From Bacteroidales bacterium (GTDB lineage Bacteria > Bacteroidota > Bacteroidia > Bacteroidales > UBA932), in NCBI GenBank assembly GCA_017502125.1, contig JAFVVN010000013.1, positions 1-50,326 of the forward strand: 50,326 nt of DNA, in the 5' to 3' direction. The translations under genes were made by a program, and so were the position numbers. Positions within the stretch are counted from its first letter, which is position 1. Every line of letters starts with the position of its first letter. Positions 1-50,326 of the stretch are shown piece after piece. A model generated the notes under the pieces. The model was not told the origin of the DNA. It ran no database searches and saw nothing but the letters and a program-made list of their open reading frames with translations.

Positions 1-19
1 TAATTGAGGAGGAAACATT

Positions 20-280
20 ATGGCACATAAAAAAGGCGTCGGTAGTTCCAAGAACGGTCGTGAGTCACATAGCAAACGACTCGGAGTCAAGAAATATGGT
101 GATCAGGTAGTAAAGGCTGGTAACATCCTCGTTCGTCAGAGAGGTACTGTTCACAACCCAGGTCTGAATGTAGGTATCGGTAAGGACCATACTCTTTACG
201 CTTTGATCGACGGTCGTGTCAGCTTCCGTAAGAAGGCTGATAACAAATCTTACGTCTCGGTACTCCCTTTTGAGAACTAA
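20..280 (+). CDS. rpmA: 50S ribosomal protein L27
   Basis: L27 of the large ribosomal subunit, whose N-terminus reaches toward the peptidyl-transferase centre. The 86-residue product begins [14 protein letters not shown] and contains the conserved core [13 protein letters not shown] and [12 protein letters not shown], matching the family along its full length. It has the short mature-type N-terminus, without the cleaved extension found in Firmicutes. A purine-rich ribosome binding site (gaggagga, 6-13) lies just upstream of the ATG. rplU is normally the preceding gene and probably lies left of the window edge. A terminator hairpin follows at 305. Confidence 0.98.
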
Positions 281-304
281 GACTCGGGATTTATGACAAG
301 AAAC

Positions 305-343
305 AAGAGGACTGTATACCCGAGCGGGTGTCGGTCCTCTTTT
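305..343 (+). terminator. rho-independent terminator after rpmA
   Basis: The arms AAGAGGAC (305-312) and GTCCTCTT (334-341) pair perfectly over 8 bp. An inner CCC/GGG stem sits in the loop and a short T run (340-343) follows. The position, 25 nt past the rpmA stop, fits the end of the rplU-rpmA transcript. Confidence 0.75.
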
Positions 344-376
344 CATGTCATTGAGAGGAACCCGAAAAATGACATG
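344..376 (+). other. 9-bp inverted repeat in the serS leader
   Basis: CATGTCATT (344-352) is the exact reverse complement of AATGACATG (368-376), with a 15-nt loop. It follows the rpmA terminator and lies 31 nt upstream of the serS ATG. No T run follows, so it is not a classical terminator. It could be a leader hairpin or part of a larger terminator fold; its function is unknown. Confidence 0.4.
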
Positions 377-407
377 GTAAACTAAAAATTCATAAACAGA
401 CAATAAT

Positions 408-1679
408 ATGCTGACATTAAAACTTCTCCGTGAGAATCCGGAGTTCGTGATCGAGAAACTGGCGGTCAAGAATTTTGACGCAAAGGAAATAGTGGAAAAG
501 ATCAATGTCCTTGATCAGAACAGAAGAGCTCTGCAGCTTGAGCTTGACACTTGTCTGTCTGAGCAGAAGAAAAAGGCTGCCCAGATCGGTGACCTCATGA
601 AGGAGGGCAGAAGAGACGAAGCAGAGGCTGTGAAGGCTGAGGTTGCTGCCCTTAAGGCACGATCAAGCGAGATTGAGGCGAAATCTCAGGAGAATAATTC
701 TGAACTCGACTCCCTTGTGGTGCTCCTTCCTAATCTTCCATGCGATATGGTTCCGGAAGGAAAGACGGCAGAAGATAATGTTGTGGTGAAGACAGGCAAT
801 GAGATTCCTGAACTCGGCGAGAATGCTCTTCCTCACTGGGAACTTGCAAAGAAGTATGACATCATCGACTTCGACCTCGGTGTAAAGCTCACAGGTGCGG
901 GTTTCCCTGTATATAAAGGAAAGGGTGCAAGACTCCAGAGAGCCCTCATCAACTACTTCCTCGACATCAACACCGAGGCAGGCTATCTTGAGGTGGAGCC
1001 TCCTGTAATGGTGAATGAGGCTTCGGGCTTCGGCACAGGCCAGCTTCCTGACAAGGAAGGCCAGATGTATCATGCCACTGCCGACAATTTCTATCTTGTT
1101 CCTACAGCAGAGGTTCCGGTGACCAATATCTACAGGGATGTCATCCTTGGAAACAACGACTTCCCTGTGAAGATGACTGCCTACACTCCATGTTTCCGTC
1201 GTGAGGCAGGATCTTATGGCAAGGACGTGCGCGGTCTGAACCGTCTCCATCAGTTCGATAAGGTCGAGATCGTGAGAATCGAGAAACCGGAGGATTCATA
1301 TGCAGCCCTGGATGACATGGTCGCTCATGTCGAGAATATCGTCAAGTCTCTTGGCCTTCCATATCGTATTCTTCGTCTCTGCGGCGGCGATATGAGCTTT
1401 ACATCTGCCATTACCTATGACTTTGAGGTATATTCAGCAGCTCAGGGCCGCTGGCTTGAGATTTCTTCTGTATCCAACTTCGAGTCATATCAGGCTAACC
1501 GTCTGAAGCTCCGCTACAAGGATGCCGATGGAAAGACCCAGCTTGCCCACACCCTCAACGGAAGTTCTCTTGCTCTTCCACGTGTGGTGGCAGCCCTCCT
1601 CGAGAATAACCAGAAGGGAGACTGCATAGAGATCCCTGAGGCTCTCCGTCCATACACAGGCTTCGACTGCATTGACTAA
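408..1679 (+). CDS. serS: seryl-tRNA synthetase
   Basis: Cytoplasmic class II synthetase that charges tRNA-Ser (and tRNA-Sec where present) with serine. The 423-residue length is typical. Residues 1-110 form the tRNA-binding coiled-coil arm (LRENPEFVIEKLAVKNFD, then a charged helical hairpin). The class II core follows: GFGTGQLPDKEGQMYH, motif 2 around residue 263 (FRREAGSYGKDVRGLNRLHQF), and motif 3 near the C-terminus (NGSSLALPRVVAALLEN). The ATG at 408 gives the expected N-terminus MLTLKLLRENPE. The stop codon overlaps the start of ruvC by 8 bp, so the two are probably translationally coupled. Confidence 0.97.
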   Translation: MLTLKLLRENPEFVIEKLAVKNFDAKEIVEKINVLDQNRRALQLELDTCLSEQKKKAAQIGDLMKEGRRDEAEAVKAEVAALKARSSEIEAKSQENNSELDSLVVLLPNLPCDMVPEGKTAEDNVVVKTGNEIPELGENALPHWELAKKYDIIDFDLGVKLTGAGFPVYKGKGARLQRALINYFLDINTEAGYLEVEPPVMVNEASGFGTGQLPDKEGQMYHATADNFYLVPTAEVPVTNIYRDVILGNNDFPVKMTAYTPCFRREAGSYGKDVRGLNRLHQFDKVEIVRIEKPEDSYAALDDMVAHVENIVKSLGLPYRILRLCGGDMSFTSAITYDFEVYSAAQGRWLEISSVSNFESYQANRLKLRYKDADGKTQLAHTLNGSSLALPRVVAALLENNQKGDCIEIPEALRPYTGFDCID

Positions 1680-2229
1680 GTCTAAAATCATATTAGGCAT
1701 AGACCCCGGAACCAATATCCTTGGTTACGGGGTCATATGCGTTGATTCCAAGGGTCCTCATTACGTGGATATGGGAGTCTTTGACCTTCGTAAGATCAAG
1801 GATCCCTTCGAGAAGCTTGCCAATATATTTGCAGGCGTTTCCGAACTGCTTGAAATCCATCATCCGGATGAACTGGCTGTGGAGTCTCCGTTCTATGGCA
1901 AGAATGCCCAGGTGGTCCTCAAGCTCGGACGTGCCCAGGGTGCGGCTCTCACGGCTGCCGTAATGAAGGGCATACCGGTGGCGGAATATGCTCCGAGAAA
2001 GGCCAAGATCGCAATCTGCGGCAATGGAGCAGCTTCCAAGGAGCAGGTGGCCATGATGATTCAGAAGACCCTGAATGTGGATCTGGATCCGAAATATCTG
2101 GATGCCACGGACGCCTTGGCCATCGCCTTGTGCCATCATTACCAGCTCTCCAACCCTCTGGCAGGAGTGGGCGGAAAGACTGACTGGAAGAAGTTCATTC
2201 AGGACAATCCCGGTAGAATAAAAAAATAA
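1672..2229 (+). CDS. ruvC: crossover junction endodeoxyribonuclease RuvC
   Basis: Holliday-junction resolvase that acts with RuvAB in recombinational repair. The RNase H-fold acidic residues are visible: D11 in GIDPGTNILGYG, E71 in AVESPFYGKN, and D144/D147 in LDATDALAIALCHH. The 185-residue length is normal for the family. The start is a TTG at 1672 inside the end of serS; no upstream in-frame ATG gives a sensible N-terminus, and the resulting MTKSKIILGIDPGT places the first Asp as expected. The pairing with serS suggests a serS-ruvC transcript. Two small hairpins (2242-2267 and 2279-2298) lie downstream. Confidence 0.95.
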   Translation: MTKSKIILGIDPGTNILGYGVICVDSKGPHYVDMGVFDLRKIKDPFEKLANIFAGVSELLEIHHPDELAVESPFYGKNAQVVLKLGRAQGAALTAAVMKGIPVAEYAPRKAKIAICGNGAASKEQVAMMIQKTLNVDLDPKYLDATDALAIALCHHYQLSNPLAGVGGKTDWKKFIQDNPGRIKK

Positions 2230-2329
2230 TTTCTGATTAAACTTTTGTGCACGTGTCGTGTCAAAAGATTGTTTTTCGGGCTGACCTGTGTGTCGGCCTG
2301 TTTGTATGAATAATAGACTGCATCATCAT

Positions 2330-5269
2330 ATGCCCATAAGAAAAGCATTTATAGTTTTCATCTTCCTTGTTGCCGCATTCGCAGCTCCGTCTGCATTTGC
2401 ACAGGCGATTTATTCGGTCAAGGTCAGAGCTGTTGAAGAAAAGACAGGCGCACCTGTTGCATTTGCGACTGCTTCCGTCACAGTAAAGGGTGAAAAATCT
2501 GCTCTTAAATATTCACTTACCGATGATCAGGGGCATGCAACGATAACCAAGCTCAAGAAGGGAACTTATATATTCAGGGTGGAACTCATGGGATATAAGA
2601 CTTTTCTGAAGGAAATCACCATAGAGAAGAATATGGATCTGGGGACAGTGAAGATGTCTGATGATGCAATTGCTCTTGATGCAGCTCAGATTTCTGCCAT
2701 CGGTAACCCTATAATCGTCAAGAAGGACACTATCGAATATACCGCTTCTTCCTTCAAGACATCCGACAATGACATGCTTGAGGAACTTCTGAAGAAACTT
2801 CCTGGAGTCGAGGTGGAATCTGACGGAAGCATCACAGCCAACGGTGAGACGATCAAGAAGATAACCATTGACGGCAAGACCTTCTTCCTTGATGACCCTC
2901 AGCTGGCTTCCAAGAACATTCCGGCCAAGATCATCGATAAGGTCAAGGTGGTGGAGAAGAAGTCGGATCAGGCTCAGTTCACAGGAATCGATGATGGTGA
3001 AGAGGAGACAATAATCGACCTCTCGATAAGACCGGGAATGATGAAGGGCTGGTTCGGAAATGTGATGGGAGGCGGCGGACACGATGTTCCTGGTGCAGGT
3101 TCCGACATGAATGACTGGAGATATCAGGGAGCTGCCATGGTGGGACGCTTTACTGATGACAGCCAGATAAGCATCATCCTCAATGCCAACAATACGAATA
3201 ACCGTGGCTTCAATGATGTGGCCGGCTCCATGATGCAGGGTATGCGAGGTGCCCGTGGAATGGGACGCGGCATGGGCGGCTGGGGCCGAAACAACGGTAT
3301 CTCCAATACTTGGATGGGAGGTGTCAACGGGGCATTCACCCTTCTTGACGGAGATATGGACCTGGCCGGCAATTATCTCTACAGCGGCTCGGACAAGTTC
3401 GTTGAGGAAGAGAGTTCCAAGATAACATACCTTGACGACGGAAGCAGGCTCCTCTATGATCAGAAGGGAACCAGCTCAACTTTCACCCAGGGGCACCGTT
3501 TCGGAGTCCGTCTTGAGCATGAGTTCTCAAAGAATACCTCGATACTCTTTGAACCCCAGTTCAATTTCGGTAAGGGCTCATTCAATGAATTCTCTGATTT
3601 CCAGACATATACGGAAAAAGATGGTCAGCGCGACTCTACCAACAGAGGATACAACAGGAATGTCGGTGACAACGATAACTGGAGCACGAGCGGTTTTCTC
3701 CTTTTCAGACAGAAGTTAGGCAAGCCCGGAAGAACGTTCTCGGCTCATTTCAGGTATAACTTCAGCAACAATGACCTTTTCGGCTTCAACCAGTCGCTTA
3801 CTTCTGTGAAGGATGCCGAGGGAGTCTGGAACGATGATCCTGTGAACCAGCGGTTTGACCAGAATACGAAGAATGTGTCGCTTAACGCAAGGGTAGTGTA
3901 TACGGAACCTATCACGGAGCATCTTTTTGTGGAGGCCAACTATTCTTATGGATGGGCCAGAAACACATCATACAAGAATACGTTCAACAGCGGATCAGAC
4001 CTTATCGAAGATGGACTTCTTGTGTTCGACCCTTCAGGGGAGTCAATCGACGAAAGATATTCAAACCGGATCCTCAACCGGTCGATCACCCAGAGGGCAG
4101 GAGTGAACTTCAGCTATCAGCAGAAGAAGTTCCGTGCCCAGCTCGGAGCGTCGGTGAATCCGACAGACACATATAACGAAACCACCGGTCATGATCCGTA
4201 CAGGAACGATGTCATAAACTGGTCTCCTCAGGCGTCTTTCAACTATGACTTCACTGAGAACTCCAATTTCAGACTCTTCTATTTCGGATGGTCGAATCAG
4301 CCGTCCACCTCACAGCTTCTTCCTGTGCCGGACAATTCGGACCCTCTCAACATATCTCTCGGTAATCCTGGTCTGGACCCTTATTTCAACCACAATATCC
4401 GGGGAATGTTCAGATATACAAACAAGAAGACCTTCACCTCAGTCCATGCCCGGTTCGGAGGCGGACTGGTGGAGAATGCCATCACATCTGCCCAGTGGTA
4501 TGACCCGGCCGGAGTCCAGTACTCGATTCCGGTGAATGGCCCGGCCACCGGAAATGTGGATGCAAGAATAATGGTGAATTCGCCTTTTGGAAAGACCGGA
4601 CTTTCCATATTTTCAATGACATACGCCCGCTACAACCAGTCGACATCATACATCGGGACAGGTGCTCTGGATTCGTCCAAGTATTATGATGCCGAAAACG
4701 CAAGCTTCAACTATGAACTCTTCGCTCAGGATTTTCCTGACCTTGGTGAGAGCGACAAGTTCATCACCAATCGCACACAGACAATGAGCTTCACCCAGAG
4801 ACTTCGCCTTACCTACAGGAACGATTTTGTGGAGCTCACGGCGGGTGGCAGGACCAGGATGAACAAGTCCTGGTACACAATGGAGAACAGCCAGCTCAAA
4901 GCAACCTGGAACAACCAGGCGCAGTTCTCCATGAATTGGACCATCCCTGGAGGAGTGAACATCATTTCGGACCTGAACTACAACTGGTACAATGGTTACA
5001 CCACTCCTCAGGAGGATGAGTTCGTTCTCAATGCCGAGATAACCAAGCAGCTTTTCAAGAAGAAGTTCACCCTGGCTCTCAAGGTATATGACATATTGGG
5101 ACAGTCGAAGAACCTTTCTGTCACAGACTCGTCCAACTACCACCAGGAAGTGCGTAACAACACTCTCGGAAGGTATGTGATATTGTCACTGACCTACCGT
5201 TTCGGAAACTTCAATAATAGGAATGGAGCGGGACCTGGCGGTCCGGGAGGACCTCCGCATAGACGTTAA
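2330..5269 (+). CDS. TonB-dependent outer-membrane beta-barrel protein (OMP_b-brl_3 type)
   Basis: Predicted outer-membrane protein of about 979 residues. A signal peptide (MPIRKAFIVF to SAFAQ) is followed by a CarboxypepD_reg-like beta-sandwich (about residues 25-110), a short plug-like region (IVKKDTIEYTASSFKTSD, then ELLKKLPGVEVESDG) and a long barrel ending in the aromatic strand ILSLTYRFGNF. A Gly/Met/Arg-rich stretch lies near 3230-3300, and the C-terminus is a Gly/Pro tail (GGPGGPGGPPHRR). This architecture matches the outer-membrane family often annotated as TonB-dependent receptor, but there is no SusD partner, so the substrate is unknown. In-frame ATGs also occur at 2288 and 2306. 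I prefer 2330 because it starts the signal peptide and the 2288 codon lies in a hairpin loop (2279-2298). Confidence 0.85.
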   Translation: MPIRKAFIVFIFLVAAFAAPSAFAQAIYSVKVRAVEEKTGAPVAFATASVTVKGEKSALKYSLTDDQGHATITKLKKGTYIFRVELMGYKTFLKEITIEKNMDLGTVKMSDDAIALDAAQISAIGNPIIVKKDTIEYTASSFKTSDNDMLEELLKKLPGVEVESDGSITANGETIKKITIDGKTFFLDDPQLASKNIPAKIIDKVKVVEKKSDQAQFTGIDDGEEETIIDLSIRPGMMKGWFGNVMGGGGHDVPGAGSDMNDWRYQGAAMVGRFTDDSQISIILNANNTNNRGFNDVAGSMMQGMRGARGMGRGMGGWGRNNGISNTWMGGVNGAFTLLDGDMDLAGNYLYSGSDKFVEEESSKITYLDDGSRLLYDQKGTSSTFTQGHRFGVRLEHEFSKNTSILFEPQFNFGKGSFNEFSDFQTYTEKDGQRDSTNRGYNRNVGDNDNWSTSGFLLFRQKLGKPGRTFSAHFRYNFSNNDLFGFNQSLTSVKDAEGVWNDDPVNQRFDQNTKNVSLNARVVYTEPITEHLFVEANYSYGWARNTSYKNTFNSGSDLIEDGLLVFDPSGESIDERYSNRILNRSITQRAGVNFSYQQKKFRAQLGASVNPTDTYNETTGHDPYRNDVINWSPQASFNYDFTENSNFRLFYFGWSNQPSTSQLLPVPDNSDPLNISLGNPGLDPYFNHNIRGMFRYTNKKTFTSVHARFGGGLVENAITSAQWYDPAGVQYSIPVNGPATGNVDARIMVNSPFGKTGLSIFSMTYARYNQSTSYIGTGALDSSKYYDAENASFNYELFAQDFPDLGESDKFITNRTQTMSFTQRLRLTYRNDFVELTAGGRTRMNKSWYTMENSQLKATWNNQAQFSMNWTIPGGVNIISDLNYNWYNGYTTPQEDEFVLNAEITKQLFKKKFTLALKVYDILGQSKNLSVTDSSNYHQEVRNNTLGRYVILSLTYRFGNFNNRNGAGPGGPGGPPHRR

Positions 5270-5290
5270 TCTGCTTTTATCGACTGAAAT

Positions 5291-6916
5291 TTACTGCCTG
5301 CTGGCAAATCTGACAATCAATGCCAGAAGAAGGAGGCAGAAAAGGAAGGTGCAGACGCGGCCGGTTATGTCACCGTGCGTCACGAAGAATGTCAGGTCTT
5401 CACGAAGTGGAATATAGGACCTTATGGAAGCCTGCTCCCACCATGGAGTGGGCTTCAGTATTTTTCCTGACGGACTTATGATGGCCGATATTCCTGTATT
5501 GGCGCAGCGGGCGATGGCACGCCTGGTCTCTATGGCACGGAGGGAGGCATAGCTCAGGTGCTGCCTGTAACCGGGAGTGTCTCCCCACCATGCGTCGTTT
5601 GTGATTATGGTCATGGCCTTTGCGCCCTTGCGTATATAGTCTGTGTAGTATTCTCCATACACGGATTCATAACACACTGCACATCCCACCGGGATGCTCT
5701 TACACTCTCCGGCTACGTTCAGAAGCGATATTTCCTCCTGTCCGACGCAGCGTCCCATCACACCACCCAGCATGTCGTCTATCTTGCAGAATATCGCTGG
5801 ATACGGTGTGTGTTCCACTGCCACAACGAGCTTGCTCTTGTGGAATATTTCTGTCCTGCCAGTACCGTCCGTGATCAGGGCTGAATTATGTGACTCCAGC
5901 CAGAGCCCGTCTCTGATGTGCCGTGCCGTATGTGATGGTGCTTCGTCTGAGTATATATAGTCATATGACGAGGCTCCGAACAGCATGTTGACCCCCGGGT
6001 ATTCTTTCAGGAATGAGGTGAATCTTCTCCATGTGCGGCTGCGTGGATAGTCGCCGCATACGATGTCTCCGGTGAATGTCTCGGGTGCCAGCACTAGAAG
6101 AGGAGTAGCGCATGAATCTGCCTTCCTGTCAGCGAGTTCCTTGGATATGAGTCCTTCGAGGATGGCGTTCTGCTGGTCCTGACTCATTGCTTGGAACTTG
6201 TTGTACGGGTCAATGTTAGGCTGGACTATCAGCACTTCGAGTCTGTCGTCCGACTCCATTGAATTTTCATATCTGCCTGCAATCACTGCTGAACTTACAG
6301 GAGGGATTATAAACAGCGCCAGAAGACCGATGACGGTGGCTGCCTTGGCCTTGGTGTTCCTGCAGGCCCAGCTTCCGTCGGATAAGGCTACGAGGAGACC
6401 GAATATCGAGAGGTTGCATGCCCAGATCCAGAGCGATCCTCCAAGTGTGCCTGTGAATTCATACCATTGGATGGCCCACGTCGTGCGTGCGAAAGAGTTT
6501 CCGAGAACCAGCCATGGCCAGGATATCTCGGCATCGAAATAGAACCGTTCCCATGCGATCCAGGCCATTGCCAGAAATATGTACGGAAGGGCGCCGCTGA
6601 ACTTGCGTTTGCTCAGACGGAAAAGACCGAACACCAGAGACATCTGAAGGGAATTGGCGAGAATGGCGAATATTCCTCCGCCTACAGTGGCGTTGCACAC
6701 CCAGAATGTGGTGAAGGCGTTCCAGAGCACGAAGGCGCTGTAGTGGTATATCCATATATGCTTCTTCTCCATCTGGCTGGCGATCCTCTCCATGCAGAGC
6801 AGGGGAATGAAGCCGATCAGTGCCAGAAGACCGGTGTGTGGGACCAGAAACGGGACTGACATCAGGACTGCGAAAAGCAGAACGAGTCCCCAAAGCAATA
6901 TGTTTTCTCTCTTCAT
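5291..6916 (-). CDS. lnt: apolipoprotein N-acyltransferase
   Basis: Inner-membrane enzyme that N-acylates the diacylglyceryl-cysteine of lipoproteins, the last step of lipoprotein maturation. The N-terminal half has several hydrophobic segments and the C-terminal half is a nitrilase-type domain. The Glu-Lys-Cys triad is visible as E279 (LVLAPETF), K362 (FHKSKLVV) and C415 (GCAVCYES), numbered from the start used here. An in-frame ATG at 6940 lies at the expected transcription start of the -7 box at 6942-6949, so MKRENILLWG (6916) is the better start. The gene converges with the outer-membrane gene to its left, with a 21-bp gap. It is relevant here because the window encodes several SPII lipoproteins. 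Confidence 0.93.
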   Translation of the reverse strand: MKRENILLWGLVLLFAVLMSVPFLVPHTGLLALIGFIPLLCMERIASQMEKKHIWIYHYSAFVLWNAFTTFWVCNATVGGGIFAILANSLQMSLVFGLFRLSKRKFSGALPYIFLAMAWIAWERFYFDAEISWPWLVLGNSFARTTWAIQWYEFTGTLGGSLWIWACNLSIFGLLVALSDGSWACRNTKAKAATVIGLLALFIIPPVSSAVIAGRYENSMESDDRLEVLIVQPNIDPYNKFQAMSQDQQNAILEGLISKELADRKADSCATPLLVLAPETFTGDIVCGDYPRSRTWRRFTSFLKEYPGVNMLFGASSYDYIYSDEAPSHTARHIRDGLWLESHNSALITDGTGRTEIFHKSKLVVAVEHTPYPAIFCKIDDMLGGVMGRCVGQEEISLLNVAGECKSIPVGCAVCYESVYGEYYTDYIRKGAKAMTIITNDAWWGDTPGYRQHLSYASLRAIETRRAIARCANTGISAIISPSGKILKPTPWWEQASIRSYIPLREDLTFFVTHGDITGRVCTFLFCLLLLALIVRFASRQ

Positions 6917-6941
6917 CTTGATGCGTAGTCTTATTCTCATG

Positions 6942-6949
6942 CAAAGGTA
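6942..6949 (-). promoter_or_regulatory. -7 box of the lnt promoter
   Basis: The minus strand reads TACCTTTG, which fits the Bacteroidota -7 consensus TAnnTTTG. It lies immediately upstream of lnt, back to back with the LysE-gene promoter 14 bp away. I did not find a convincing -33 TTTG for it. Confidence 0.5.
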
Positions 6950-6962
6950 AAAATAAAATTAC

Positions 6963-6970
6963 TATATTTG
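6963..6970 (+). promoter_or_regulatory. -7 box of the LysE-family operon
   Basis: TATATTTG is an exact match to TAnnTTTG. Transcription should start about 7 nt downstream, near 6977. This excludes the in-frame TTG at 6972 as a start codon and points to the ATG at 6999, which has an AGGGA ribosome-binding-like stretch at 6986-6990. Confidence 0.6.
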
Positions 6971-6998
6971 CTTGATTTTGCAGTTAGGGAAATTGCTT

Positions 6999-7655
6999 AT
7001 GGAAGTTTTGCTTGATATCCTTCATGGATTCCTTGTGGGAATGTGTGCATCGGCTCCTCTGGGACCGGTGGCCATACTTGTCGTACAAAAGTCGCTCAGC
7101 AAAGGTCACAAGGCAGGTTTTGTGTCCGGTCTTGGTGCCACTGTCGCTGATACCACTTATGCCATGATAGCTATCTTCGCCTTGGCCATCGTGCAGAAGT
7201 TCATCGACGCCCACCAGAGTTTCATCCTTCTCGTGGGAGGAGTGATTCTCGTGCTTGTGGGTGTTTCCATGGCATTTTCCAATCCTTTCAAGAACAAGAA
7301 GAAGAGAAAGAGAGATATGACGGCTTCTCCGAAGGACTTCGGACAGGCGGTTGCCATGGCCTTCTCCAATCCGGGTGCCGTGTTCGTGATGCTCGCCCTT
7401 TTTGCGTTCTTTGGTCTTGCAAATGATGCGCCCCACACATGGAGGGTGGCCCCTATAATCCTTTCTGTGAGTGCTGGCTCCGTGACTTACTGGTTCTGCA
7501 TGTCATGGCTCATAAGCCGTTTCAGCAACAAGATCAGCATGAAGACGGTCGTATGGATAAACAGGATTACAGGAGCTATCATCGTAATAGTGGGCATAGC
7601 TCTTTTCGGGCAGGGCCTCTTCAATGTGATATTTTATGGTAAACCTATAGTATAA
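6999..7655 (+). CDS. LysE/RhtB-type amino-acid exporter family protein
   Basis: Integral membrane protein of about 218 residues with roughly six hydrophobic segments. The family signature is near the N-terminus (GMCASAPLGPVAILVVQKSL, followed by SKGHKAGFVSGLGATVADTTY) and a second Asn-Pro-Gly motif follows (MAFSNPGAVF). LysE/RhtB proteins export amino acids, but the substrate cannot be read from sequence. A basic cytoplasmic loop (KNKKKRKRD) precedes the second half. The ORF extends to a TTG at 6972, which I reject because it lies upstream of the expected transcription start. It is the first gene of an operon with the DUF362, PASTA and RluD genes (8-bp gap to the next). Confidence 0.88.
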   Translation: MEVLLDILHGFLVGMCASAPLGPVAILVVQKSLSKGHKAGFVSGLGATVADTTYAMIAIFALAIVQKFIDAHQSFILLVGGVILVLVGVSMAFSNPFKNKKKRKRDMTASPKDFGQAVAMAFSNPGAVFVMLALFAFFGLANDAPHTWRVAPIILSVSAGSVTYWFCMSWLISRFSNKISMKTVVWINRITGAIIVIVGIALFGQGLFNVIFYGKPIV

Positions 7656-7663
7656 CTTCAGTT

Positions 7664-8806
7664 ATGGAAAAGTCAAAAGTGTTTTTTACGGATCTCAGGA
7701 CAGTTCCGGGAAACAATCTCCTCGTCAAACTCGAAAAGCTCATAAGAAGAGCTGGAATCGGTGATATCGACTTCGAAGGCAAGTTCGTGGCAATCAAGAT
7801 CCATTTCGGAGAGCCAGGCAATATGGCCTATATCCGTCCCAACTATGCTGCCCGCGTGGTGGATGTGATACGCTCTCTGGGCGGAAAGCCATTCCTGACT
7901 GACAGTAATACGCTGTATACCGGCGGACGTTCAAATGCGGTCGATCACCTCAATTCGGCGATGGAGAACGGCTTCAACAGGATAGGCGCTCATGCAGATG
8001 TGATCATCGCTGACGGTCTCAAGGGAACTGACTATAAGGAAGTGCCTTGCGGTGGCTCATATTGCCCGTCTCCAAAGATCGGTGCCGCCATCGCAGATGC
8101 AGACATCGTGATTTCGATGAACCATTTCAAGGGACACGAACAGAGCGGTTTCGGTGGTGCTCTCAAGAATCTTGGAATGGGTTCTGCAAGTGTGGGAGGC
8201 AAGCTTGAACTTCACTCCTCATCTCAGCCTATGATCGATCTTGAGAACTGTATAGGCTGCCGCATATGTGAGAAATACTGCCGTCATGATGCCGTCAAGG
8301 TGGTTGACAGGAAGGCGGTTATCGACTATGACAAATGCGTGGGATGCGGCCAGTGCGTTGCTGTGTGCCAGAAATCTGCTGCCGTCATAAAGGACTATGA
8401 CACTTCAGATGTCCTGAACAGCAAGATTGCTGAATATGCCTATGCTGTGGTGCATGGCAAGCCATCATTCCATATCAGCTTCATCATGAATGTTTCGCCG
8501 AACTGTGACTGCTGGGGTCATAACGACGCAGCCATAGTTCCGGATCTCGGAATAGCGGCTTCATTTGACCCTGTCGCACTGGATTGTGCATGTGCGGACC
8601 TTGTTAAGGCTGCTCCGAGCCTTGTGGGCAATGCTATTTCAGACAAGGACCACAAGCATGAGGAAGGATGCAGCTGCGGACATCATCACCACAAGGGTGA
8701 AGACAAGTTCCGTATCGTGCACCCAGACACCAACTGGGAAGCGGGAGTCGAGTATGGAGAGAAGATCGGACTCGGCTGTCGTGATTATGAACTGATTAAA
8801 CTCTAG
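7664..8806 (+). CDS. DUF362 domain-containing 4Fe-4S protein
   Basis: Cytoplasmic 380-residue protein. The DUF362 domain covers about residues 1-185 (KVFFTDLRT, IKIHFGEPGNMAYIRP, DIVISMNHFKGHEQSGFGGA). Two ferredoxin-type clusters follow (CIGCRICEKYC and CVGCGQCVAVC), then a C-terminal part that returns to the DUF362 fold. The family is widespread in anaerobes and lacks a firm biochemical role; electron transfer or a redox function is inferred from the clusters. An unusual Cys/His stretch (EEGCSCGHHHHKGED, near residue 335) looks like an added metal-binding loop. The PASTA gene begins 4 bp downstream. Confidence 0.9.
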   Translation: MEKSKVFFTDLRTVPGNNLLVKLEKLIRRAGIGDIDFEGKFVAIKIHFGEPGNMAYIRPNYAARVVDVIRSLGGKPFLTDSNTLYTGGRSNAVDHLNSAMENGFNRIGAHADVIIADGLKGTDYKEVPCGGSYCPSPKIGAAIADADIVISMNHFKGHEQSGFGGALKNLGMGSASVGGKLELHSSSQPMIDLENCIGCRICEKYCRHDAVKVVDRKAVIDYDKCVGCGQCVAVCQKSAAVIKDYDTSDVLNSKIAEYAYAVVHGKPSFHISFIMNVSPNCDCWGHNDAAIVPDLGIAASFDPVALDCACADLVKAAPSLVGNAISDKDHKHEEGCSCGHHHHKGEDKFRIVHPDTNWEAGVEYGEKIGLGCRDYELIKL

Positions 8807-8810
8807 GTTG

Positions 8811-9659
8811 ATGGCAAGGAAAGAGGAAAAGAAGGAAGTAAGGAAAGGCGGGTTCTTCTCCCATTGGGTGGTGCGTAATCTCCTGGGTGCCCTGGCTGTT
8901 GTCGTGGTACTCATTGCTGGAGCGATAATCTTCCTGAACATTGTGACAAAGCATAATCAGGAACTCATTGTGCCGGATCTTTCCAACCTTACAATTGAGG
9001 AAGCATCGGCAGTAGCTGAGCAGGCCCAGATGCGGATCGATGTGACTGACTCCGTGTTTGTCAGGAGAATGAAGAGGGGAGCGGTCTACAGACAGAATCC
9101 TGTTCCGGGATCGAAGGTCAAGAGCGGCAGACGTATTGCTCTGACCATCAATGCTGTGAATGCAAAGGAGATCACCATGCCTAACCTCATAGGATATTCC
9201 ACCCGCCAGGCAAAGGTGGAACTTCTTTCCCGTGGTCTTGTTCTTGGAAAGCTCATATATGTCCAGGATATGGCCACCAATAATGTCCTTCGTCAGCTGC
9301 GTGGCTTCAAGGAGATAGAGCCTGGTACCATGGTGGAGAGCGGCACTGTCATAAATCTTGTTGTGGGACTCAATTCCACTGACAATGTGACTTTTGTGCC
9401 ATATCTTGGCGGTCTGAGGAACATGAGTGCTGTCGAGGCAGTTCATGACCATTCGCTGAATGTGGGAGAACTTGTATTCGACGAGACCGTCAAGGACTAT
9501 GAAGATAGTCTTAATGCGGTGGTCTACAAGCAGATGCCTGAACCATGCGACACAATATCCGTCAGCATGGGAGAGACAGTGGATCTCTATCTGACGCTTG
9601 ATCCTACCCGTGTCCCTGTGCGCGAGACTAAAATCGTGGTAAAGGAAAAAGAGGAATAA
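8811..9659 (+). CDS. PASTA domain-containing membrane protein
   Basis: Single-pass membrane protein of 282 residues. A basic cytoplasmic N-terminus is followed by one transmembrane helix (about residues 23-45, NLLGALAVVVVLIAGAIIFL) and three PASTA repeats outside the membrane, beginning at VPDLSNLTIEEA, MPNLIGYSTRQA and VPYLGGLRNMSA. PASTA domains bind peptidoglycan fragments or beta-lactams in kinases and PBPs, but no kinase or transpeptidase domain is attached here. A TTG codon (8808) directly before the ATG could also be read as a start. The stop overlaps the rluD ATG by one base (TAATG), so expression is probably coupled. Confidence 0.9.
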   Translation: MARKEEKKEVRKGGFFSHWVVRNLLGALAVVVVLIAGAIIFLNIVTKHNQELIVPDLSNLTIEEASAVAEQAQMRIDVTDSVFVRRMKRGAVYRQNPVPGSKVKSGRRIALTINAVNAKEITMPNLIGYSTRQAKVELLSRGLVLGKLIYVQDMATNNVLRQLRGFKEIEPGTMVESGTVINLVVGLNSTDNVTFVPYLGGLRNMSAVEAVHDHSLNVGELVFDETVKDYEDSLNAVVYKQMPEPCDTISVSMGETVDLYLTLDPTRVPVRETKIVVKEKEE

Positions 9660-10762
9660 TGGACAACAGATATCTCAGTTTCGATGAGGATCCGATAGAG
9701 GATTTCGACGCTTCGCAGGCTGGTGACGAGGTGGCATATGAGGACGAACAGCAGGAGATGTTCGAGCATTACCGTTTCGACATTTCTGCCGGCCAGGTTC
9801 CGATGCGTGTGGACAAGTATCTTGCAACGCATATGGAATACACCTCACGTCACCGTATCCAGCTGGCAATCAAGGCGGAATATATTCGTGTGAATGACAA
9901 GATCGTGAAGGCTAACTACGTCGTCCGTCCGGGCGATGTGGTGACTTTCGTGATGCCTTACCAGAGACGTGGGCTGGAGATTCTTCCGGAGGATATACCT
10001 TTGAATATCGTTCATGAGGACGACGATGTGCTTGTGCTGAACAAAGAAGCCGGCATGGTGGTTCACCCGGGTCACGGCCATTTCAGCGGCACCCTGGTCA
10101 ACGCCCTGGCACATCACCTTGGAATCTCGCAAGGCCCTGATGCTCAGGATGAAAGGATGGGTGTGCTGGTTCATAGAATCGATAAGGACACATCGGGACT
10201 TCTTGTCGTGGCCAAGAATGACGAGGCTCAGCTGAACCTCGCAAAGCAGTTCTTTGTTCACTCGATCGAACGCAGATATGTGGCGATTGTGTGGGGAAAC
10301 CTCAAGGAAGATGAGGGCACAATCATCGGTAACATCGGACGTGACCCTAACGACCGCATGCGTTTCAAGGTCTTCCCCGACGGAGATTACGGCAAGCACG
10401 CCGTGACTCATTATCGCGTATTGGAACGCTTCGGATATGTGACGGTGGTGGAATGCCGTCTGGAGACAGGAAGAACCCATCAGATCCGTGTGCATTTCAA
10501 CTGGATAGGCCATCCTCTCTTCAACGACTCACGCTATGACGGCTCGGAGATCCGCAAGGGAACCATATATGCGAAATACCGCCAGTTCATCGAGAACTGC
10601 TTCAAGCTCCTCCCCCGCCAGGCCCTCCATGCCAAGACCCTCGGCTTCGTCCACCCTCGCACCAAGCAGATGGTCCGCTTCGACTCGCCCCTTCCTGCCG
10701 ACATGCAGGCCCTCATAGACAAATGGCGCAAATACGCCGAAAACATGGTTCCTGAAGAATAG
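9659..10762 (+). CDS. rluD: RluA-family pseudouridine synthase, RluD-like
   Basis: RNA-modifying enzyme that converts uridines to pseudouridine in 23S rRNA. After an acidic N-terminal extension of about 40 residues comes an S4 RNA-binding domain (DKYLATHMEYTSRHRIQLAI to VRPGDVV). The RluA catalytic domain follows, with the nucleophile D175 in HRIDKDTSGLLVVAK and the motif GRTHQIRVH. The length of 367 residues is normal for RluD-like proteins in Bacteroidota. I call RluD rather than RluC from the S4 domain and overall similarity, but the exact target position is not certain. It is the last gene of the LysE-DUF362-PASTA-RluD operon; the hairpin at 10842 follows. Confidence 0.92.
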   Translation: MDNRYLSFDEDPIEDFDASQAGDEVAYEDEQQEMFEHYRFDISAGQVPMRVDKYLATHMEYTSRHRIQLAIKAEYIRVNDKIVKANYVVRPGDVVTFVMPYQRRGLEILPEDIPLNIVHEDDDVLVLNKEAGMVVHPGHGHFSGTLVNALAHHLGISQGPDAQDERMGVLVHRIDKDTSGLLVVAKNDEAQLNLAKQFFVHSIERRYVAIVWGNLKEDEGTIIGNIGRDPNDRMRFKVFPDGDYGKHAVTHYRVLERFGYVTVVECRLETGRTHQIRVHFNWIGHPLFNDSRYDGSEIRKGTIYAKYRQFIENCFKLLPRQALHAKTLGFVHPRTKQMVRFDSPLPADMQALIDKWRKYAENMVPEE

Positions 10763-10771
10763 TTGTACATG

Positions 10772-10894
10772 GTTGTACATGAATCTGCCCTTTTTGTGTA
10801 GCACACGTCTTTGAAATGGGGCAAAAATGGGCATTTATATAGCGGGTGCTACATGAAAACCTTGAAATCATGTAGCACCCGCTTTATGTGTGGC
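10772..10894. repeat. hairpin-bearing direct repeat, copy 1
   Basis: This 123-bp segment recurs at 17197-17318 in the same orientation with about six differences (roughly 95% identity). It starts gttgtacatgaatctgcc and ends tttatgtgtggc. It contains a perfect 15-bp hairpin and ends 7 bp from the last codon of the Rpn gene at 10901, so it is likely the 3' flank carried with that gene family. Confidence 0.85.
10842..10882. terminator. bidirectional hairpin between rluD and the Rpn gene
   Basis: Arms 10842-10856 and 10868-10882 pair perfectly over 15 bp (GCGGGTGCTACATGA) around an 11-nt loop. It lies between two convergent genes, so it can end transcription from both sides, although the T tracts are weak. 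It sits inside the direct repeat, so it may instead be a functional end of the Rpn element. Confidence 0.65.
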
Positions 10895-10900
10895 GATGGA

Positions 10901-11800
10901 CTATCTGCTTTGTAATTCATTTACCTCCTCAGCGGAGAGTCCTGTTAGTTCCATGACCTGCTCTACCGGAAGTCCGGCTGCCAGCATTCTGGTGGCTATG
11001 GCAGCCTTCTCCTGCTCTCTTCCTTCTTCTTTTCCAAGTCTTTTAGCAGTAGCCAACTCACCGTTTCGCCTTTTTTCGTCGTACATGTCCTGATCGTATT
11101 GAAGTCGTTTTGCCTTGTCAAACTCAGCAATCTCGCAGGCTTCAAGCAGATGAGTGAAAATCTCTTTCCGGAGTTCCTTCGGCTGGTTCTGCAGCCTCCA
11201 TCCGTTCTTGATGATGAATAGCATCTTTTCAAGATCGTTTTCACATTCTGCCAGTTCCTTGTCAAATCTTGCCAACTCTGCAAATATAATAAATATAGTT
11301 TCGTCCTGCAATTCGTTGGTTTCCTTTTCTCGAAATGTGTATTCCGACATATACTTCTTTTCCCAAAGGGTTTCATCATCATGCCGGATTTCCGTTCCCA
11401 TCAGCCCTATCAGGTACACAGGCGCGACATCGTATTCCTCTCCCTTTCTGTTCTGCATGTCATATGCCCGGCTTGCGTAGCTTACACATCTTTTGAACCA
11501 GTAATCATTCGGATAGCACTGCATCTCCACTATGAATGCAGTTCCGTCCATGCCCTGACACATGAAATCATATTGAAACTCCTTGCTCTCCAGGGTCGGT
11601 CCCTGATATTCCGTCTGCAGATAGGTTATGTCATGCACCTGTTTCCCTTCAGGTAACAATATGTTGATGACCGACATCACCACATCCTTATTTGCACGGT
11701 CTCCAAATACCGCTTTGAATCCGCTGTTGGTCAGCAGGCTCACATACCTTTGCACCAATTCTGTCTTCTCCTCTTTCATGACTTTTCTTTTTTTCTGCAA
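10901..11800 (-). CDS. Rpn-family recombination-promoting nuclease / PD-(D/E)XK family transposase
   Basis: Protein of 299 residues of the Rpn/PDDEXK_2 family, whose E. coli members are nucleases that raise RecA-independent recombination. The N-terminal nuclease part carries GFKAVFGDRANKD and the active-site strand YDFMCQGMDGTAFIVEMQC, with D and E-x-Q in the expected order, then YPNDYWFKR. The C-terminus has a charged stretch (GKEEGREQEKAAIATR) and a small helical domain (GLPVEQVMELTGLSAEEV) typical of the family. The ATG at 11779 (MKEEKTELVQRY) is an alternative start. A second intact member is at 43231, and fragments are at 17314 and 44241. It is flanked on its 3' side by a repeat also found at 17197. 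Confidence 0.9.
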   Translation of the reverse strand: MQKKRKVMKEEKTELVQRYVSLLTNSGFKAVFGDRANKDVVMSVINILLPEGKQVHDITYLQTEYQGPTLESKEFQYDFMCQGMDGTAFIVEMQCYPNDYWFKRCVSYASRAYDMQNRKGEEYDVAPVYLIGLMGTEIRHDDETLWEKKYMSEYTFREKETNELQDETIFIIFAELARFDKELAECENDLEKMLFIIKNGWRLQNQPKELRKEIFTHLLEACEIAEFDKAKRLQYDQDMYDEKRRNGELATAKRLGKEEGREQEKAAIATRMLAAGLPVEQVMELTGLSAEEVNELQSR

Positions 11801-11812
11801 AGTTCCGAAGAC

Positions 11813-11843
11813 TTATCCGTATACCGAAAAAGTATACGGATAA
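11813..11843. repeat. 12-bp perfect inverted repeat upstream of the Rpn gene
   Basis: TTATCCGTATAC (11813-11824) is the exact reverse complement of 11832-11843, with a 7-nt loop. It lies 13 bp upstream of the Rpn ORF, where a promoter would be expected. It could be an operator, a leader hairpin or an element end. I found no matching copy near the second Rpn gene. Confidence 0.6.
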
Positions 11844-11845
11844 AT

Positions 11846-11882
11846 AGAAAAATCGCCCCTCCAGCCCACTGGAGAAGCGATT
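11846..11882 (-). terminator. rho-independent terminator of the 11953 gene
   Basis: On the minus strand a 14-bp stem with two G-U pairs (arms at 11869-11882 and 11851-11864, TGGG-type loop) is followed by a short T run (11847-11851 on the complementary strand). It ends transcription of the gene at 11953-12543 before the Rpn promoter region. Confidence 0.85.
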
Positions 11883-11952
11883 CTCTATTCAATATTTATT
11901 GAAAAACCTTAGGTTTTCAGATAAATTTGATGGTAGTCCTGAAGAATTGAAG

Positions 11953-12543
11953 TCAGCGTTCCGGAGGAATGACTTCCAGAGTCGTGAGGCCGCTGTTTAT
12001 TCCCACGACATAGCGGAATCTTTCTGACGGATCGGCCTTGTGGAAGTCGTCAAGATGCAATTCGCGTCCTTTCTGGAACTGCAGACATGAGAAGGTGTCT
12101 CCGGACTGCATTGTGGAGTTCTGAGTCTCTTCTGCGACGAATCTGTTGTCCCCCAGATAGCGGACAGTGCACATTCGGTCAGGAAGCCAGCCTATCCTGA
12201 TGCGTGTCCCGACTGCCAGATCAGCAGCGTTGATTGTACTGCCGGTAAAAAGTTCGGACTCGTGCCCCTCAGACGAGAGTGATTCGCAGAACTGCTCCCA
12301 ACTGTGTATGCCTATGAAACGGCAGAGTACATTAAGCGTTCTGACAGATACGGTGTCATACCGTCTTGTAGAATATCCCCACAGCCTCTCCAGAGTGCTT
12401 TCTGACATATGTTCGCGCAACGTGAATTCGATTCCTGCTGAAAGACGCAGGAAATCTCCGTGGGTGTTCAAGGGAAAATCTATTGACTTCTCAATTCGCT
12501 CTCTGAGCAGTGCTATCTGTGGAATATCTGTCTTTATGTTCAT
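11953..12543 (-). CDS. hypothetical protein, possible small regulator, divergent from the kinase
   Basis: I do not recognise this 196-residue protein with certainty. The N-terminal 85 residues look helical (RLSAGIEFTLREHMSESTLERLWGYS, with RTLNVLCRFIGIHSWEQFCES), a pattern seen in Bacteroidota proteins with a helix-turn-helix-like region. The C-terminal 100 residues look like a beta-rich, SH3-like domain (VGTRIRIGWLPDRMCTVRYLG, TFSCLQFQKGRELHLDDF). There is no signal peptide or membrane segment. It is transcribed divergently from the kinase gene, with 70 bp between start codons and two abutting -7 boxes, so co-regulation or phosphorylation of this protein by the kinase is a reasonable guess. 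A good terminator follows. Confidence 0.75.
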   Translation of the reverse strand: MNIKTDIPQIALLRERIEKSIDFPLNTHGDFLRLSAGIEFTLREHMSESTLERLWGYSTRRYDTVSVRTLNVLCRFIGIHSWEQFCESLSSEGHESELFTGSTINAADLAVGTRIRIGWLPDRMCTVRYLGDNRFVAEETQNSTMQSGDTFSCLQFQKGRELHLDDFHKADPSERFRYVVGINSGLTTLEVIPPER

Positions 12544-12550
12544 AACGAGA

Positions 12551-12558
12551 CAAAAATA
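12551..12558 (-). promoter_or_regulatory. -7 box for the 11953-12543 gene
   Basis: The minus strand reads TATTTTTG, fitting TAnnTTTG. The expected transcription start would be at about 12544, one base before the ATG at 12543, which predicts a leaderless or nearly leaderless mRNA. The next in-frame Met is residue 46, so a later start is unlikely. Confidence 0.45.
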
Positions 12559-12563
12559 ATCAT

Positions 12564-12571
12564 TATATTTG
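12564..12571 (+). promoter_or_regulatory. -7 box for the kinase gene
   Basis: TATATTTG matches the consensus exactly. It overlaps the in-frame ATG at 12569, which therefore cannot be the kinase start; the predicted leader to the ATG at 12614 is about 36 nt. It abuts the opposing -7 box at 12551-12558, so the two promoters probably compete. Confidence 0.6.
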
Positions 12572-12613
12572 AGGTCGCAATGCCATAGCCGAACAAGACA
12601 TAAAAAGACAAAA

Positions 12614-13804
12614 ATGAGCGAAAATTCCCAGCTTCTGCCTATGTGCGCCCCCGTTTCTTATGACTCCGGGTATGCCGATCCTGTATTGATTGCAGAAAGT
12701 TCCATAAGCCGGCTTTACAAGGTAAGCAAGGCAGGGAAATATTTCATTCTGAAGACTGCATGTGACGATTCCGGACTCATGATGGCGATGATGAGAAGGG
12801 AATATGACATCTCGATAGGCCTCGATCATCCGCATATTGCCAATGTATTCACCTTTGAGGAAAACACTGTTGTCGGTCCGTGCATAGTGATGGAATACGT
12901 GGATGGAAGAAATCTGGCGGAGTTCCTCCGGGAGAATCCATCCATGTCCTCTCGCAGAAGGATTGCCGGCCAGTTGATGGATGCTGTCGGCTATCTCCAT
13001 CGCAAAGGGGTGATTCACAACGATCTGAAGCCGGAGAATATATTGATAAGTCGCACTGACAATTCTGTCAAGCTTCTGGATTTCGGACTCTCCGACACTG
13101 ATGCATACTATCTTGCCAGAACCATGGGCTGTACTGCGGAATATGCCTCGCCGGAACTTCTCAGGCATGAAAGTGTTGATTCCAGAAGCGATATATATTC
13201 TCTTGGGCTCCTCCTTAAGGATATTCTTGGGACGAGATATTCCCGCATAATTAAAAGATGTACCGAGCAGAACAGGGATGACAGGTATGCGGATGTCGAT
13301 CAGGTGATAAAGGCGATATCTCACAGATATCGTCCCGTCTATGCAGCTTTGGCTGTCGCATGCCTTGTATTTCTGATCTGGATGGCGGGCAATGTCGTCG
13401 ATGAAATAAGTGAGTTCCGGGAGTTCAAAACTGCAGAAAAGGAGAGGCAGGAACTATGCGACTCTGTATATGCAGCCATTGATTCTCAGGTACATGCAAT
13501 CTATGTCGGCTTGGAGGAACGATTGAAGTCAATTCCTTATATGGAGTTCGGATTTCAGGAAATGGCAACTGCAATGAAGAGACTTCCGGCAATCTGGGAC
13601 AGTTTTCAGGATGCTACTTCTGATCAGCAGCTTATAAGCGGCTTCGTGTCTTATTGCACCACTATCCAGCAGCAATATTATGAGAGAGTCATAAAAACTA
13701 TCGAGGCAAAACCCTCGTATGCGAGGTCGGGATTATCACTCGAGGAAATACAATTTTATAACGGCCTTATTGCTAAGGAAGAGACTTACAGACCTTTCAA
13801 ATAG
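12614..13804 (+). CDS. membrane-anchored serine/threonine protein kinase
   Basis: Eukaryotic-type protein kinase of 396 residues. The cytoplasmic kinase domain (about residues 20-235) shows the ATP-binding lysine K47 (YFILK), the hinge region CIVMEYVDGRNLAEF, the catalytic loop HNDLKPEN with D137, the DFG motif at D156 and the APE-like ASPELL. The usual glycine-rich loop is degenerate (AESSISRLYKV), and the catalytic loop has N rather than R before Asp, so it is a non-RD kinase. One transmembrane helix follows at about 242-262, then a 130-residue outer domain rich in charged helix and without a recognised fold. The start at 12614 (MSENSQLLP) is set by the -7 box upstream. The target is unknown; the divergent neighbour is a candidate. 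Confidence 0.9.
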   Translation: MSENSQLLPMCAPVSYDSGYADPVLIAESSISRLYKVSKAGKYFILKTACDDSGLMMAMMRREYDISIGLDHPHIANVFTFEENTVVGPCIVMEYVDGRNLAEFLRENPSMSSRRRIAGQLMDAVGYLHRKGVIHNDLKPENILISRTDNSVKLLDFGLSDTDAYYLARTMGCTAEYASPELLRHESVDSRSDIYSLGLLLKDILGTRYSRIIKRCTEQNRDDRYADVDQVIKAISHRYRPVYAALAVACLVFLIWMAGNVVDEISEFREFKTAEKERQELCDSVYAAIDSQVHAIYVGLEERLKSIPYMEFGFQEMATAMKRLPAIWDSFQDATSDQQLISGFVSYCTTIQQQYYERVIKTIEAKPSYARSGLSLEEIQFYNGLIAKEETYRPFK

Positions 13805-14184
13805 CAAAGACAAGCAAAGACAATCCGTCCGGGTTATATTTTTTGATACATTTGCCACCGTAAAACAGCAACAGCCCCAAATACTGTTCAGGCCGTTGGT
13901 TTTGTTACTATGTTTTGTTATATTTGCAAGACATAATACTGAAACACAGAGAGTGTTTTGCTTTACCCTCGCTGATGAACCTAGGAAATTCATTACGGAA
14001 TGAGGATAAGCAGATAACCTCACCTGTATCTGTACCCCTCTCAGGGTCGGTATCAGCGTGGGCTGTTGCTTATTTCAATTCCGAGGCAGTTCCTAGGGCC
14101 TATCAGCTGAAATGAGCAATGCGTCCCACGCTTTCTGCATCTATAACCCTTTTATTCTCAGGGACGGGGAGCAAAAAACTCAAG
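13805..14184. other. intergenic region and long leader before the AT-rich genes
   Basis: This 380-bp stretch holds no gene I can support. ORFs here have neither a good start nor a protein-like composition. It contains a promoter at 13896-13926 and then about 250 nt of untranslated leader. Short complementary segments (CCTAGGAA 13980-13987 with 14090-14097; AGCGTGGG 14055-14062 with 14125-14132) would form a pseudoknot-like arrangement, but matches of 8 bp are expected by chance at about this rate. Confidence 0.5.
13896..13926 (+). promoter_or_regulatory. promoter for the AT-rich gene pair
   Basis: The -7 box TATATTTG (13919-13926) is exact. A TTG at 13896-13898 lies 20 bp upstream and can serve as a -33 element. 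Transcription would start near 13933, leaving a leader of about 250 nt before the ATG at 14185. Confidence 0.5.
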
Positions 14185-15111
14185 ATGAGCCAAAATAAAT
14201 TGCAGAACTTCTTCAACGACCTGGATGATTTTTGGGAGGATGATGGAGCAGTCTTCAAACAAAAAGTTAAGGAAGTACGATTGGAGGGGATTCGCCAAAT
14301 TCTGTCAGAAATTCAACGACTTGATGATAATAATCTTAATGCTGGATCAGCATATTCAATTAATAAGCGAATTATTTATTCAACTTTTACACATGCTGGT
14401 GTTAGTCGCAGCGATTTGTTGGATCATATCATTCTGCAACTGACACTTATAGATAATATGTATTCGACTCAGATGACTCGTCGCTATTATGGTATAGGTG
14501 AACTCGCAGAAGTCTTATTCCTGTTATCTGGCGGGAGTCTTAATACCCTTAAAGATAAATTCTTTGAATATTTGAACAATGGGCACCGACATTCTCCAAT
14601 ATTCGATTTTGTATCTGGGCATTTGAGACGATATAAGGATGGCTCAGATAATAGATTGAGTAATTTGTTTTCAGAGGGTTATGGAATAGGGAAAGATGCT
14701 AAATCAAAGGGGACAGCTATATCGCTGGTCAGCAAGTATGCATATTTCTTAACAGATTTTCAATTTCCAATCTATGATTCTGTTGTAAAAGAAATGTATC
14801 CTAAGTTGTGTAATTATTTATTCCTTGAAAACATGCCTGACATCAAGGTTACTGACATCGCGAAATATATTAATGCTATTGATACGTTAAGGAATATTAT
14901 AGGAACATCAGCCACATATGATACTTTTGATAGACTCCTTTGGTATGTAGGGAAAATTCAGAGAGGTAATTTGTCGTTGTTGTTAAGTATGGAGGATTAC
15001 TCTAAATACGGTGCTGGCTTTGATATAAACAAATCTGACTTATCTGAACTGCCATTCTTGAAAAATAACAGCGTTTTAAAGAAAATCTTTATGCTGGCAG
15101 AAAACTTATAG
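14185..15111 (+). CDS. hypothetical protein, AT-rich accessory gene
   Basis: A 308-residue soluble protein, predicted all-helical, with no signal peptide or membrane segment. I do not recognise a family with confidence. The segment GTAISLVSKYAYFLTDFQFPIYDSVV recalls the 'F-P-I-Y-D' helix of OGG-fold/HhH-type proteins found in accessory and defence genes; this is a weak resemblance. Its base composition is visibly more AT-rich than the surrounding core genes, with many ATT, AAT and TTA codons, which suggests recent transfer. An in-frame ATG at 14119 exists, but MSQNKLQNFFNDL at 14185 is a more natural N-terminus. The next AT-rich gene follows after 24 bp and is probably co-transcribed. Confidence 0.7.
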   Translation: MSQNKLQNFFNDLDDFWEDDGAVFKQKVKEVRLEGIRQILSEIQRLDDNNLNAGSAYSINKRIIYSTFTHAGVSRSDLLDHIILQLTLIDNMYSTQMTRRYYGIGELAEVLFLLSGGSLNTLKDKFFEYLNNGHRHSPIFDFVSGHLRRYKDGSDNRLSNLFSEGYGIGKDAKSKGTAISLVSKYAYFLTDFQFPIYDSVVKEMYPKLCNYLFLENMPDIKVTDIAKYINAIDTLRNIIGTSATYDTFDRLLWYVGKIQRGNLSLLLSMEDYSKYGAGFDINKSDLSELPFLKNNSVLKKIFMLAENL

Positions 15112-15135
15112 TATATTAAATTAATACCTATTATT

Positions 15136-16986
15136 ATGAAAACTAAAGTATTATTTATTTGTACATTATTTTTAACAGTATGTACAATTGCTGCTCAAGA
15201 GCAGAAACAAGCTACAAAGAAGATACTTATGAACACCTTGTGGCCTTTACATGGTGATTATACTTATTCATATTCTATGAGAGAGGATGGAACGGCATTC
15301 TATAATGGCCCCTTTACTATTGTGGCCCAAGATAATGTAAGTAGAGCAGCAACCTTTTTTGAGCCTGCAGCTAACATTAATGGAACGTATAAGTTGACAG
15401 GAAGTCATCTGAATGGAAATTTACATGGAACTTTGAACTTGAATTGTAAGATTAATGTTACAGAGACTCCTGGTGGGACTGATGTGATATCATATAAGTT
15501 GAATGGAAACTTTAAGGATGGTCTTCCTCATGGAGCATTCAATCAAGCATACACCGGGCAAAATGAATGTTTTGTGAATGTGAACTATAATAATGGAAGA
15601 TTGGTAGGTAGTTATAGAATTAAAGGCATTACTAAAGATCTGCCTGAAGAAATTTCCGGAACTTTAAGCTCAAAAGGAGAATTGACAGGTAGGTGGAAAT
15701 TTGGAAATCGGACAAATGAGTATATCAATAGTGTGTTGATTAAGACCTTTGATGGTGAAACAGCTGCAGGTACACCATCATTAATAGTGACAAAGTCAAC
15801 CCAATTTGCAAACGGACAGATTTCGGAGAAACAGCTTAATGCAGAGTCTATTTATGTATGTACAGATAGCCTTGACTTAGGTGTTAAGGCATGGTCGCTT
15901 ATTCTGAGAAGAGACGCAATTAATTGGGATGATTTTGGGGTATGGAAATTTGGACAGAGTGCATATATAAAATATAAATACTTGAAGCAACTGCTGTTCT
16001 TTAAGGATGAGCACTTTGGTGAAATCCTTAATGATATAGGAGAGGCTGTTGCGACAAATACCCATGGTAGTTTTATATATTTGACAAATAATCCTTTATA
16101 TTCGGATATTATAGATTATGACAAGACTTATAATCTATATTATGTGCGTGTCCATAGGGCTGCAGAAAAAGGTCTGAAGTATATCTCATACATAAAGGGC
16201 CCCAAGAATCCGTCAGAGGTTGAGTTTACCGTGTATTTGACAGATGAACAGATGGCGAAGATCAATGAAACAGCTTTGAAGCAGATTCACTCAAAGGCGA
16301 TGACAATTCCTGATGTGTTGACTAAAGCCTTCTATGTTTCGTCGGGTGATTATACATACAAGTATTTGACTAGTGGTGATTTTACTAAGAATGAAATAGA
16401 TGTAAGAGAATTGGACAAAGAAATAGACAAGTACTATGATATGATTAAAACAGATATTACATATTCTCCGGATAGTACTTATTGTTATCTTAAGGATGTA
16501 AGAGGACAACTTTTCTGTTTTACTTTTGAGTCATGGTCAGATCTGGCAGTACAGTCAAGTAAATATGAGGAATTTTTACAATCTGTGCCAGCAGTATTTA
16601 AGGATAGTGTTGAAAGCAAAAGAGCAGACTGGGTTCAAAAACGGCACCAGCTGTATGTAACTATACTGAATGAAATTCTGAAGTATATAAGCAATAAGTT
16701 CTCGTCTGACTTTACTAATATTTCTGAGGTTGAAAAGTATTTTGATTTTGAGGGATATGAGAATCAAAATCATAGTGAGGTATTTACATCACATATTTTA
16801 GACTTTACTCCAATATCCGCATATGAAATCGAAAAAATATATGGAGAAAACAATGAAAAGGTAGATTGTCTTCTGACGGTATCTGGTCTATTTAAGAAGA
16901 CTAATTATAGAATCACCCTTCTATATAGAGATGGTAAAATCGTGCTTTCATCACTTGACAAGGATAATGCTCAGAAGCTAAAATAG
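15136..16986 (+). CDS. secreted hypothetical protein with MORN-like repeats, AT-rich
   Basis: A 616-residue exported protein. The first 20 residues form a signal peptide (MKTKVLFICTLFLTVCTIAAQ) without a lipobox Cys, so it is periplasmic or outside the cell. Residues about 30-200 contain repeated beta-hairpin-like segments with a G-x-(L/H)-G rhythm (LTGSHLNGNLHGTLN, LNGNFKDGLPHGAFN, YNNGRLVGSYRIKG, SSKGELTGRWKFG) that resemble MORN or YwqK-type repeats. The remaining 400 residues are not recognised. Composition is AT-rich like its upstream partner at 14185, and both differ from the flanking core genes. The function is unknown; the pair may be a transferred module. Confidence 0.72.
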   Translation: MKTKVLFICTLFLTVCTIAAQEQKQATKKILMNTLWPLHGDYTYSYSMREDGTAFYNGPFTIVAQDNVSRAATFFEPAANINGTYKLTGSHLNGNLHGTLNLNCKINVTETPGGTDVISYKLNGNFKDGLPHGAFNQAYTGQNECFVNVNYNNGRLVGSYRIKGITKDLPEEISGTLSSKGELTGRWKFGNRTNEYINSVLIKTFDGETAAGTPSLIVTKSTQFANGQISEKQLNAESIYVCTDSLDLGVKAWSLILRRDAINWDDFGVWKFGQSAYIKYKYLKQLLFFKDEHFGEILNDIGEAVATNTHGSFIYLTNNPLYSDIIDYDKTYNLYYVRVHRAAEKGLKYISYIKGPKNPSEVEFTVYLTDEQMAKINETALKQIHSKAMTIPDVLTKAFYVSSGDYTYKYLTSGDFTKNEIDVRELDKEIDKYYDMIKTDITYSPDSTYCYLKDVRGQLFCFTFESWSDLAVQSSKYEEFLQSVPAVFKDSVESKRADWVQKRHQLYVTILNEILKYISNKFSSDFTNISEVEKYFDFEGYENQNHSEVFTSHILDFTPISAYEIEKIYGENNEKVDCLLTVSGLFKKTNYRITLLYRDGKIVLSSLDKDNAQKLK

Positions 16987-17196
16987 TTATGCTGCTTTTA
17001 GCTGAATCACTGTGTCATCATATGCCCAGAAAATGTCACAGTGGAGTGTTAATACTCTAAATAGGCTACATTTTATCAACCACTGTGACATGCTATTCGC
17101 AATTAATGTTACAGTGGTTTATTACTATCAGTAATCTATAATTTGTTGCTGCCCGATGCCATAATTTATCCCTTTCTTCAATCCCGCTTCTGTCGT
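16987..17196. other. intergenic region with repeated CACTGTGACA-like motifs
   Basis: No gene was found. The stretch contains a perfect 12-bp inverted repeat (17033-17044 against 17080-17091, ATGTCACAGTGG/CCACTGTGACAT, 35-nt loop), a further direct copy TGTTACAGTGG (17107-17117) and a diverged inverted copy CACTGTGTCA (17008-17017). Four related sites in 110 bp suggest operator sites, transposon ends or a terminator hairpin for the AT-rich genes. Confidence 0.65.
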
Positions 17197-17318
17197 GTTG
17201 TACATGAATCTGCCCTGTTTGTGTAGCACTGTCTTTGAAATAGGGCAAAAATGGGCATTTATATGGCGGGTGCTACATGAAAACCTTGAAATCATGCAGC
17301 ACCCGCTTTATGTGTGGC
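17197..17318. repeat. hairpin-bearing direct repeat, copy 2
   Basis: Second copy of the sequence at 10772-10894, with about six differences. The hairpin is retained (17266-17280 with 17292-17306) but has one mismatch. The copy runs directly into a fragment of an Rpn gene, as copy 1 runs into the intact Rpn gene. Confidence 0.85.
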
Positions 17319-17362
17319 TATGGCAGCCTTCTCCTGCTATCTTCCTTCCTCTTTTGCCTCGA
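17314..17362 (-). pseudogene. 3' remnant of an Rpn-family gene
   Basis: About 45 bp align with the Rpn gene at 10992-11037 (ggctatggcagccttctc, then cctgctatcttcc). In the matching minus-strand frame it reads QEKAAIAT, as in the intact gene, but a TAG stop replaces a Glu codon just upstream. Compared with the intact locus, the 102 bp between two 'gtggc' sequences (10890-10894 and 10992-10996) are missing, as expected from a deletion between short direct repeats. The rest of the gene is gone; trkA ends 8 bp away. Confidence 0.8.
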
Positions 17363-17369
17363 CTTCTGG

Positions 17370-18728
17370 CTACCTGAAGAACTTGTCGACTTCCTTGACA
17401 GCTTCCGGGAGGGCGAATACGGCTACGCGGTCGTAGGCCTGGATGTGGGTGTCTCCGACTGCGATGAATGATTCGTTGCCGCGGATGATTCCGCCTATGA
17501 TGGCATTGTGCGGGAAGCCCATGTCCTTGAGAGGGACCTTCGTGATCTTTGTGTCAGGGGCAACGATGAATTCCAGGATCTCGGCATTGGTTCCGCTCAT
17601 ATATTTGATGAAACGCACCTTGTTGCTGAGAGTGAACTTGAAGATGCGGCCGGCTGTGATGAGCTTCTTGTTGATGACGGCATCCACACCCATGCTCTCG
17701 GCCAGGCGGATATATTCTATGTTCTCGACCTCCGCGATTGTGCGTGCAACTCCCAGACTCTTTGCTGCGACGCATGCCAGAATATTGGTTTCTGAGCTGT
17801 TGGTCACAGCCACGAATGCGTCAAAGTCCCTGATGGACTCCTCCTGAAGCATGTCGGAATTGCGACCGTCTCCATTCACCACGATCACATTGCCCGGAAG
17901 TTTCTCGGACAGGTCAAGACATTTCTCCTTGTTCATCTCGATCAGTTTGATTGTGTCGAGCTGCTTTGCCATCTGTTTTGCAACCATTTCTCCGATCGGG
18001 CTTCCTCCAAGAATCATCAACTTGTTCACCTCGATGTTCTTCTTGCCGATGTACTTCATTAGATTGTCCATTCCCTCGCGCTTGGAGATGATGAACACGA
18101 GGTCGTGATATTTGAATTTCGTGTCGAACTTAGGTATGATGGTCTGGTTCTTACGGGCGATTGCCACGACTCGGTAATTCAGATTGTCTTCTGCAGCCAG
18201 GGCGCTGAATTCTACCATGTTCATTCCGAGCAGGGGAGACTCTTCCTCCAGCTTGAACACGGCCATCTGCAGTTTTCCACGTGCGAAGTCCATCGAGTCG
18301 GTGGATGCGGTCCTCTGAAGCAGATCCATAATCTCTCCGGCAGCAATCTTCTCAGGGTAGAACAGGAGATCGATCCCCATTTCGGTGAAAAGGGTCTTGT
18401 TCTCATAGGAGAGATATTCCTCGGTGTTGATCCTGGCTGTCACCTTCTTGCTTCCCAGCTTCTTCGCCAGCATGGCACTGACTATGTTGACATCCTGAGA
18501 ATCAGAAGGGTTCACTGCAATGAACAGGTCAGCATTCGCTACCCCTGCAGCCTGAAGGGTATGGATCGTGGAAGGATTGCCCTCCACTGTCACTATATCG
18601 GCAATCGAGCTGAGACTGTCCAGCCTGTCTTGGCGGACGTCGATGACGGTTATGTCATTTGCCTCGTTGCTAAGCATCTTTGCCAGGTGAGAACCGACCT
18701 CTCCAGCTCCTGCGATGATGATTTTCAT
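17370..18728 (-). CDS. trkA: Trk system potassium uptake protein TrkA
   Basis: Cytoplasmic regulatory subunit that binds NAD(H) or nucleotides and gates the TrkH potassium channel. The 452 residues hold two tandem RCK units. The first Rossmann motif is IIIAGAGEVGSHLA at the N-terminus with D30 in TVIDVRQDR; the second begins MILGGSPIGEMVAKQ near residue 233. Each is followed by a RCK_C domain (LLGMNMVEFSALAAEDN; TKITKVPLKDMGFPHNA). Length and layout are typical. The start is 2 bp after the stop of the glycosyltransferase gene. trkH, often adjacent to trkA in Bacteroidota, is not in this window; the Rpn remnant begins 8 bp after the trkA stop. Confidence 0.94.
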   Translation of the reverse strand: MKIIIAGAGEVGSHLAKMLSNEANDITVIDVRQDRLDSLSSIADIVTVEGNPSTIHTLQAAGVANADLFIAVNPSDSQDVNIVSAMLAKKLGSKKVTARINTEEYLSYENKTLFTEMGIDLLFYPEKIAAGEIMDLLQRTASTDSMDFARGKLQMAVFKLEEESPLLGMNMVEFSALAAEDNLNYRVVAIARKNQTIIPKFDTKFKYHDLVFIISKREGMDNLMKYIGKKNIEVNKLMILGGSPIGEMVAKQMAKQLDTIKLIEMNKEKCLDLSEKLPGNVIVVNGDGRNSDMLQEESIRDFDAFVAVTNSSETNILACVAAKSLGVARTIAEVENIEYIRLAESMGVDAVINKKLITAGRIFKFTLSNKVRFIKYMSGTNAEILEFIVAPDTKITKVPLKDMGFPHNAIIGGIIRGNESFIAVGDTHIQAYDRVAVFALPEAVKEVDKFFR

Positions 18729-18730
18729 GA

Positions 18731-19873
18731 TTATGCTGTTTTATAGAAATGTTTTTCCCTGATGGATCCGAAGACCTTGCGGCCCTTGACCATGGAAGCT
18801 ATGATTATGCTCTTGCCATAGAACCCTTTCACCTCGGCTGATCTGCCATATTTCTGCAGATATCCGCAGAGTTCCTCCCGGCTGAGCCTCCTCCTGAGTG
18901 CCTTGTATTCCTTGTCTGCCTTCAGGACAGCCTTGAAACAGTCCCATTTGAAGGTCAGCAGATATACGACTGCAGCAAACCCGTCCAGGTCTCTTCTGAG
19001 AAATATCCTGCGCCTTGCTTTGGCAAGTCCCCGTCCGGCAGCCTTCTTCAGTGGGACACCCTGTCTGTAAAGCATCAGGGCATAGGTCTTCGCCAGATTG
19101 TTGTCCAGCATGAGAAGGTTGTTGCGGAAGTTTAGGAACAGCTTGAATGGTGATGTCGCAGGCAGGGTGCCTCCTCCGACGTGATAGACCACGGATTCCG
19201 GTACTACAGTCACTGCCCATCCTTCCAGCTGCATTCTCCAGCACAGGTCTATCTCCTCCATGTGGGCGAAGAATCTGTCGTCCAGACCTCCCAGCTTGCG
19301 ATATACGCTGCTCCTGACCAGAAGGCAGGCTCCAGTGGCCCAGAACACATCCTGAGGCTTATCATACTGTCCTTTGTCTTCCTCAAGCCTCTTCATTATG
19401 CGGCCTCTGCAGAACGGATATCCGAAACAGTCAAGGTATCCCCCTGCTGCACCTGCATATTCGAATTTTCCACGGTCCTGCCAGCTGTGCAGTTTAGGCG
19501 CACATGCACCGCAGCGAGGATGGCTGTCCATCCAGTCCACGAGCGGCTGAAGCCATCCTTCGCTGACTTCTATGTCGGAGTTTATGAGCAGGAAATATTC
19601 GGGAGCACCTTCGACTGGCGCTTCCACTGTGCCACAGAGCGTCTTGAAAGCCTCGTTATATCCTCCCGTGAAACCTAAGTTCCTTTCAAATGCCATTGTC
19701 TTCACTTCCGGAAACAGCTCAGACATCACTCTCATGGATCCGTCAGTCGATGCATTGTCCGCAACTACGACTTCAGCCCCGTCGACTTTTTCGACAGAGC
19801 TGACAAGCCCTGGAAGGAAATCCCTGAGGAATCCTTCCGTGTTCCAGTTAAGTATGACAACGGCAGTCTTCAT
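18731..19873 (-). CDS. glycosyltransferase family 2 protein
   Basis: GT-A fold glycosyltransferase of 380 residues, likely transferring a sugar to a lipid-linked or surface glycan. Visible motifs are VVILNWNTEGFLRDFL at the N-terminus, VVVADNASTDGS, the metal-binding region FLLINSDIEVSEGW (D-x-E in place of DxD), and a late ED-like motif MEEIDLCWRMQLEGW. These match rhamnosyltransferase-like GT2 members. The C-terminal 100 residues are basic and hydrophobic and may associate with the membrane. The start is the ATG overlapping the slyD stop (TGATG), so translation is coupled; an extra upstream ATG (19888) is rejected. Donor and acceptor are unknown, and no other glycan genes lie nearby. Confidence 0.9.
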   Translation of the reverse strand: MKTAVVILNWNTEGFLRDFLPGLVSSVEKVDGAEVVVADNASTDGSMRVMSELFPEVKTMAFERNLGFTGGYNEAFKTLCGTVEAPVEGAPEYFLLINSDIEVSEGWLQPLVDWMDSHPRCGACAPKLHSWQDRGKFEYAGAAGGYLDCFGYPFCRGRIMKRLEEDKGQYDKPQDVFWATGACLLVRSSVYRKLGGLDDRFFAHMEEIDLCWRMQLEGWAVTVVPESVVYHVGGGTLPATSPFKLFLNFRNNLLMLDNNLAKTYALMLYRQGVPLKKAAGRGLAKARRRIFLRRDLDGFAAVVYLLTFKWDCFKAVLKADKEYKALRRRLSREELCGYLQKYGRSAEVKGFYGKSIIIASMVKGRKVFGSIREKHFYKTA

Positions 19874-20463
19874 CAGTGACAGCCGCATCCGCAGTCGCCC
19901 TCGTCAGAGCAATGTCCCCCTTCGCATCCTCCGCATTCTCCGCCATCGTGGCCGTGGCATCCACCGCATCCGCAGGTGTGCACATATTCTCCGTGCAGAC
20001 CTTCAGTGAGTTCCTTTTCAGTGGCTTCACGCACCGAAAGCACCTCTCCTGTGAAATGAAGGGTCTTTCCTGCCATCTGATGGTTGAGGTCCATCTTCAC
20101 GCTGTCCTCGCTCACTTCGAGAACGACACCGGGGATCACTCCTCCCATGCTGTTCATCATAGGGATGGTGTTTCCCGGCACGAGAAGATCTTCGCGTACC
20201 TCACCGTTCACCTCGAATGCAGCCTTTGGCAGGTCGATGATCCTGCTTGGATCCACTTCCCCGTATCCGTCGGCAGGGGAGAGGGTCACATCAAAACGGT
20301 CTCCCGGCTCCATTCCTTCGATATGTGCCTCAAGCTTAGGCAGAAGGCTGCCGGTTCCGTGTATATAGTCAAGAGGCTTTTCCTTTGTAGTGTGGTCGAC
20401 CACCTGTCCGTCCACTTCGAGTTCGTAGCAGAATTCCACTACCTTGTTCTGTTCAATTTTCAT
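19873..20463 (-). CDS. slyD: FKBP-type peptidyl-prolyl isomerase, SlyD-like
   Basis: Cytoplasmic prolyl isomerase and chaperone of 196 residues. The FKBP domain is split by an insert-in-flap domain, as in SlyD: YELEVDGQVVDHTTKEKPLDY, then IHGTGSLLPKLEAHIEGM, PADGYGEVDPSRI, and the return strand LNHQMAGKTLHFTGEV. The C-terminal 45 residues are rich in Cys, His and Gly (CGCGGCHGHDGGECGGCEGG), as in SlyD proteins that bind nickel and assist metalloenzyme maturation. Here that tail has more Cys than the E. coli protein. It sits between pmbA (18-bp gap) and the glycosyltransferase gene (1-base overlap). Confidence 0.93.
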   Translation of the reverse strand: MKIEQNKVVEFCYELEVDGQVVDHTTKEKPLDYIHGTGSLLPKLEAHIEGMEPGDRFDVTLSPADGYGEVDPSRIIDLPKAAFEVNGEVREDLLVPGNTIPMMNSMGGVIPGVVLEVSEDSVKMDLNHQMAGKTLHFTGEVLSVREATEKELTEGLHGEYVHTCGCGGCHGHDGGECGGCEGGHCSDEGDCGCGCH

Positions 20464-20481
20464 ATGTCGTCTGTTTTAATA

Positions 20482-21885
20482 TTAAGCTGAGAATGAAACC
20501 CCTTCGAAGGCCAGCGAAGGAATCTGCCAGCGCGCACTGCTGCGTGCATCCGTCCCAGCCGCTATGAGGTTGTTCCATAACTCGATCATGTTTCCTGTTA
20601 TCAGCATCTCGCGCACAGGGTGAGTCACCCTTCCCCTGCTGAAAGCGAACCCTTCCACTCCGAACGAAAAGTCGCCGGTGGCAGGATTGCAGTTGCCTCC
20701 GTTGAACCCTGTAACAAGGATTCCGTTTCCGCAATGCTTCAAAATGCCTTCCAAAGATAGACCTTTTTCTGCCAATGGCAATGCCTCACCTTCAAGATAT
20801 GGAAGTATACATGGTCTGGAGATGTCTTCTATAGTCGGCTCCAGACCCATCTTGCCGGCCATATATGTGTTCACAAAGTACTGTTTCACCACTCCGTCCT
20901 CAATGATGGGGCAGTCCCTTGTCGCCACTCCTTCTGTGTCAAAAAGACGTGAACCGGCTTTCCCGACAGTTCTTGCCATATCCATTATCGTGAATCCTTT
21001 CGGGAATATCCTTTTGCCGACTGAATCGTCAAGGAAAGACATCTTCTGCTGGATCGATGAGGCGTTGAGCGCCGTGAACAGAGGGGAAACCAGACGTGAG
21101 GCCGCATTGCAGTCCACCACCATCCTGTATCGTCCACCTCTGCGTGGCCTCGGACCTATCTGTCTCACTGCCTTTTCCAAAGCCTTTCCGCTGCATTCGC
21201 TCAGATCAAGTTCTGAGAACTTAGGGGTGGCCTCCCACCAGAATCCGCTATACTTGTTTCCATCCTTGTCTTCGATTGTCATCTCGCTGAAAGCACTGAA
21301 GGATGTCTCTGTGTGTCTTCCTTCAAACCCTTGTGAATCACAGACATAGTTGTCTTCAAGTGATTCCGTGTATTCGCATTCTTCTGAAATCAGCCTGAAT
21401 GCAGGTGTCTCTCCGGGCATGCATATGAATCCATCTTCGTCACTACCGGTTGACAGGGTCCCGTAGCGGGATAGCTGTCTGCTTCTTTCAAGCCTGCCCG
21501 TAGAGGAGCTGTCCCGGATGCACCGGTCATAAAGGTCGAGTTCCTGGCCGGTCTGCGCGTCAGCGGCCGTCCGCTCCGCGTCCGGCAGCCTTCTGCACTC
21601 GTCCTCCCCAAGCATCTTCACCATCTCGATAGCCTTGCGGATGAAGTCTTCCAATTCATTTTCCACCAGTCTGTTGGTGGAGAATGTGCCGTACCTTCCG
21701 TCTGCATAGATGTAGAGATATATGGACCTGTCGGCAGAATGCGTGACCTTGTCCAGCTCGCCGTTCAGCATCATGCTGCTGTCTATAATGCTCTTGGTCA
21801 GCGAGGCTCGTGCCGCAGAGGCTCCCTGCCTCAGAGCTGACTCTATGCAGAACTTCGCTATATGTATTTCGTTGTTGCTGATCAT
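20482..21885 (-). CDS. pmbA: TldD/PmbA family protein, PmbA (TldE) subunit
   Basis: Partner subunit of the TldD/TldE metalloprotease, which degrades unfolded peptides and matures some modified peptides. The 467-residue protein shows the family pattern (GRYGTFSTNRLVENELEDFIR, CNAASRLVSPLFTALNASSIQQ, DSVGKRIFPKGFTI, FNGGNCNPATGDFSFGVEGF). It lacks the HExxxH zinc motif, as expected for the TldE-type subunit. It follows tldD with a 27-bp gap, so the two chains are probably made together. Confidence 0.93.
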   Translation of the reverse strand: MISNNEIHIAKFCIESALRQGASAARASLTKSIIDSSMMLNGELDKVTHSADRSIYLYIYADGRYGTFSTNRLVENELEDFIRKAIEMVKMLGEDECRRLPDAERTAADAQTGQELDLYDRCIRDSSSTGRLERSRQLSRYGTLSTGSDEDGFICMPGETPAFRLISEECEYTESLEDNYVCDSQGFEGRHTETSFSAFSEMTIEDKDGNKYSGFWWEATPKFSELDLSECSGKALEKAVRQIGPRPRRGGRYRMVVDCNAASRLVSPLFTALNASSIQQKMSFLDDSVGKRIFPKGFTIMDMARTVGKAGSRLFDTEGVATRDCPIIEDGVVKQYFVNTYMAGKMGLEPTIEDISRPCILPYLEGEALPLAEKGLSLEGILKHCGNGILVTGFNGGNCNPATGDFSFGVEGFAFSRGRVTHPVREMLITGNMIELWNNLIAAGTDARSSARWQIPSLAFEGVSFSA

Positions 21886-21912
21886 TTCTTTTCCTTATGA
21901 TTCCAGACTGTA

Positions 21913-23328
21913 TTATTCCCCTCCGACTGTCAGACTGCTGATCAGTACGGTAGGCATGCCGCATGAAACTGGTACGCTCTGCTCCTTTCCGCATGTCCAT
22001 GTGCCGTTGTCGATCTTCAGGTCGTTGCCCACGGCCACAATGTCCGCCAGTGCCTGAGGACCATTGCCTATTATGTTTATATCCTTCACCGGTGCTGTCA
22101 GACGACCATTCTCGATAAGGAATCCGCTTTTTACGAAGAAGGTGAAGTCACCTTCTCCTATCTTCACCTGACCGTTCGAGAACTCGTCCACATAGATGCC
22201 TTGTCTGACGTCAGCGATGATGCCTTGCGGGTCAGCCGAACCGCTTTCCATATATGTCGCCCTCATTCTCGGGATAGGGTTGTATCTGAAGTTCTCGCGG
22301 CGCCCGTTTCCGGTGGACGGCACTCCGTACCAGCTTGCACTTATCCTGTCATGAAGGTAGCTGCACAGCACTCCGTCCTCAACCATATATGTCTTCTGAG
22401 CCGGAACGCCTTCGTCGTCATAATTGCCTGATCCTCTGTTGAATGCCACTGTTCCGTCGTCCACGACATTGACCCCCTTCGGACACACCCGCTGTCCCAT
22501 CTTGTCAGAGAATATGGACTGTCCCTTCCTGTTGAAGTCCGCCTCGAATGCATGTCCCATGGCCTCATGGAGGAGGATGCCTGATGCACCTGCACCCATC
22601 ACCACCGCCATCTGACCGCCCTTCGGCCTGGTGGCTTCAAACCTTTCGTCGATTCCACGCACCACCTCATCCGCCAGTTCCATCACCAGATCCTTGCTTA
22701 TGAATTCCGCTCCGATCCTGAAACTTCTTGATGCAGTCTTGTTTTCAGTCTTCCCGTTCTGCTGGAACACAGCAGTCGCGGTCACGCTGCCCATCGGCCT
22801 TGTGTCGCATGTCAGTTCACCGAGCGAGTTGAACATCATGACATCGCTGACCGAATCCGACATTCTGGCAATCACCTTTATGATGCGCGGGTCCCTCGAG
22901 AATATCTCTTTCTCCAGGTCCTTCAGGAAGGGCAGGAAGGTCTCTGCACTGCAGTCCCTCCAGTTGCGCTGCACGGGATATAGGTCATGCACCCTGTCGT
23001 TCACACTCATGTATTCCCTGGCCCCGCATGTCCCGATTGCAATGGCGGAAGCCGCCTTTGCTGCCTGAAGCATATCGCTCATCTCGGTATTCTCGGAGTA
23101 GGCATAACCCGTCTTTTCCCCTTTGAGGACTCTGATTCCCACACCGAAATCGGTGTGAAATCCCCCTGAGGATACCACTCCGTCCTTGAGGAGGAGGTTG
23201 AAGAATGTCGTATGTTCGAAATATAGGTCTGAAAAATCCCCTCCGTGGCTGAGAGCAGTGTCAGTCAATGTCTTAAGCTGGCTTTCAGAAACTTTGAATA
23301 TATCTAAATAGTATTGTTTCCCGTTCAT
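21913..23328 (-). CDS. tldD: metalloprotease TldD
   Basis: Catalytic subunit of the TldD/TldE heterodimer. The zinc motif HEAMGHAFE is present with H254 and H258, followed by DFNRKGQSIFSDKMGQRV and the C-terminal glycine-rich strand VKIGEGDFTFFVKSGFLI. Length (471 residues) and order of motifs match the family. It starts 6 bp after the stop of the zeta-like kinase gene and precedes pmbA. Nothing in the window encodes an obvious peptide precursor substrate. Confidence 0.95.
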   Translation of the reverse strand: MNGKQYYLDIFKVSESQLKTLTDTALSHGGDFSDLYFEHTTFFNLLLKDGVVSSGGFHTDFGVGIRVLKGEKTGYAYSENTEMSDMLQAAKAASAIAIGTCGAREYMSVNDRVHDLYPVQRNWRDCSAETFLPFLKDLEKEIFSRDPRIIKVIARMSDSVSDVMMFNSLGELTCDTRPMGSVTATAVFQQNGKTENKTASRSFRIGAEFISKDLVMELADEVVRGIDERFEATRPKGGQMAVVMGAGASGILLHEAMGHAFEADFNRKGQSIFSDKMGQRVCPKGVNVVDDGTVAFNRGSGNYDDEGVPAQKTYMVEDGVLCSYLHDRISASWYGVPSTGNGRRENFRYNPIPRMRATYMESGSADPQGIIADVRQGIYVDEFSNGQVKIGEGDFTFFVKSGFLIENGRLTAPVKDINIIGNGPQALADIVAVGNDLKIDNGTWTCGKEQSVPVSCGMPTVLISSLTVGGE

Positions 23329-23334
23329 ATGGTC

Positions 23335-23952
23335 CTATAGCGATAATATGTCTCCCTTCTCTTCCGCATACCTGTGTGCCTCCTGGGCAATCTTGCGGAT
23401 CTTCTCGTATGTCTCTCTGTCCTTGATGTTTATCACGTCGAGTTTTGATCCTTCGGCTATGACGCGGAACGGAATCTGCGAATTGTCAGCCAGAATCCAT
23501 CTCTCACAGATAGGGGCATAGTCGTGGAAGAAATAGTCTATTCCTACCTTGTATCTTCTCCTGATGGTTTCTTCCGGAATATTGTGACCGCCGGTCTCGA
23601 CCCGCGCCCTGACCCTCTCGATGGCCAGTTCGGGGGAGTTCAGCCAGAAATACAGTACGGTCACCGTGTATCCTGCTTCCTGAGCCATCTTCACGGTCTT
23701 CAGGATGGTTCTGGTCGCAAGTGTGGTCTCGATTCCGAAGTCCATCCGTTTCTTCAGAAGATATCTGGTCTTCATGATCATATATCGTCCTGCCTGGATC
23801 GAAGCCTTCTCCGGCTGGAACGGCGACAGACCCTTTGCAAATTCGTCTGAATTCACGAATTCGCTGCAGCTTAGCATCTCCGGCAGCATCGTATAGGAGG
23901 CTGTCGTCTTTCCAGCTCCGTTACATCCTGAAATTATATACAAACGTGGCAT
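23335..23952 (-). CDS. zeta toxin family / P-loop kinase-like protein
   Basis: A 205-residue P-loop protein. The Walker A motif GCNGAGKTT is at residues 9-17 (K15). VNSDEFAKGLSPFQPEKASIQ matches the zeta-toxin substrate-binding region, and the Arg-rich lid is ERVRARVETGGHNIPEETIRRR. Zeta toxins phosphorylate UDP-GlcNAc, but chromosomal relatives of this short type are widely annotated as zeta toxin or AAA ATPase without proof of toxicity. No epsilon-like antitoxin is adjacent: it lies between the TIGR02757 gene (1-bp gap) and tldD (6-bp gap). That context suggests a housekeeping small-molecule kinase. Confidence 0.85.
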   Translation of the reverse strand: MPRLYIISGCNGAGKTTASYTMLPEMLSCSEFVNSDEFAKGLSPFQPEKASIQAGRYMIMKTRYLLKKRMDFGIETTLATRTILKTVKMAQEAGYTVTVLYFWLNSPELAIERVRARVETGGHNIPEETIRRRYKVGIDYFFHDYAPICERWILADNSQIPFRVIAEGSKLDVINIKDRETYEKIRKIAQEAHRYAEEKGDILSL

Positions 23953-23953
23953 A

Positions 23954-24652
23954 TCAGTGTGTTACTCCATATCCAAAAAGTGCGAAATCCCCCTTGCATG
24001 GGTCCTCCGGCCATATTTCTCGGAATGCATCTGTGATCTCCCGTGCAGTAGCGATGTCCTTCTGCCTGCGGGAAGTCAGTCCGAGAGCGGTGGCCTGGGC
24101 ATATACATGGACGTCCAATGGCAGAACGAGGTCGGTCTTGGCTGAATTCTTCCATATGCCGAGGTCCACCTTGCCGTCATCCCTGACCATCCATCTGCGC
24201 ATCATGTTTATCTTTTTGTTCGGTGCCTTCCTGTCCTCCTTCTGCCCGAATACGAGACAGCGGAAATCCGAGTCGGTCAGTCCTTCCAGACTGTCACAGG
24301 TGGAATATATCCCCCTCAGCCTTGAACATATGCCGGCAAATTCGCTCCACTTGATGGTCCTGTGCAGGCTGGCGTTCTCATTCCTGTATTCCCCGTTCAT
24401 GACATAGTCATATGGACGCCAGTCCATTTCCTCGAACATCCTGTCGCAGTCCCTGACTATCATTGCCCTTCGCCCCCATGCCAGGTGCGCCGAAAGCAGG
24501 GCTGATATCTCCACGTCGGCCACAGATGCCTTTCCCGCCTCAAATGCACGGGCAAAGCGGGTCGGGAAGATTATGGGGTCTTCCTGGAAATATTTCGGGT
24601 CATTGTATTCCTCAGCCCACCCGGTCAGGGTCTGGATCAGCGATTTTTCCAT
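23954..24652 (-). CDS. TIGR02757 (DUF2400) family protein
   Basis: A 232-residue soluble protein of the TIGR02757/DUF2400 family found in Bacteroidota and some archaea. Characteristic segments are DPIIFPTRFA, ISALLSAHLAWGRRAMIVRDC, RWMVRDDGKVDLGIWK and LVLPLDVHVYAQATALGL. The helical architecture is thought to resemble HhH-GPD DNA glycosylases, but no activity is established. It is the first gene of a tightly packed minus-strand run that ends with trkA. The ATG at 24652 lies only a few bases from the predicted transcription start. Confidence 0.88.
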   Translation of the reverse strand: MEKSLIQTLTGWAEEYNDPKYFQEDPIIFPTRFARAFEAGKASVADVEISALLSAHLAWGRRAMIVRDCDRMFEEMDWRPYDYVMNGEYRNENASLHRTIKWSEFAGICSRLRGIYSTCDSLEGLTDSDFRCLVFGQKEDRKAPNKKINMMRRWMVRDDGKVDLGIWKNSAKTDLVLPLDVHVYAQATALGLTSRRQKDIATAREITDAFREIWPEDPCKGDFALFGYGVTH

Positions 24653-24661
24653 AGCAAACTA

Positions 24662-24669
24662 CAAATATA
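24662..24669 (-). promoter_or_regulatory. -7 box of the TIGR02757-to-trkA operon
   Basis: The minus strand reads TATATTTG. The expected start of transcription is within about 5 nt of the ATG at 24652, implying a very short leader. It sits directly next to the terminator of the transporter gene. No good -33 TTTG was found. Confidence 0.45.
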
Positions 24670-24670
24670 C

Positions 24671-24705
24671 AAAAAGAGACTGAATAAATCATCCAGCCTC
24701 TTTTT
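24671..24705 (-). terminator. terminator of the POT transporter gene
   Basis: A 15-bp stem with two G-U pairs (24671-24685 with 24691-24705) encloses a 5-nt loop. On the minus strand the stem ends in a T run followed by TG. It separates the transporter from the TIGR02757 operon. Confidence 0.85.
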
Positions 24706-24725
24706 GAAAATATATGTCTTTCGGG

Positions 24726-26285
24726 TTATGCAGTAACCTTCTCAAGCCACTTGACCATTCCGAACATGACTGCCATTGAAATGAAGCATACCACTGCGAA
24801 TACTGTCCAGCACTGCCAGATAGGCCATGCGTTGTACATGAGCGGACCGATCCAGAGGAGGAGGTTTCCGAGGGCTGTTGCACCGAGCCAGAGACCCTGG
24901 CAGAGACCGAGCATGCTCTTAGGAGCCACCTTTGACACGAATGAAAGTCCGAGAGGCGAGATGAAGAGCTCGGCAACGGTAAGGAAGAAATATGTTGCGA
25001 TGAGAACCCACCAATGTGCCTTGTCTGCTATCTGCTCTGCGATAGGGAGAGTCTTGAATGTGTCAGCTGAAGGATATCCCTTGATGATGGAGAATACTGC
25101 GAGGAACACGAAGGCAAGACCGGCGATGAGCATACCGATACCGATCTTCTTCGGAGTCGAGATCTCCTTGCCGCGGCGTGCAAGCGCTGCGAATATGGCC
25201 ATGATCACAGGGGTGAGCACAATCACGAAGAATGGGTTGATTGCCTGCCATACCTCAGGAGCCACTGCTGAAGAATCGACGAAGTCACGTGCGAAGAATG
25301 AAAGGGACATTCCGTTCTGGTGGAATGAGAACCAGAAGAAGATCACTATTGCGAGCACTGCAAAGAGGGCATAGAGACGCTGTCTGATTTCCTTTGCCAT
25401 TGCAGCCTTTTCCTCCGGAGTATAGTCCACGCCCTTCACGGCCTCCTTCTTTGATGGAGTAGGGAACTTCTTCTGTGAGATGAAGAAGATCACAAGCGAA
25501 ATGAGCATTGCAGCCACTGAAGCGATGAATGAGTAGTGGATTCCCTCATTGAAGATCTGGAGATACTTCTGACATGATCCTGCGAGGTCTGCGATGTTGC
25601 CTCCTGCAGTTGCCATCATGGCGTTGAGGTTGTCGAGAGCCTGTGCGCCCATGCCGGCAGCGTTGTTGATGAACTCATGGCAGAGTGCAGGGAGCTGTGC
25701 GTTGTACACCATGCCGTTGGTTTCGAGCCACCAGCTGCGGAGGAGCGGAGCTACGAAAGGAGCGATGAGACCACCGACATTGATGAACACGTAGAAGATC
25801 TGGAAACCGGAGTCACGCTTGCTCTTTGCCTCTGCGAGAGCCTCAGGACCCTTCTTCGCCGCTTCTGCCTCAAGGTTGTCGTACATCTGTCCCACGATAG
25901 CCTGGAGGTTGCCCTTGAAGAGACCGTTACCGAATGCGATGAGGAAAAGTGCAAAGCATGTCAGCGGAAGAAGCCAGCTGATGTTTCCTGCTGTGGCGAG
26001 GATAGGAATCGAGAGAAGCACATATCCTGATGCCATGATGATCAGACCGGTCTTGATCGTGCCCTTGTAGTTCTGGGTGCGGTCTGCGATGAGTCCTCCG
26101 ACGAGGCTGAGAAGATAGATACCTGCGTAGAAGAATGAGTAGATCGTTCCTGCTGGGCCTTCGCCAAGACCGAACTTGGAGCAAAGGAAAAGCACGAGTA
26201 CTGCATTCATGATGTAGTAGCCGAAACGCTCTCCCATGTTGCTGAGAGCGGCCGCCAGAAGGCCTTTTGGATGTCCTTTAAACAT
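24726..26285 (-). CDS. POT-family proton-coupled oligopeptide transporter
   Basis: Inner-membrane MFS transporter of 519 residues that imports di- and tripeptides with protons. The family start is GLLAAALSNMGERFGYYIMN, with the E-R-F-x-Y-Y proton-coupling motif partly kept, followed by GGLIADR and a long run of hydrophobic helices. The last part has the POT signature region FISPLGLSFVSKVAPKSMLG. A large loop (about residues 195-255) separates two helices. Bacteroidota members of this family are often annotated PTR2 or DtpT. It is transcribed alone, with its own promoter (26329-26336) and terminator (24671-24705). Confidence 0.93.
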   Translation of the reverse strand: MFKGHPKGLLAAALSNMGERFGYYIMNAVLVLFLCSKFGLGEGPAGTIYSFFYAGIYLLSLVGGLIADRTQNYKGTIKTGLIIMASGYVLLSIPILATAGNISWLLPLTCFALFLIAFGNGLFKGNLQAIVGQMYDNLEAEAAKKGPEALAEAKSKRDSGFQIFYVFINVGGLIAPFVAPLLRSWWLETNGMVYNAQLPALCHEFINNAAGMGAQALDNLNAMMATAGGNIADLAGSCQKYLQIFNEGIHYSFIASVAAMLISLVIFFISQKKFPTPSKKEAVKGVDYTPEEKAAMAKEIRQRLYALFAVLAIVIFFWFSFHQNGMSLSFFARDFVDSSAVAPEVWQAINPFFVIVLTPVIMAIFAALARRGKEISTPKKIGIGMLIAGLAFVFLAVFSIIKGYPSADTFKTLPIAEQIADKAHWWVLIATYFFLTVAELFISPLGLSFVSKVAPKSMLGLCQGLWLGATALGNLLLWIGPLMYNAWPIWQCWTVFAVVCFISMAVMFGMVKWLEKVTA

Positions 26286-26328
26286 AATTGAATCAGTTAT
26301 TTAGTTGTTAATAGTTTTTCACAAACTG

Positions 26329-26336
26329 CAAATATA
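26329..26336 (-). promoter_or_regulatory. -7 box of the POT transporter gene
   Basis: The minus strand reads TATATTTG, with a predicted leader of about 37 nt to the ATG at 26285. A -33 TTTG at standard spacing was not seen. Confidence 0.5.
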
Positions 26337-26441
26337 ATAATAAAAATCCGAATCTCAGATGCCTGTGTGGTCACATCGTCGACATCTTCTTTCTGAAATG
26401 TTAAATTGTAAGTTTTTTCGCCTTGTTTTTTATAAAATCTA

Positions 26442-26472
26442 TTTGTAAAAACCGCGAATGTTCGTATCTTTA
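26442..26472 (+). promoter_or_regulatory. promoter of the glpABCT operon
   Basis: TTTG (26442-26445) is followed after exactly 19 bp by TATCTTTA (26465-26472), one base from the TAnnTTTG consensus. The ATG of glpA is 28 bp downstream. The imperfect -7 box may mean the promoter needs activation. Confidence 0.6.
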
Positions 26473-26500
26473 TCGGTTGTTTTAAAGAAATTTTAAAAAC

Positions 26501-28111
26501 ATGAAAGAATATGATGTAATAATTGTGGGAGGTGGTATCACGGGCGCCGGTACGGCAAGAGACTGTGCCATGCGTGGTCTCAAGACTCTTCTCATTGAGA
26601 GACATGACCTTACGGCAGGAGCTACCGGTCGAAATCATGGTCTCCTGCATAGTGGAGCCCGCTATGCGGTGACAGATCAGGAGTCTGCCGAGGAGTGTAT
26701 CAGGGAAAACATGACCTTGAGAAAGATAGCACGTCACTGCGTAGAGGAGACCGACGGTCTTTTCATAACCTTGCCGGAGGATGACCTTGCATTTCAGGAG
26801 ACTTTCATAGCTTCGTGCCTCAAGGCTGGAATCCGTGCGGAAGCCATAGATCCTGCAGAAGCCATAAGACTTGAACCTTCGGTCAACAAGTCCCTCATAG
26901 GTGCGGTAAGAGTCCCTGATGGAGCTGTCGATCCTTTCCGTCTGACAGTTGCAAATGTCTTTGATGCCCAGCTTCATGGTGCTGACCTTCTCACTTATCA
27001 CGAGGTCACTTCCATTGTCAAGGAAAACGGCAGGGTGGTCGGCGTCGAAGTCATGGATGCTCATACAAAGACCAGAAAGACTTTCAGAAGCCGTATCGTG
27101 ATCAATGCAGGAGGAATCTGGGGACATCATATTGCCGAACTTGCCGGAGCTACCGTGAATATGTTCCCTGCCAAGGGAGCGCTGCTCATCTTCGGTCATC
27201 GTGTGAACAACATGGTGATCAACCGCTGCCGCAAGCCGGCTGATGCAGATATTCTGGTTCCGGGTGACACCATATGCCTTATCGGAACCACTTCGAGCCG
27301 CTTGCCTTATGACCAGATTGATGACATGAAGGTCACTCCGGAAGAAGTTGACCTCCTCCTCCGTGAGGGTGCAAAGCTGGCTCCGGAGCTTGCAGATACA
27401 CGTATCCTCAGGGCATATGCCGGAGTACGTCCGCTGGTTGCAGCCGACAACGATCCTTCAGGCAGAAGCATCAGCCGCGGAATCGTATGTCTCGACCATG
27501 AGACAAGAGACGGCATTCCTGGCTTCATCACCATCACGGGCGGCAAGCTCATGACCTATCGTCTCATGGCGGAGTGGGCGACAGACCTTGCCTGCAAGAA
27601 GCTCGGAGTGGACAAGAAATGCCAGACTGCCGAAATATGTCTCCCTGGATCCGAGGAGGATGCAAGAACGGACAGGAAGACGGCAAAGACTTATGGTCTT
27701 GGAGCAAAGGCTGCGGAGGGCCGTCACGGAACGCGCAGTGCAGATATCCTCGTAGCAGACAAGAAGGACGAGTCGCTTGTCTGTGAGTGTGAGGGCGTTT
27801 CAGTCGCAGAGGTCAATTATGCCATCGAGACCCTTCAGTCAAAGAATATACTCAACCTTCGTCGACGCACCAGACTTGGCATGGGAACATGCCAGGGTGA
27901 ACTCTGTGCATGTCGTGCAGCAGGACTTCTCGCAAAGGCCAACGGATGTGCACGCAGGAGCGTCGAAGATCTTGCGGCATTCATGAACGAGAGGTGGAAG
28001 GGAATGTTCCCTGTCGCCTGGGGTGAAACCCTTGCCGAGGCTCAGTTCACATCATGGATATATGAAGGGGTATGCGGCCTGGACTCATTTGTTAAGAAGG
28101 AGGAGGAATAG
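26501..28111 (+). CDS. glpA: anaerobic glycerol-3-phosphate dehydrogenase subunit A
   Basis: Flavoprotein subunit that oxidises glycerol-3-phosphate to dihydroxyacetone phosphate and passes electrons through GlpC to menaquinone. The FAD-binding motif is at the N-terminus (VIIVGGGITGAGTARDCAMRG), and GRNHGLLHSGARYAV is typical of the GlpA/GlpD family. The C-terminal 100 residues carry the [2Fe-2S]-binding BFD-like domain with the CEC and GTCQGELCACR cysteines. This feature separates GlpA from aerobic GlpD. The 536-residue length fits. It begins the glpA-glpB-glpC-glpT run; glpB starts 3 bp after its stop. Confidence 0.95.
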   Translation: MKEYDVIIVGGGITGAGTARDCAMRGLKTLLIERHDLTAGATGRNHGLLHSGARYAVTDQESAEECIRENMTLRKIARHCVEETDGLFITLPEDDLAFQETFIASCLKAGIRAEAIDPAEAIRLEPSVNKSLIGAVRVPDGAVDPFRLTVANVFDAQLHGADLLTYHEVTSIVKENGRVVGVEVMDAHTKTRKTFRSRIVINAGGIWGHHIAELAGATVNMFPAKGALLIFGHRVNNMVINRCRKPADADILVPGDTICLIGTTSSRLPYDQIDDMKVTPEEVDLLLREGAKLAPELADTRILRAYAGVRPLVAADNDPSGRSISRGIVCLDHETRDGIPGFITITGGKLMTYRLMAEWATDLACKKLGVDKKCQTAEICLPGSEEDARTDRKTAKTYGLGAKAAEGRHGTRSADILVADKKDESLVCECEGVSVAEVNYAIETLQSKNILNLRRRTRLGMGTCQGELCACRAAGLLAKANGCARRSVEDLAAFMNERWKGMFPVAWGETLAEAQFTSWIYEGVCGLDSFVKKEEE

Positions 28112-28114
28112 GAT

Positions 28115-29341
28115 ATGAAATTCGATACTATAATAATAGGTGGCGGTCTTGCCGGACTCACGGCGGGAATCGACCTTTCACGTAAAGGACAGAGATGTCT
28201 GATCGTATCTTCCGGTCAGAGTGCCCTGCATTTCTTCTCGGGTTCTCTGGAACTTTGCAGTCTTGATGAGGATCCGTTCAAGGCCATCTCATCTCTTGGG
28301 GAAGATCATCCGTATACTAAAATCGGATATGACAATATTATAAGGTATAGCGAAGCGGTTCAGCCTTGGTTCAAGGAGGTCGGTATCGACTTTGTGGGAG
28401 AGCACGGGAAGAATCACTGGAGAATCACTCCGCTGGGCGGCTTCAAGAGGGCCTGGCTGACTCTGGATGAGTATGCCAACATCCCTTCTGACGGTACAAT
28501 GCCATGGAAGAAGGTCGCTCTTCTGAATATCGACGGTTTTCTGGATTTCCACACAAGCTACATTGCGGCGGGACTCGCCGAAAGGGGAGTGGAGACCATG
28601 GTCAAGGGAATATCGATGCCTGAACTTGACAGGCTTCGCGAGAATCCGACTGAAATGCGTTCGACCAACATCGCGAAGACATTTGCCGGTGACCTCATCG
28701 GAGCCCTTGCGGCAAGAATCAATGAATATGCGAAGGATGTGGATGCTGTCCTCATGCCTGCAGTCGTGGGACTGACCGGATCCACCGATGTGCACAGGCT
28801 GAAGGAGATGGTGGTGCGTCCGTTGCATTTCCTTCCGACCCTCCCTCCGTCTGTCCCAGGTATCAGGATCCAGATGATGCTCAAGAACCGTTTCCAGAAG
28901 CTTGGCGGCACATATATGCTTGGAGATTCAGTCGTTTCAGGTGAATTCGAGAACGGAAGACTGAAGTCAATATGCACCAATAATCATGGTGCTGTGAAGT
29001 TCGAGGCGGATAATTTCATCCTTGCAACCGGAAACTTCTTCAGCAAGGGTCTCACCTCGACAGTCGACGGTGTCCGCGAACCTATCTTCGGACTCGATGT
29101 CGATTCACTTGAGGTAAGGGCTGAATGGTATAGGAGAAATATGTTCGAGGCTCAGCCTTATATGAACTTCGGCGTTTCCACAGACGGATGTCTTCGTGCC
29201 ATGAAGGACCGGAAGCCTGTAGAGAATCTCTATGCAGCCGGTTCTGTCCTGTCAGGATGCAATTCTTTGAAGGAAGGCAGCGGTGCAGGTGTGGCAATCA
29301 TTTCAGCACTTCATGTTTCAGAATCTATATTGAAGAAATGA
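28115..29341 (+). CDS. glpB: anaerobic glycerol-3-phosphate dehydrogenase subunit B
   Basis: Second subunit of the anaerobic enzyme, peripheral at the inner membrane and carrying a flavin (FMN in E. coli). The dinucleotide-binding N-terminus IIIGGGLAGLTAGIDLSRKG is clear, as is the C-terminal LYAAGSVLSGCNSLKEGSGAG. The 408-residue length is normal. It lies between glpA and glpC with gaps of 3 bp and 1 bp, so all three subunits should be made in equal amounts. Confidence 0.94.
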   Translation: MKFDTIIIGGGLAGLTAGIDLSRKGQRCLIVSSGQSALHFFSGSLELCSLDEDPFKAISSLGEDHPYTKIGYDNIIRYSEAVQPWFKEVGIDFVGEHGKNHWRITPLGGFKRAWLTLDEYANIPSDGTMPWKKVALLNIDGFLDFHTSYIAAGLAERGVETMVKGISMPELDRLRENPTEMRSTNIAKTFAGDLIGALAARINEYAKDVDAVLMPAVVGLTGSTDVHRLKEMVVRPLHFLPTLPPSVPGIRIQMMLKNRFQKLGGTYMLGDSVVSGEFENGRLKSICTNNHGAVKFEADNFILATGNFFSKGLTSTVDGVREPIFGLDVDSLEVRAEWYRRNMFEAQPYMNFGVSTDGCLRAMKDRKPVENLYAAGSVLSGCNSLKEGSGAGVAIISALHVSESILKK

Positions 29342-29342
29342 T

Positions 29343-30581
29343 ATGGAGAAGAATAAGATAGATACAAGTTTCGAGCAGTGCATGAAATGTACTGTCTGCA
29401 CGGTATATTGTCCTGTGGTGGCTGTGAATCCGAACTATCCCGGTCCTAAGCAGGCGGGTCCGGATGGAGAAAGATATCGTCTGAAGAACCCTCTGTTCTA
29501 TGACGAGGCTCTTGACCTCTGTCTCAACTGCAAGAGATGCGAGGTGGCATGCCCTTCAAATGTGAAGATCGGCGACATCATCCAGTCTGCACGTCTGAAA
29601 TACGGAAACAACAAGCCTAAGCTCCGCGACTATATACTTGCCAATACCGACATCATGGGATCGTTGGCCACTACCATGGCTCCTGTCGTGAACTTCACCC
29701 TCGGTCTCAAGCCTGTCAAGGCTGTCATGGATGGAGTCCTCGCGGTGGATCACCACAGGACTTTCCCTAAATATGCAGGTCAGAAGTTCGAGACCTGGTT
29801 CAAGAGGCATGCTCTCAAGAAGCAGGAGGCATACGAGCGTAAGGTCAGCTACTTCCATGGATGTTACGCTAACTATAACCATCCCAAGCTTGCCAAGGAT
29901 TTTGTCAAGATCATGAATGCCATCGGATATGGAGTCAATCTCCTCGAAAAGGAGAAATGCTGCGGCGTAGCCCTCATCTCGAACGGTTTCAAGGACCAGG
30001 CGACCAGGCAGGCAGAACTCAATCTCGGCAGCATCCGCAAGGCAGTGGCCCGTGGTGAGAAGGTCCTCACCACAAGTTCGACATGTACATTCACCATGCG
30101 TGATGAATATGAGCATATCCTCGGCCTTCATAATGAGGATGTACGTGACAGCATCAATCTTGCGACCAAGTTCATCTATGAACTCGTGGATGCCGGTCAG
30201 GTCAAGCTCGTGTTCAAGGACGATTACACCAGACGCATAGCATACCATACTCCATGTCATATGGAGAAACTCGGATGGGCGATCTATTCCACTTCGATGC
30301 TGAAGATGATTCCAGGAGTGGATTTCGTCATGCTTGATTCCCAGTGCTGCGGAATAGCAGGAACCTATGGTTTCAAGAAAGAACACTATAACGACTCTCA
30401 GAAGATCGGTCAGAACCTTTTCCGTCAGATCCATGACTATGCCGTGGATATGGTGGCGACAGACTGCGAGACCTGCAAATGGCAGATCGAGATGAGCGCC
30501 GGAGTGACAGTGGAAAACCCTATTTCAATAATAGCTGACGCACTCGATGTGGAAGCTACAATCAAAGCTAACCGAAAATAA
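29343..30581 (+). CDS. glpC: anaerobic glycerol-3-phosphate dehydrogenase subunit C
   Basis: Membrane-associated iron-sulfur subunit that links GlpAB to the quinone pool. Two [4Fe-4S] motifs are near the N-terminus (CMKCTVCTVYCP and CLNCKRCEVACP). Two cysteine-rich CCG domains follow, with the pairs CCGVALISNGF and CCGIAGTYGFKKEHY. The 412-residue length matches GlpC. The glpT ATG follows the stop by 2 bp. Confidence 0.95.
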   Translation: MEKNKIDTSFEQCMKCTVCTVYCPVVAVNPNYPGPKQAGPDGERYRLKNPLFYDEALDLCLNCKRCEVACPSNVKIGDIIQSARLKYGNNKPKLRDYILANTDIMGSLATTMAPVVNFTLGLKPVKAVMDGVLAVDHHRTFPKYAGQKFETWFKRHALKKQEAYERKVSYFHGCYANYNHPKLAKDFVKIMNAIGYGVNLLEKEKCCGVALISNGFKDQATRQAELNLGSIRKAVARGEKVLTTSSTCTFTMRDEYEHILGLHNEDVRDSINLATKFIYELVDAGQVKLVFKDDYTRRIAYHTPCHMEKLGWAIYSTSMLKMIPGVDFVMLDSQCCGIAGTYGFKKEHYNDSQKIGQNLFRQIHDYAVDMVATDCETCKWQIEMSAGVTVENPISIIADALDVEATIKANRK

Positions 30582-30583
30582 TA

Positions 30584-31966
30584 ATGAGTAAGTTTTTTGA
30601 CCCGCCTCAGGCGAAACCCCTTATTGCAAAGGAAAAGATAGACCGTGTCTTCAAGTCCATGAGATTCAAAGTCTTCATGGGATCTTTCCTCGGATATGCC
30701 GCATATTATCTCGTGCGCAAGAATCTCTCGTTGGCATCTGCCGACATGATTGCCGAGGGTCTGATAGACAAGCAGGGAGTCGGAATTGCAGCTTCTGCAG
30801 TATCCATAGCCTATGCATTCAGCAAGTTCATCATGGGAACACTCTCTGACCGTTCGGATGCCAGAAAGTTCCTCACAGTCGGCCTTGTGATCGCTTCACT
30901 TGTGATGATGGCAGTGGGCTTCCTCCCGTTCTCGGCGACCAACATGGCCATCAACGTGACCATGCTCTTTGTCATGATGCTTTTCGTGGGTATCCTCTCC
31001 GGAATGGGCTGGCCTCCATGCGGACGAATCATGGCATATTGGTTCTCGAATAATGAGCGAAGCTTCAAGATGTCCCTCTGGAACACCTCACACACAGTCG
31101 GTGCCGGAACCCTCGGCATCATCGCCATTCTGGGTGTGAGCCTGTTCGCCGATATGGGCATTTCGCAGACCTGGAGGGCCAACTTCATAGTTCCTTCTGC
31201 CTTTGCCCTTGCCATCGCCATCTTCTGCTGGTGGGCTTTGCGTGACACTCCTGAATCCTGCGGACTCCCGTCGGTTGCAGACTGGAGAAACGACCATTCA
31301 GGTGTCAAGACAAAGGAAAAGGTCGGTGAGAAGGTGCCTTTCAAGACACAGCTCTTCGACTATGTGCTCAAGAACAAGTGGATATGGATGATTGCCCTGG
31401 CCAACGCCTTTGTATATATGGTACGCTATGGCGTCGGTGACTGGTGTCCGACCTATCTTCAGGAAACTGGCATCATGACCTCGGCAGAGTGCAAGCTGGC
31501 TTTCTCCATCCATAATTATGTGGGAGCTGTGGGAACCATCGTCTGCGGATGGGTATCTGCGAAGTTCTTCAAGGGCAAGTGCGCTCCTCCTAACATCATC
31601 TTCATGAGTCTCGTCCTCATCGGCTGCATCATGTACTGGCAGGTTCCAGCCCTTGCTGCTGCCACAGGAATCGATGCAAAGGTGTGGGTATATGTAGCCC
31701 TCATCCTCATCGGATTCTGCATCTATGGACCGGTGGCCCTTGTCAGCATCCAGGCACTCAATCTTGTTCCTAAGAACGCTGCGGGAACAGCTGCAGGCTT
31801 CGTGGGTCTCTCCGGCTATCTCATCGGTGACTCTCTCCTTTCAAAGATCATCGTGGGTGGAATCGCTGACCAGAGCTGGAATGCCGCCAATTTCACGATG
31901 GTGATAGGTGCTGTCCTCGGAATCATCCTCTGCGCCCTGACCCTCAAGTCAGAGAAGCAGTCATAA
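30584..31966 (+). CDS. glpT: glycerol-3-phosphate transporter GlpT (MFS organophosphate:Pi antiporter)
   Basis: Inner-membrane transporter of 460 residues with about 12 hydrophobic segments. Members of the OPA family (GlpT, UhpT, PgtP) exchange organic phosphates for phosphate. Family features include FKVFMGSFLGYAAYYLVRKN at the first helix, with the phosphate-binding Arg, ALSKFIMGTLSDR-like YAFSKFIMGTLSDRSD, and the late ALNLVPKNAAGTAAGFVGL. The exact substrate is set by context: it is joined to glpABC, so glycerol-3-phosphate is the likely cargo. No glpK or glpF is nearby, so uptake as the phosphate ester appears to be the route. Confidence 0.92.
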   Translation: MSKFFDPPQAKPLIAKEKIDRVFKSMRFKVFMGSFLGYAAYYLVRKNLSLASADMIAEGLIDKQGVGIAASAVSIAYAFSKFIMGTLSDRSDARKFLTVGLVIASLVMMAVGFLPFSATNMAINVTMLFVMMLFVGILSGMGWPPCGRIMAYWFSNNERSFKMSLWNTSHTVGAGTLGIIAILGVSLFADMGISQTWRANFIVPSAFALAIAIFCWWALRDTPESCGLPSVADWRNDHSGVKTKEKVGEKVPFKTQLFDYVLKNKWIWMIALANAFVYMVRYGVGDWCPTYLQETGIMTSAECKLAFSIHNYVGAVGTIVCGWVSAKFFKGKCAPPNIIFMSLVLIGCIMYWQVPALAAATGIDAKVWVYVALILIGFCIYGPVALVSIQALNLVPKNAAGTAAGFVGLSGYLIGDSLLSKIIVGGIADQSWNAANFTMVIGAVLGIILCALTLKSEKQS

Positions 31967-31987
31967 TAATCCCTGAACTGACATGCT

Positions 31988-33928
31988 ATGAAAAAGATCG
32001 GATTCATACTTAATATCGTTGCATTGACCATTCTCGGCTCCATGTTCCTTTCATGCGAGAAGGAACCGGATGACGGAGGTGTCACTCGGGAAAAACTCGA
32101 ACTCCTGATCAGTCTTCCTGAATCTGTCTCAGGAGCTGCAGGTGATATCGTGTCGATAAAGTTCTATTCGGGTAAGGGCCCGCATAAAGGTGATTTTGTC
32201 GTTCTAAAGAAGTCCAAGGACGAGATTTTGACTGAGGTCATAAGCAGATCTGATGATGCCTTCAGCTTCAAGATCCCGTCTCAGCTTGTGAGTGGCAAAT
32301 ATGTCTTCAGCATCAGACGCGGAACCCAGACCAAGGCAATCGGAGAAATTACCTTTGATATAGAGAAACGCGTAGAAATCACTGAGAAGGAGGGATATAA
32401 CGTTTATGGACTGATTTCATGTGATGGAGTGGGCGTTCCCGGTGTGGTAGTCTCAGACGGAGTTGAGGTGTGCGTGACCGATGAGAACGGTCTGTACTAT
32501 CTGAAGTCAGATGAATATAATAGGTTGGTATTCATGTCGATACCAGCTGGTTATGAGGCTGAGTCAGAGGGTATCCTTCCAAATTTCCACAAGTCTCTCG
32601 ACGGTGATCCTAAAACCACCGAGAGAGCGGACTGGACATTGACGAAGGTCAATAATGCTGACCATGTCATGTATGTTCTTGGTGACATGCATCTGGCCAA
32701 GAGGACAAATGACATATCTCAGTTCGCCAATTTCACCGCAGATTTCAATGCACAGATCGCTGCGAACAAGTCTAAAAGACAGTATGCCCTGACCCTTGGT
32801 GATATGACATGGGACCTTTACTGGTACTCTAATGCATATGACCTCTACTCTTATCTTGAAACGATGAATTCGAGGGTCAGCGGTGTTCAGATCTTCCATA
32901 CCATCGGTAATCATGACCATGACATGATGGCGGAGGGAGACTTCAATACGGTCACTGCATTCAAGAAGAGGGTTGCTCCGACATATTATTCATTCAATAT
33001 AGGTAATGTCCATTATATTGTTCTGGACAATATCCTTTGTACCAATGTTGCCAAGGATGACGGAAGCGGAAGAAACTATAACTCAAGCCTGACTTCAGAA
33101 CAGATCACCTGGCTTACCAAGGACCTTTCATATGTAGACAAGTCCAAGACTCTCGTCATCACCATGCATGCCCAGATGTATGGCGAGACTGGAAAGCAGG
33201 CGATGTCTTATTGTTCTGAACTTGAAAATCTCTGCAAGGGCTACGAGACTCATGTGCTGAGTGCCCACACTCATGTGATATGGAACAATGACCTGACATC
33301 ATCCAAGGGAATAATGCACCATAACAGTGGTGCCATCTGCGGAACATGGTGGTGGACAGGATACTATACATCCGGACTCAATCTCTGCAAGGACGGTTCC
33401 CCAGCCGGATATTATGTCTACGAAATGACCGGCAATGATGTTAAATGGAGATTCAAGCCAACCGGAAAGGATTTCTCTCATGCCTTCCGTACATATGACA
33501 GGAATTCCATAGCACTTTCAGCGAAGAATTTCGCTCCATCAGCCAACAGCACTCATGCTGCGGCATTTGAGAAATCTGCCTCGCACTGGGTAGCTGCCGA
33601 TAAGAACAATTATGTGTATTTCAATGTGTTCGACTATGATCCATCCTGGACCATAGAGGTTTCGGAAAATGGTAAGACTCTCCAATGGGAGGTCGTGAAG
33701 GCGAAAGACCCTCTGCATCTTGTGGCTTATGAGGCGCAGAGACGTGACCGCAACTCAAGTCCGACATCAAGTTTCCTGTCGACCACGATAAACTCGCATC
33801 TTTTCCGCGTGAAGGCATCCTCGGCAACTTCGACTATAGACTTCAAGTTGACTGACAGGTTCGGTAATGTCTACACGGAGAGCATGAAACGTCCTAAAGA
33901 GTTTTCACTCAATATATATAACCGCTAA
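31988..33928 (+). CDS. calcineurin-type phosphoesterase lipoprotein
   Basis: Lipoprotein of 646 residues; the SPII lipobox ends at C23 (FLSC). The order is: an Ig-like N-terminal region, a MetallophosN-type beta domain (NVYGLISCDGVGVPGVVVSD, about residues 138-215), the metallophosphoesterase core, and a MetallophosC-like beta domain. Core metal ligands are visible as D233 in LGDMHL, GDMTWD, N308-H309-D310-H311 in GNHDHD, H in TMHAQMYG and H427/H429 in SAHTH (the usual GHTH has Ala here). The family hydrolyses phosphomono- and diesters. It is fused in transcription to glpT (21-bp gap) and precedes susC. Its paralog forms the N-terminal half of the 45927 protein. Confidence 0.9.
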   Translation: MKKIGFILNIVALTILGSMFLSCEKEPDDGGVTREKLELLISLPESVSGAAGDIVSIKFYSGKGPHKGDFVVLKKSKDEILTEVISRSDDAFSFKIPSQLVSGKYVFSIRRGTQTKAIGEITFDIEKRVEITEKEGYNVYGLISCDGVGVPGVVVSDGVEVCVTDENGLYYLKSDEYNRLVFMSIPAGYEAESEGILPNFHKSLDGDPKTTERADWTLTKVNNADHVMYVLGDMHLAKRTNDISQFANFTADFNAQIAANKSKRQYALTLGDMTWDLYWYSNAYDLYSYLETMNSRVSGVQIFHTIGNHDHDMMAEGDFNTVTAFKKRVAPTYYSFNIGNVHYIVLDNILCTNVAKDDGSGRNYNSSLTSEQITWLTKDLSYVDKSKTLVITMHAQMYGETGKQAMSYCSELENLCKGYETHVLSAHTHVIWNNDLTSSKGIMHHNSGAICGTWWWTGYYTSGLNLCKDGSPAGYYVYEMTGNDVKWRFKPTGKDFSHAFRTYDRNSIALSAKNFAPSANSTHAAAFEKSASHWVAADKNNYVYFNVFDYDPSWTIEVSENGKTLQWEVVKAKDPLHLVAYEAQRRDRNSSPTSSFLSTTINSHLFRVKASSATSTIDFKLTDRFGNVYTESMKRPKEFSLNIYNR

Positions 33929-33964
33929 TATATAATACAGCAATACTAACTAAATTTACTTTTT

Positions 33965-36900
33965 ATGAGATTATTGAAATCCTTCGCAGTCTCTCTTGCT
34001 TTAATGGTCGTCGGCGCTACTGCCTTCGCCCAGACCAGAGAACTGTCCGGAGTCGTGCTCGATGCGACTGATTTCCCTCTGGAAGGAGTGGCGGTCATCG
34101 TTGACGGAACGACAAACGGTGTAATGACATCAGGGGATGGTAGCTTCACTCTCAGAGTGCCGGCTAAAGATGTAGTCCTCAATGTTTCTTCTCTCGGTTA
34201 TGAAACCAAGATCATAACCGTTCCTGCAGCTCAGGACAACATCACAATCCATCTGGCAGAAGACAACATGATGCTGGAGGAGACTGTGGTCGTCGGTTAC
34301 GGTACCCAGAAGAAGGTCAACCTTACTGGTGCTGTCACTGCAGTTGATGAAAAAGCTATACAGGACCGTGTGTCTCCAAACCTCAGCAGCATGCTTCAAG
34401 GTGCTGTGCCGGGTCTTTCCATTTCGACATCAAGCGGTAACCCTGGTAGTACCGGAACATTGCAGATCCGTGGTACAGGTTCCATCAACGGTGGAAATCC
34501 TCTTGTGCTGATCGACGGTGTCGAAGGTGAGATGGACCGCGTGAACCCTAATGACGTCGAGTCTATTTCTGTCATCAAGGATGCTTCGGCGGCAGCTGTC
34601 TATGGTGCCCGTGCAGCATTCGGAGTCATTCTCATCACCACAAAGAAGGGTAATGAAGATGACGGTAATGCTGTTATCCGCTACAGCGGACGTTTCGGTT
34701 GGGAGGAACCTACCACTTCAACTGATTACGAGACTACAGGTTATTGGTCTGCTTACATCCACAACATGTTCTGGAAGGCTGATGACGGTGTATCACAGTA
34801 CATCAAGTACAATGATTACGATATGCAGCAGCTCCTTCTCCGTATCAACGACAAGACCGAGCATATTGACCGTCCATGGGTGACCATCCAGAACAGAAGC
34901 GGTAAGGATAAATATGTATATTATGGTAACACTGACTGGTGGCATGAGATGTTCAATGACCAGCACCCTGTTCAGCAGCATAATATTTCAATCAGCGGTG
35001 GAAACAAGAAGGTTAAATATTACCTTTCCGGAGCATACAACCAGCAGACCGGTATCATCAAGGTTCGTCCTGACCGGTTCGAGAAGTTCAACCTCCGTTC
35101 AAAGATTGATTTCAAGATCAATAAGTATATGAGAATGAGCAACAATACCTCATTCTATAACTCTACCTATGACTATCCGGGAGTTTCAAATGTACAGAAT
35201 GCGATCGCTTATGCAGCGAACCACGGTCTGGCTTGCTTCACTCCAAAGAACCCTGACGGAACATGGGTGTACGGAACTGACTTCCTCGGATATAAGGTGG
35301 CCAACGGTCGTCATGCCATCTATGGTAACGACAAGAACATCAACCTTGACAGGAAGATGGACTTTGCCAACACTACTGAACTCAAGATAACTCCGATCAA
35401 GCAGTTGACAATCACTGCAAACTACACTTACAGGTTCCACCAGAACCGTAATACCAACAGAAGTACTGCATTGGTATATTCACAGTATCCTGGCGTTCTG
35501 GCAACATACACCGGTAAGGGAACAGCTGGTGAGGATTCACTCACTGAGGAAGTTGACAGCTGGGCATACAATGCAGCCAACGTCTTTGCAACATATGAGG
35601 ATACCTTCAAGAAGGATCACCACCTTACAGTGATGGCCGGAGGTAACCTTGAGTATTCATATAGAAAGGATCTTTCGACTACTGGTTATAATATTCTTAC
35701 TGAGGAACTTAACGACTTTGACCTTGTCGGACTTAACGGTGACGGAGTCAAGGAATTCCTCGCTTCCGGCGGTCAGACAGAATATGCTCTCCTCGGTTTC
35801 TTCGCTCGTGTGAACTATGACTACAAGGGCAGATACCTCTTTGAGGTTTCCGGACGTTATGACGGATCATCCAAGTTTGCAAAGGGAAGCCGTTGGGGTC
35901 TTTTCCCATCAGCTTCTGCAGGATGGCGTATCTCTGAGGAGAACTGGTTCGCTCCTGCTAAGAGCGTTGTGAACAACCTCAAGCTTCGTCTCTCATACGG
36001 TAGCCTTGGAAACCAGAATGTAACTGCATACAAGTTCATCCGTAAGATCCAGACCTACGATTTCGCCGGCTTCAGCTTTGGCGAGGGAAGCTCGACAGCA
36101 AGTTATACTTCACTCTCGGCTCCGAATGCTGGAGACCTTACATGGGAGACTTCACAGCAGTATAACATCGGTATTGACGCTGGCCTGTTCAAGGATAGAT
36201 TGACATTCACAGCTGAAGGATATATCCGTGATACCAAGGATATGCTCACCGACGGTGTCGCACTTCCAAGTGTCTATGGTGCATCTGAGCCTGACATGAA
36301 CGCTGCTGACCTCCGTACGACAGGTTACGAGCTTGCAATCAGCTGGAGAGATCAGTTCAGCCTTTTCGGAAAGCCTTTCGGATATAATGTCGGAGCCACT
36401 TTGTCTGACTTCAGGACTGTCATAACCAAGTATGACAATGAGGAGAAGACTTTCGCAAAGGACTATTATGTCGGAATGGAACTTGGTGAGATCTGGGGAT
36501 TTGAAATCGACGGTCTATTTCAGTCAGACGCAGAGGCTAAGGCTTATGCAGAGCAGGTTGACCTCAACTATATCAACAAGAGACTCTATGGCGGCTGGCT
36601 TGCCGGTGACCCAAGATATGTGGATCAGAAGACAGTCGACACTGATGGAGATGGTATTCCAGATGCTGGAGACGGTAAGATTTCAGTAGGTGCCAACAGC
36701 GTTGATGATCCGGGTGACCGCAAGATTCTCGGTAATTCTATCGCATCTCTTCAGTATGGTATCACAGCCGGATTTGACTATATGGGCTTCGACTTCTCTA
36801 TCTTCTTCCAGGGAACAGGAAACCACTATTGGTATCCAAATGCTGAGTCAATGGCATTCTGGGGTCCATATTCTCGTCCATACTGTACATTCCTCGATGA

Positions 36901-37282
36901 TAACTTCCTCGACAATGTATGGAGCGAGCAGAACCCTGACGCATATTTCCCACGTCCTCGTGCTTATTCTGCGTTCACTTCAGGAGCTGCCTTGAACAAT
37001 GTCAACAGCCGTTACCTCCAGAATCTTCGCTATCTGCGACTCAAGAACCTGTCTGTAGGTTATACAATACCTTACACCAAGAAGATAGGTATAGAGAAAC
37101 TCCGTATATATTTCTCAGGCGAGAACCTTGCTTACTGGTCTCCATTCAAGAAGCATACGACCCACATCGATCCTGAGGCTGCGTTTGACAGGGTTGACAG
37201 CAGTAATTCCCCAACCCGTTACAACAATGCATTCTACCCTTGGCAGAAGACATTCATGTTTGGAATTGACATCACTTTCTAA
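33965..37282 (+). CDS. SusC/RagA family TonB-linked outer-membrane transporter
   Basis: Outer-membrane channel of 1105 residues that imports an oligomer handed over by a SusD lipoprotein, powered by TonB. A signal peptide (MRLLKSFAVSLALMVVGATA) is followed by a CarboxypepD_reg-like domain (about 25-110), the SusC box (VVVGYGTQKKVNLTGAV), the plug (LSSMLQGAVPGLSIS, IRGTGSINGGNPLVLIDGV) and a 22-strand barrel ending FMFGIDITF. No STN domain is present, so signalling to an anti-sigma factor is not expected. It follows the phosphoesterase by 36 bp without a clear promoter or terminator, and the SusD gene follows by 23 bp. Substrate specificity cannot be read directly. Confidence 0.95.
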   Translation: MRLLKSFAVSLALMVVGATAFAQTRELSGVVLDATDFPLEGVAVIVDGTTNGVMTSGDGSFTLRVPAKDVVLNVSSLGYETKIITVPAAQDNITIHLAEDNMMLEETVVVGYGTQKKVNLTGAVTAVDEKAIQDRVSPNLSSMLQGAVPGLSISTSSGNPGSTGTLQIRGTGSINGGNPLVLIDGVEGEMDRVNPNDVESISVIKDASAAAVYGARAAFGVILITTKKGNEDDGNAVIRYSGRFGWEEPTTSTDYETTGYWSAYIHNMFWKADDGVSQYIKYNDYDMQQLLLRINDKTEHIDRPWVTIQNRSGKDKYVYYGNTDWWHEMFNDQHPVQQHNISISGGNKKVKYYLSGAYNQQTGIIKVRPDRFEKFNLRSKIDFKINKYMRMSNNTSFYNSTYDYPGVSNVQNAIAYAANHGLACFTPKNPDGTWVYGTDFLGYKVANGRHAIYGNDKNINLDRKMDFANTTELKITPIKQLTITANYTYRFHQNRNTNRSTALVYSQYPGVLATYTGKGTAGEDSLTEEVDSWAYNAANVFATYEDTFKKDHHLTVMAGGNLEYSYRKDLSTTGYNILTEELNDFDLVGLNGDGVKEFLASGGQTEYALLGFFARVNYDYKGRYLFEVSGRYDGSSKFAKGSRWGLFPSASAGWRISEENWFAPAKSVVNNLKLRLSYGSLGNQNVTAYKFIRKIQTYDFAGFSFGEGSSTASYTSLSAPNAGDLTWETSQQYNIGIDAGLFKDRLTFTAEGYIRDTKDMLTDGVALPSVYGASEPDMNAADLRTTGYELAISWRDQFSLFGKPFGYNVGATLSDFRTVITKYDNEEKTFAKDYYVGMELGEIWGFEIDGLFQSDAEAKAYAEQVDLNYINKRLYGGWLAGDPRYVDQKTVDTDGDGIPDAGDGKISVGANSVDDPGDRKILGNSIASLQYGITAGFDYMGFDFSIFFQGTGNHYWYPNAESMAFWGPYSRPYCTFLDDNFLDNVWSEQNPDAYFPRPRAYSAFTSGAALNNVNSRYLQNLRYLRLKNLSVGYTIPYTKKIGIEKLRIYFSGENLAYWSPFKKHTTHIDPEAAFDRVDSSNSPTRYNNAFYPWQKTFMFGIDITF

Positions 37283-37305
37283 ACTCTGTTCGAAATATAT
37301 TTGAT

Positions 37306-39144
37306 ATGAAAAATATGAAGAAATATTTGATAATAGCTCTTGCTGCGATCGCTTCATTCACTGCATGCGATTTTCTTGACAGAGGTCCGCTTTCAGACAT
37401 GACTGAGGAGATCTACTTCAGGACAGCAGAAGACTTCCAGCTGTTTACAAATCCTTTGTATAACAACCTGCTGGACAAGCACCCATATAACCATCAGAGT
37501 GACTATTACATCAAGCTGTCTCTCTCTAACCTTCTTCACGGAGGCTCATACAGGACAGTGCCTGCTTCAGGCGGTGGATGGTCTTGGACTGACCTCAGAC
37601 GTATCAATACTGTACTTTCAAGAATGGATACCTGCGAAGATGAGCAGGTGAGAGCTGAGTATGAGGCTCTTGCACGCTTCTTCAGGGCATTCTTCTATTA
37701 TGAGAAGGTAAAGCTTTTCGGTGATGTTCCTTGGATTGATGTCGAACTCAGTTCAGATTCAGAACAGCTTCAGGCTCCAAGAGATTCAAGAGAGTTCATC
37801 ATGCAGAAGATGCTTGATGATGTGAATTTCGCAATCGACAATCTTCCTGCAGGTGTTTCCACTTTCCGTGTGAACAGGTGGGCGGCATTGGCTCTCAAGT
37901 CTCAGTTCTGTCTTTTTGAAGGTACCTTCAGAAAGTATCATGCTCTTACCATAGATCCGGCTACAGCCGGAGTCGAGACCGTAAACGACTACAAGTTCTA
38001 CCTTGAGCAGGCCGCAGCTGCAGCTGAGGAAATCATCAACGAAGGTCCTTACAAGCTCTATTCTACAGGCAAGCCTGATCAGGACTACCGCATGCTCTTT
38101 GCTCAGGAGGAGGCAAGCAAGACTGAGTTCATTCTTGCTGTATATTACAACCACCCTGCAGGTATCTACAACAACTCGACAGCAATGTCCATCCTTCCTG
38201 CTCAGGGACGTCTTTCTGCAACAAGAAAGTTTGTCAACACTTATCTGATGGCGGATGGAACAAGCTATACCACTGCTAATCCGAACCATAAGACCACTTC
38301 TTACTATGATGAGTTCCAGAACAGAGACCCACGTCTCGCTCAGACACTCAGGGCTCCTGGTTACAAGCGTATAAATGGAACTGATGTCCTCGCACCGGAT
38401 CTCACATGTACATGTACAGGTTACCATATTGCAAAGTGGACCATGGCCGCAGATGCAAACGGTGGCGACTCTGACCGTGCAGACCGTTCATCAAATGACA
38501 CTCCTGTCTATCGTTATGCTGAGGTTCTCCTCAACTATGCGGAGGCTAAGGCTGAGCTCGGTCAGTTCGACCAGACTGTGGCAGATAAGACCATCAACCT
38601 TCTTCGTGACCGTGTAGGCATGGCCAGAATGAATGTAGGGTCTCTTACTGTTGACCCATATCTCACTGACCCTAAGACAGGTTACTCTAATCCGATCCTT
38701 CTTAAGGACCCTAATCTTGCACAGATTCTTGAAATCAGACGTGAGAGAGGTGTAGAGCTTGCACAGGAGGGCGACTTCAGATGGGAAGGCCTTCTGAGAT
38801 GGAAGGAGGGAAAGTGTGTCGAGCAGGATATGCACGGTATCTACTTCCCTGGTCCTGGTCAGTATGACCTTGACAACAATGGAACAGTTGACGTCTGGCT
38901 CTATGGCGCAAATGAGGCGCAGCCTACCGTTGATGCGACTAATCCAATGTTTGCAGCATGTGCAGTACTTAAAATCGGTACAGACATATTCTTGAGCCCG
39001 GACGGATATGTTGACCCTCAGCAGAAGAGTGAACACACTTTCGATGAGGCAAGGGATTATTTCTATCCTATTCCGATTGATGAGCGTTCATTGAATCAGA
39101 ATTTGACTCAGAACCCAGGTTGGGATGATGGTCTTGACTTTTAA
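37306..39144 (+). CDS. SusD/RagB family nutrient-binding outer-membrane lipoprotein
   Basis: Surface lipoprotein of 612 residues that caps the SusC channel. The lipobox ends at FTAC (Cys 22), followed by DFLDRGPLSDMTEEIYF, a typical SusD beginning. TPR-like helices follow (EALARFFRAFFYYEKVKLFGD, with DVPW), and the C-terminus has RRERGVELAQEGDFRWEGLLRW and the closing DERSLNQNLTQNPGW. The spacing to susC (23 bp) and to the next lipoprotein gene (11 bp) indicates one operon. A second Met at 37315 is an alternative start with the same signal peptide. Confidence 0.95.
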   Translation: MKNMKKYLIIALAAIASFTACDFLDRGPLSDMTEEIYFRTAEDFQLFTNPLYNNLLDKHPYNHQSDYYIKLSLSNLLHGGSYRTVPASGGGWSWTDLRRINTVLSRMDTCEDEQVRAEYEALARFFRAFFYYEKVKLFGDVPWIDVELSSDSEQLQAPRDSREFIMQKMLDDVNFAIDNLPAGVSTFRVNRWAALALKSQFCLFEGTFRKYHALTIDPATAGVETVNDYKFYLEQAAAAAEEIINEGPYKLYSTGKPDQDYRMLFAQEEASKTEFILAVYYNHPAGIYNNSTAMSILPAQGRLSATRKFVNTYLMADGTSYTTANPNHKTTSYYDEFQNRDPRLAQTLRAPGYKRINGTDVLAPDLTCTCTGYHIAKWTMAADANGGDSDRADRSSNDTPVYRYAEVLLNYAEAKAELGQFDQTVADKTINLLRDRVGMARMNVGSLTVDPYLTDPKTGYSNPILLKDPNLAQILEIRRERGVELAQEGDFRWEGLLRWKEGKCVEQDMHGIYFPGPGQYDLDNNGTVDVWLYGANEAQPTVDATNPMFAACAVLKIGTDIFLSPDGYVDPQQKSEHTFDEARDYFYPIPIDERSLNQNLTQNPGWDDGLDF

Positions 39145-39155
39145 TTGAATTTGTT

Positions 39156-42100
39156 ATGAAAATATTTAGACAATTAATACTTGCAATAGCCTCGCTTGCT
39201 GTCTTCGCGTCATGTCTCAATGAGGAGGAGAAGCTGGTCGCAACGGCTATCTTGACAGATAAAGCGTCGATGGAATTCGGTATCGAGGATACTTTGGTTC
39301 TCGCTCTTACCGTTTACGCTGATGCTCCTTGGACTGTTGAGTCTCCAAGCTGGGTGACTGTTGACCCTGCTACCGGTGATGCCGGCGAGACTGTAGTGAC
39401 TGTGGCCGTTGAGCCAAACGTAAGAGAAAACCTTCCTGACAGACCTCGTCAGGCTGTGCTTACATTTGTCGGTCAGGATATATATGCAAATACATCTGTA
39501 GATATCCTTCAGGCCGGTGACAAATATCGTGACCTCGTAGAACTTACCATGGCTGAGGCTCTTGCCCTTGAGGCAGATACCTTTGTCGGAGTCAAGGACG
39601 TGCAGGTTGTGGCTCTTGCTTCAGACGGTTTCATTGCACAGGATCAGACCGCTATGTCCTATGTAGCTGCTGACCTGGAGGTTGAACTTGGTGACAAGGG
39701 TAATGTATATGCCTATGTTTCTTCTCTCAACGAGCTCCCATCTTTGACTAAGGGTGACAAGTTCGTTAAGGCATCCAACTCTGCTGTAGACTATTCAGCA
39801 GCCAAGGATATCACTGCGGAACTTCAGGCATACAAGGCTTCACAGATTGAGCTTGTTTCCATAACAGGTAAGTATGCTTCCAAGAAGATCGAGCTTTACT
39901 ATGAGGAAGGCGCTGAAAGACCAGCTCAGCCGGATTCAGTAGTAATCGAGGTTCTTAATGCACATGAGTCACTCGCTCTCTCGCAGTACGACGGATGGCT
40001 TGTGGAGGCTAAGGGTTATACCGTAGGTCAGGGAAGCAGGGTGGTATACTTTGTTCCTGTTGAGGTCAAGGGTGTGAAGTCCCTGGAGACTATCTACTTC
40101 TCTGATGACTTCTCTTGGATCGCTCCAATGTCTGCCGCAGATGGTGCCGGTGATGCAGTCGGAGACAATAACCCATCAACCACTGCACCTAACGTCTGGA
40201 AGATGATTTCCAGCCAGGATTTCTTCAATAAATTCAATGAGATCGGATACCAGTATCTTTGGGGTACAGTCGGTGACAAGGAATTCAAACTTGGCCCAGA
40301 GCAGGCTCCTAACGGTGGTGTCAGCAAGGAAGGATCCATGTATATCCAGAAGGATTATCTCAAGTTCGGCCAGACAAGCTATAACGCTGCTCTCAGACTT
40401 CCTGCATTGTCTGCAATCCAGGGTCAGGCGAATATCCTCATCGACTTTGATTGGTGTTGGCAGGTGACAGGCTCTTACAATCCGGACATTATGACTCTTA
40501 CAGTCGAGTCAAGCAATGGTAAGTTCGAGCAGACCGGTACTGCCGTTTCTCAGAATCTTGAGTCTGCACAGTCTCAGGAGGCTGAAAAGAGTGAGATTGA
40601 ATGGCAGCATGTTTCTATTGTCCTGACAGAGGCAACACCTGAGACAGTTCTCACGATCCGTCCTACATATGCCGATCCGGACAAGCAGAACAAGACAAGA
40701 CATCAGAACCGTTGGTATCTTGATAACATCAAGGTCATCGAGCACACCGGTTCCGTATCTGTTGCTGAGCCTACGGAGGCTGAGGTTACAATCTCAATGG
40801 AGAATAACATCATCTTTGAAGCTGCTCAGACTGAACCGATTACATTCGAATTCCAGTCAGATCAGGAAGCAACCCTCACATTAGGAGCAGAATGGGCATA
40901 CTTTATCGATGCTGAGGACAAGGAGGTGACTTCACTTACAATTGCTGCATCCACCCCGACAACTGTCAAGGTAGGTGCTAAGGAGCATACAGAAAGCGAA
41001 CCACGTACCACTGAGATCACAATTGAGTCAGGTCTTACAGTAGAGACCATCCCTGTCAAGCAGATGTCTCCAGGCCAGAAGGTTGAACCGTTCGTTAGTT
41101 TCGTCGGTGGCAACTCAAACGAGGTCAACTTTGAGGAAGGAAAATTCACTGTTACCGTTCAGGGAAATATTGAGTTCCAGGTTGAGGATGATGCATCTTG
41201 GGTGACCGTGGAGGCTGTTCCGGAAACACGTGCGACAGTCGAGTTCAAGTCATACGTTGTGACGTATGAGGCCAACTCAGATCCATCTGAGAGAACTGCA
41301 CGTATACGAGCATTCAATGCAGAGCAGAATCTTGAGTCTGTATATACTCTTGTTCAGGGCCCATATGAGACCGGCATTTACTATCAGGATGACTTCTCTT
41401 GGGTAGCACCTTGGGCAGATGCCTATGGCGCAGACGACTCTGTAGGTGACAATAACGCCTCAGGTAAGGCTCCAAACGTATATACTCATGAAACTCATCT
41501 TGAAGGAGGTGTGGTCGGCTATCCTGCATTCCTTACCGAATATGCAAACAGAGGTTATGAGGATGTTAATGCGGTGGCTAAGAGTTTCTACACTCAGAAG
41601 TACTACCTCAAGTTCGGTAAGACCAGTGCACACACCGGTCTCAAACTCCCTGCAAATGAATTCGAGGGAACTGTTCCTGCTGATGTTGAACTTTCATTCA
41701 ACTGGGCAGCTCACATGACAGGCAAGGGAGCCATTGATAAGGTGAATATTGTCGTTGAACTTGAAGGTGATGGTGTCTGTGGTGACAGTGGGGCTAAAAT
41801 AAGCAATCCTTTCACGACCACTCAGCCGGAGGGCAAACTTGAGTGGCAGAATGCGTCAGTTGTCCTTAAGGGTGTAACATCCAATACACGCATCATCATC
41901 CGCCCTACGGTTCTTGATGACTCCGATGGCGTTACTCAGAAGAGATGGTATATCGATAATATCAAACTGGCTAAGTTGATACCTCTTTTCAGTGATGACT
42001 TCTCATGGGTGGCACCTTGGGCAGATGCCTATGGCGCAGACGACTCTGTAGGTGACAATAACGCCTCAGGTAAGGCTCCAAACGTATATACTCATGAAAC

Positions 42101-42575
42101 TCATCTTGAAGGAGGCGTGACCGGTTACCCTGCTTTCCTCACCGAGTATGCAAACAGAGGTTATGAGGATGTGAATGCTGCTGGTAAGAGTTTCTACACC
42201 CAGAAGTACTATCTCAAGTTCGGTAAGACAAGTGTTCACACCGGTCTCAAACTTCCTTCGTTGGATCTGGATGCTGCAACAGATGTTGACCTTTCCTTCA
42301 ACTGGGCAGCTCACATGACAGGCAAGGGAGTCATTGATAAGGTGAATATTGTCGTTGAACTTGAAGGTGATGGCGTCTGTGGTGACACTGGAGCAAAAAT
42401 CAGCAATCCTTTCACGACCACTCAGCAGGACGGCAAACTTGAATGGCAGAATGCATCAGTTGTCCTCAAGGGTGTAACATCCGACACACGCATCATCATC
42501 CGCCCTACGGTTCTTGATGACTCCGATGGCGTTACTCAGAAGAGATGGTATATCGATAATATAAAGATATATTAA
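39156..42575 (+). CDS. multidomain BACON / choice-of-anchor J-like surface lipoprotein with a recent internal duplication
   Basis: Lipoprotein of 1139 residues in the SusE/F position, so probably a surface ligand-binding or accessory protein. The lipobox Cys is residue 20 (FASC). A BACON-like Ig domain follows (about 30-120, WTVESPSWVTVDPATG), then a beta-rich domain of the kind often seen in PUL lipoproteins (about 125-310). Three related jelly-roll-like modules begin DDFSW at about residues 317, 745 and 947. Two BACON-like stretches separate module 1 from modules 2 and 3. Modules 2 and 3 are nearly identical at DNA level. All three end in a shared strand RWYIDNIK or RWYLDNIK. It is the last gene before the terminator at 42596. 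Which glycan or lipid moiety it binds is unknown. Confidence 0.85.
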   Translation: MKIFRQLILAIASLAVFASCLNEEEKLVATAILTDKASMEFGIEDTLVLALTVYADAPWTVESPSWVTVDPATGDAGETVVTVAVEPNVRENLPDRPRQAVLTFVGQDIYANTSVDILQAGDKYRDLVELTMAEALALEADTFVGVKDVQVVALASDGFIAQDQTAMSYVAADLEVELGDKGNVYAYVSSLNELPSLTKGDKFVKASNSAVDYSAAKDITAELQAYKASQIELVSITGKYASKKIELYYEEGAERPAQPDSVVIEVLNAHESLALSQYDGWLVEAKGYTVGQGSRVVYFVPVEVKGVKSLETIYFSDDFSWIAPMSAADGAGDAVGDNNPSTTAPNVWKMISSQDFFNKFNEIGYQYLWGTVGDKEFKLGPEQAPNGGVSKEGSMYIQKDYLKFGQTSYNAALRLPALSAIQGQANILIDFDWCWQVTGSYNPDIMTLTVESSNGKFEQTGTAVSQNLESAQSQEAEKSEIEWQHVSIVLTEATPETVLTIRPTYADPDKQNKTRHQNRWYLDNIKVIEHTGSVSVAEPTEAEVTISMENNIIFEAAQTEPITFEFQSDQEATLTLGAEWAYFIDAEDKEVTSLTIAASTPTTVKVGAKEHTESEPRTTEITIESGLTVETIPVKQMSPGQKVEPFVSFVGGNSNEVNFEEGKFTVTVQGNIEFQVEDDASWVTVEAVPETRATVEFKSYVVTYEANSDPSERTARIRAFNAEQNLESVYTLVQGPYETGIYYQDDFSWVAPWADAYGADDSVGDNNASGKAPNVYTHETHLEGGVVGYPAFLTEYANRGYEDVNAVAKSFYTQKYYLKFGKTSAHTGLKLPANEFEGTVPADVELSFNWAAHMTGKGAIDKVNIVVELEGDGVCGDSGAKISNPFTTTQPEGKLEWQNASVVLKGVTSNTRIIIRPTVLDDSDGVTQKRWYIDNIKLAKLIPLFSDDFSWVAPWADAYGADDSVGDNNASGKAPNVYTHETHLEGGVTGYPAFLTEYANRGYEDVNAAGKSFYTQKYYLKFGKTSVHTGLKLPSLDLDAATDVDLSFNWAAHMTGKGVIDKVNIVVELEGDGVCGDTGAKISNPFTTTQQDGKLEWQNASVVLKGVTSDTRIIIRPTVLDDSDGVTQKRWYIDNIKIY
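41388..41969 (+). repeat. internal duplicated module, copy 1
   Basis: This segment and 41994-42572 are tandem copies within the lipoprotein gene, offset by 606 bp. One stretch of 104 bp is identical (41406-41509 with 42012-42115). Divergence is concentrated in a short patch (around 41650-41690) and scattered third positions. Confidence 0.92.
41994..42572 (+). repeat. internal duplicated module, copy 2
   Basis: Second copy of the module at 41388. The last 90 bp are almost the same as in copy 1 and end in RWYIDNIK. The copies code for complete modules, so the reading frame is kept whether one or both are present. Confidence 0.92.
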
Positions 42576-42595
42576 TCACTTGCTTATTACGTTTA

Positions 42596-42630
42596 AAAGT
42601 CGGCACGGTTCAGTCCGTGTCGACTTTTTT
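42596..42630 (+). terminator. rho-independent terminator of the glp-SusCD operon
   Basis: A 13-bp stem with one G-U pair (42596-42608 with 42615-42627) and a 6-nt loop is followed by T6 (42625-42630). It lies 20 bp after the lipoprotein stop and is the first convincing terminator after glpA. Confidence 0.92.
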
Positions 42631-43133
42631 CATTCAATTCCCCTACAACCTCAAGGTGTGCTACGCTATCAGCTGAAGTGGCTCAGTGCAAGCGTTTTAG
42701 GGAAATAGTGATAAAAGCTCGGAGCGTGCTCCGGGCTTTCTTCTATATTGTGCCAATCTCACGCCCCCTCAGTCGCTGGCACAACGTGCCCTCGTGAACC
42801 GTAAGTGGCGGATTTTCAGAAACTTAAGTGGTATTGCTCGCATGTAAAAGACAGCGAGGCGTATAGCTTATGTTCCTGTGTGTCAATAATTTACGAGTTA
42901 CAATGATAATCCCTGTCACCCCCCCCAGCAAGCACAAAACGTGTCACAGTCCTCACGACCCTGCCCGGATATGTCGAGAGGGAAAAGTTGGTCTGCAGAA
43001 AGGACATATCTCCTGTCAGATTCCCAAGGCCGCCCGTCCCTACTTCAGCGAAGTAGCCGAAGTAAAAATAAAGCAAAAACATAAAGATTCAGAAAAAGTT
43101 TCATAAAGAAAAAGAAAAATCCGACATATGCTA
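42631..43133. other. gene-free region between the two halves of the locus
   Basis: No supported gene lies in about 500 bp. It contains a hairpin with a short T run at 42716-42742, a C8 tract (42919-42926) and a small hairpin CTACTTC-AGC-GAAGTAG near 43041-43057. The ORFs here have no family resemblance and an unlikely composition. The sequence may be debris of an older insertion linked to the Rpn gene downstream. Confidence 0.6.
42716..42742 (+). terminator. terminator-like hairpin
   Basis: AGCTCGGAGC (42716-42725) and GCTCCGGGCT (42728-42737) pair over 10 bp with one G-U pair, but the loop is only 2 nt, so the inner pair must open. TTCTT follows. It may be a back-up terminator of the upstream operon or belong to a lost gene. 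Confidence 0.55.
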
Positions 43134-43164
43134 TTTGATTTCCTATTGACAAAAACTATATTTG
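43134..43164 (+). promoter_or_regulatory. promoter of the second Rpn gene
   Basis: TTTG (43134-43137) and TATATTTG (43157-43164) are separated by exactly 19 bp, a full match to the Bacteroidota vegetative promoter. The leader to the ATG at 43231 is about 60 nt and contains an imperfect inverted repeat (GTGATGAAT near 43181 with TTTTTATCAC near 43227). Confidence 0.75.
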
Positions 43165-43230
43165 TCGGGAGTGAAGAGGGAGGGTGATGAATTTTATTGG
43201 GACTATCATGTCCGTTAATTTTTATCACTA

Positions 43231-44196
43231 ATGAAGGAATACGAAATGTTGAGCGGAGGTGTCAAGGACACCGAAGTTGAGGTGAGGGAGCAGCCCACAT
43301 TTGTCAATCTGACCTATGACCATGGGTTCAAGATTGTATTCGGTACAGAAGGCAAAAGCGAAAAACTTCTGATGACGATGCTGAATAGTGTGCTTGGTAT
43401 GAAGATAGTACACCTCGATTATCTTCCCACGGAGAGACTGGGATTGACAGCGGAAGAGAGCGAGTCATTCTTTGATGTCTACTGCACGGACTGCAACGGA
43501 AGGAGGTTCCTGCTGGAGATGCAGATGTGGAGTCAGCACTTCTTTCACAAAAGAGCGGCATATTATTGTTCGCTGTCGGTGCAGGATCAGGTGCGGCGTG
43601 AAAAGAAGTATCAGAAGGAGAAGTGCGGGAGGAAGAACTGGAACTATTACTTTCAGCCAGTGTTTGTGGTGAGTTTCCTGAACTTTCCGAACAACATCGT
43701 GGATGCCAAGGAAGACGGAGGAAATCCTTACATTTCGCACTATGTGTACAGAACCAAGGATACTGGGAAGGAGCTGGGAGACGAAACGAACCTCATATTC
43801 ATTGATCTTGAGAGGTTTCGGAAGGATTTTGACGAGTGTGAGGATCTGGGAGAGCGGTGGCTCTACAGTATCCGGAACATGCACCTTTTCAAGGAGTGTC
43901 CAGAAGGGATAGTCGGCACCGAACTGGAAGATCTATATACTGAGTCATATTTTGCCGGACTTACGGCTGAACAAAGATCATTTTACGAAAGGAACGCTAT
44001 GAACAAGAACGATTACGGAAATATCCTTGAGGAAAGGTATGAGGACGGCGTCCTGGCCGGACTTGAAAAAGGACTTGAGCAAGGACGAGAAGAGGCTAGG
44101 CTGATGAATGCAAGGAAGATGAAAGAGTTGGGGATGGAAAATGCAATCATCGCGCAGGTCACAGGATTGTCTGTGGAAGAAATAGAAAAGTACTAG
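43231..44196 (+). CDS. Rpn-family recombination-promoting nuclease / PD-(D/E)XK family transposase
   Basis: A 321-residue relative of the protein at 10901. N-terminal motifs are DHGFKIVFGTEGKSEKLL and the active-site strand FDVYCTDCNGRRFLLEMQMW, with D and E-x-Q in place, then SQHFFHKRAAYYCS. The C-terminus has an acidic/basic linker (GLEKGLEQGREEARL) and the small helical domain MENAIIAQVTGLSVEEIEKY. The nuclease part looks intact. It interrupts two gene groups of the phosphodiester locus and has its own strong promoter. A fragment of another family member follows immediately (44241-44426). Confidence 0.9.
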   Translation: MKEYEMLSGGVKDTEVEVREQPTFVNLTYDHGFKIVFGTEGKSEKLLMTMLNSVLGMKIVHLDYLPTERLGLTAEESESFFDVYCTDCNGRRFLLEMQMWSQHFFHKRAAYYCSLSVQDQVRREKKYQKEKCGRKNWNYYFQPVFVVSFLNFPNNIVDAKEDGGNPYISHYVYRTKDTGKELGDETNLIFIDLERFRKDFDECEDLGERWLYSIRNMHLFKECPEGIVGTELEDLYTESYFAGLTAEQRSFYERNAMNKNDYGNILEERYEDGVLAGLEKGLEQGREEARLMNARKMKELGMENAIIAQVTGLSVEEIEKY

Positions 44197-44240
44197 AAAA
44201 AGGTTACCCCTTGAGCGACTATGGGCCAAAAGTCGCATAA

Positions 44241-44426
44241 GCGGTCTTCGGATTGAAACGCGGACTGGAGCAGGGACTGGAGCAGGGACTGGAGCAGGGA
44301 CTGGAGCAGGGAAGTATCCAGAAGGCAGTGGAGATTGCGAGGAAGTTGATGGACAATGGCATGTCACAAGGAGAGGCTGCTGCCTTTGTTGGAATCCCTG
44401 AGGAGAGTTTGAGGACTGACTGTTGA
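44241..44426 (+). pseudogene. 3' fragment of another Rpn-family gene
   Basis: An open frame without a start codon follows a TAA at 44238 and encodes about 61 residues: AVFGLKR, four GLEQ-type repeats, then SIQKAVEIARKLMDNGM and SQGEAAAFVGIPEESLR. This is the linker plus helical C-terminal domain of an Rpn-family protein, but it differs in sequence from the end of the intact gene 45 bp upstream. It is therefore the tail of a lost neighbour, or the result of recombination between family members that swapped C-terminal ends. Confidence 0.8.
44263..44310 (+). repeat. four tandem copies of a 12-bp unit
   Basis: The unit gactggagcagg is repeated four times without change, each copy coding for G-L-E-Q in the fragment's frame. 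It lies in the linker region of the Rpn fragment. The intact gene has a degenerate version of the same linker (GLEKGLEQGREE). Confidence 0.97.
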
Positions 44427-44490
44427 ATAATCGAAGGATTATAGAAAAGTGCGACCGGCACTGCCGCAGGCAGGCATCACGCGTATGCCT
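44427..44490. other. cluster of small hairpins
   Basis: Three short perfect inverted repeats follow one another: 44427-44442 (ATAATC-GAAG-GATTAT), 44448-44462 (AGTGC-GACCG-GCACT) and 44472-44490 (AGGCAT, 7-nt loop, ATGCCT). None has a T tail. With the longer hairpin at 44513 they suggest a REP-like or structured element behind the Rpn fragment. Confidence 0.5.
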
Positions 44491-44512
44491 CCGACCAATA
44501 TTACAGATAGTA

Positions 44513-44556
44513 ATTAGCCGTCATTACCGAGGTAGTACCGGGTAGTGGCGGCTAAT
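44513..44556. repeat. 16-bp stem hairpin, REP-like
   Basis: Arms 44513-44528 and 44541-44556 pair over 16 bp with two G-U pairs around a 12-nt loop. No T run follows, so it is not a classical terminator. The loop and arms contain repeated ggtagt words. Its place behind Rpn debris suggests a mobile or decayed palindrome. Confidence 0.7.
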
Positions 44557-44653
44557 GGTTGATTGTAGATGGTTATTACACGCTTGACAGATAGTGAGCA
44601 CGCATCCGATAAAATGCATTAATGATAATCGCATTCTTGATTTGCTACGAGTG

Positions 44654-44684
44654 TTTGAACTATTTCGCTTTTTCGTTATATTTG
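44654..44684 (+). promoter_or_regulatory. promoter of the MBL-hydrolase / GDPD operon
   Basis: TTTG (44654-44657) and TATATTTG (44677-44684) lie exactly 19 bp apart. Transcription should start near 44690, which excludes the TTG at 44689 and favours the GTG at 44710 as the start codon of the following gene. Confidence 0.78.
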
Positions 44685-44709
44685 TAGATTGAACATTAAA
44701 ACTTTTGAC

Positions 44710-45921
44710 GTGAAACGTATACTACTTTCAATTGTTGGCATTGTGGCGCTTATGGCTGGCGCTTCTGCTCAGACTTATCTTCCTGAATGGCAGGAGGGCT
44801 ATATGGATATCCATACCATTGCAACCGGTAGGGGAGACGCTACTTTCATAGTTATGCCTGACGGTACGACCCTTATGATCGATGCCGGTGATAATGGCAA
44901 ACTGAAGGATCCTCAGCATCCTGACACCACAAAGAGAGCAGGAGAGTGGCAGGCTATCTATATGAAGAAGGTCATGGAACAGCTTCCTGACAAGAATAAT
45001 GTTGATTACGCGATGATCACGCATTTCCACGATGACCATATGGGTGCGGTGCGTCAGATGCTTCCCGGCGAAAACGGTTATGGACTTTCAGGAATCACTC
45101 TTGTGGGTGAGTTTGTCGGATTTGATAAGCTGATAGACCGGGCATACCCTGACTATGATTTTCCTTCACCTAAGAAGATTGCAAATGCGAACAAGGGCTT
45201 CATGGAGGAGTATCACAAGTTCACTGCCTATAAGATGTCAAAGGGAATGAAGATGGAGAAGTTCCGTGTCGGTGCCCTCAATCAGATAGCTATGGTCAAT
45301 AATCCCAAGAAGTACCGCAAGAACTTCGAGATCCGTAATCTGGCGGCAAACGGCGAGGTATGGACAGGAACTGGAGAGGAGGGCGCCAAACAATATAAGG
45401 GTGACCCTACGCTTTTTGATGAAAACGTCAACTCATGCGCCATCCGTATTACCTACGGAGATTTCAGATATTACAACGGAGGTGACCTCAGTGGCGGTAA
45501 CTATAAGATATACAAATCTTCTGAGAGAGATATGGAGACCCCTGTGGCAAAGGTGTGCGGAGAAGTCAATGTGATAAAGGCCAATCATCATGGATATTAT
45601 GACACATGCAACGGCTTCTTCATGAATGTGCTTTCTCCTGACGTGGTCGTGGTGGACGCACGAAGCAACAATCATCCTGTTCCTTCTACAATGGCGAGAA
45701 TGACTGACCCGATGGTCTGTCCTGAGCAGCCGGAATATTACATCACTGTGGACAAGGCACGTGAGAAACTCAGTGAGGAACTGTGGAACCACTTCAAGCC
45801 TTGGGGACATATAGTAGTTCGCGTGTATGAGGGCGGTGCAGAATATCAGGTATTTGTCCTGGATGCTGACAAGCTTGATACTCCGGTCATCTATAAGTCA
45901 GATATTAAGAAATCGAGATAA
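44710..45921 (+). CDS. secreted metallo-beta-lactamase-fold hydrolase
   Basis: Exported protein of about 403 residues. The signal peptide is clear when read from the GTG at 44710 (KRILLSIVGIVALMAGASAQ). The MBL metal motif is THFHDDH (H105, H107, D109, H110), preceded by GTTLMIDAGDN, with later GGDLSGG and KANHHGYYDTC ligand regions. This resembles the ComEC/Rec2-type MBL group in annotation, but there is no transport domain. Pneumococcal phosphorylcholine esterase also has an MBL fold, so a phosphodiesterase role is possible in this context, though this is inference. The 45927 gene starts 5 bp downstream, indicating co-expression. Confidence 0.85.
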   Translation: MKRILLSIVGIVALMAGASAQTYLPEWQEGYMDIHTIATGRGDATFIVMPDGTTLMIDAGDNGKLKDPQHPDTTKRAGEWQAIYMKKVMEQLPDKNNVDYAMITHFHDDHMGAVRQMLPGENGYGLSGITLVGEFVGFDKLIDRAYPDYDFPSPKKIANANKGFMEEYHKFTAYKMSKGMKMEKFRVGALNQIAMVNNPKKYRKNFEIRNLAANGEVWTGTGEEGAKQYKGDPTLFDENVNSCAIRITYGDFRYYNGGDLSGGNYKIYKSSERDMETPVAKVCGEVNVIKANHHGYYDTCNGFFMNVLSPDVVVVDARSNNHPVPSTMARMTDPMVCPEQPEYYITVDKAREKLSEELWNHFKPWGHIVVRVYEGGAEYQVFVLDADKLDTPVIYKSDIKKSR

Positions 45922-45926
45922 GTGAT

Positions 45927-48173
45927 ATGAGAAAGATTACAGCTGTTGTCATAGCCCTTCTGGTAGTTGCCGGCTATGCAGATGCGAGAAAGGTCAAGGG
46001 AAGTGTAGTTTCTGGTGATGAGAAACTTTCCGGAGTAATCGTCACAGACGGCAAGAACTTCACCCAGACCAAGAATAATGGAAAGTTCAGCTTTGAGATT
46101 GCTGATGACGCAGAGTTCGTGTACATCGTAACTCCTGCCGGTTACGCTGCAGATTGGAGCAGCGGAGTTCCTGCCTTCTATCAGAGGGCTGAGGGACAGG
46201 ATAAGTTCTGTTTTGACCTTTTGAAGACAGGTACTGACAAGGACTATAACATATTCGCTGTCGGAGACCCTCAGCCAAGAACTCTCAAGCATTTCCAGAT
46301 GTTTGCCGGTAAGCCTCTTGAAGTCCTTGCTGCAACTATAGAACCTGTGAAGTCCTCTTCGGTAGGAATTGCCTTAGGAGACATATGCTGGGATGAGCTT
46401 GAACTTCTGGGCAACTGGAAGAAGGAGATAGTCAGGGCTGGAATACCTTTCTATCCTGTTGTGGGCAATCATGACCACAATATACATGCTGAGGGAGATA
46501 TAAACGCCACTGCCATCTACAGGTCTGTAATGGGACCAGAAAACTATGCATTCTTCCTTGGCAATGACGTGGTCTTTGTGCTGGACAATATCATTTATGA
46601 CACAAACAAGGACTATGATGAGGGTTATGCGCCACATGTGGTGGATTGGGTAAGGGGAGTCATGGCTTATATCCCTGCAGACAAGCACATATTTGTCGCT
46701 CATCATTCACCTGTTATTGATAGGGGAACGAATAAGAAGATCATCGGAGCTGATGAAATGTTCGAGCTTTTCAAGAAGAATCAGGTGACCTTCCTTTCAG
46801 GTCATACCCATATAAGCAATTTCATCCGTCATGCCGAGAACATCACAGAGCATAATGTGGCTTGCATCTGCGGCACATGGTGGGATGTGGAATATGCTAC
46901 GGACGGCACCCCGCGCGGTTTCAAGGTGTTTACCAAGGAGGACGGCAAGCTGACATGGTACTATCAGGCGATTGATTTTCCTAAGGACTATCAGGTGGAG
47001 ATCCTCAAGCCCGGTCAGACCATCATGCATCCGAATTCCGTTGTTGCCAATATCTGGGACTGGAATCCGGGATGGAAGGTCGAGTGGTATGAGGATGGTG
47101 TGTACAAGGGAGTCATGGAGCGTGTCACTGACTATTCTCCGACACATGCTGTTGCCATGGTTGCCAAATATGCTCCGAAGGGCAAGGTCCCGCCAAAATT
47201 TCGTCAGACCAAGCTGAGCAGTCACTATTTTGCTGCGACCCCGAGCCAGTACGCCTCATATGTCACAGTCTGTGTGGAGGACAATTTCGGAAAGAAATGG
47301 GTCTATGATGTCAAGATGAATGAATATGTTGACGTTCAGGCACATAGAGGCGGTGCTGGACTGATGCCGGAGAATACCATCCAGGCCATGAAACATGCTC
47401 TTGATATGGGAGTGAACACTCTGGAGCTCGACCTGCAGTTGAGCAAGGACGGACTTGTGGTGGTATCGCATGACCCATATTTCCATTCAAGATATGCAAC
47501 CCGTCCTGATGGCACCCAGGTGAAGAAGGATGATCCTAAGGAGTATATCTACACCATGGATTATGAGCAGGTTGCAAGGTACGATGTCGGCAGCCGTGAG
47601 AGTGAGGTCTGGCCGGAAAAGGCCTGCTTCCCGGCAGTGAAGCCGCTGGCTGAAGATCTCATAGACTTCGTGGAGAACTATACTAAGGAGATGGGATACT
47701 CTCCTGTAAGGTACAATATCGAGGTCAAGTCCAAGCATGCGGAAGGCGAGGGTAAGGACTGGCCATACTATCACGACCTGGCAGATGCCTGTGTCAAGCT
47801 TCTTCTAAGCAAGCGCCTTGGTGACAGACTTGTTGTCCAGTGCTTCGACCATAGGGCCTTGAACCATATGCATGAGAAATTCCCGGAGCTTCACTATTCT
47901 TATCTTGTGGATGCCAAAGCTCCTGACTTTGATATATATATGGCTAAGCTGAACTTCACCCCGAAGTGGCTCAGCCCGCATCACAGCATAACTGATGAGA
48001 CTTTGGTGAAGAAATGCCGTGAGAAAGGAATGAAGATTGTTCCATGGACTGTGGATAAGCCGGAAGATATAAGGCGCATGATCGATCTGGGCGTGGATTC
48101 CATAATATCCAATTATCCGGACCGTGTCCTTGAGCAGACAAGAGGGTATGTTTACGTTTCATGGCCGGAATAG
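45927..48173 (+). CDS. calcineurin-type phosphoesterase fused to glycerophosphodiester phosphodiesterase
   Basis: Two-enzyme protein of 748 residues with an N-terminal signal peptide (MRKITAVVIALLVVAGYADA) and no lipobox. Residues about 22-100 form a MetallophosN-like beta domain and 105-325 the metallophosphoesterase core (D114 in VGDPQP, GDICWD, H182/D183/H184 in GNHDHN, H293/H295 in GHTH). Residues about 335-465 form a MetallophosC-like domain and about 470-745 a GDPD TIM barrel with H473-R474 in AHRGG, ELDLQL, VSHDPYF and the late PWTVDKPEDIRRM. GDPD splits glycerophosphodiesters into glycerol-3-phosphate and an alcohol. The phosphoesterase half could act on another bond of the same substrate. 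Both active sites look intact. The N-terminal half is a paralog of the 31988 lipoprotein. Confidence 0.92.
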   Translation: MRKITAVVIALLVVAGYADARKVKGSVVSGDEKLSGVIVTDGKNFTQTKNNGKFSFEIADDAEFVYIVTPAGYAADWSSGVPAFYQRAEGQDKFCFDLLKTGTDKDYNIFAVGDPQPRTLKHFQMFAGKPLEVLAATIEPVKSSSVGIALGDICWDELELLGNWKKEIVRAGIPFYPVVGNHDHNIHAEGDINATAIYRSVMGPENYAFFLGNDVVFVLDNIIYDTNKDYDEGYAPHVVDWVRGVMAYIPADKHIFVAHHSPVIDRGTNKKIIGADEMFELFKKNQVTFLSGHTHISNFIRHAENITEHNVACICGTWWDVEYATDGTPRGFKVFTKEDGKLTWYYQAIDFPKDYQVEILKPGQTIMHPNSVVANIWDWNPGWKVEWYEDGVYKGVMERVTDYSPTHAVAMVAKYAPKGKVPPKFRQTKLSSHYFAATPSQYASYVTVCVEDNFGKKWVYDVKMNEYVDVQAHRGGAGLMPENTIQAMKHALDMGVNTLELDLQLSKDGLVVVSHDPYFHSRYATRPDGTQVKKDDPKEYIYTMDYEQVARYDVGSRESEVWPEKACFPAVKPLAEDLIDFVENYTKEMGYSPVRYNIEVKSKHAEGEGKDWPYYHDLADACVKLLLSKRLGDRLVVQCFDHRALNHMHEKFPELHYSYLVDAKAPDFDIYMAKLNFTPKWLSPHHSITDETLVKKCREKGMKIVPWTVDKPEDIRRMIDLGVDSIISNYPDRVLEQTRGYVYVSWPE

Positions 48174-48211
48174 TGTTTTTGAATCAGTGTCAATAGAAAA
48201 TACGATATAGA

Positions 48212-49276
48212 ATGAAAGCATTCTCAAGATTTATGGCTGCTGCTGTCCTGTTTGGAATTTCGTTTGCGGCGGCTGCACAGAAAAAGGGGGAGGACCCTCA
48301 GGGCTTCCTGACATATTCTCTTCCTTCCACCACCATCACGCTCGAGGTCGAGGCAGTCCAGGAGAAATTCTATGCGGGCCCATATGCTAAATATGCCGAA
48401 AAGTATCTTGGCATCAAGGCTCGTCAGAAGGATGAAACCACATACCAGCTGACACAGGTGAAGGTTGCTCCTTATGTGGAGGCAGATCAGAGTCGCAGGT
48501 ATTCAGTGAATGTAAAGAAAGGCAGTATAGATGCCACCTTCCTCAAGCTTTCTGCAGAGGGACTGATATCCTTTGCCGATGCCAATTTTGCAGATGAGTC
48601 CATATGGCGTTTCCCTGTCAGGACTCAGGGAGACTTTTCAGCGAACGGTGTGACTTCCAACCTGACTTCGGAATCCACCACTCTCTATCGTAACGATAAG
48701 AGGGAGTCAGCCTATAACAAAGTGTCTGTACAGCAGAATATGGTTGTCGAGAAGTCCCCTGAAAAGAGGGCAGCCGAGACTGCCGATATGATTCTGAGGC
48801 TTCGTGAGAAGAGGTATCAGATCGTCACAGGAGATACGGACGCAACATATAGTGGCGAGGCTATGGGAGCTGCAATTGCAGAACTCACCCGTATGGAGGA
48901 AGAATATATGATGCTGTTTGTCGGATATTCGGAGACTCAGACTCAGGTGAAGAGGTTTGAGATTGTGCCTGACGCCTCACGGGAAAGTCAGATGTACATA
49001 GCTTTCCGCCTGTCAGACACAGCCGGGCTTGTCAATGCGGACAACATGTCCGGACGTCCGGTGGTGATGGAGATCGTGCCTGAAACCTTCGCGCAGCCAC
49101 AGGTTACTGAAGAAGAAAAGAAGACATCTGCAAAGTCGGTGGAGGCATATTACCGTATCCCTGCCATATGTACTGTCAAGCTCATAGACTCAGGTGATGT
49201 TGTCCTTCAGACCAGGATCCCTGTCTACCAGCTTGGTCAGGAGAGCTCCCTTCCTGTTAATGTGATACTTAAATGA
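48212..49276 (+). CDS. DUF4831 family protein
   Basis: Exported 354-residue protein with a signal peptide (MKAFSRFMAAAVLFGISFAAAA) and the DUF4831 pattern (FYAGPYAKYAEKYLGI, DMILRLREKRYQIVTGDTDA, MEEEYMMLFVGYSETQT). The family is restricted mainly to Bacteroidota and has no known function. It begins 38 bp after the GDPD fusion gene without a clear terminator, so read-through is possible, but the family also occurs outside such loci. A pepD gene follows after 26 bp. Confidence 0.88.
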   Translation: MKAFSRFMAAAVLFGISFAAAAQKKGEDPQGFLTYSLPSTTITLEVEAVQEKFYAGPYAKYAEKYLGIKARQKDETTYQLTQVKVAPYVEADQSRRYSVNVKKGSIDATFLKLSAEGLISFADANFADESIWRFPVRTQGDFSANGVTSNLTSESTTLYRNDKRESAYNKVSVQQNMVVEKSPEKRAAETADMILRLREKRYQIVTGDTDATYSGEAMGAAIAELTRMEEEYMMLFVGYSETQTQVKRFEIVPDASRESQMYIAFRLSDTAGLVNADNMSGRPVVMEIVPETFAQPQVTEEEKKTSAKSVEAYYRIPAICTVKLIDSGDVVLQTRIPVYQLGQESSLPVNVILK

Positions 49277-49302
49277 TATAATAACTAATCCAAATTAATA
49301 CT

Positions 49303-50326
49303 ATGATTCAGAATCTTGACCCACAGATAGTGTGGAAGAACTTTTACGCGCTGACTCAGATTCCTCGTCCGTCAAAGCACGAGGAACTTGCAGTCGAGTA
49401 TATGTATAACTGGGGTGTGTCACACGGACTTGAGACAATCAAGGATGAAGTGGGCAATATCGTCATCCGCAAGCCTGCTACTCCAGGTTGCGAAAACATG
49501 AAGGGTGTCATCCTTCAGGGACATATCGATATGGTCCCTCAGAAGAATGCCGACACTGTCCATGATTTCGAGAAGGATCCTATCCAGACATGGATTGACG
49601 GAGAGTGGGTGAAGGCAAAAGGAACTACCCTCGGAGCTGACAACGGGCTTGGAGTGGCTATGGGTATGGCTGTACTCGAGTCAGATGACCTCAGGCATGG
49701 TCCAGTCGAACTCCTTGTCACCATCGACGAGGAAACCGGAATGACTGGTGCCAACGCCCTCAAGGCAGGTCTTCTCCAGGGAGATATTCTCATCAACCTT
49801 GATTCCGAGACGGAAGGAGAACTCTATGTCGGCTGTGCCGGTGGACTTGATGCTTCAGCTACAGCGACTTATGTGCCTGCTGAATATGACAGGAACTGGC
49901 TCTGCTATTCGTTGGCGGTGAAGGGCTTCAAGGGCGGTCACTCCGGAATGGACATCATTCTTTATAGAGGTAATGCCAACAAAATGGCTGCCCGTATCCT
50001 CTATGCTCTCATGACCGAGGCAGACGTGAAGCTACTTGACCTTGAAGGCGGTACTCTCCGCAATGCAATCCCTCGTGAGGCATTTGCTACCGTATATATT
50101 CCGTCTGACAAACTGGCGGAAGCTCAGAAGGTATTTGACCGTGTCTCTGCTGAAATCAAGGCCGAGTATGCCGGTACTGATCCAGATTCCGAGTTCATCT
50201 TCAAGCCATACGAGTGCGCTGAAGGTGAGTGCTGCTGCGGTGGTGACGAGTGCAAGTATGTTCCTGAGGCTGATGCCCTCCGCTTTATCCGTGCAATCCT
50301 TGCATGTCCGGACGGGGTTGAGCGTA
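49303..50326 (+). CDS. pepD: aminoacyl-histidine dipeptidase (PepD), truncated by the window end
   Basis: Cytosolic M20-family zinc dipeptidase that cleaves Xaa-His dipeptides; the first 341 residues are present and the gene continues beyond the window. Motifs are ILQGHIDMVPQ, TTLGADNGLGVA, TIDEETGMTGA, NLDSETEGEL and GFKGGHSGMDI, in the normal order with metal-binding His, Asp and Glu. Near residue 310 there is a Cys-rich insertion (ECAEGECCCGGDECKY) that I do not associate with the family norm. The ATG at 49303 gives the usual start IQNLDPQIVWKNFYALTQIP. Confidence 0.94.
   Translation, partial: MIQNLDPQIVWKNFYALTQIPRPSKHEELAVEYMYNWGVSHGLETIKDEVGNIVIRKPATPGCENMKGVILQGHIDMVPQKNADTVHDFEKDPIQTWIDGEWVKAKGTTLGADNGLGVAMGMAVLESDDLRHGPVELLVTIDEETGMTGANALKAGLLQGDILINLDSETEGELYVGCAGGLDASATATYVPAEYDRNWLCYSLAVKGFKGGHSGMDIILYRGNANKMAARILYALMTEADVKLLDLEGGTLRNAIPREAFATVYIPSDKLAEAQKVFDRVSAEIKAEYAGTDPDSEFIFKPYECAEGECCCGGDECKYVPEADALRFIRAILACPDGVER

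Follow-up and report, generated by a model that had tools for sequence, protein, structure and literature searches.

Organization of the locus

The window, by which we mean the entire 50,326-nucleotide stretch of DNA that was analyzed, carries eight genes in a single run on the forward strand (Table 1). These are glpA, glpB, glpC, glpT, a phosphoesterase lipoprotein gene (MPE), susC, susD, and the gene for a surface lipoprotein (SLP), with successive gaps of 3, 1, 2, 21, 36, 23, and 11 bases. The run is preceded by a promoter-like site and ends at an intrinsic terminator whose folding energy was equaled by none of 200 shuffled sequences. A sequence-only reading of this DNA had described such a one-direction run, with gaps of at most 36 bp and a strong terminator, and our analysis bears out that description. 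The genes from glpA to SLP are probably co-transcribed. No Rfam match at gathering cut-offs and no tRNA was found in this DNA. The host of the locus is a gut bacterium.

The same reading had noted a second unit, and we recovered both of its genes with the families assigned to them: an MBL-fold hydrolase and a fusion of phosphoesterase domains to a GDPD domain (MPE-GDPD). A transposase gene lies between the two units, and a DUF4831 gene begins 38 bp 3′ of the fusion. In relatives, by contrast, the fusion gene follows the lipoprotein gene by 170-208 bp on the same strand (L107, L130), and in L106 the MBL gene is followed 5 bp later by the fusion, again on the same strand. Promoters of Bacteroidota have the consensus TTTG-N19-21-TAnnTTTG. 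The window holds two matches to this consensus, versus 0.24 expected, and at least two were present in 4 of 100 shuffles.

Table 1. Positions of genes and signals in the window
Feature	Position	Strand	Remarks
Promoter-like site, Bacteroidota type, 5′ of glpA	26442..26472	+	TTTG-N19-TATCTTTA, one mismatch; read by eye
glpA, anaerobic glycerol-3-phosphate dehydrogenase subunit A	26501..28111	+	TIGR03377 791 bits, cut-off 553
glpB, subunit B	28115..29341	+	TIGR03378 433 bits, cut-off 174
glpC, iron-sulfur subunit C	29343..30581	+	TIGR03379 607 bits, cut-off 280
glpT, glycerol-3-phosphate:phosphate antiporter-type MFS transporter	30584..31966	+	Best family TIGR00712, below cut-off
MPE, calcineurin-like phosphoesterase lipoprotein	31988..33928	+	MetallophosN, Metallophos, MetallophosC
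susC, TonB-dependent outer-membrane transporter	33965..37282	+	TIGR04056 886 bits
susD, surface substrate-binding lipoprotein	37306..39144	+	SusD_RagB PF07980 150 bits
SLP, 1139-aa surface lipoprotein	39156..42575	+	BACON domains and duplicated C-terminal modules
Intrinsic terminator	42595..42628	+	-22 kcal/mol, z -7.8
PDDEXK_2 transposase gene	43231-44196		Between the two units
Promoter-like site, Bacteroidota type, 5′ of MBL gene	44654..44684	+	Exact TTTG-N19-TATATTTG match
MBL-fold hydrolase with signal peptide	44689..45921	+	Lactamase_B; TTG start 44689, likelier GTG 44710
MPE-GDPD fusion	45927..48173	+	MetallophosN, Metallophos, MetallophosC and GDPD; signal peptide by eye
DUF4831 gene	48212-49276		3′ of fusion

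Protein families and active-site residues

All three GlpABC subunits exceed the NCBIfam equivalog cut-offs for their families. GlpT scores 448 bits for TIGR00712, which misses the cut-off of 632.55, and aligns with E. coli GlpT (1pw4) at 376 bits over positions 4-458. This alignment shows that R45, K80, H165, and R269, the substrate-site residues of the E. coli protein, are kept in the window GlpT.

The MPE protein has a lipobox, LSC, followed by CEKEPDDGG, and SLP has the lipobox ASC followed by CLNEEE (both by eye), and both are predicted to reside at the cell surface. Eight metal-site residues of MPE (D233, H235, D272, N308, H309, H394, H427, and H429) are invariant across 41 sequences. At E 0.001 the protein matches just its three Metallophos families and no PhoD-family domain. 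Across the order, MPE relatives at 1e-70 are rare, occurring in 7 of 393 genomes. The adjoining susC and susD genes mark a SusCD locus resembling those for polysaccharide utilization, and SLP and MPE, judged by family and lipobox, supply the surface lipoprotein and degradative enzyme typical of such units. The carbohydrate-active enzyme that polysaccharide loci also encode was not found among the 13 ORFs scanned (26501-50325). What accompanies SusCD here is a phosphodiesterase/phosphatase, as in the PusCD systems discussed below.

The GDPD half of the fusion matches its Pfam family at 140 bits, and residues H473, R474, E500, D502, H515, and E599, which are presumably catalytic, are invariant across 11 sequences. 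The closest solved protein to the MBL hydrolase is CbpE (1wra), a teichoic-acid phosphorylcholine esterase, with a profile E of 1.9e-8 confined to positions 34-119. A full-length match to the CbpE MBL domain and choline-binding repeats are both absent from the window protein, whose sole Pfam family at E 0.001 is Lactamase_B.

Linkage and recurrence among relatives

In a survey of 151 genomes of the genus, which we infer to be Cryptobacteroides, glpT lies within 15 kb of MPE in 26 of 65 copies from MPE-bearing genomes, where at most 2.7 would be expected (p 2.5e-19, treating genomes as independent). The glpT gene is present in 58/68 genomes with MPE versus 38/83 without it, and among 27 genomes with a full-length fusion, 26 carry glpT and 24 carry MPE. 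Chance adjacency is rejected by this linkage and co-occurrence. The best 50 susC matches include 44 within 15 kb of MPE, 18 within that distance of glpT, and 11 within it of a full-length fusion; for the best 68 the numbers are 46, 18, and 11, with 4 near glpC. These are recounts on best matches alone, an initial count having added to the best 68 another 8 picked by eye for nearness. Only 4 of 106 glpC copies have a listed susC within 15 kb, a count that contig ends lower, and glpABC was therefore rejected as a conserved core. The sequence-only reading had named separation of the glp genes from susCD in related genomes as an outcome that would count against its proposal. By this test glpABC does lie apart from susCD in most relatives, although glpT-MPE-susCD stays linked. 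Thus, glpABC is the mobile part, and the linked core is glpT-MPE-susCD together with the MPE-GDPD fusion.

We also compared 80 named MPE loci with 20 other SusC loci. These controls are non-random, being the weakest among the matches listed, with one match beside MPE skipped, a contig with two susC genes taken once, and one locus holding a weak MPE match (102 bits). A glycerol-3-phosphate dehydrogenase (G3PDH) is near 13/80 MPE loci versus 0/20 controls (p 0.044), and a GDPD is near 16/80 versus 0/20 (p 0.020). The latter is a domain count, whose cut missed the GDPD of L236 that Pfam detects; labels give 25/80, but some of the proteins so labeled match the MPE half of the fusion alone. GlpT-like MFS genes show no significant excess at 60 bits (37/80 versus 6/20, p 0.14), whereas at 180 bits they do (36/80 versus 2/20, p 0.0027). 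In 33 of the 80 loci, some of them cut by contig ends, glpT, G3PDH, and GDPD/fusion labels are all absent within about 10 kb, which means that the MPE-susCD core is also found apart from these partners. Furthermore, grpE-dnaJ adjoins 22 of the 80, which indicates that the linkage partly reflects shared descent.

The order glpABC-glpT-MPE-susC is repeated in three other MAGs (L178, L181, and L180, which is cut in susC). Elsewhere equivalent functions are found in shuffled order: MPE-susCD-SLP-GDPD-glpABC-glpT in G125, glpABC-glpT-GDPD-MPE-susCD-SLP in Muribaculum (L241, L221), GlpD-glpT-GDPD-MPE-susCD-SLP in Maribellus (L236, L244, L250), and GlpD-FGGY kinase-MIP-type facilitator-susCD-MPE-GDPD in Arenibacter (L248). 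In G374 a GlpD-type dehydrogenase (290 bits, under the cut-off of 360) lies 5′ of glpT-MPE-susCD. For the G125 transporter, the PgtP subfamily TIGR00881 (301 bits) outscores GlpT (282 bits), with both matches under cut-off. Across separate lineages, then, MPE-SusCD is joined by GlpABC or GlpD and by GlpT-like proteins whose identity ranges from 31% to 93%, in varying orders and strands. Such loci are scattered through distant Bacteroidota in rearranged form and are not a one-off. That they recur despite changes in gene order and in dehydrogenase favors what the sequence-only reading had proposed, namely one glycerophosphodiester pathway ending in glycerol-3-phosphate, and we consider a single pathway to this product likely.

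Proposed function and substrate

We believe that the locus is probably a SusCD-type utilization system for a glycerol-phosphate polymer, based on gene order, protein families, intact active-site residues, and recurrence in different arrangements. SusD and SLP would hold the polymer at the surface, where the MPE lipoprotein may cut inside the chain, and SusC would draw the fragments inward with energy from TonB. Trimming of substituents or phosphoesters in the periplasm might fall to the MBL hydrolase and to the phosphoesterase domains of the fusion. From family functions, the GDPD half would free glycerol-3-phosphate from chain ends, GlpT would take it up against phosphate, and GlpABC would oxidize it to dihydroxyacetone phosphate with electrons passing to quinone. 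Where these proteins reside, where they cut, and which polymer they act on are putative assignments.

SusCD pairs normally take oligomers, and small molecules should need no such pair. Of the two substrates offered by the sequence-only reading, lipid head groups and teichoic-acid-like polymers, the latter fits better, given SusCD, the CbpE-like MBL hydrolase, and glycosidases found in relatives, although both are putative. GH31 adjoins the fusion in three relatives, one of which also has GH89, and GH38 and GH78 are beside glpT in others. The earlier claim that the locus lacks a glycoside hydrolase and does not target a polysaccharide therefore holds for the window, where none of the 13 ORFs matched such a family, but not for this minority of relatives, whose enzymes hint at a glycosylated polymer. 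Homologs of four glycosidases, rather than every ORF, were counted, and they occur in 4/80 named loci (one a 25% GH78 match) and in 5/58 genus loci (L127, L129, L133, L140, and L141), partly on the same contigs. These glycosidases belong to different families, and some may be mere neighbors. The excerpted text of a Bacillus subtilis study describes PhoD as an endo-cutter of teichoic acid, and GlpQ-type enzymes as releasing sn-glycerol-3-phosphate from wall teichoic acid but not from intact lipoteichoic acid; GlpQ halts at glycosylated glycerol phosphate, the substituents being alpha-glucose or GlcNAc (PMC7086022). Our tentative candidate is teichoic acid or another glycosylated poly(glycerol phosphate), with somewhat less than even confidence that we lowered slightly because few loci carry glycosidases.

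Several alternatives deserve consideration. The locus might serve phosphorus scavenging, drawing on the glycerophosphocholine, -ethanolamine, or -inositol that membrane turnover releases, so that glycerol-3-phosphate supplies both phosphorus and carbon. GDPD, GlpT, and G3PDH do form the classical route for head groups, yet these small molecules should not require SusCD, and two extra phosphoesterases, the glycosidases of relatives, and a CbpE-like MBL hydrolase would be superfluous. Head groups are thus disfavored as the main substrate and are kept as a rather unlikely rival, one for which PusCD loci offer a precedent in joining SusCD to phosphodiesterases, with lipid head groups and nucleic acids suggested as substrates in the available part of that report (PMC8115612). 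Unlikely, though to a lesser degree, is a phosphodiester glycan in a wider sense, with glycerol-3-phosphate just one product: perhaps a capsule or exopolysaccharide bearing branches of glycerol phosphate, a GlcNAc-1-phosphodiester glycan, or a mannosyl-phosphate glycan. Consistent with this, other MPE loci carry a NAGPA phosphodiester glycosidase (G153 L161, G359 L167, and G506 L170), accompanied by an endo/exonuclease-phosphatase gene (L161) or an alkaline phosphatase gene (L167), and still others have the GH38 and GH78 genes adjoining glpT. However, the NAGPA loci have no glp gene within the 18-20 kb read, and the recurrent partners in loci with glp genes are GDPD and G3PDH.

It would also be possible to view the locus as an ordinary MPE-SusCD glycan system that merely neighbors housekeeping glp genes. 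The usual location of glpABC elsewhere, the MPE loci lacking all three partners, the flanking grpE, and the glpT-like genes near controls at the loose cut are all in keeping with this. Nevertheless, the varied arrangements in which separate lineages join the same MPE-SusCD to these partners, and the co-occurrence of glpT, MPE, and fusion in genomes even when unlinked, make this explanation very improbable.

Relation to known systems and significance

Classical polysaccharide utilization loci share the susC-susD-surface lipoprotein-enzyme organization, but the window locus has no glycoside hydrolase match and its product is a phosphate ester. In the glp regulon of Escherichia coli (glpTQ, glpABC), GDPD, GlpT, and GlpABC likewise form one pathway, without TonB-driven outer-membrane import or surface proteins. 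The nearest known systems are the PusCD phosphate systems of Flavobacterium, which, in the part of the report available, also cluster SusCD with phosphodiesterases/phosphatases and without CAZymes (PMC8115612). Those systems are defined by low-phosphate induction (PUSII with PhoA1, PUSIV with phoBR), and neither "glpT" nor "glycerol" begins a word in the main text of that paper. In contrast, the window unit includes glycerol-3-phosphate transport and oxidation, which points to carbon and energy use. The pairing of an endo phosphodiesterase, here a putative one, with an exo GDPD on a glycerol-phosphate polymer resembles PhoD and GlpQ of B. subtilis, although that pair, as excerpted, serves Gram-positive self-turnover (PMC7086022), whereas the window has MetallophosN/C rather than PhoD and adds SusCD import. 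In Bacteroides thetaiotaomicron, table rows place TonB receptor and SusD genes in number beside a GDPD gene (BT4724-BT4727; PMC10434189). No description of a locus like that in the window was found among the literature matches listed, an absence that is weak evidence.

SusCD loci are usually assigned via CAZymes, and CAZyme-free loci like this one would be missed. Perhaps, though we consider it somewhat doubtful, this kind of locus consumes the teichoic acids of other bacteria through capture, endo-cleavage, SusCD import, removal of sugars or phosphocholine, exo-release of sn-glycerol-3-phosphate, and respiratory oxidation, all encoded in one inducible unit. The cultured carriers Maribellus luteus and Arenibacter certesii make the polymer reading testable. 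Glycerol-phosphate polymers are a large pool for which no SusCD route was found among the literature matches listed. If the reading is true, such polymers from Gram-positive neighbors would supply gut Bacteroidota with carbon, energy, and phosphate.

Organization of the locus

The tight, one-directional run from glpA to a surface lipoprotein (SLP) gene, as proposed by the sequence-only reading, is borne out. Eight genes, including those for a calcineurin-like phosphoesterase lipoprotein (MPE), SusC, and SusD, share one strand with intergenic distances of 3, 1, 2, 21, 36, 23, and 11 bases between the window ORFs, and a strong terminator lies 3′ of the SLP gene (-22 kcal/mol, z -7.8, fold versus shuffles). 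GlpA, GlpB, and GlpC each exceed NCBIfam cut-offs, and GlpT is the best family match for its window protein, yet falls below the cut-off. Family searches also matched MetallophosN, Metallophos, and MetallophosC domains in MPE, both the SusC and SusD families, and BACON domains in the 1139-residue SLP. Lipoboxes are visible by eye in MPE, SusD, and SLP. No regulator directly adjoining the window's locus was seen. Because the same glpT-MPE junction is found in other MAGs, an assembly artefact there is unlikely.

Family matches likewise agree with the proposal that a second unit encodes an MBL-fold hydrolase (MBL) and an MPE-GDPD fusion, both with signal peptidase I type signals by eye. An exact TTTG-N19-TATATTTG site, which we take to be a Bacteroidota-type promoter consensus, precedes this unit, and a PDDEXK_2 transposase gene separates it from the first. 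In relatives, the fusion gene lies on the same strand 170-208 bp after the lipoprotein gene (loci L107, L130) or 5 bp after the MBL gene (L106), and thus the separation in the window looks like a secondary event.

Coordinates of features in the window and in compared loci (L) or genomes (G)
Feature	Sequence	Position	Remark
Eight-gene unit	window	26501-42575	
SLP C-terminal end	window	~41385-42575	two near-identical modules, ~200 residues each; internal duplication
PDDEXK_2 transposase gene	window	43231-44196	
Its own exact Bacteroidota promoter-like site	window	43134	
Stretch with ggactggagcagg tandem copies	window	44260-44425	after PDDEXK_2 gene
Second PDDEXK_2 transposase homologue	window	10901-11800	weak (28%)
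Sulfatase-family gene	L236 (Maribellus sp. YY47)	18694-20454	after or within GlpD-glpT-MPE-susCD
Sulfatase-family gene	L232 (Prado082)	4453-6231	after or within GlpD-glpT-MPE-susCD
Short GlpB ORF	L162	13224-13772	182 aa
MBL, then MPE lacking GDPD half	L160 (G153)	6385-9009	466-residue MPE; sister locus

Association of glp genes with MPE and susCD

Co-location of Glp genes with susCD in relatives, which the earlier reading had implied, holds for glpT and mostly fails for glpABC. Among 151 genus genomes, 68 carry MPE (E <= 1e-90), 96 glpT (1e-60), and 106 glpC; glpT is present in 58 of 68 genomes with MPE versus 38 of 83 without. Within MPE-bearing genomes, 26 of 65 glpT copies lie <=15 kb from MPE against at most 2.7 expected (p 2.5e-19), where the expectation sets every genome to 1.1 Mb and the p value treats related genomes as independent. 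The best 50 susC rows have MPE within 15 kb in 44 cases and glpT in 18, and the 27 genomes with a full-length fusion include 26 with glpT and 24 with MPE. In contrast, few glpC copies lie <=15 kb from a listed susC (4/106) or from MPE (6/106), both counts being depressed by contig ends; glpABC is therefore the mobile partner of the locus.

The gene following MPE on the same strand is susC in 72 of 80 named loci. Compared with 20 control SusC loci from this genus, a non-random set formed by the weakest rows of the susC list (one with a weak MPE match of 102 bits), the named loci more often include glycerol-3-phosphate dehydrogenase (G3PDH; GlpABC or GlpD; 13/80 versus 0/20, Fisher p 0.044), GDPD (16/80 versus 0/20, p 0.020), and glpT at 180 bits (36/80 versus 2/20, p 0.0027), whereas at 60 bits the glpT comparison gives 37/80 versus 6/20 (p 0.14). 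Since 33 of the 80 carry none of these three labels, the MPE-susCD core is broader than the glp association. Beyond the genus, MPE is rare in the order (7 of 393 genomes at 1e-70, including two of this genus and one of this family). The eight best named loci are from goat, deer, and water-buffalo hind gut MAGs, and Candidatus Cryptobacteroides species are among the matches of the named-locus search.

Gene orders that join MPE and susCD to glp functions
Arrangement	Order	Found in
A	glpABC-glpT-MPE-susCD-lipoprotein	window, L178, L181; L180 (ends inside susC)
B	glpT-MPE-susCD-lipoprotein-MBL-fusion, no adjoining glpABC	L171, L172, L173
C	MPE-susCD-lipoprotein-GDPD-glpABC-glpT (GlpB short form; GlpT best match PgtP subfamily)	G125, L162
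C, incomplete	contig ends in glpA	L234 (MPE-susCD-lipoprotein-GDPD-glpA), L192 (lipoprotein-glpA)
D	glpABC-glpT-GDPD-MPE-susCD-lipoprotein (GlpT identity only 32%)	Muribaculum sp. L241; Porphyromonadaceae-titled record L221 (GDPD by Pfam)
E	GlpD-glpT-GDPD-MPE-susCD-lipoprotein	three Maribellus: L236 (GDPD by Pfam), L244 and L250 (weak GDPD match, 64 bits)
F	GlpD-glpT with MPE and a different SusCD type; no GDPD label found	Proteiniphilum UBA5384 (L242), L232, G374 (single-contig genome)
G	GlpD-FGGY kinase-MIP-type facilitator (by eye, NPA motifs)-susCD-MPE-GDPD	Arenibacter certesii L248

Mainly because the same functions are joined repeatedly in differing gene orders, MPE, SusCD, GDPD, glpT, and G3PDH probably form one pathway. 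On an 81-protein MPE tree, the minimum numbers of changes in gene presence are 10 for G3PDH, 18 for glpT, and 13 for GDPD, all inflated by contig-end cuts. Ten genomes group glpC, GDPD, and glpT with no listed susC alongside.

Further features occur in some relatives. A short GlpB between glpA and glpC (L040, L042, L043, L044, L045, L162) matches only the C-terminal third of GlpB, over ~120-160 residues. The sulfatase superfamily, which has members in two loci, takes in phosphoglycerol transferases. A LacI-family regulator (L126, L127, L172) and/or PfkB kinase (L107, L126, L127) is encoded just upstream of glpT, and in L166 a hybrid two-component regulator gene is divergent from MPE-susCD. The grpE-dnaJ genes often adjoin the locus (L106, L124, L133, L171, L172, and others; GrpE label in 22/80 named loci), in some cases with an ABC-F gene, which suggests a conserved chromosomal site with varying cargo.

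Enzymes and candidate substrates

Metal-site residues are invariant in 41 MPE proteins (D233, H235, G271-D272, G307-N308-H309-D310, H394, H427, H429), and so the di-metal site looks intact; among solved structures, profile comparison picks out purple acid phosphatases as relatives (best 7e-7). The MPE half of the fusion is homologous to the standalone protein (hhalign 1.2e-69) and has D114-x-Q116 in place of its D-x-H in 11 fusions. In these same 11, the GDPD half retains H473, R474, E500, D502, H515, E599, and K601, and the closest solved GDPD is 3ch0 (1e-53). The standalone MPE of sister locus L160 suggests either a fusion event or GDPD loss inside the clade.

The sequence-only reading had proposed phospholipid head groups or teichoic-acid-like polymers as substrates. 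SusCD pairs import oligomers, which speaks for a polymer and against small head groups. Glycosidases in relatives point the same way. GH31 lies between the lipoprotein and fusion genes in G126 and G068, the latter also with GH89 there, while in L200 a GH31 gene comes 3′ of the fusion gene and shares its strand; GH38 (G080) and GH78 (G090, G079) adjoin glpT. The best solved relatives of GH31 are deposited as alpha-xylosidase (7wj9), and thus the match does not fix the precise sugar. The statement that the locus encodes no glycoside hydrolase is correct for the window, where none was found among the 13 ORFs scanned from 26501 to 50325, but not for this minority of relatives. CbpE, a teichoic acid phosphorylcholine esterase, is the best solved relative of MBL (1.9e-8, metal-site part only), and MBL is labelled solely in near relatives of the window (L106, L124, L160; 8/80 named loci).

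PMC7086022 reports that exo-acting GlpQ halts at glycosylated or alanylated glycerol phosphate and that endo-acting PhoD cleaves the glycosylated polymer, the B. subtilis substituents being alpha-glucose on wall teichoic acid and GlcNAc on lipoteichoic acid. The extended-locus enzymes resemble the set that such a polymer would require. On the basis of SusCD, the glycosidases, and the CbpE-like MBL, we favor a glycosylated glycerol-phosphate polymer over small head groups, with confidence somewhat below even. It is a tentative proposal that the locus eats the teichoic acids of other bacteria, with capture, endo-cleavage, import, exo-release, and oxidation in one unit. We lowered both estimates slightly because glycosidases are present in few loci (homologues of these four in 4/80 named loci and 5/58 genus loci, with contigs partly shared). 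Phosphorus scavenging from glycerophosphocholine, -ethanolamine, or -inositol was raised slightly and still seems unlikely.

Relation to known systems

No description of SusCD joined to Glp genes was found among the papers listed by the literature searches, judged by titles and opening lines of abstracts, a weak negative given that the literature covered was mostly open-access. PusCD of Flavobacterium is the closest system found, judging from part of PMC8115612, and the accessible part of PMC8812569 contains no Glp link. MPE loci L161 (G153), L167, and L170 carry genes for NAGPA phosphodiester glycosidase, together with endo/exonuclease-phosphatase (L161) or alkaline phosphatase (L167) genes, and may represent a sister system for sugar-1-phosphodiesters. 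Table rows from PMC10434189 list BT4724-25 of B. thetaiotaomicron as a TonB receptor and SusD and BT4727 as GDPD, which, as far as these rows go, provides a lead in a model organism. The window locus is a genuine, recurring SusCD system linked to glycerophosphodiesters, with no earlier description found, and it most likely serves glycerol-phosphate polymers.
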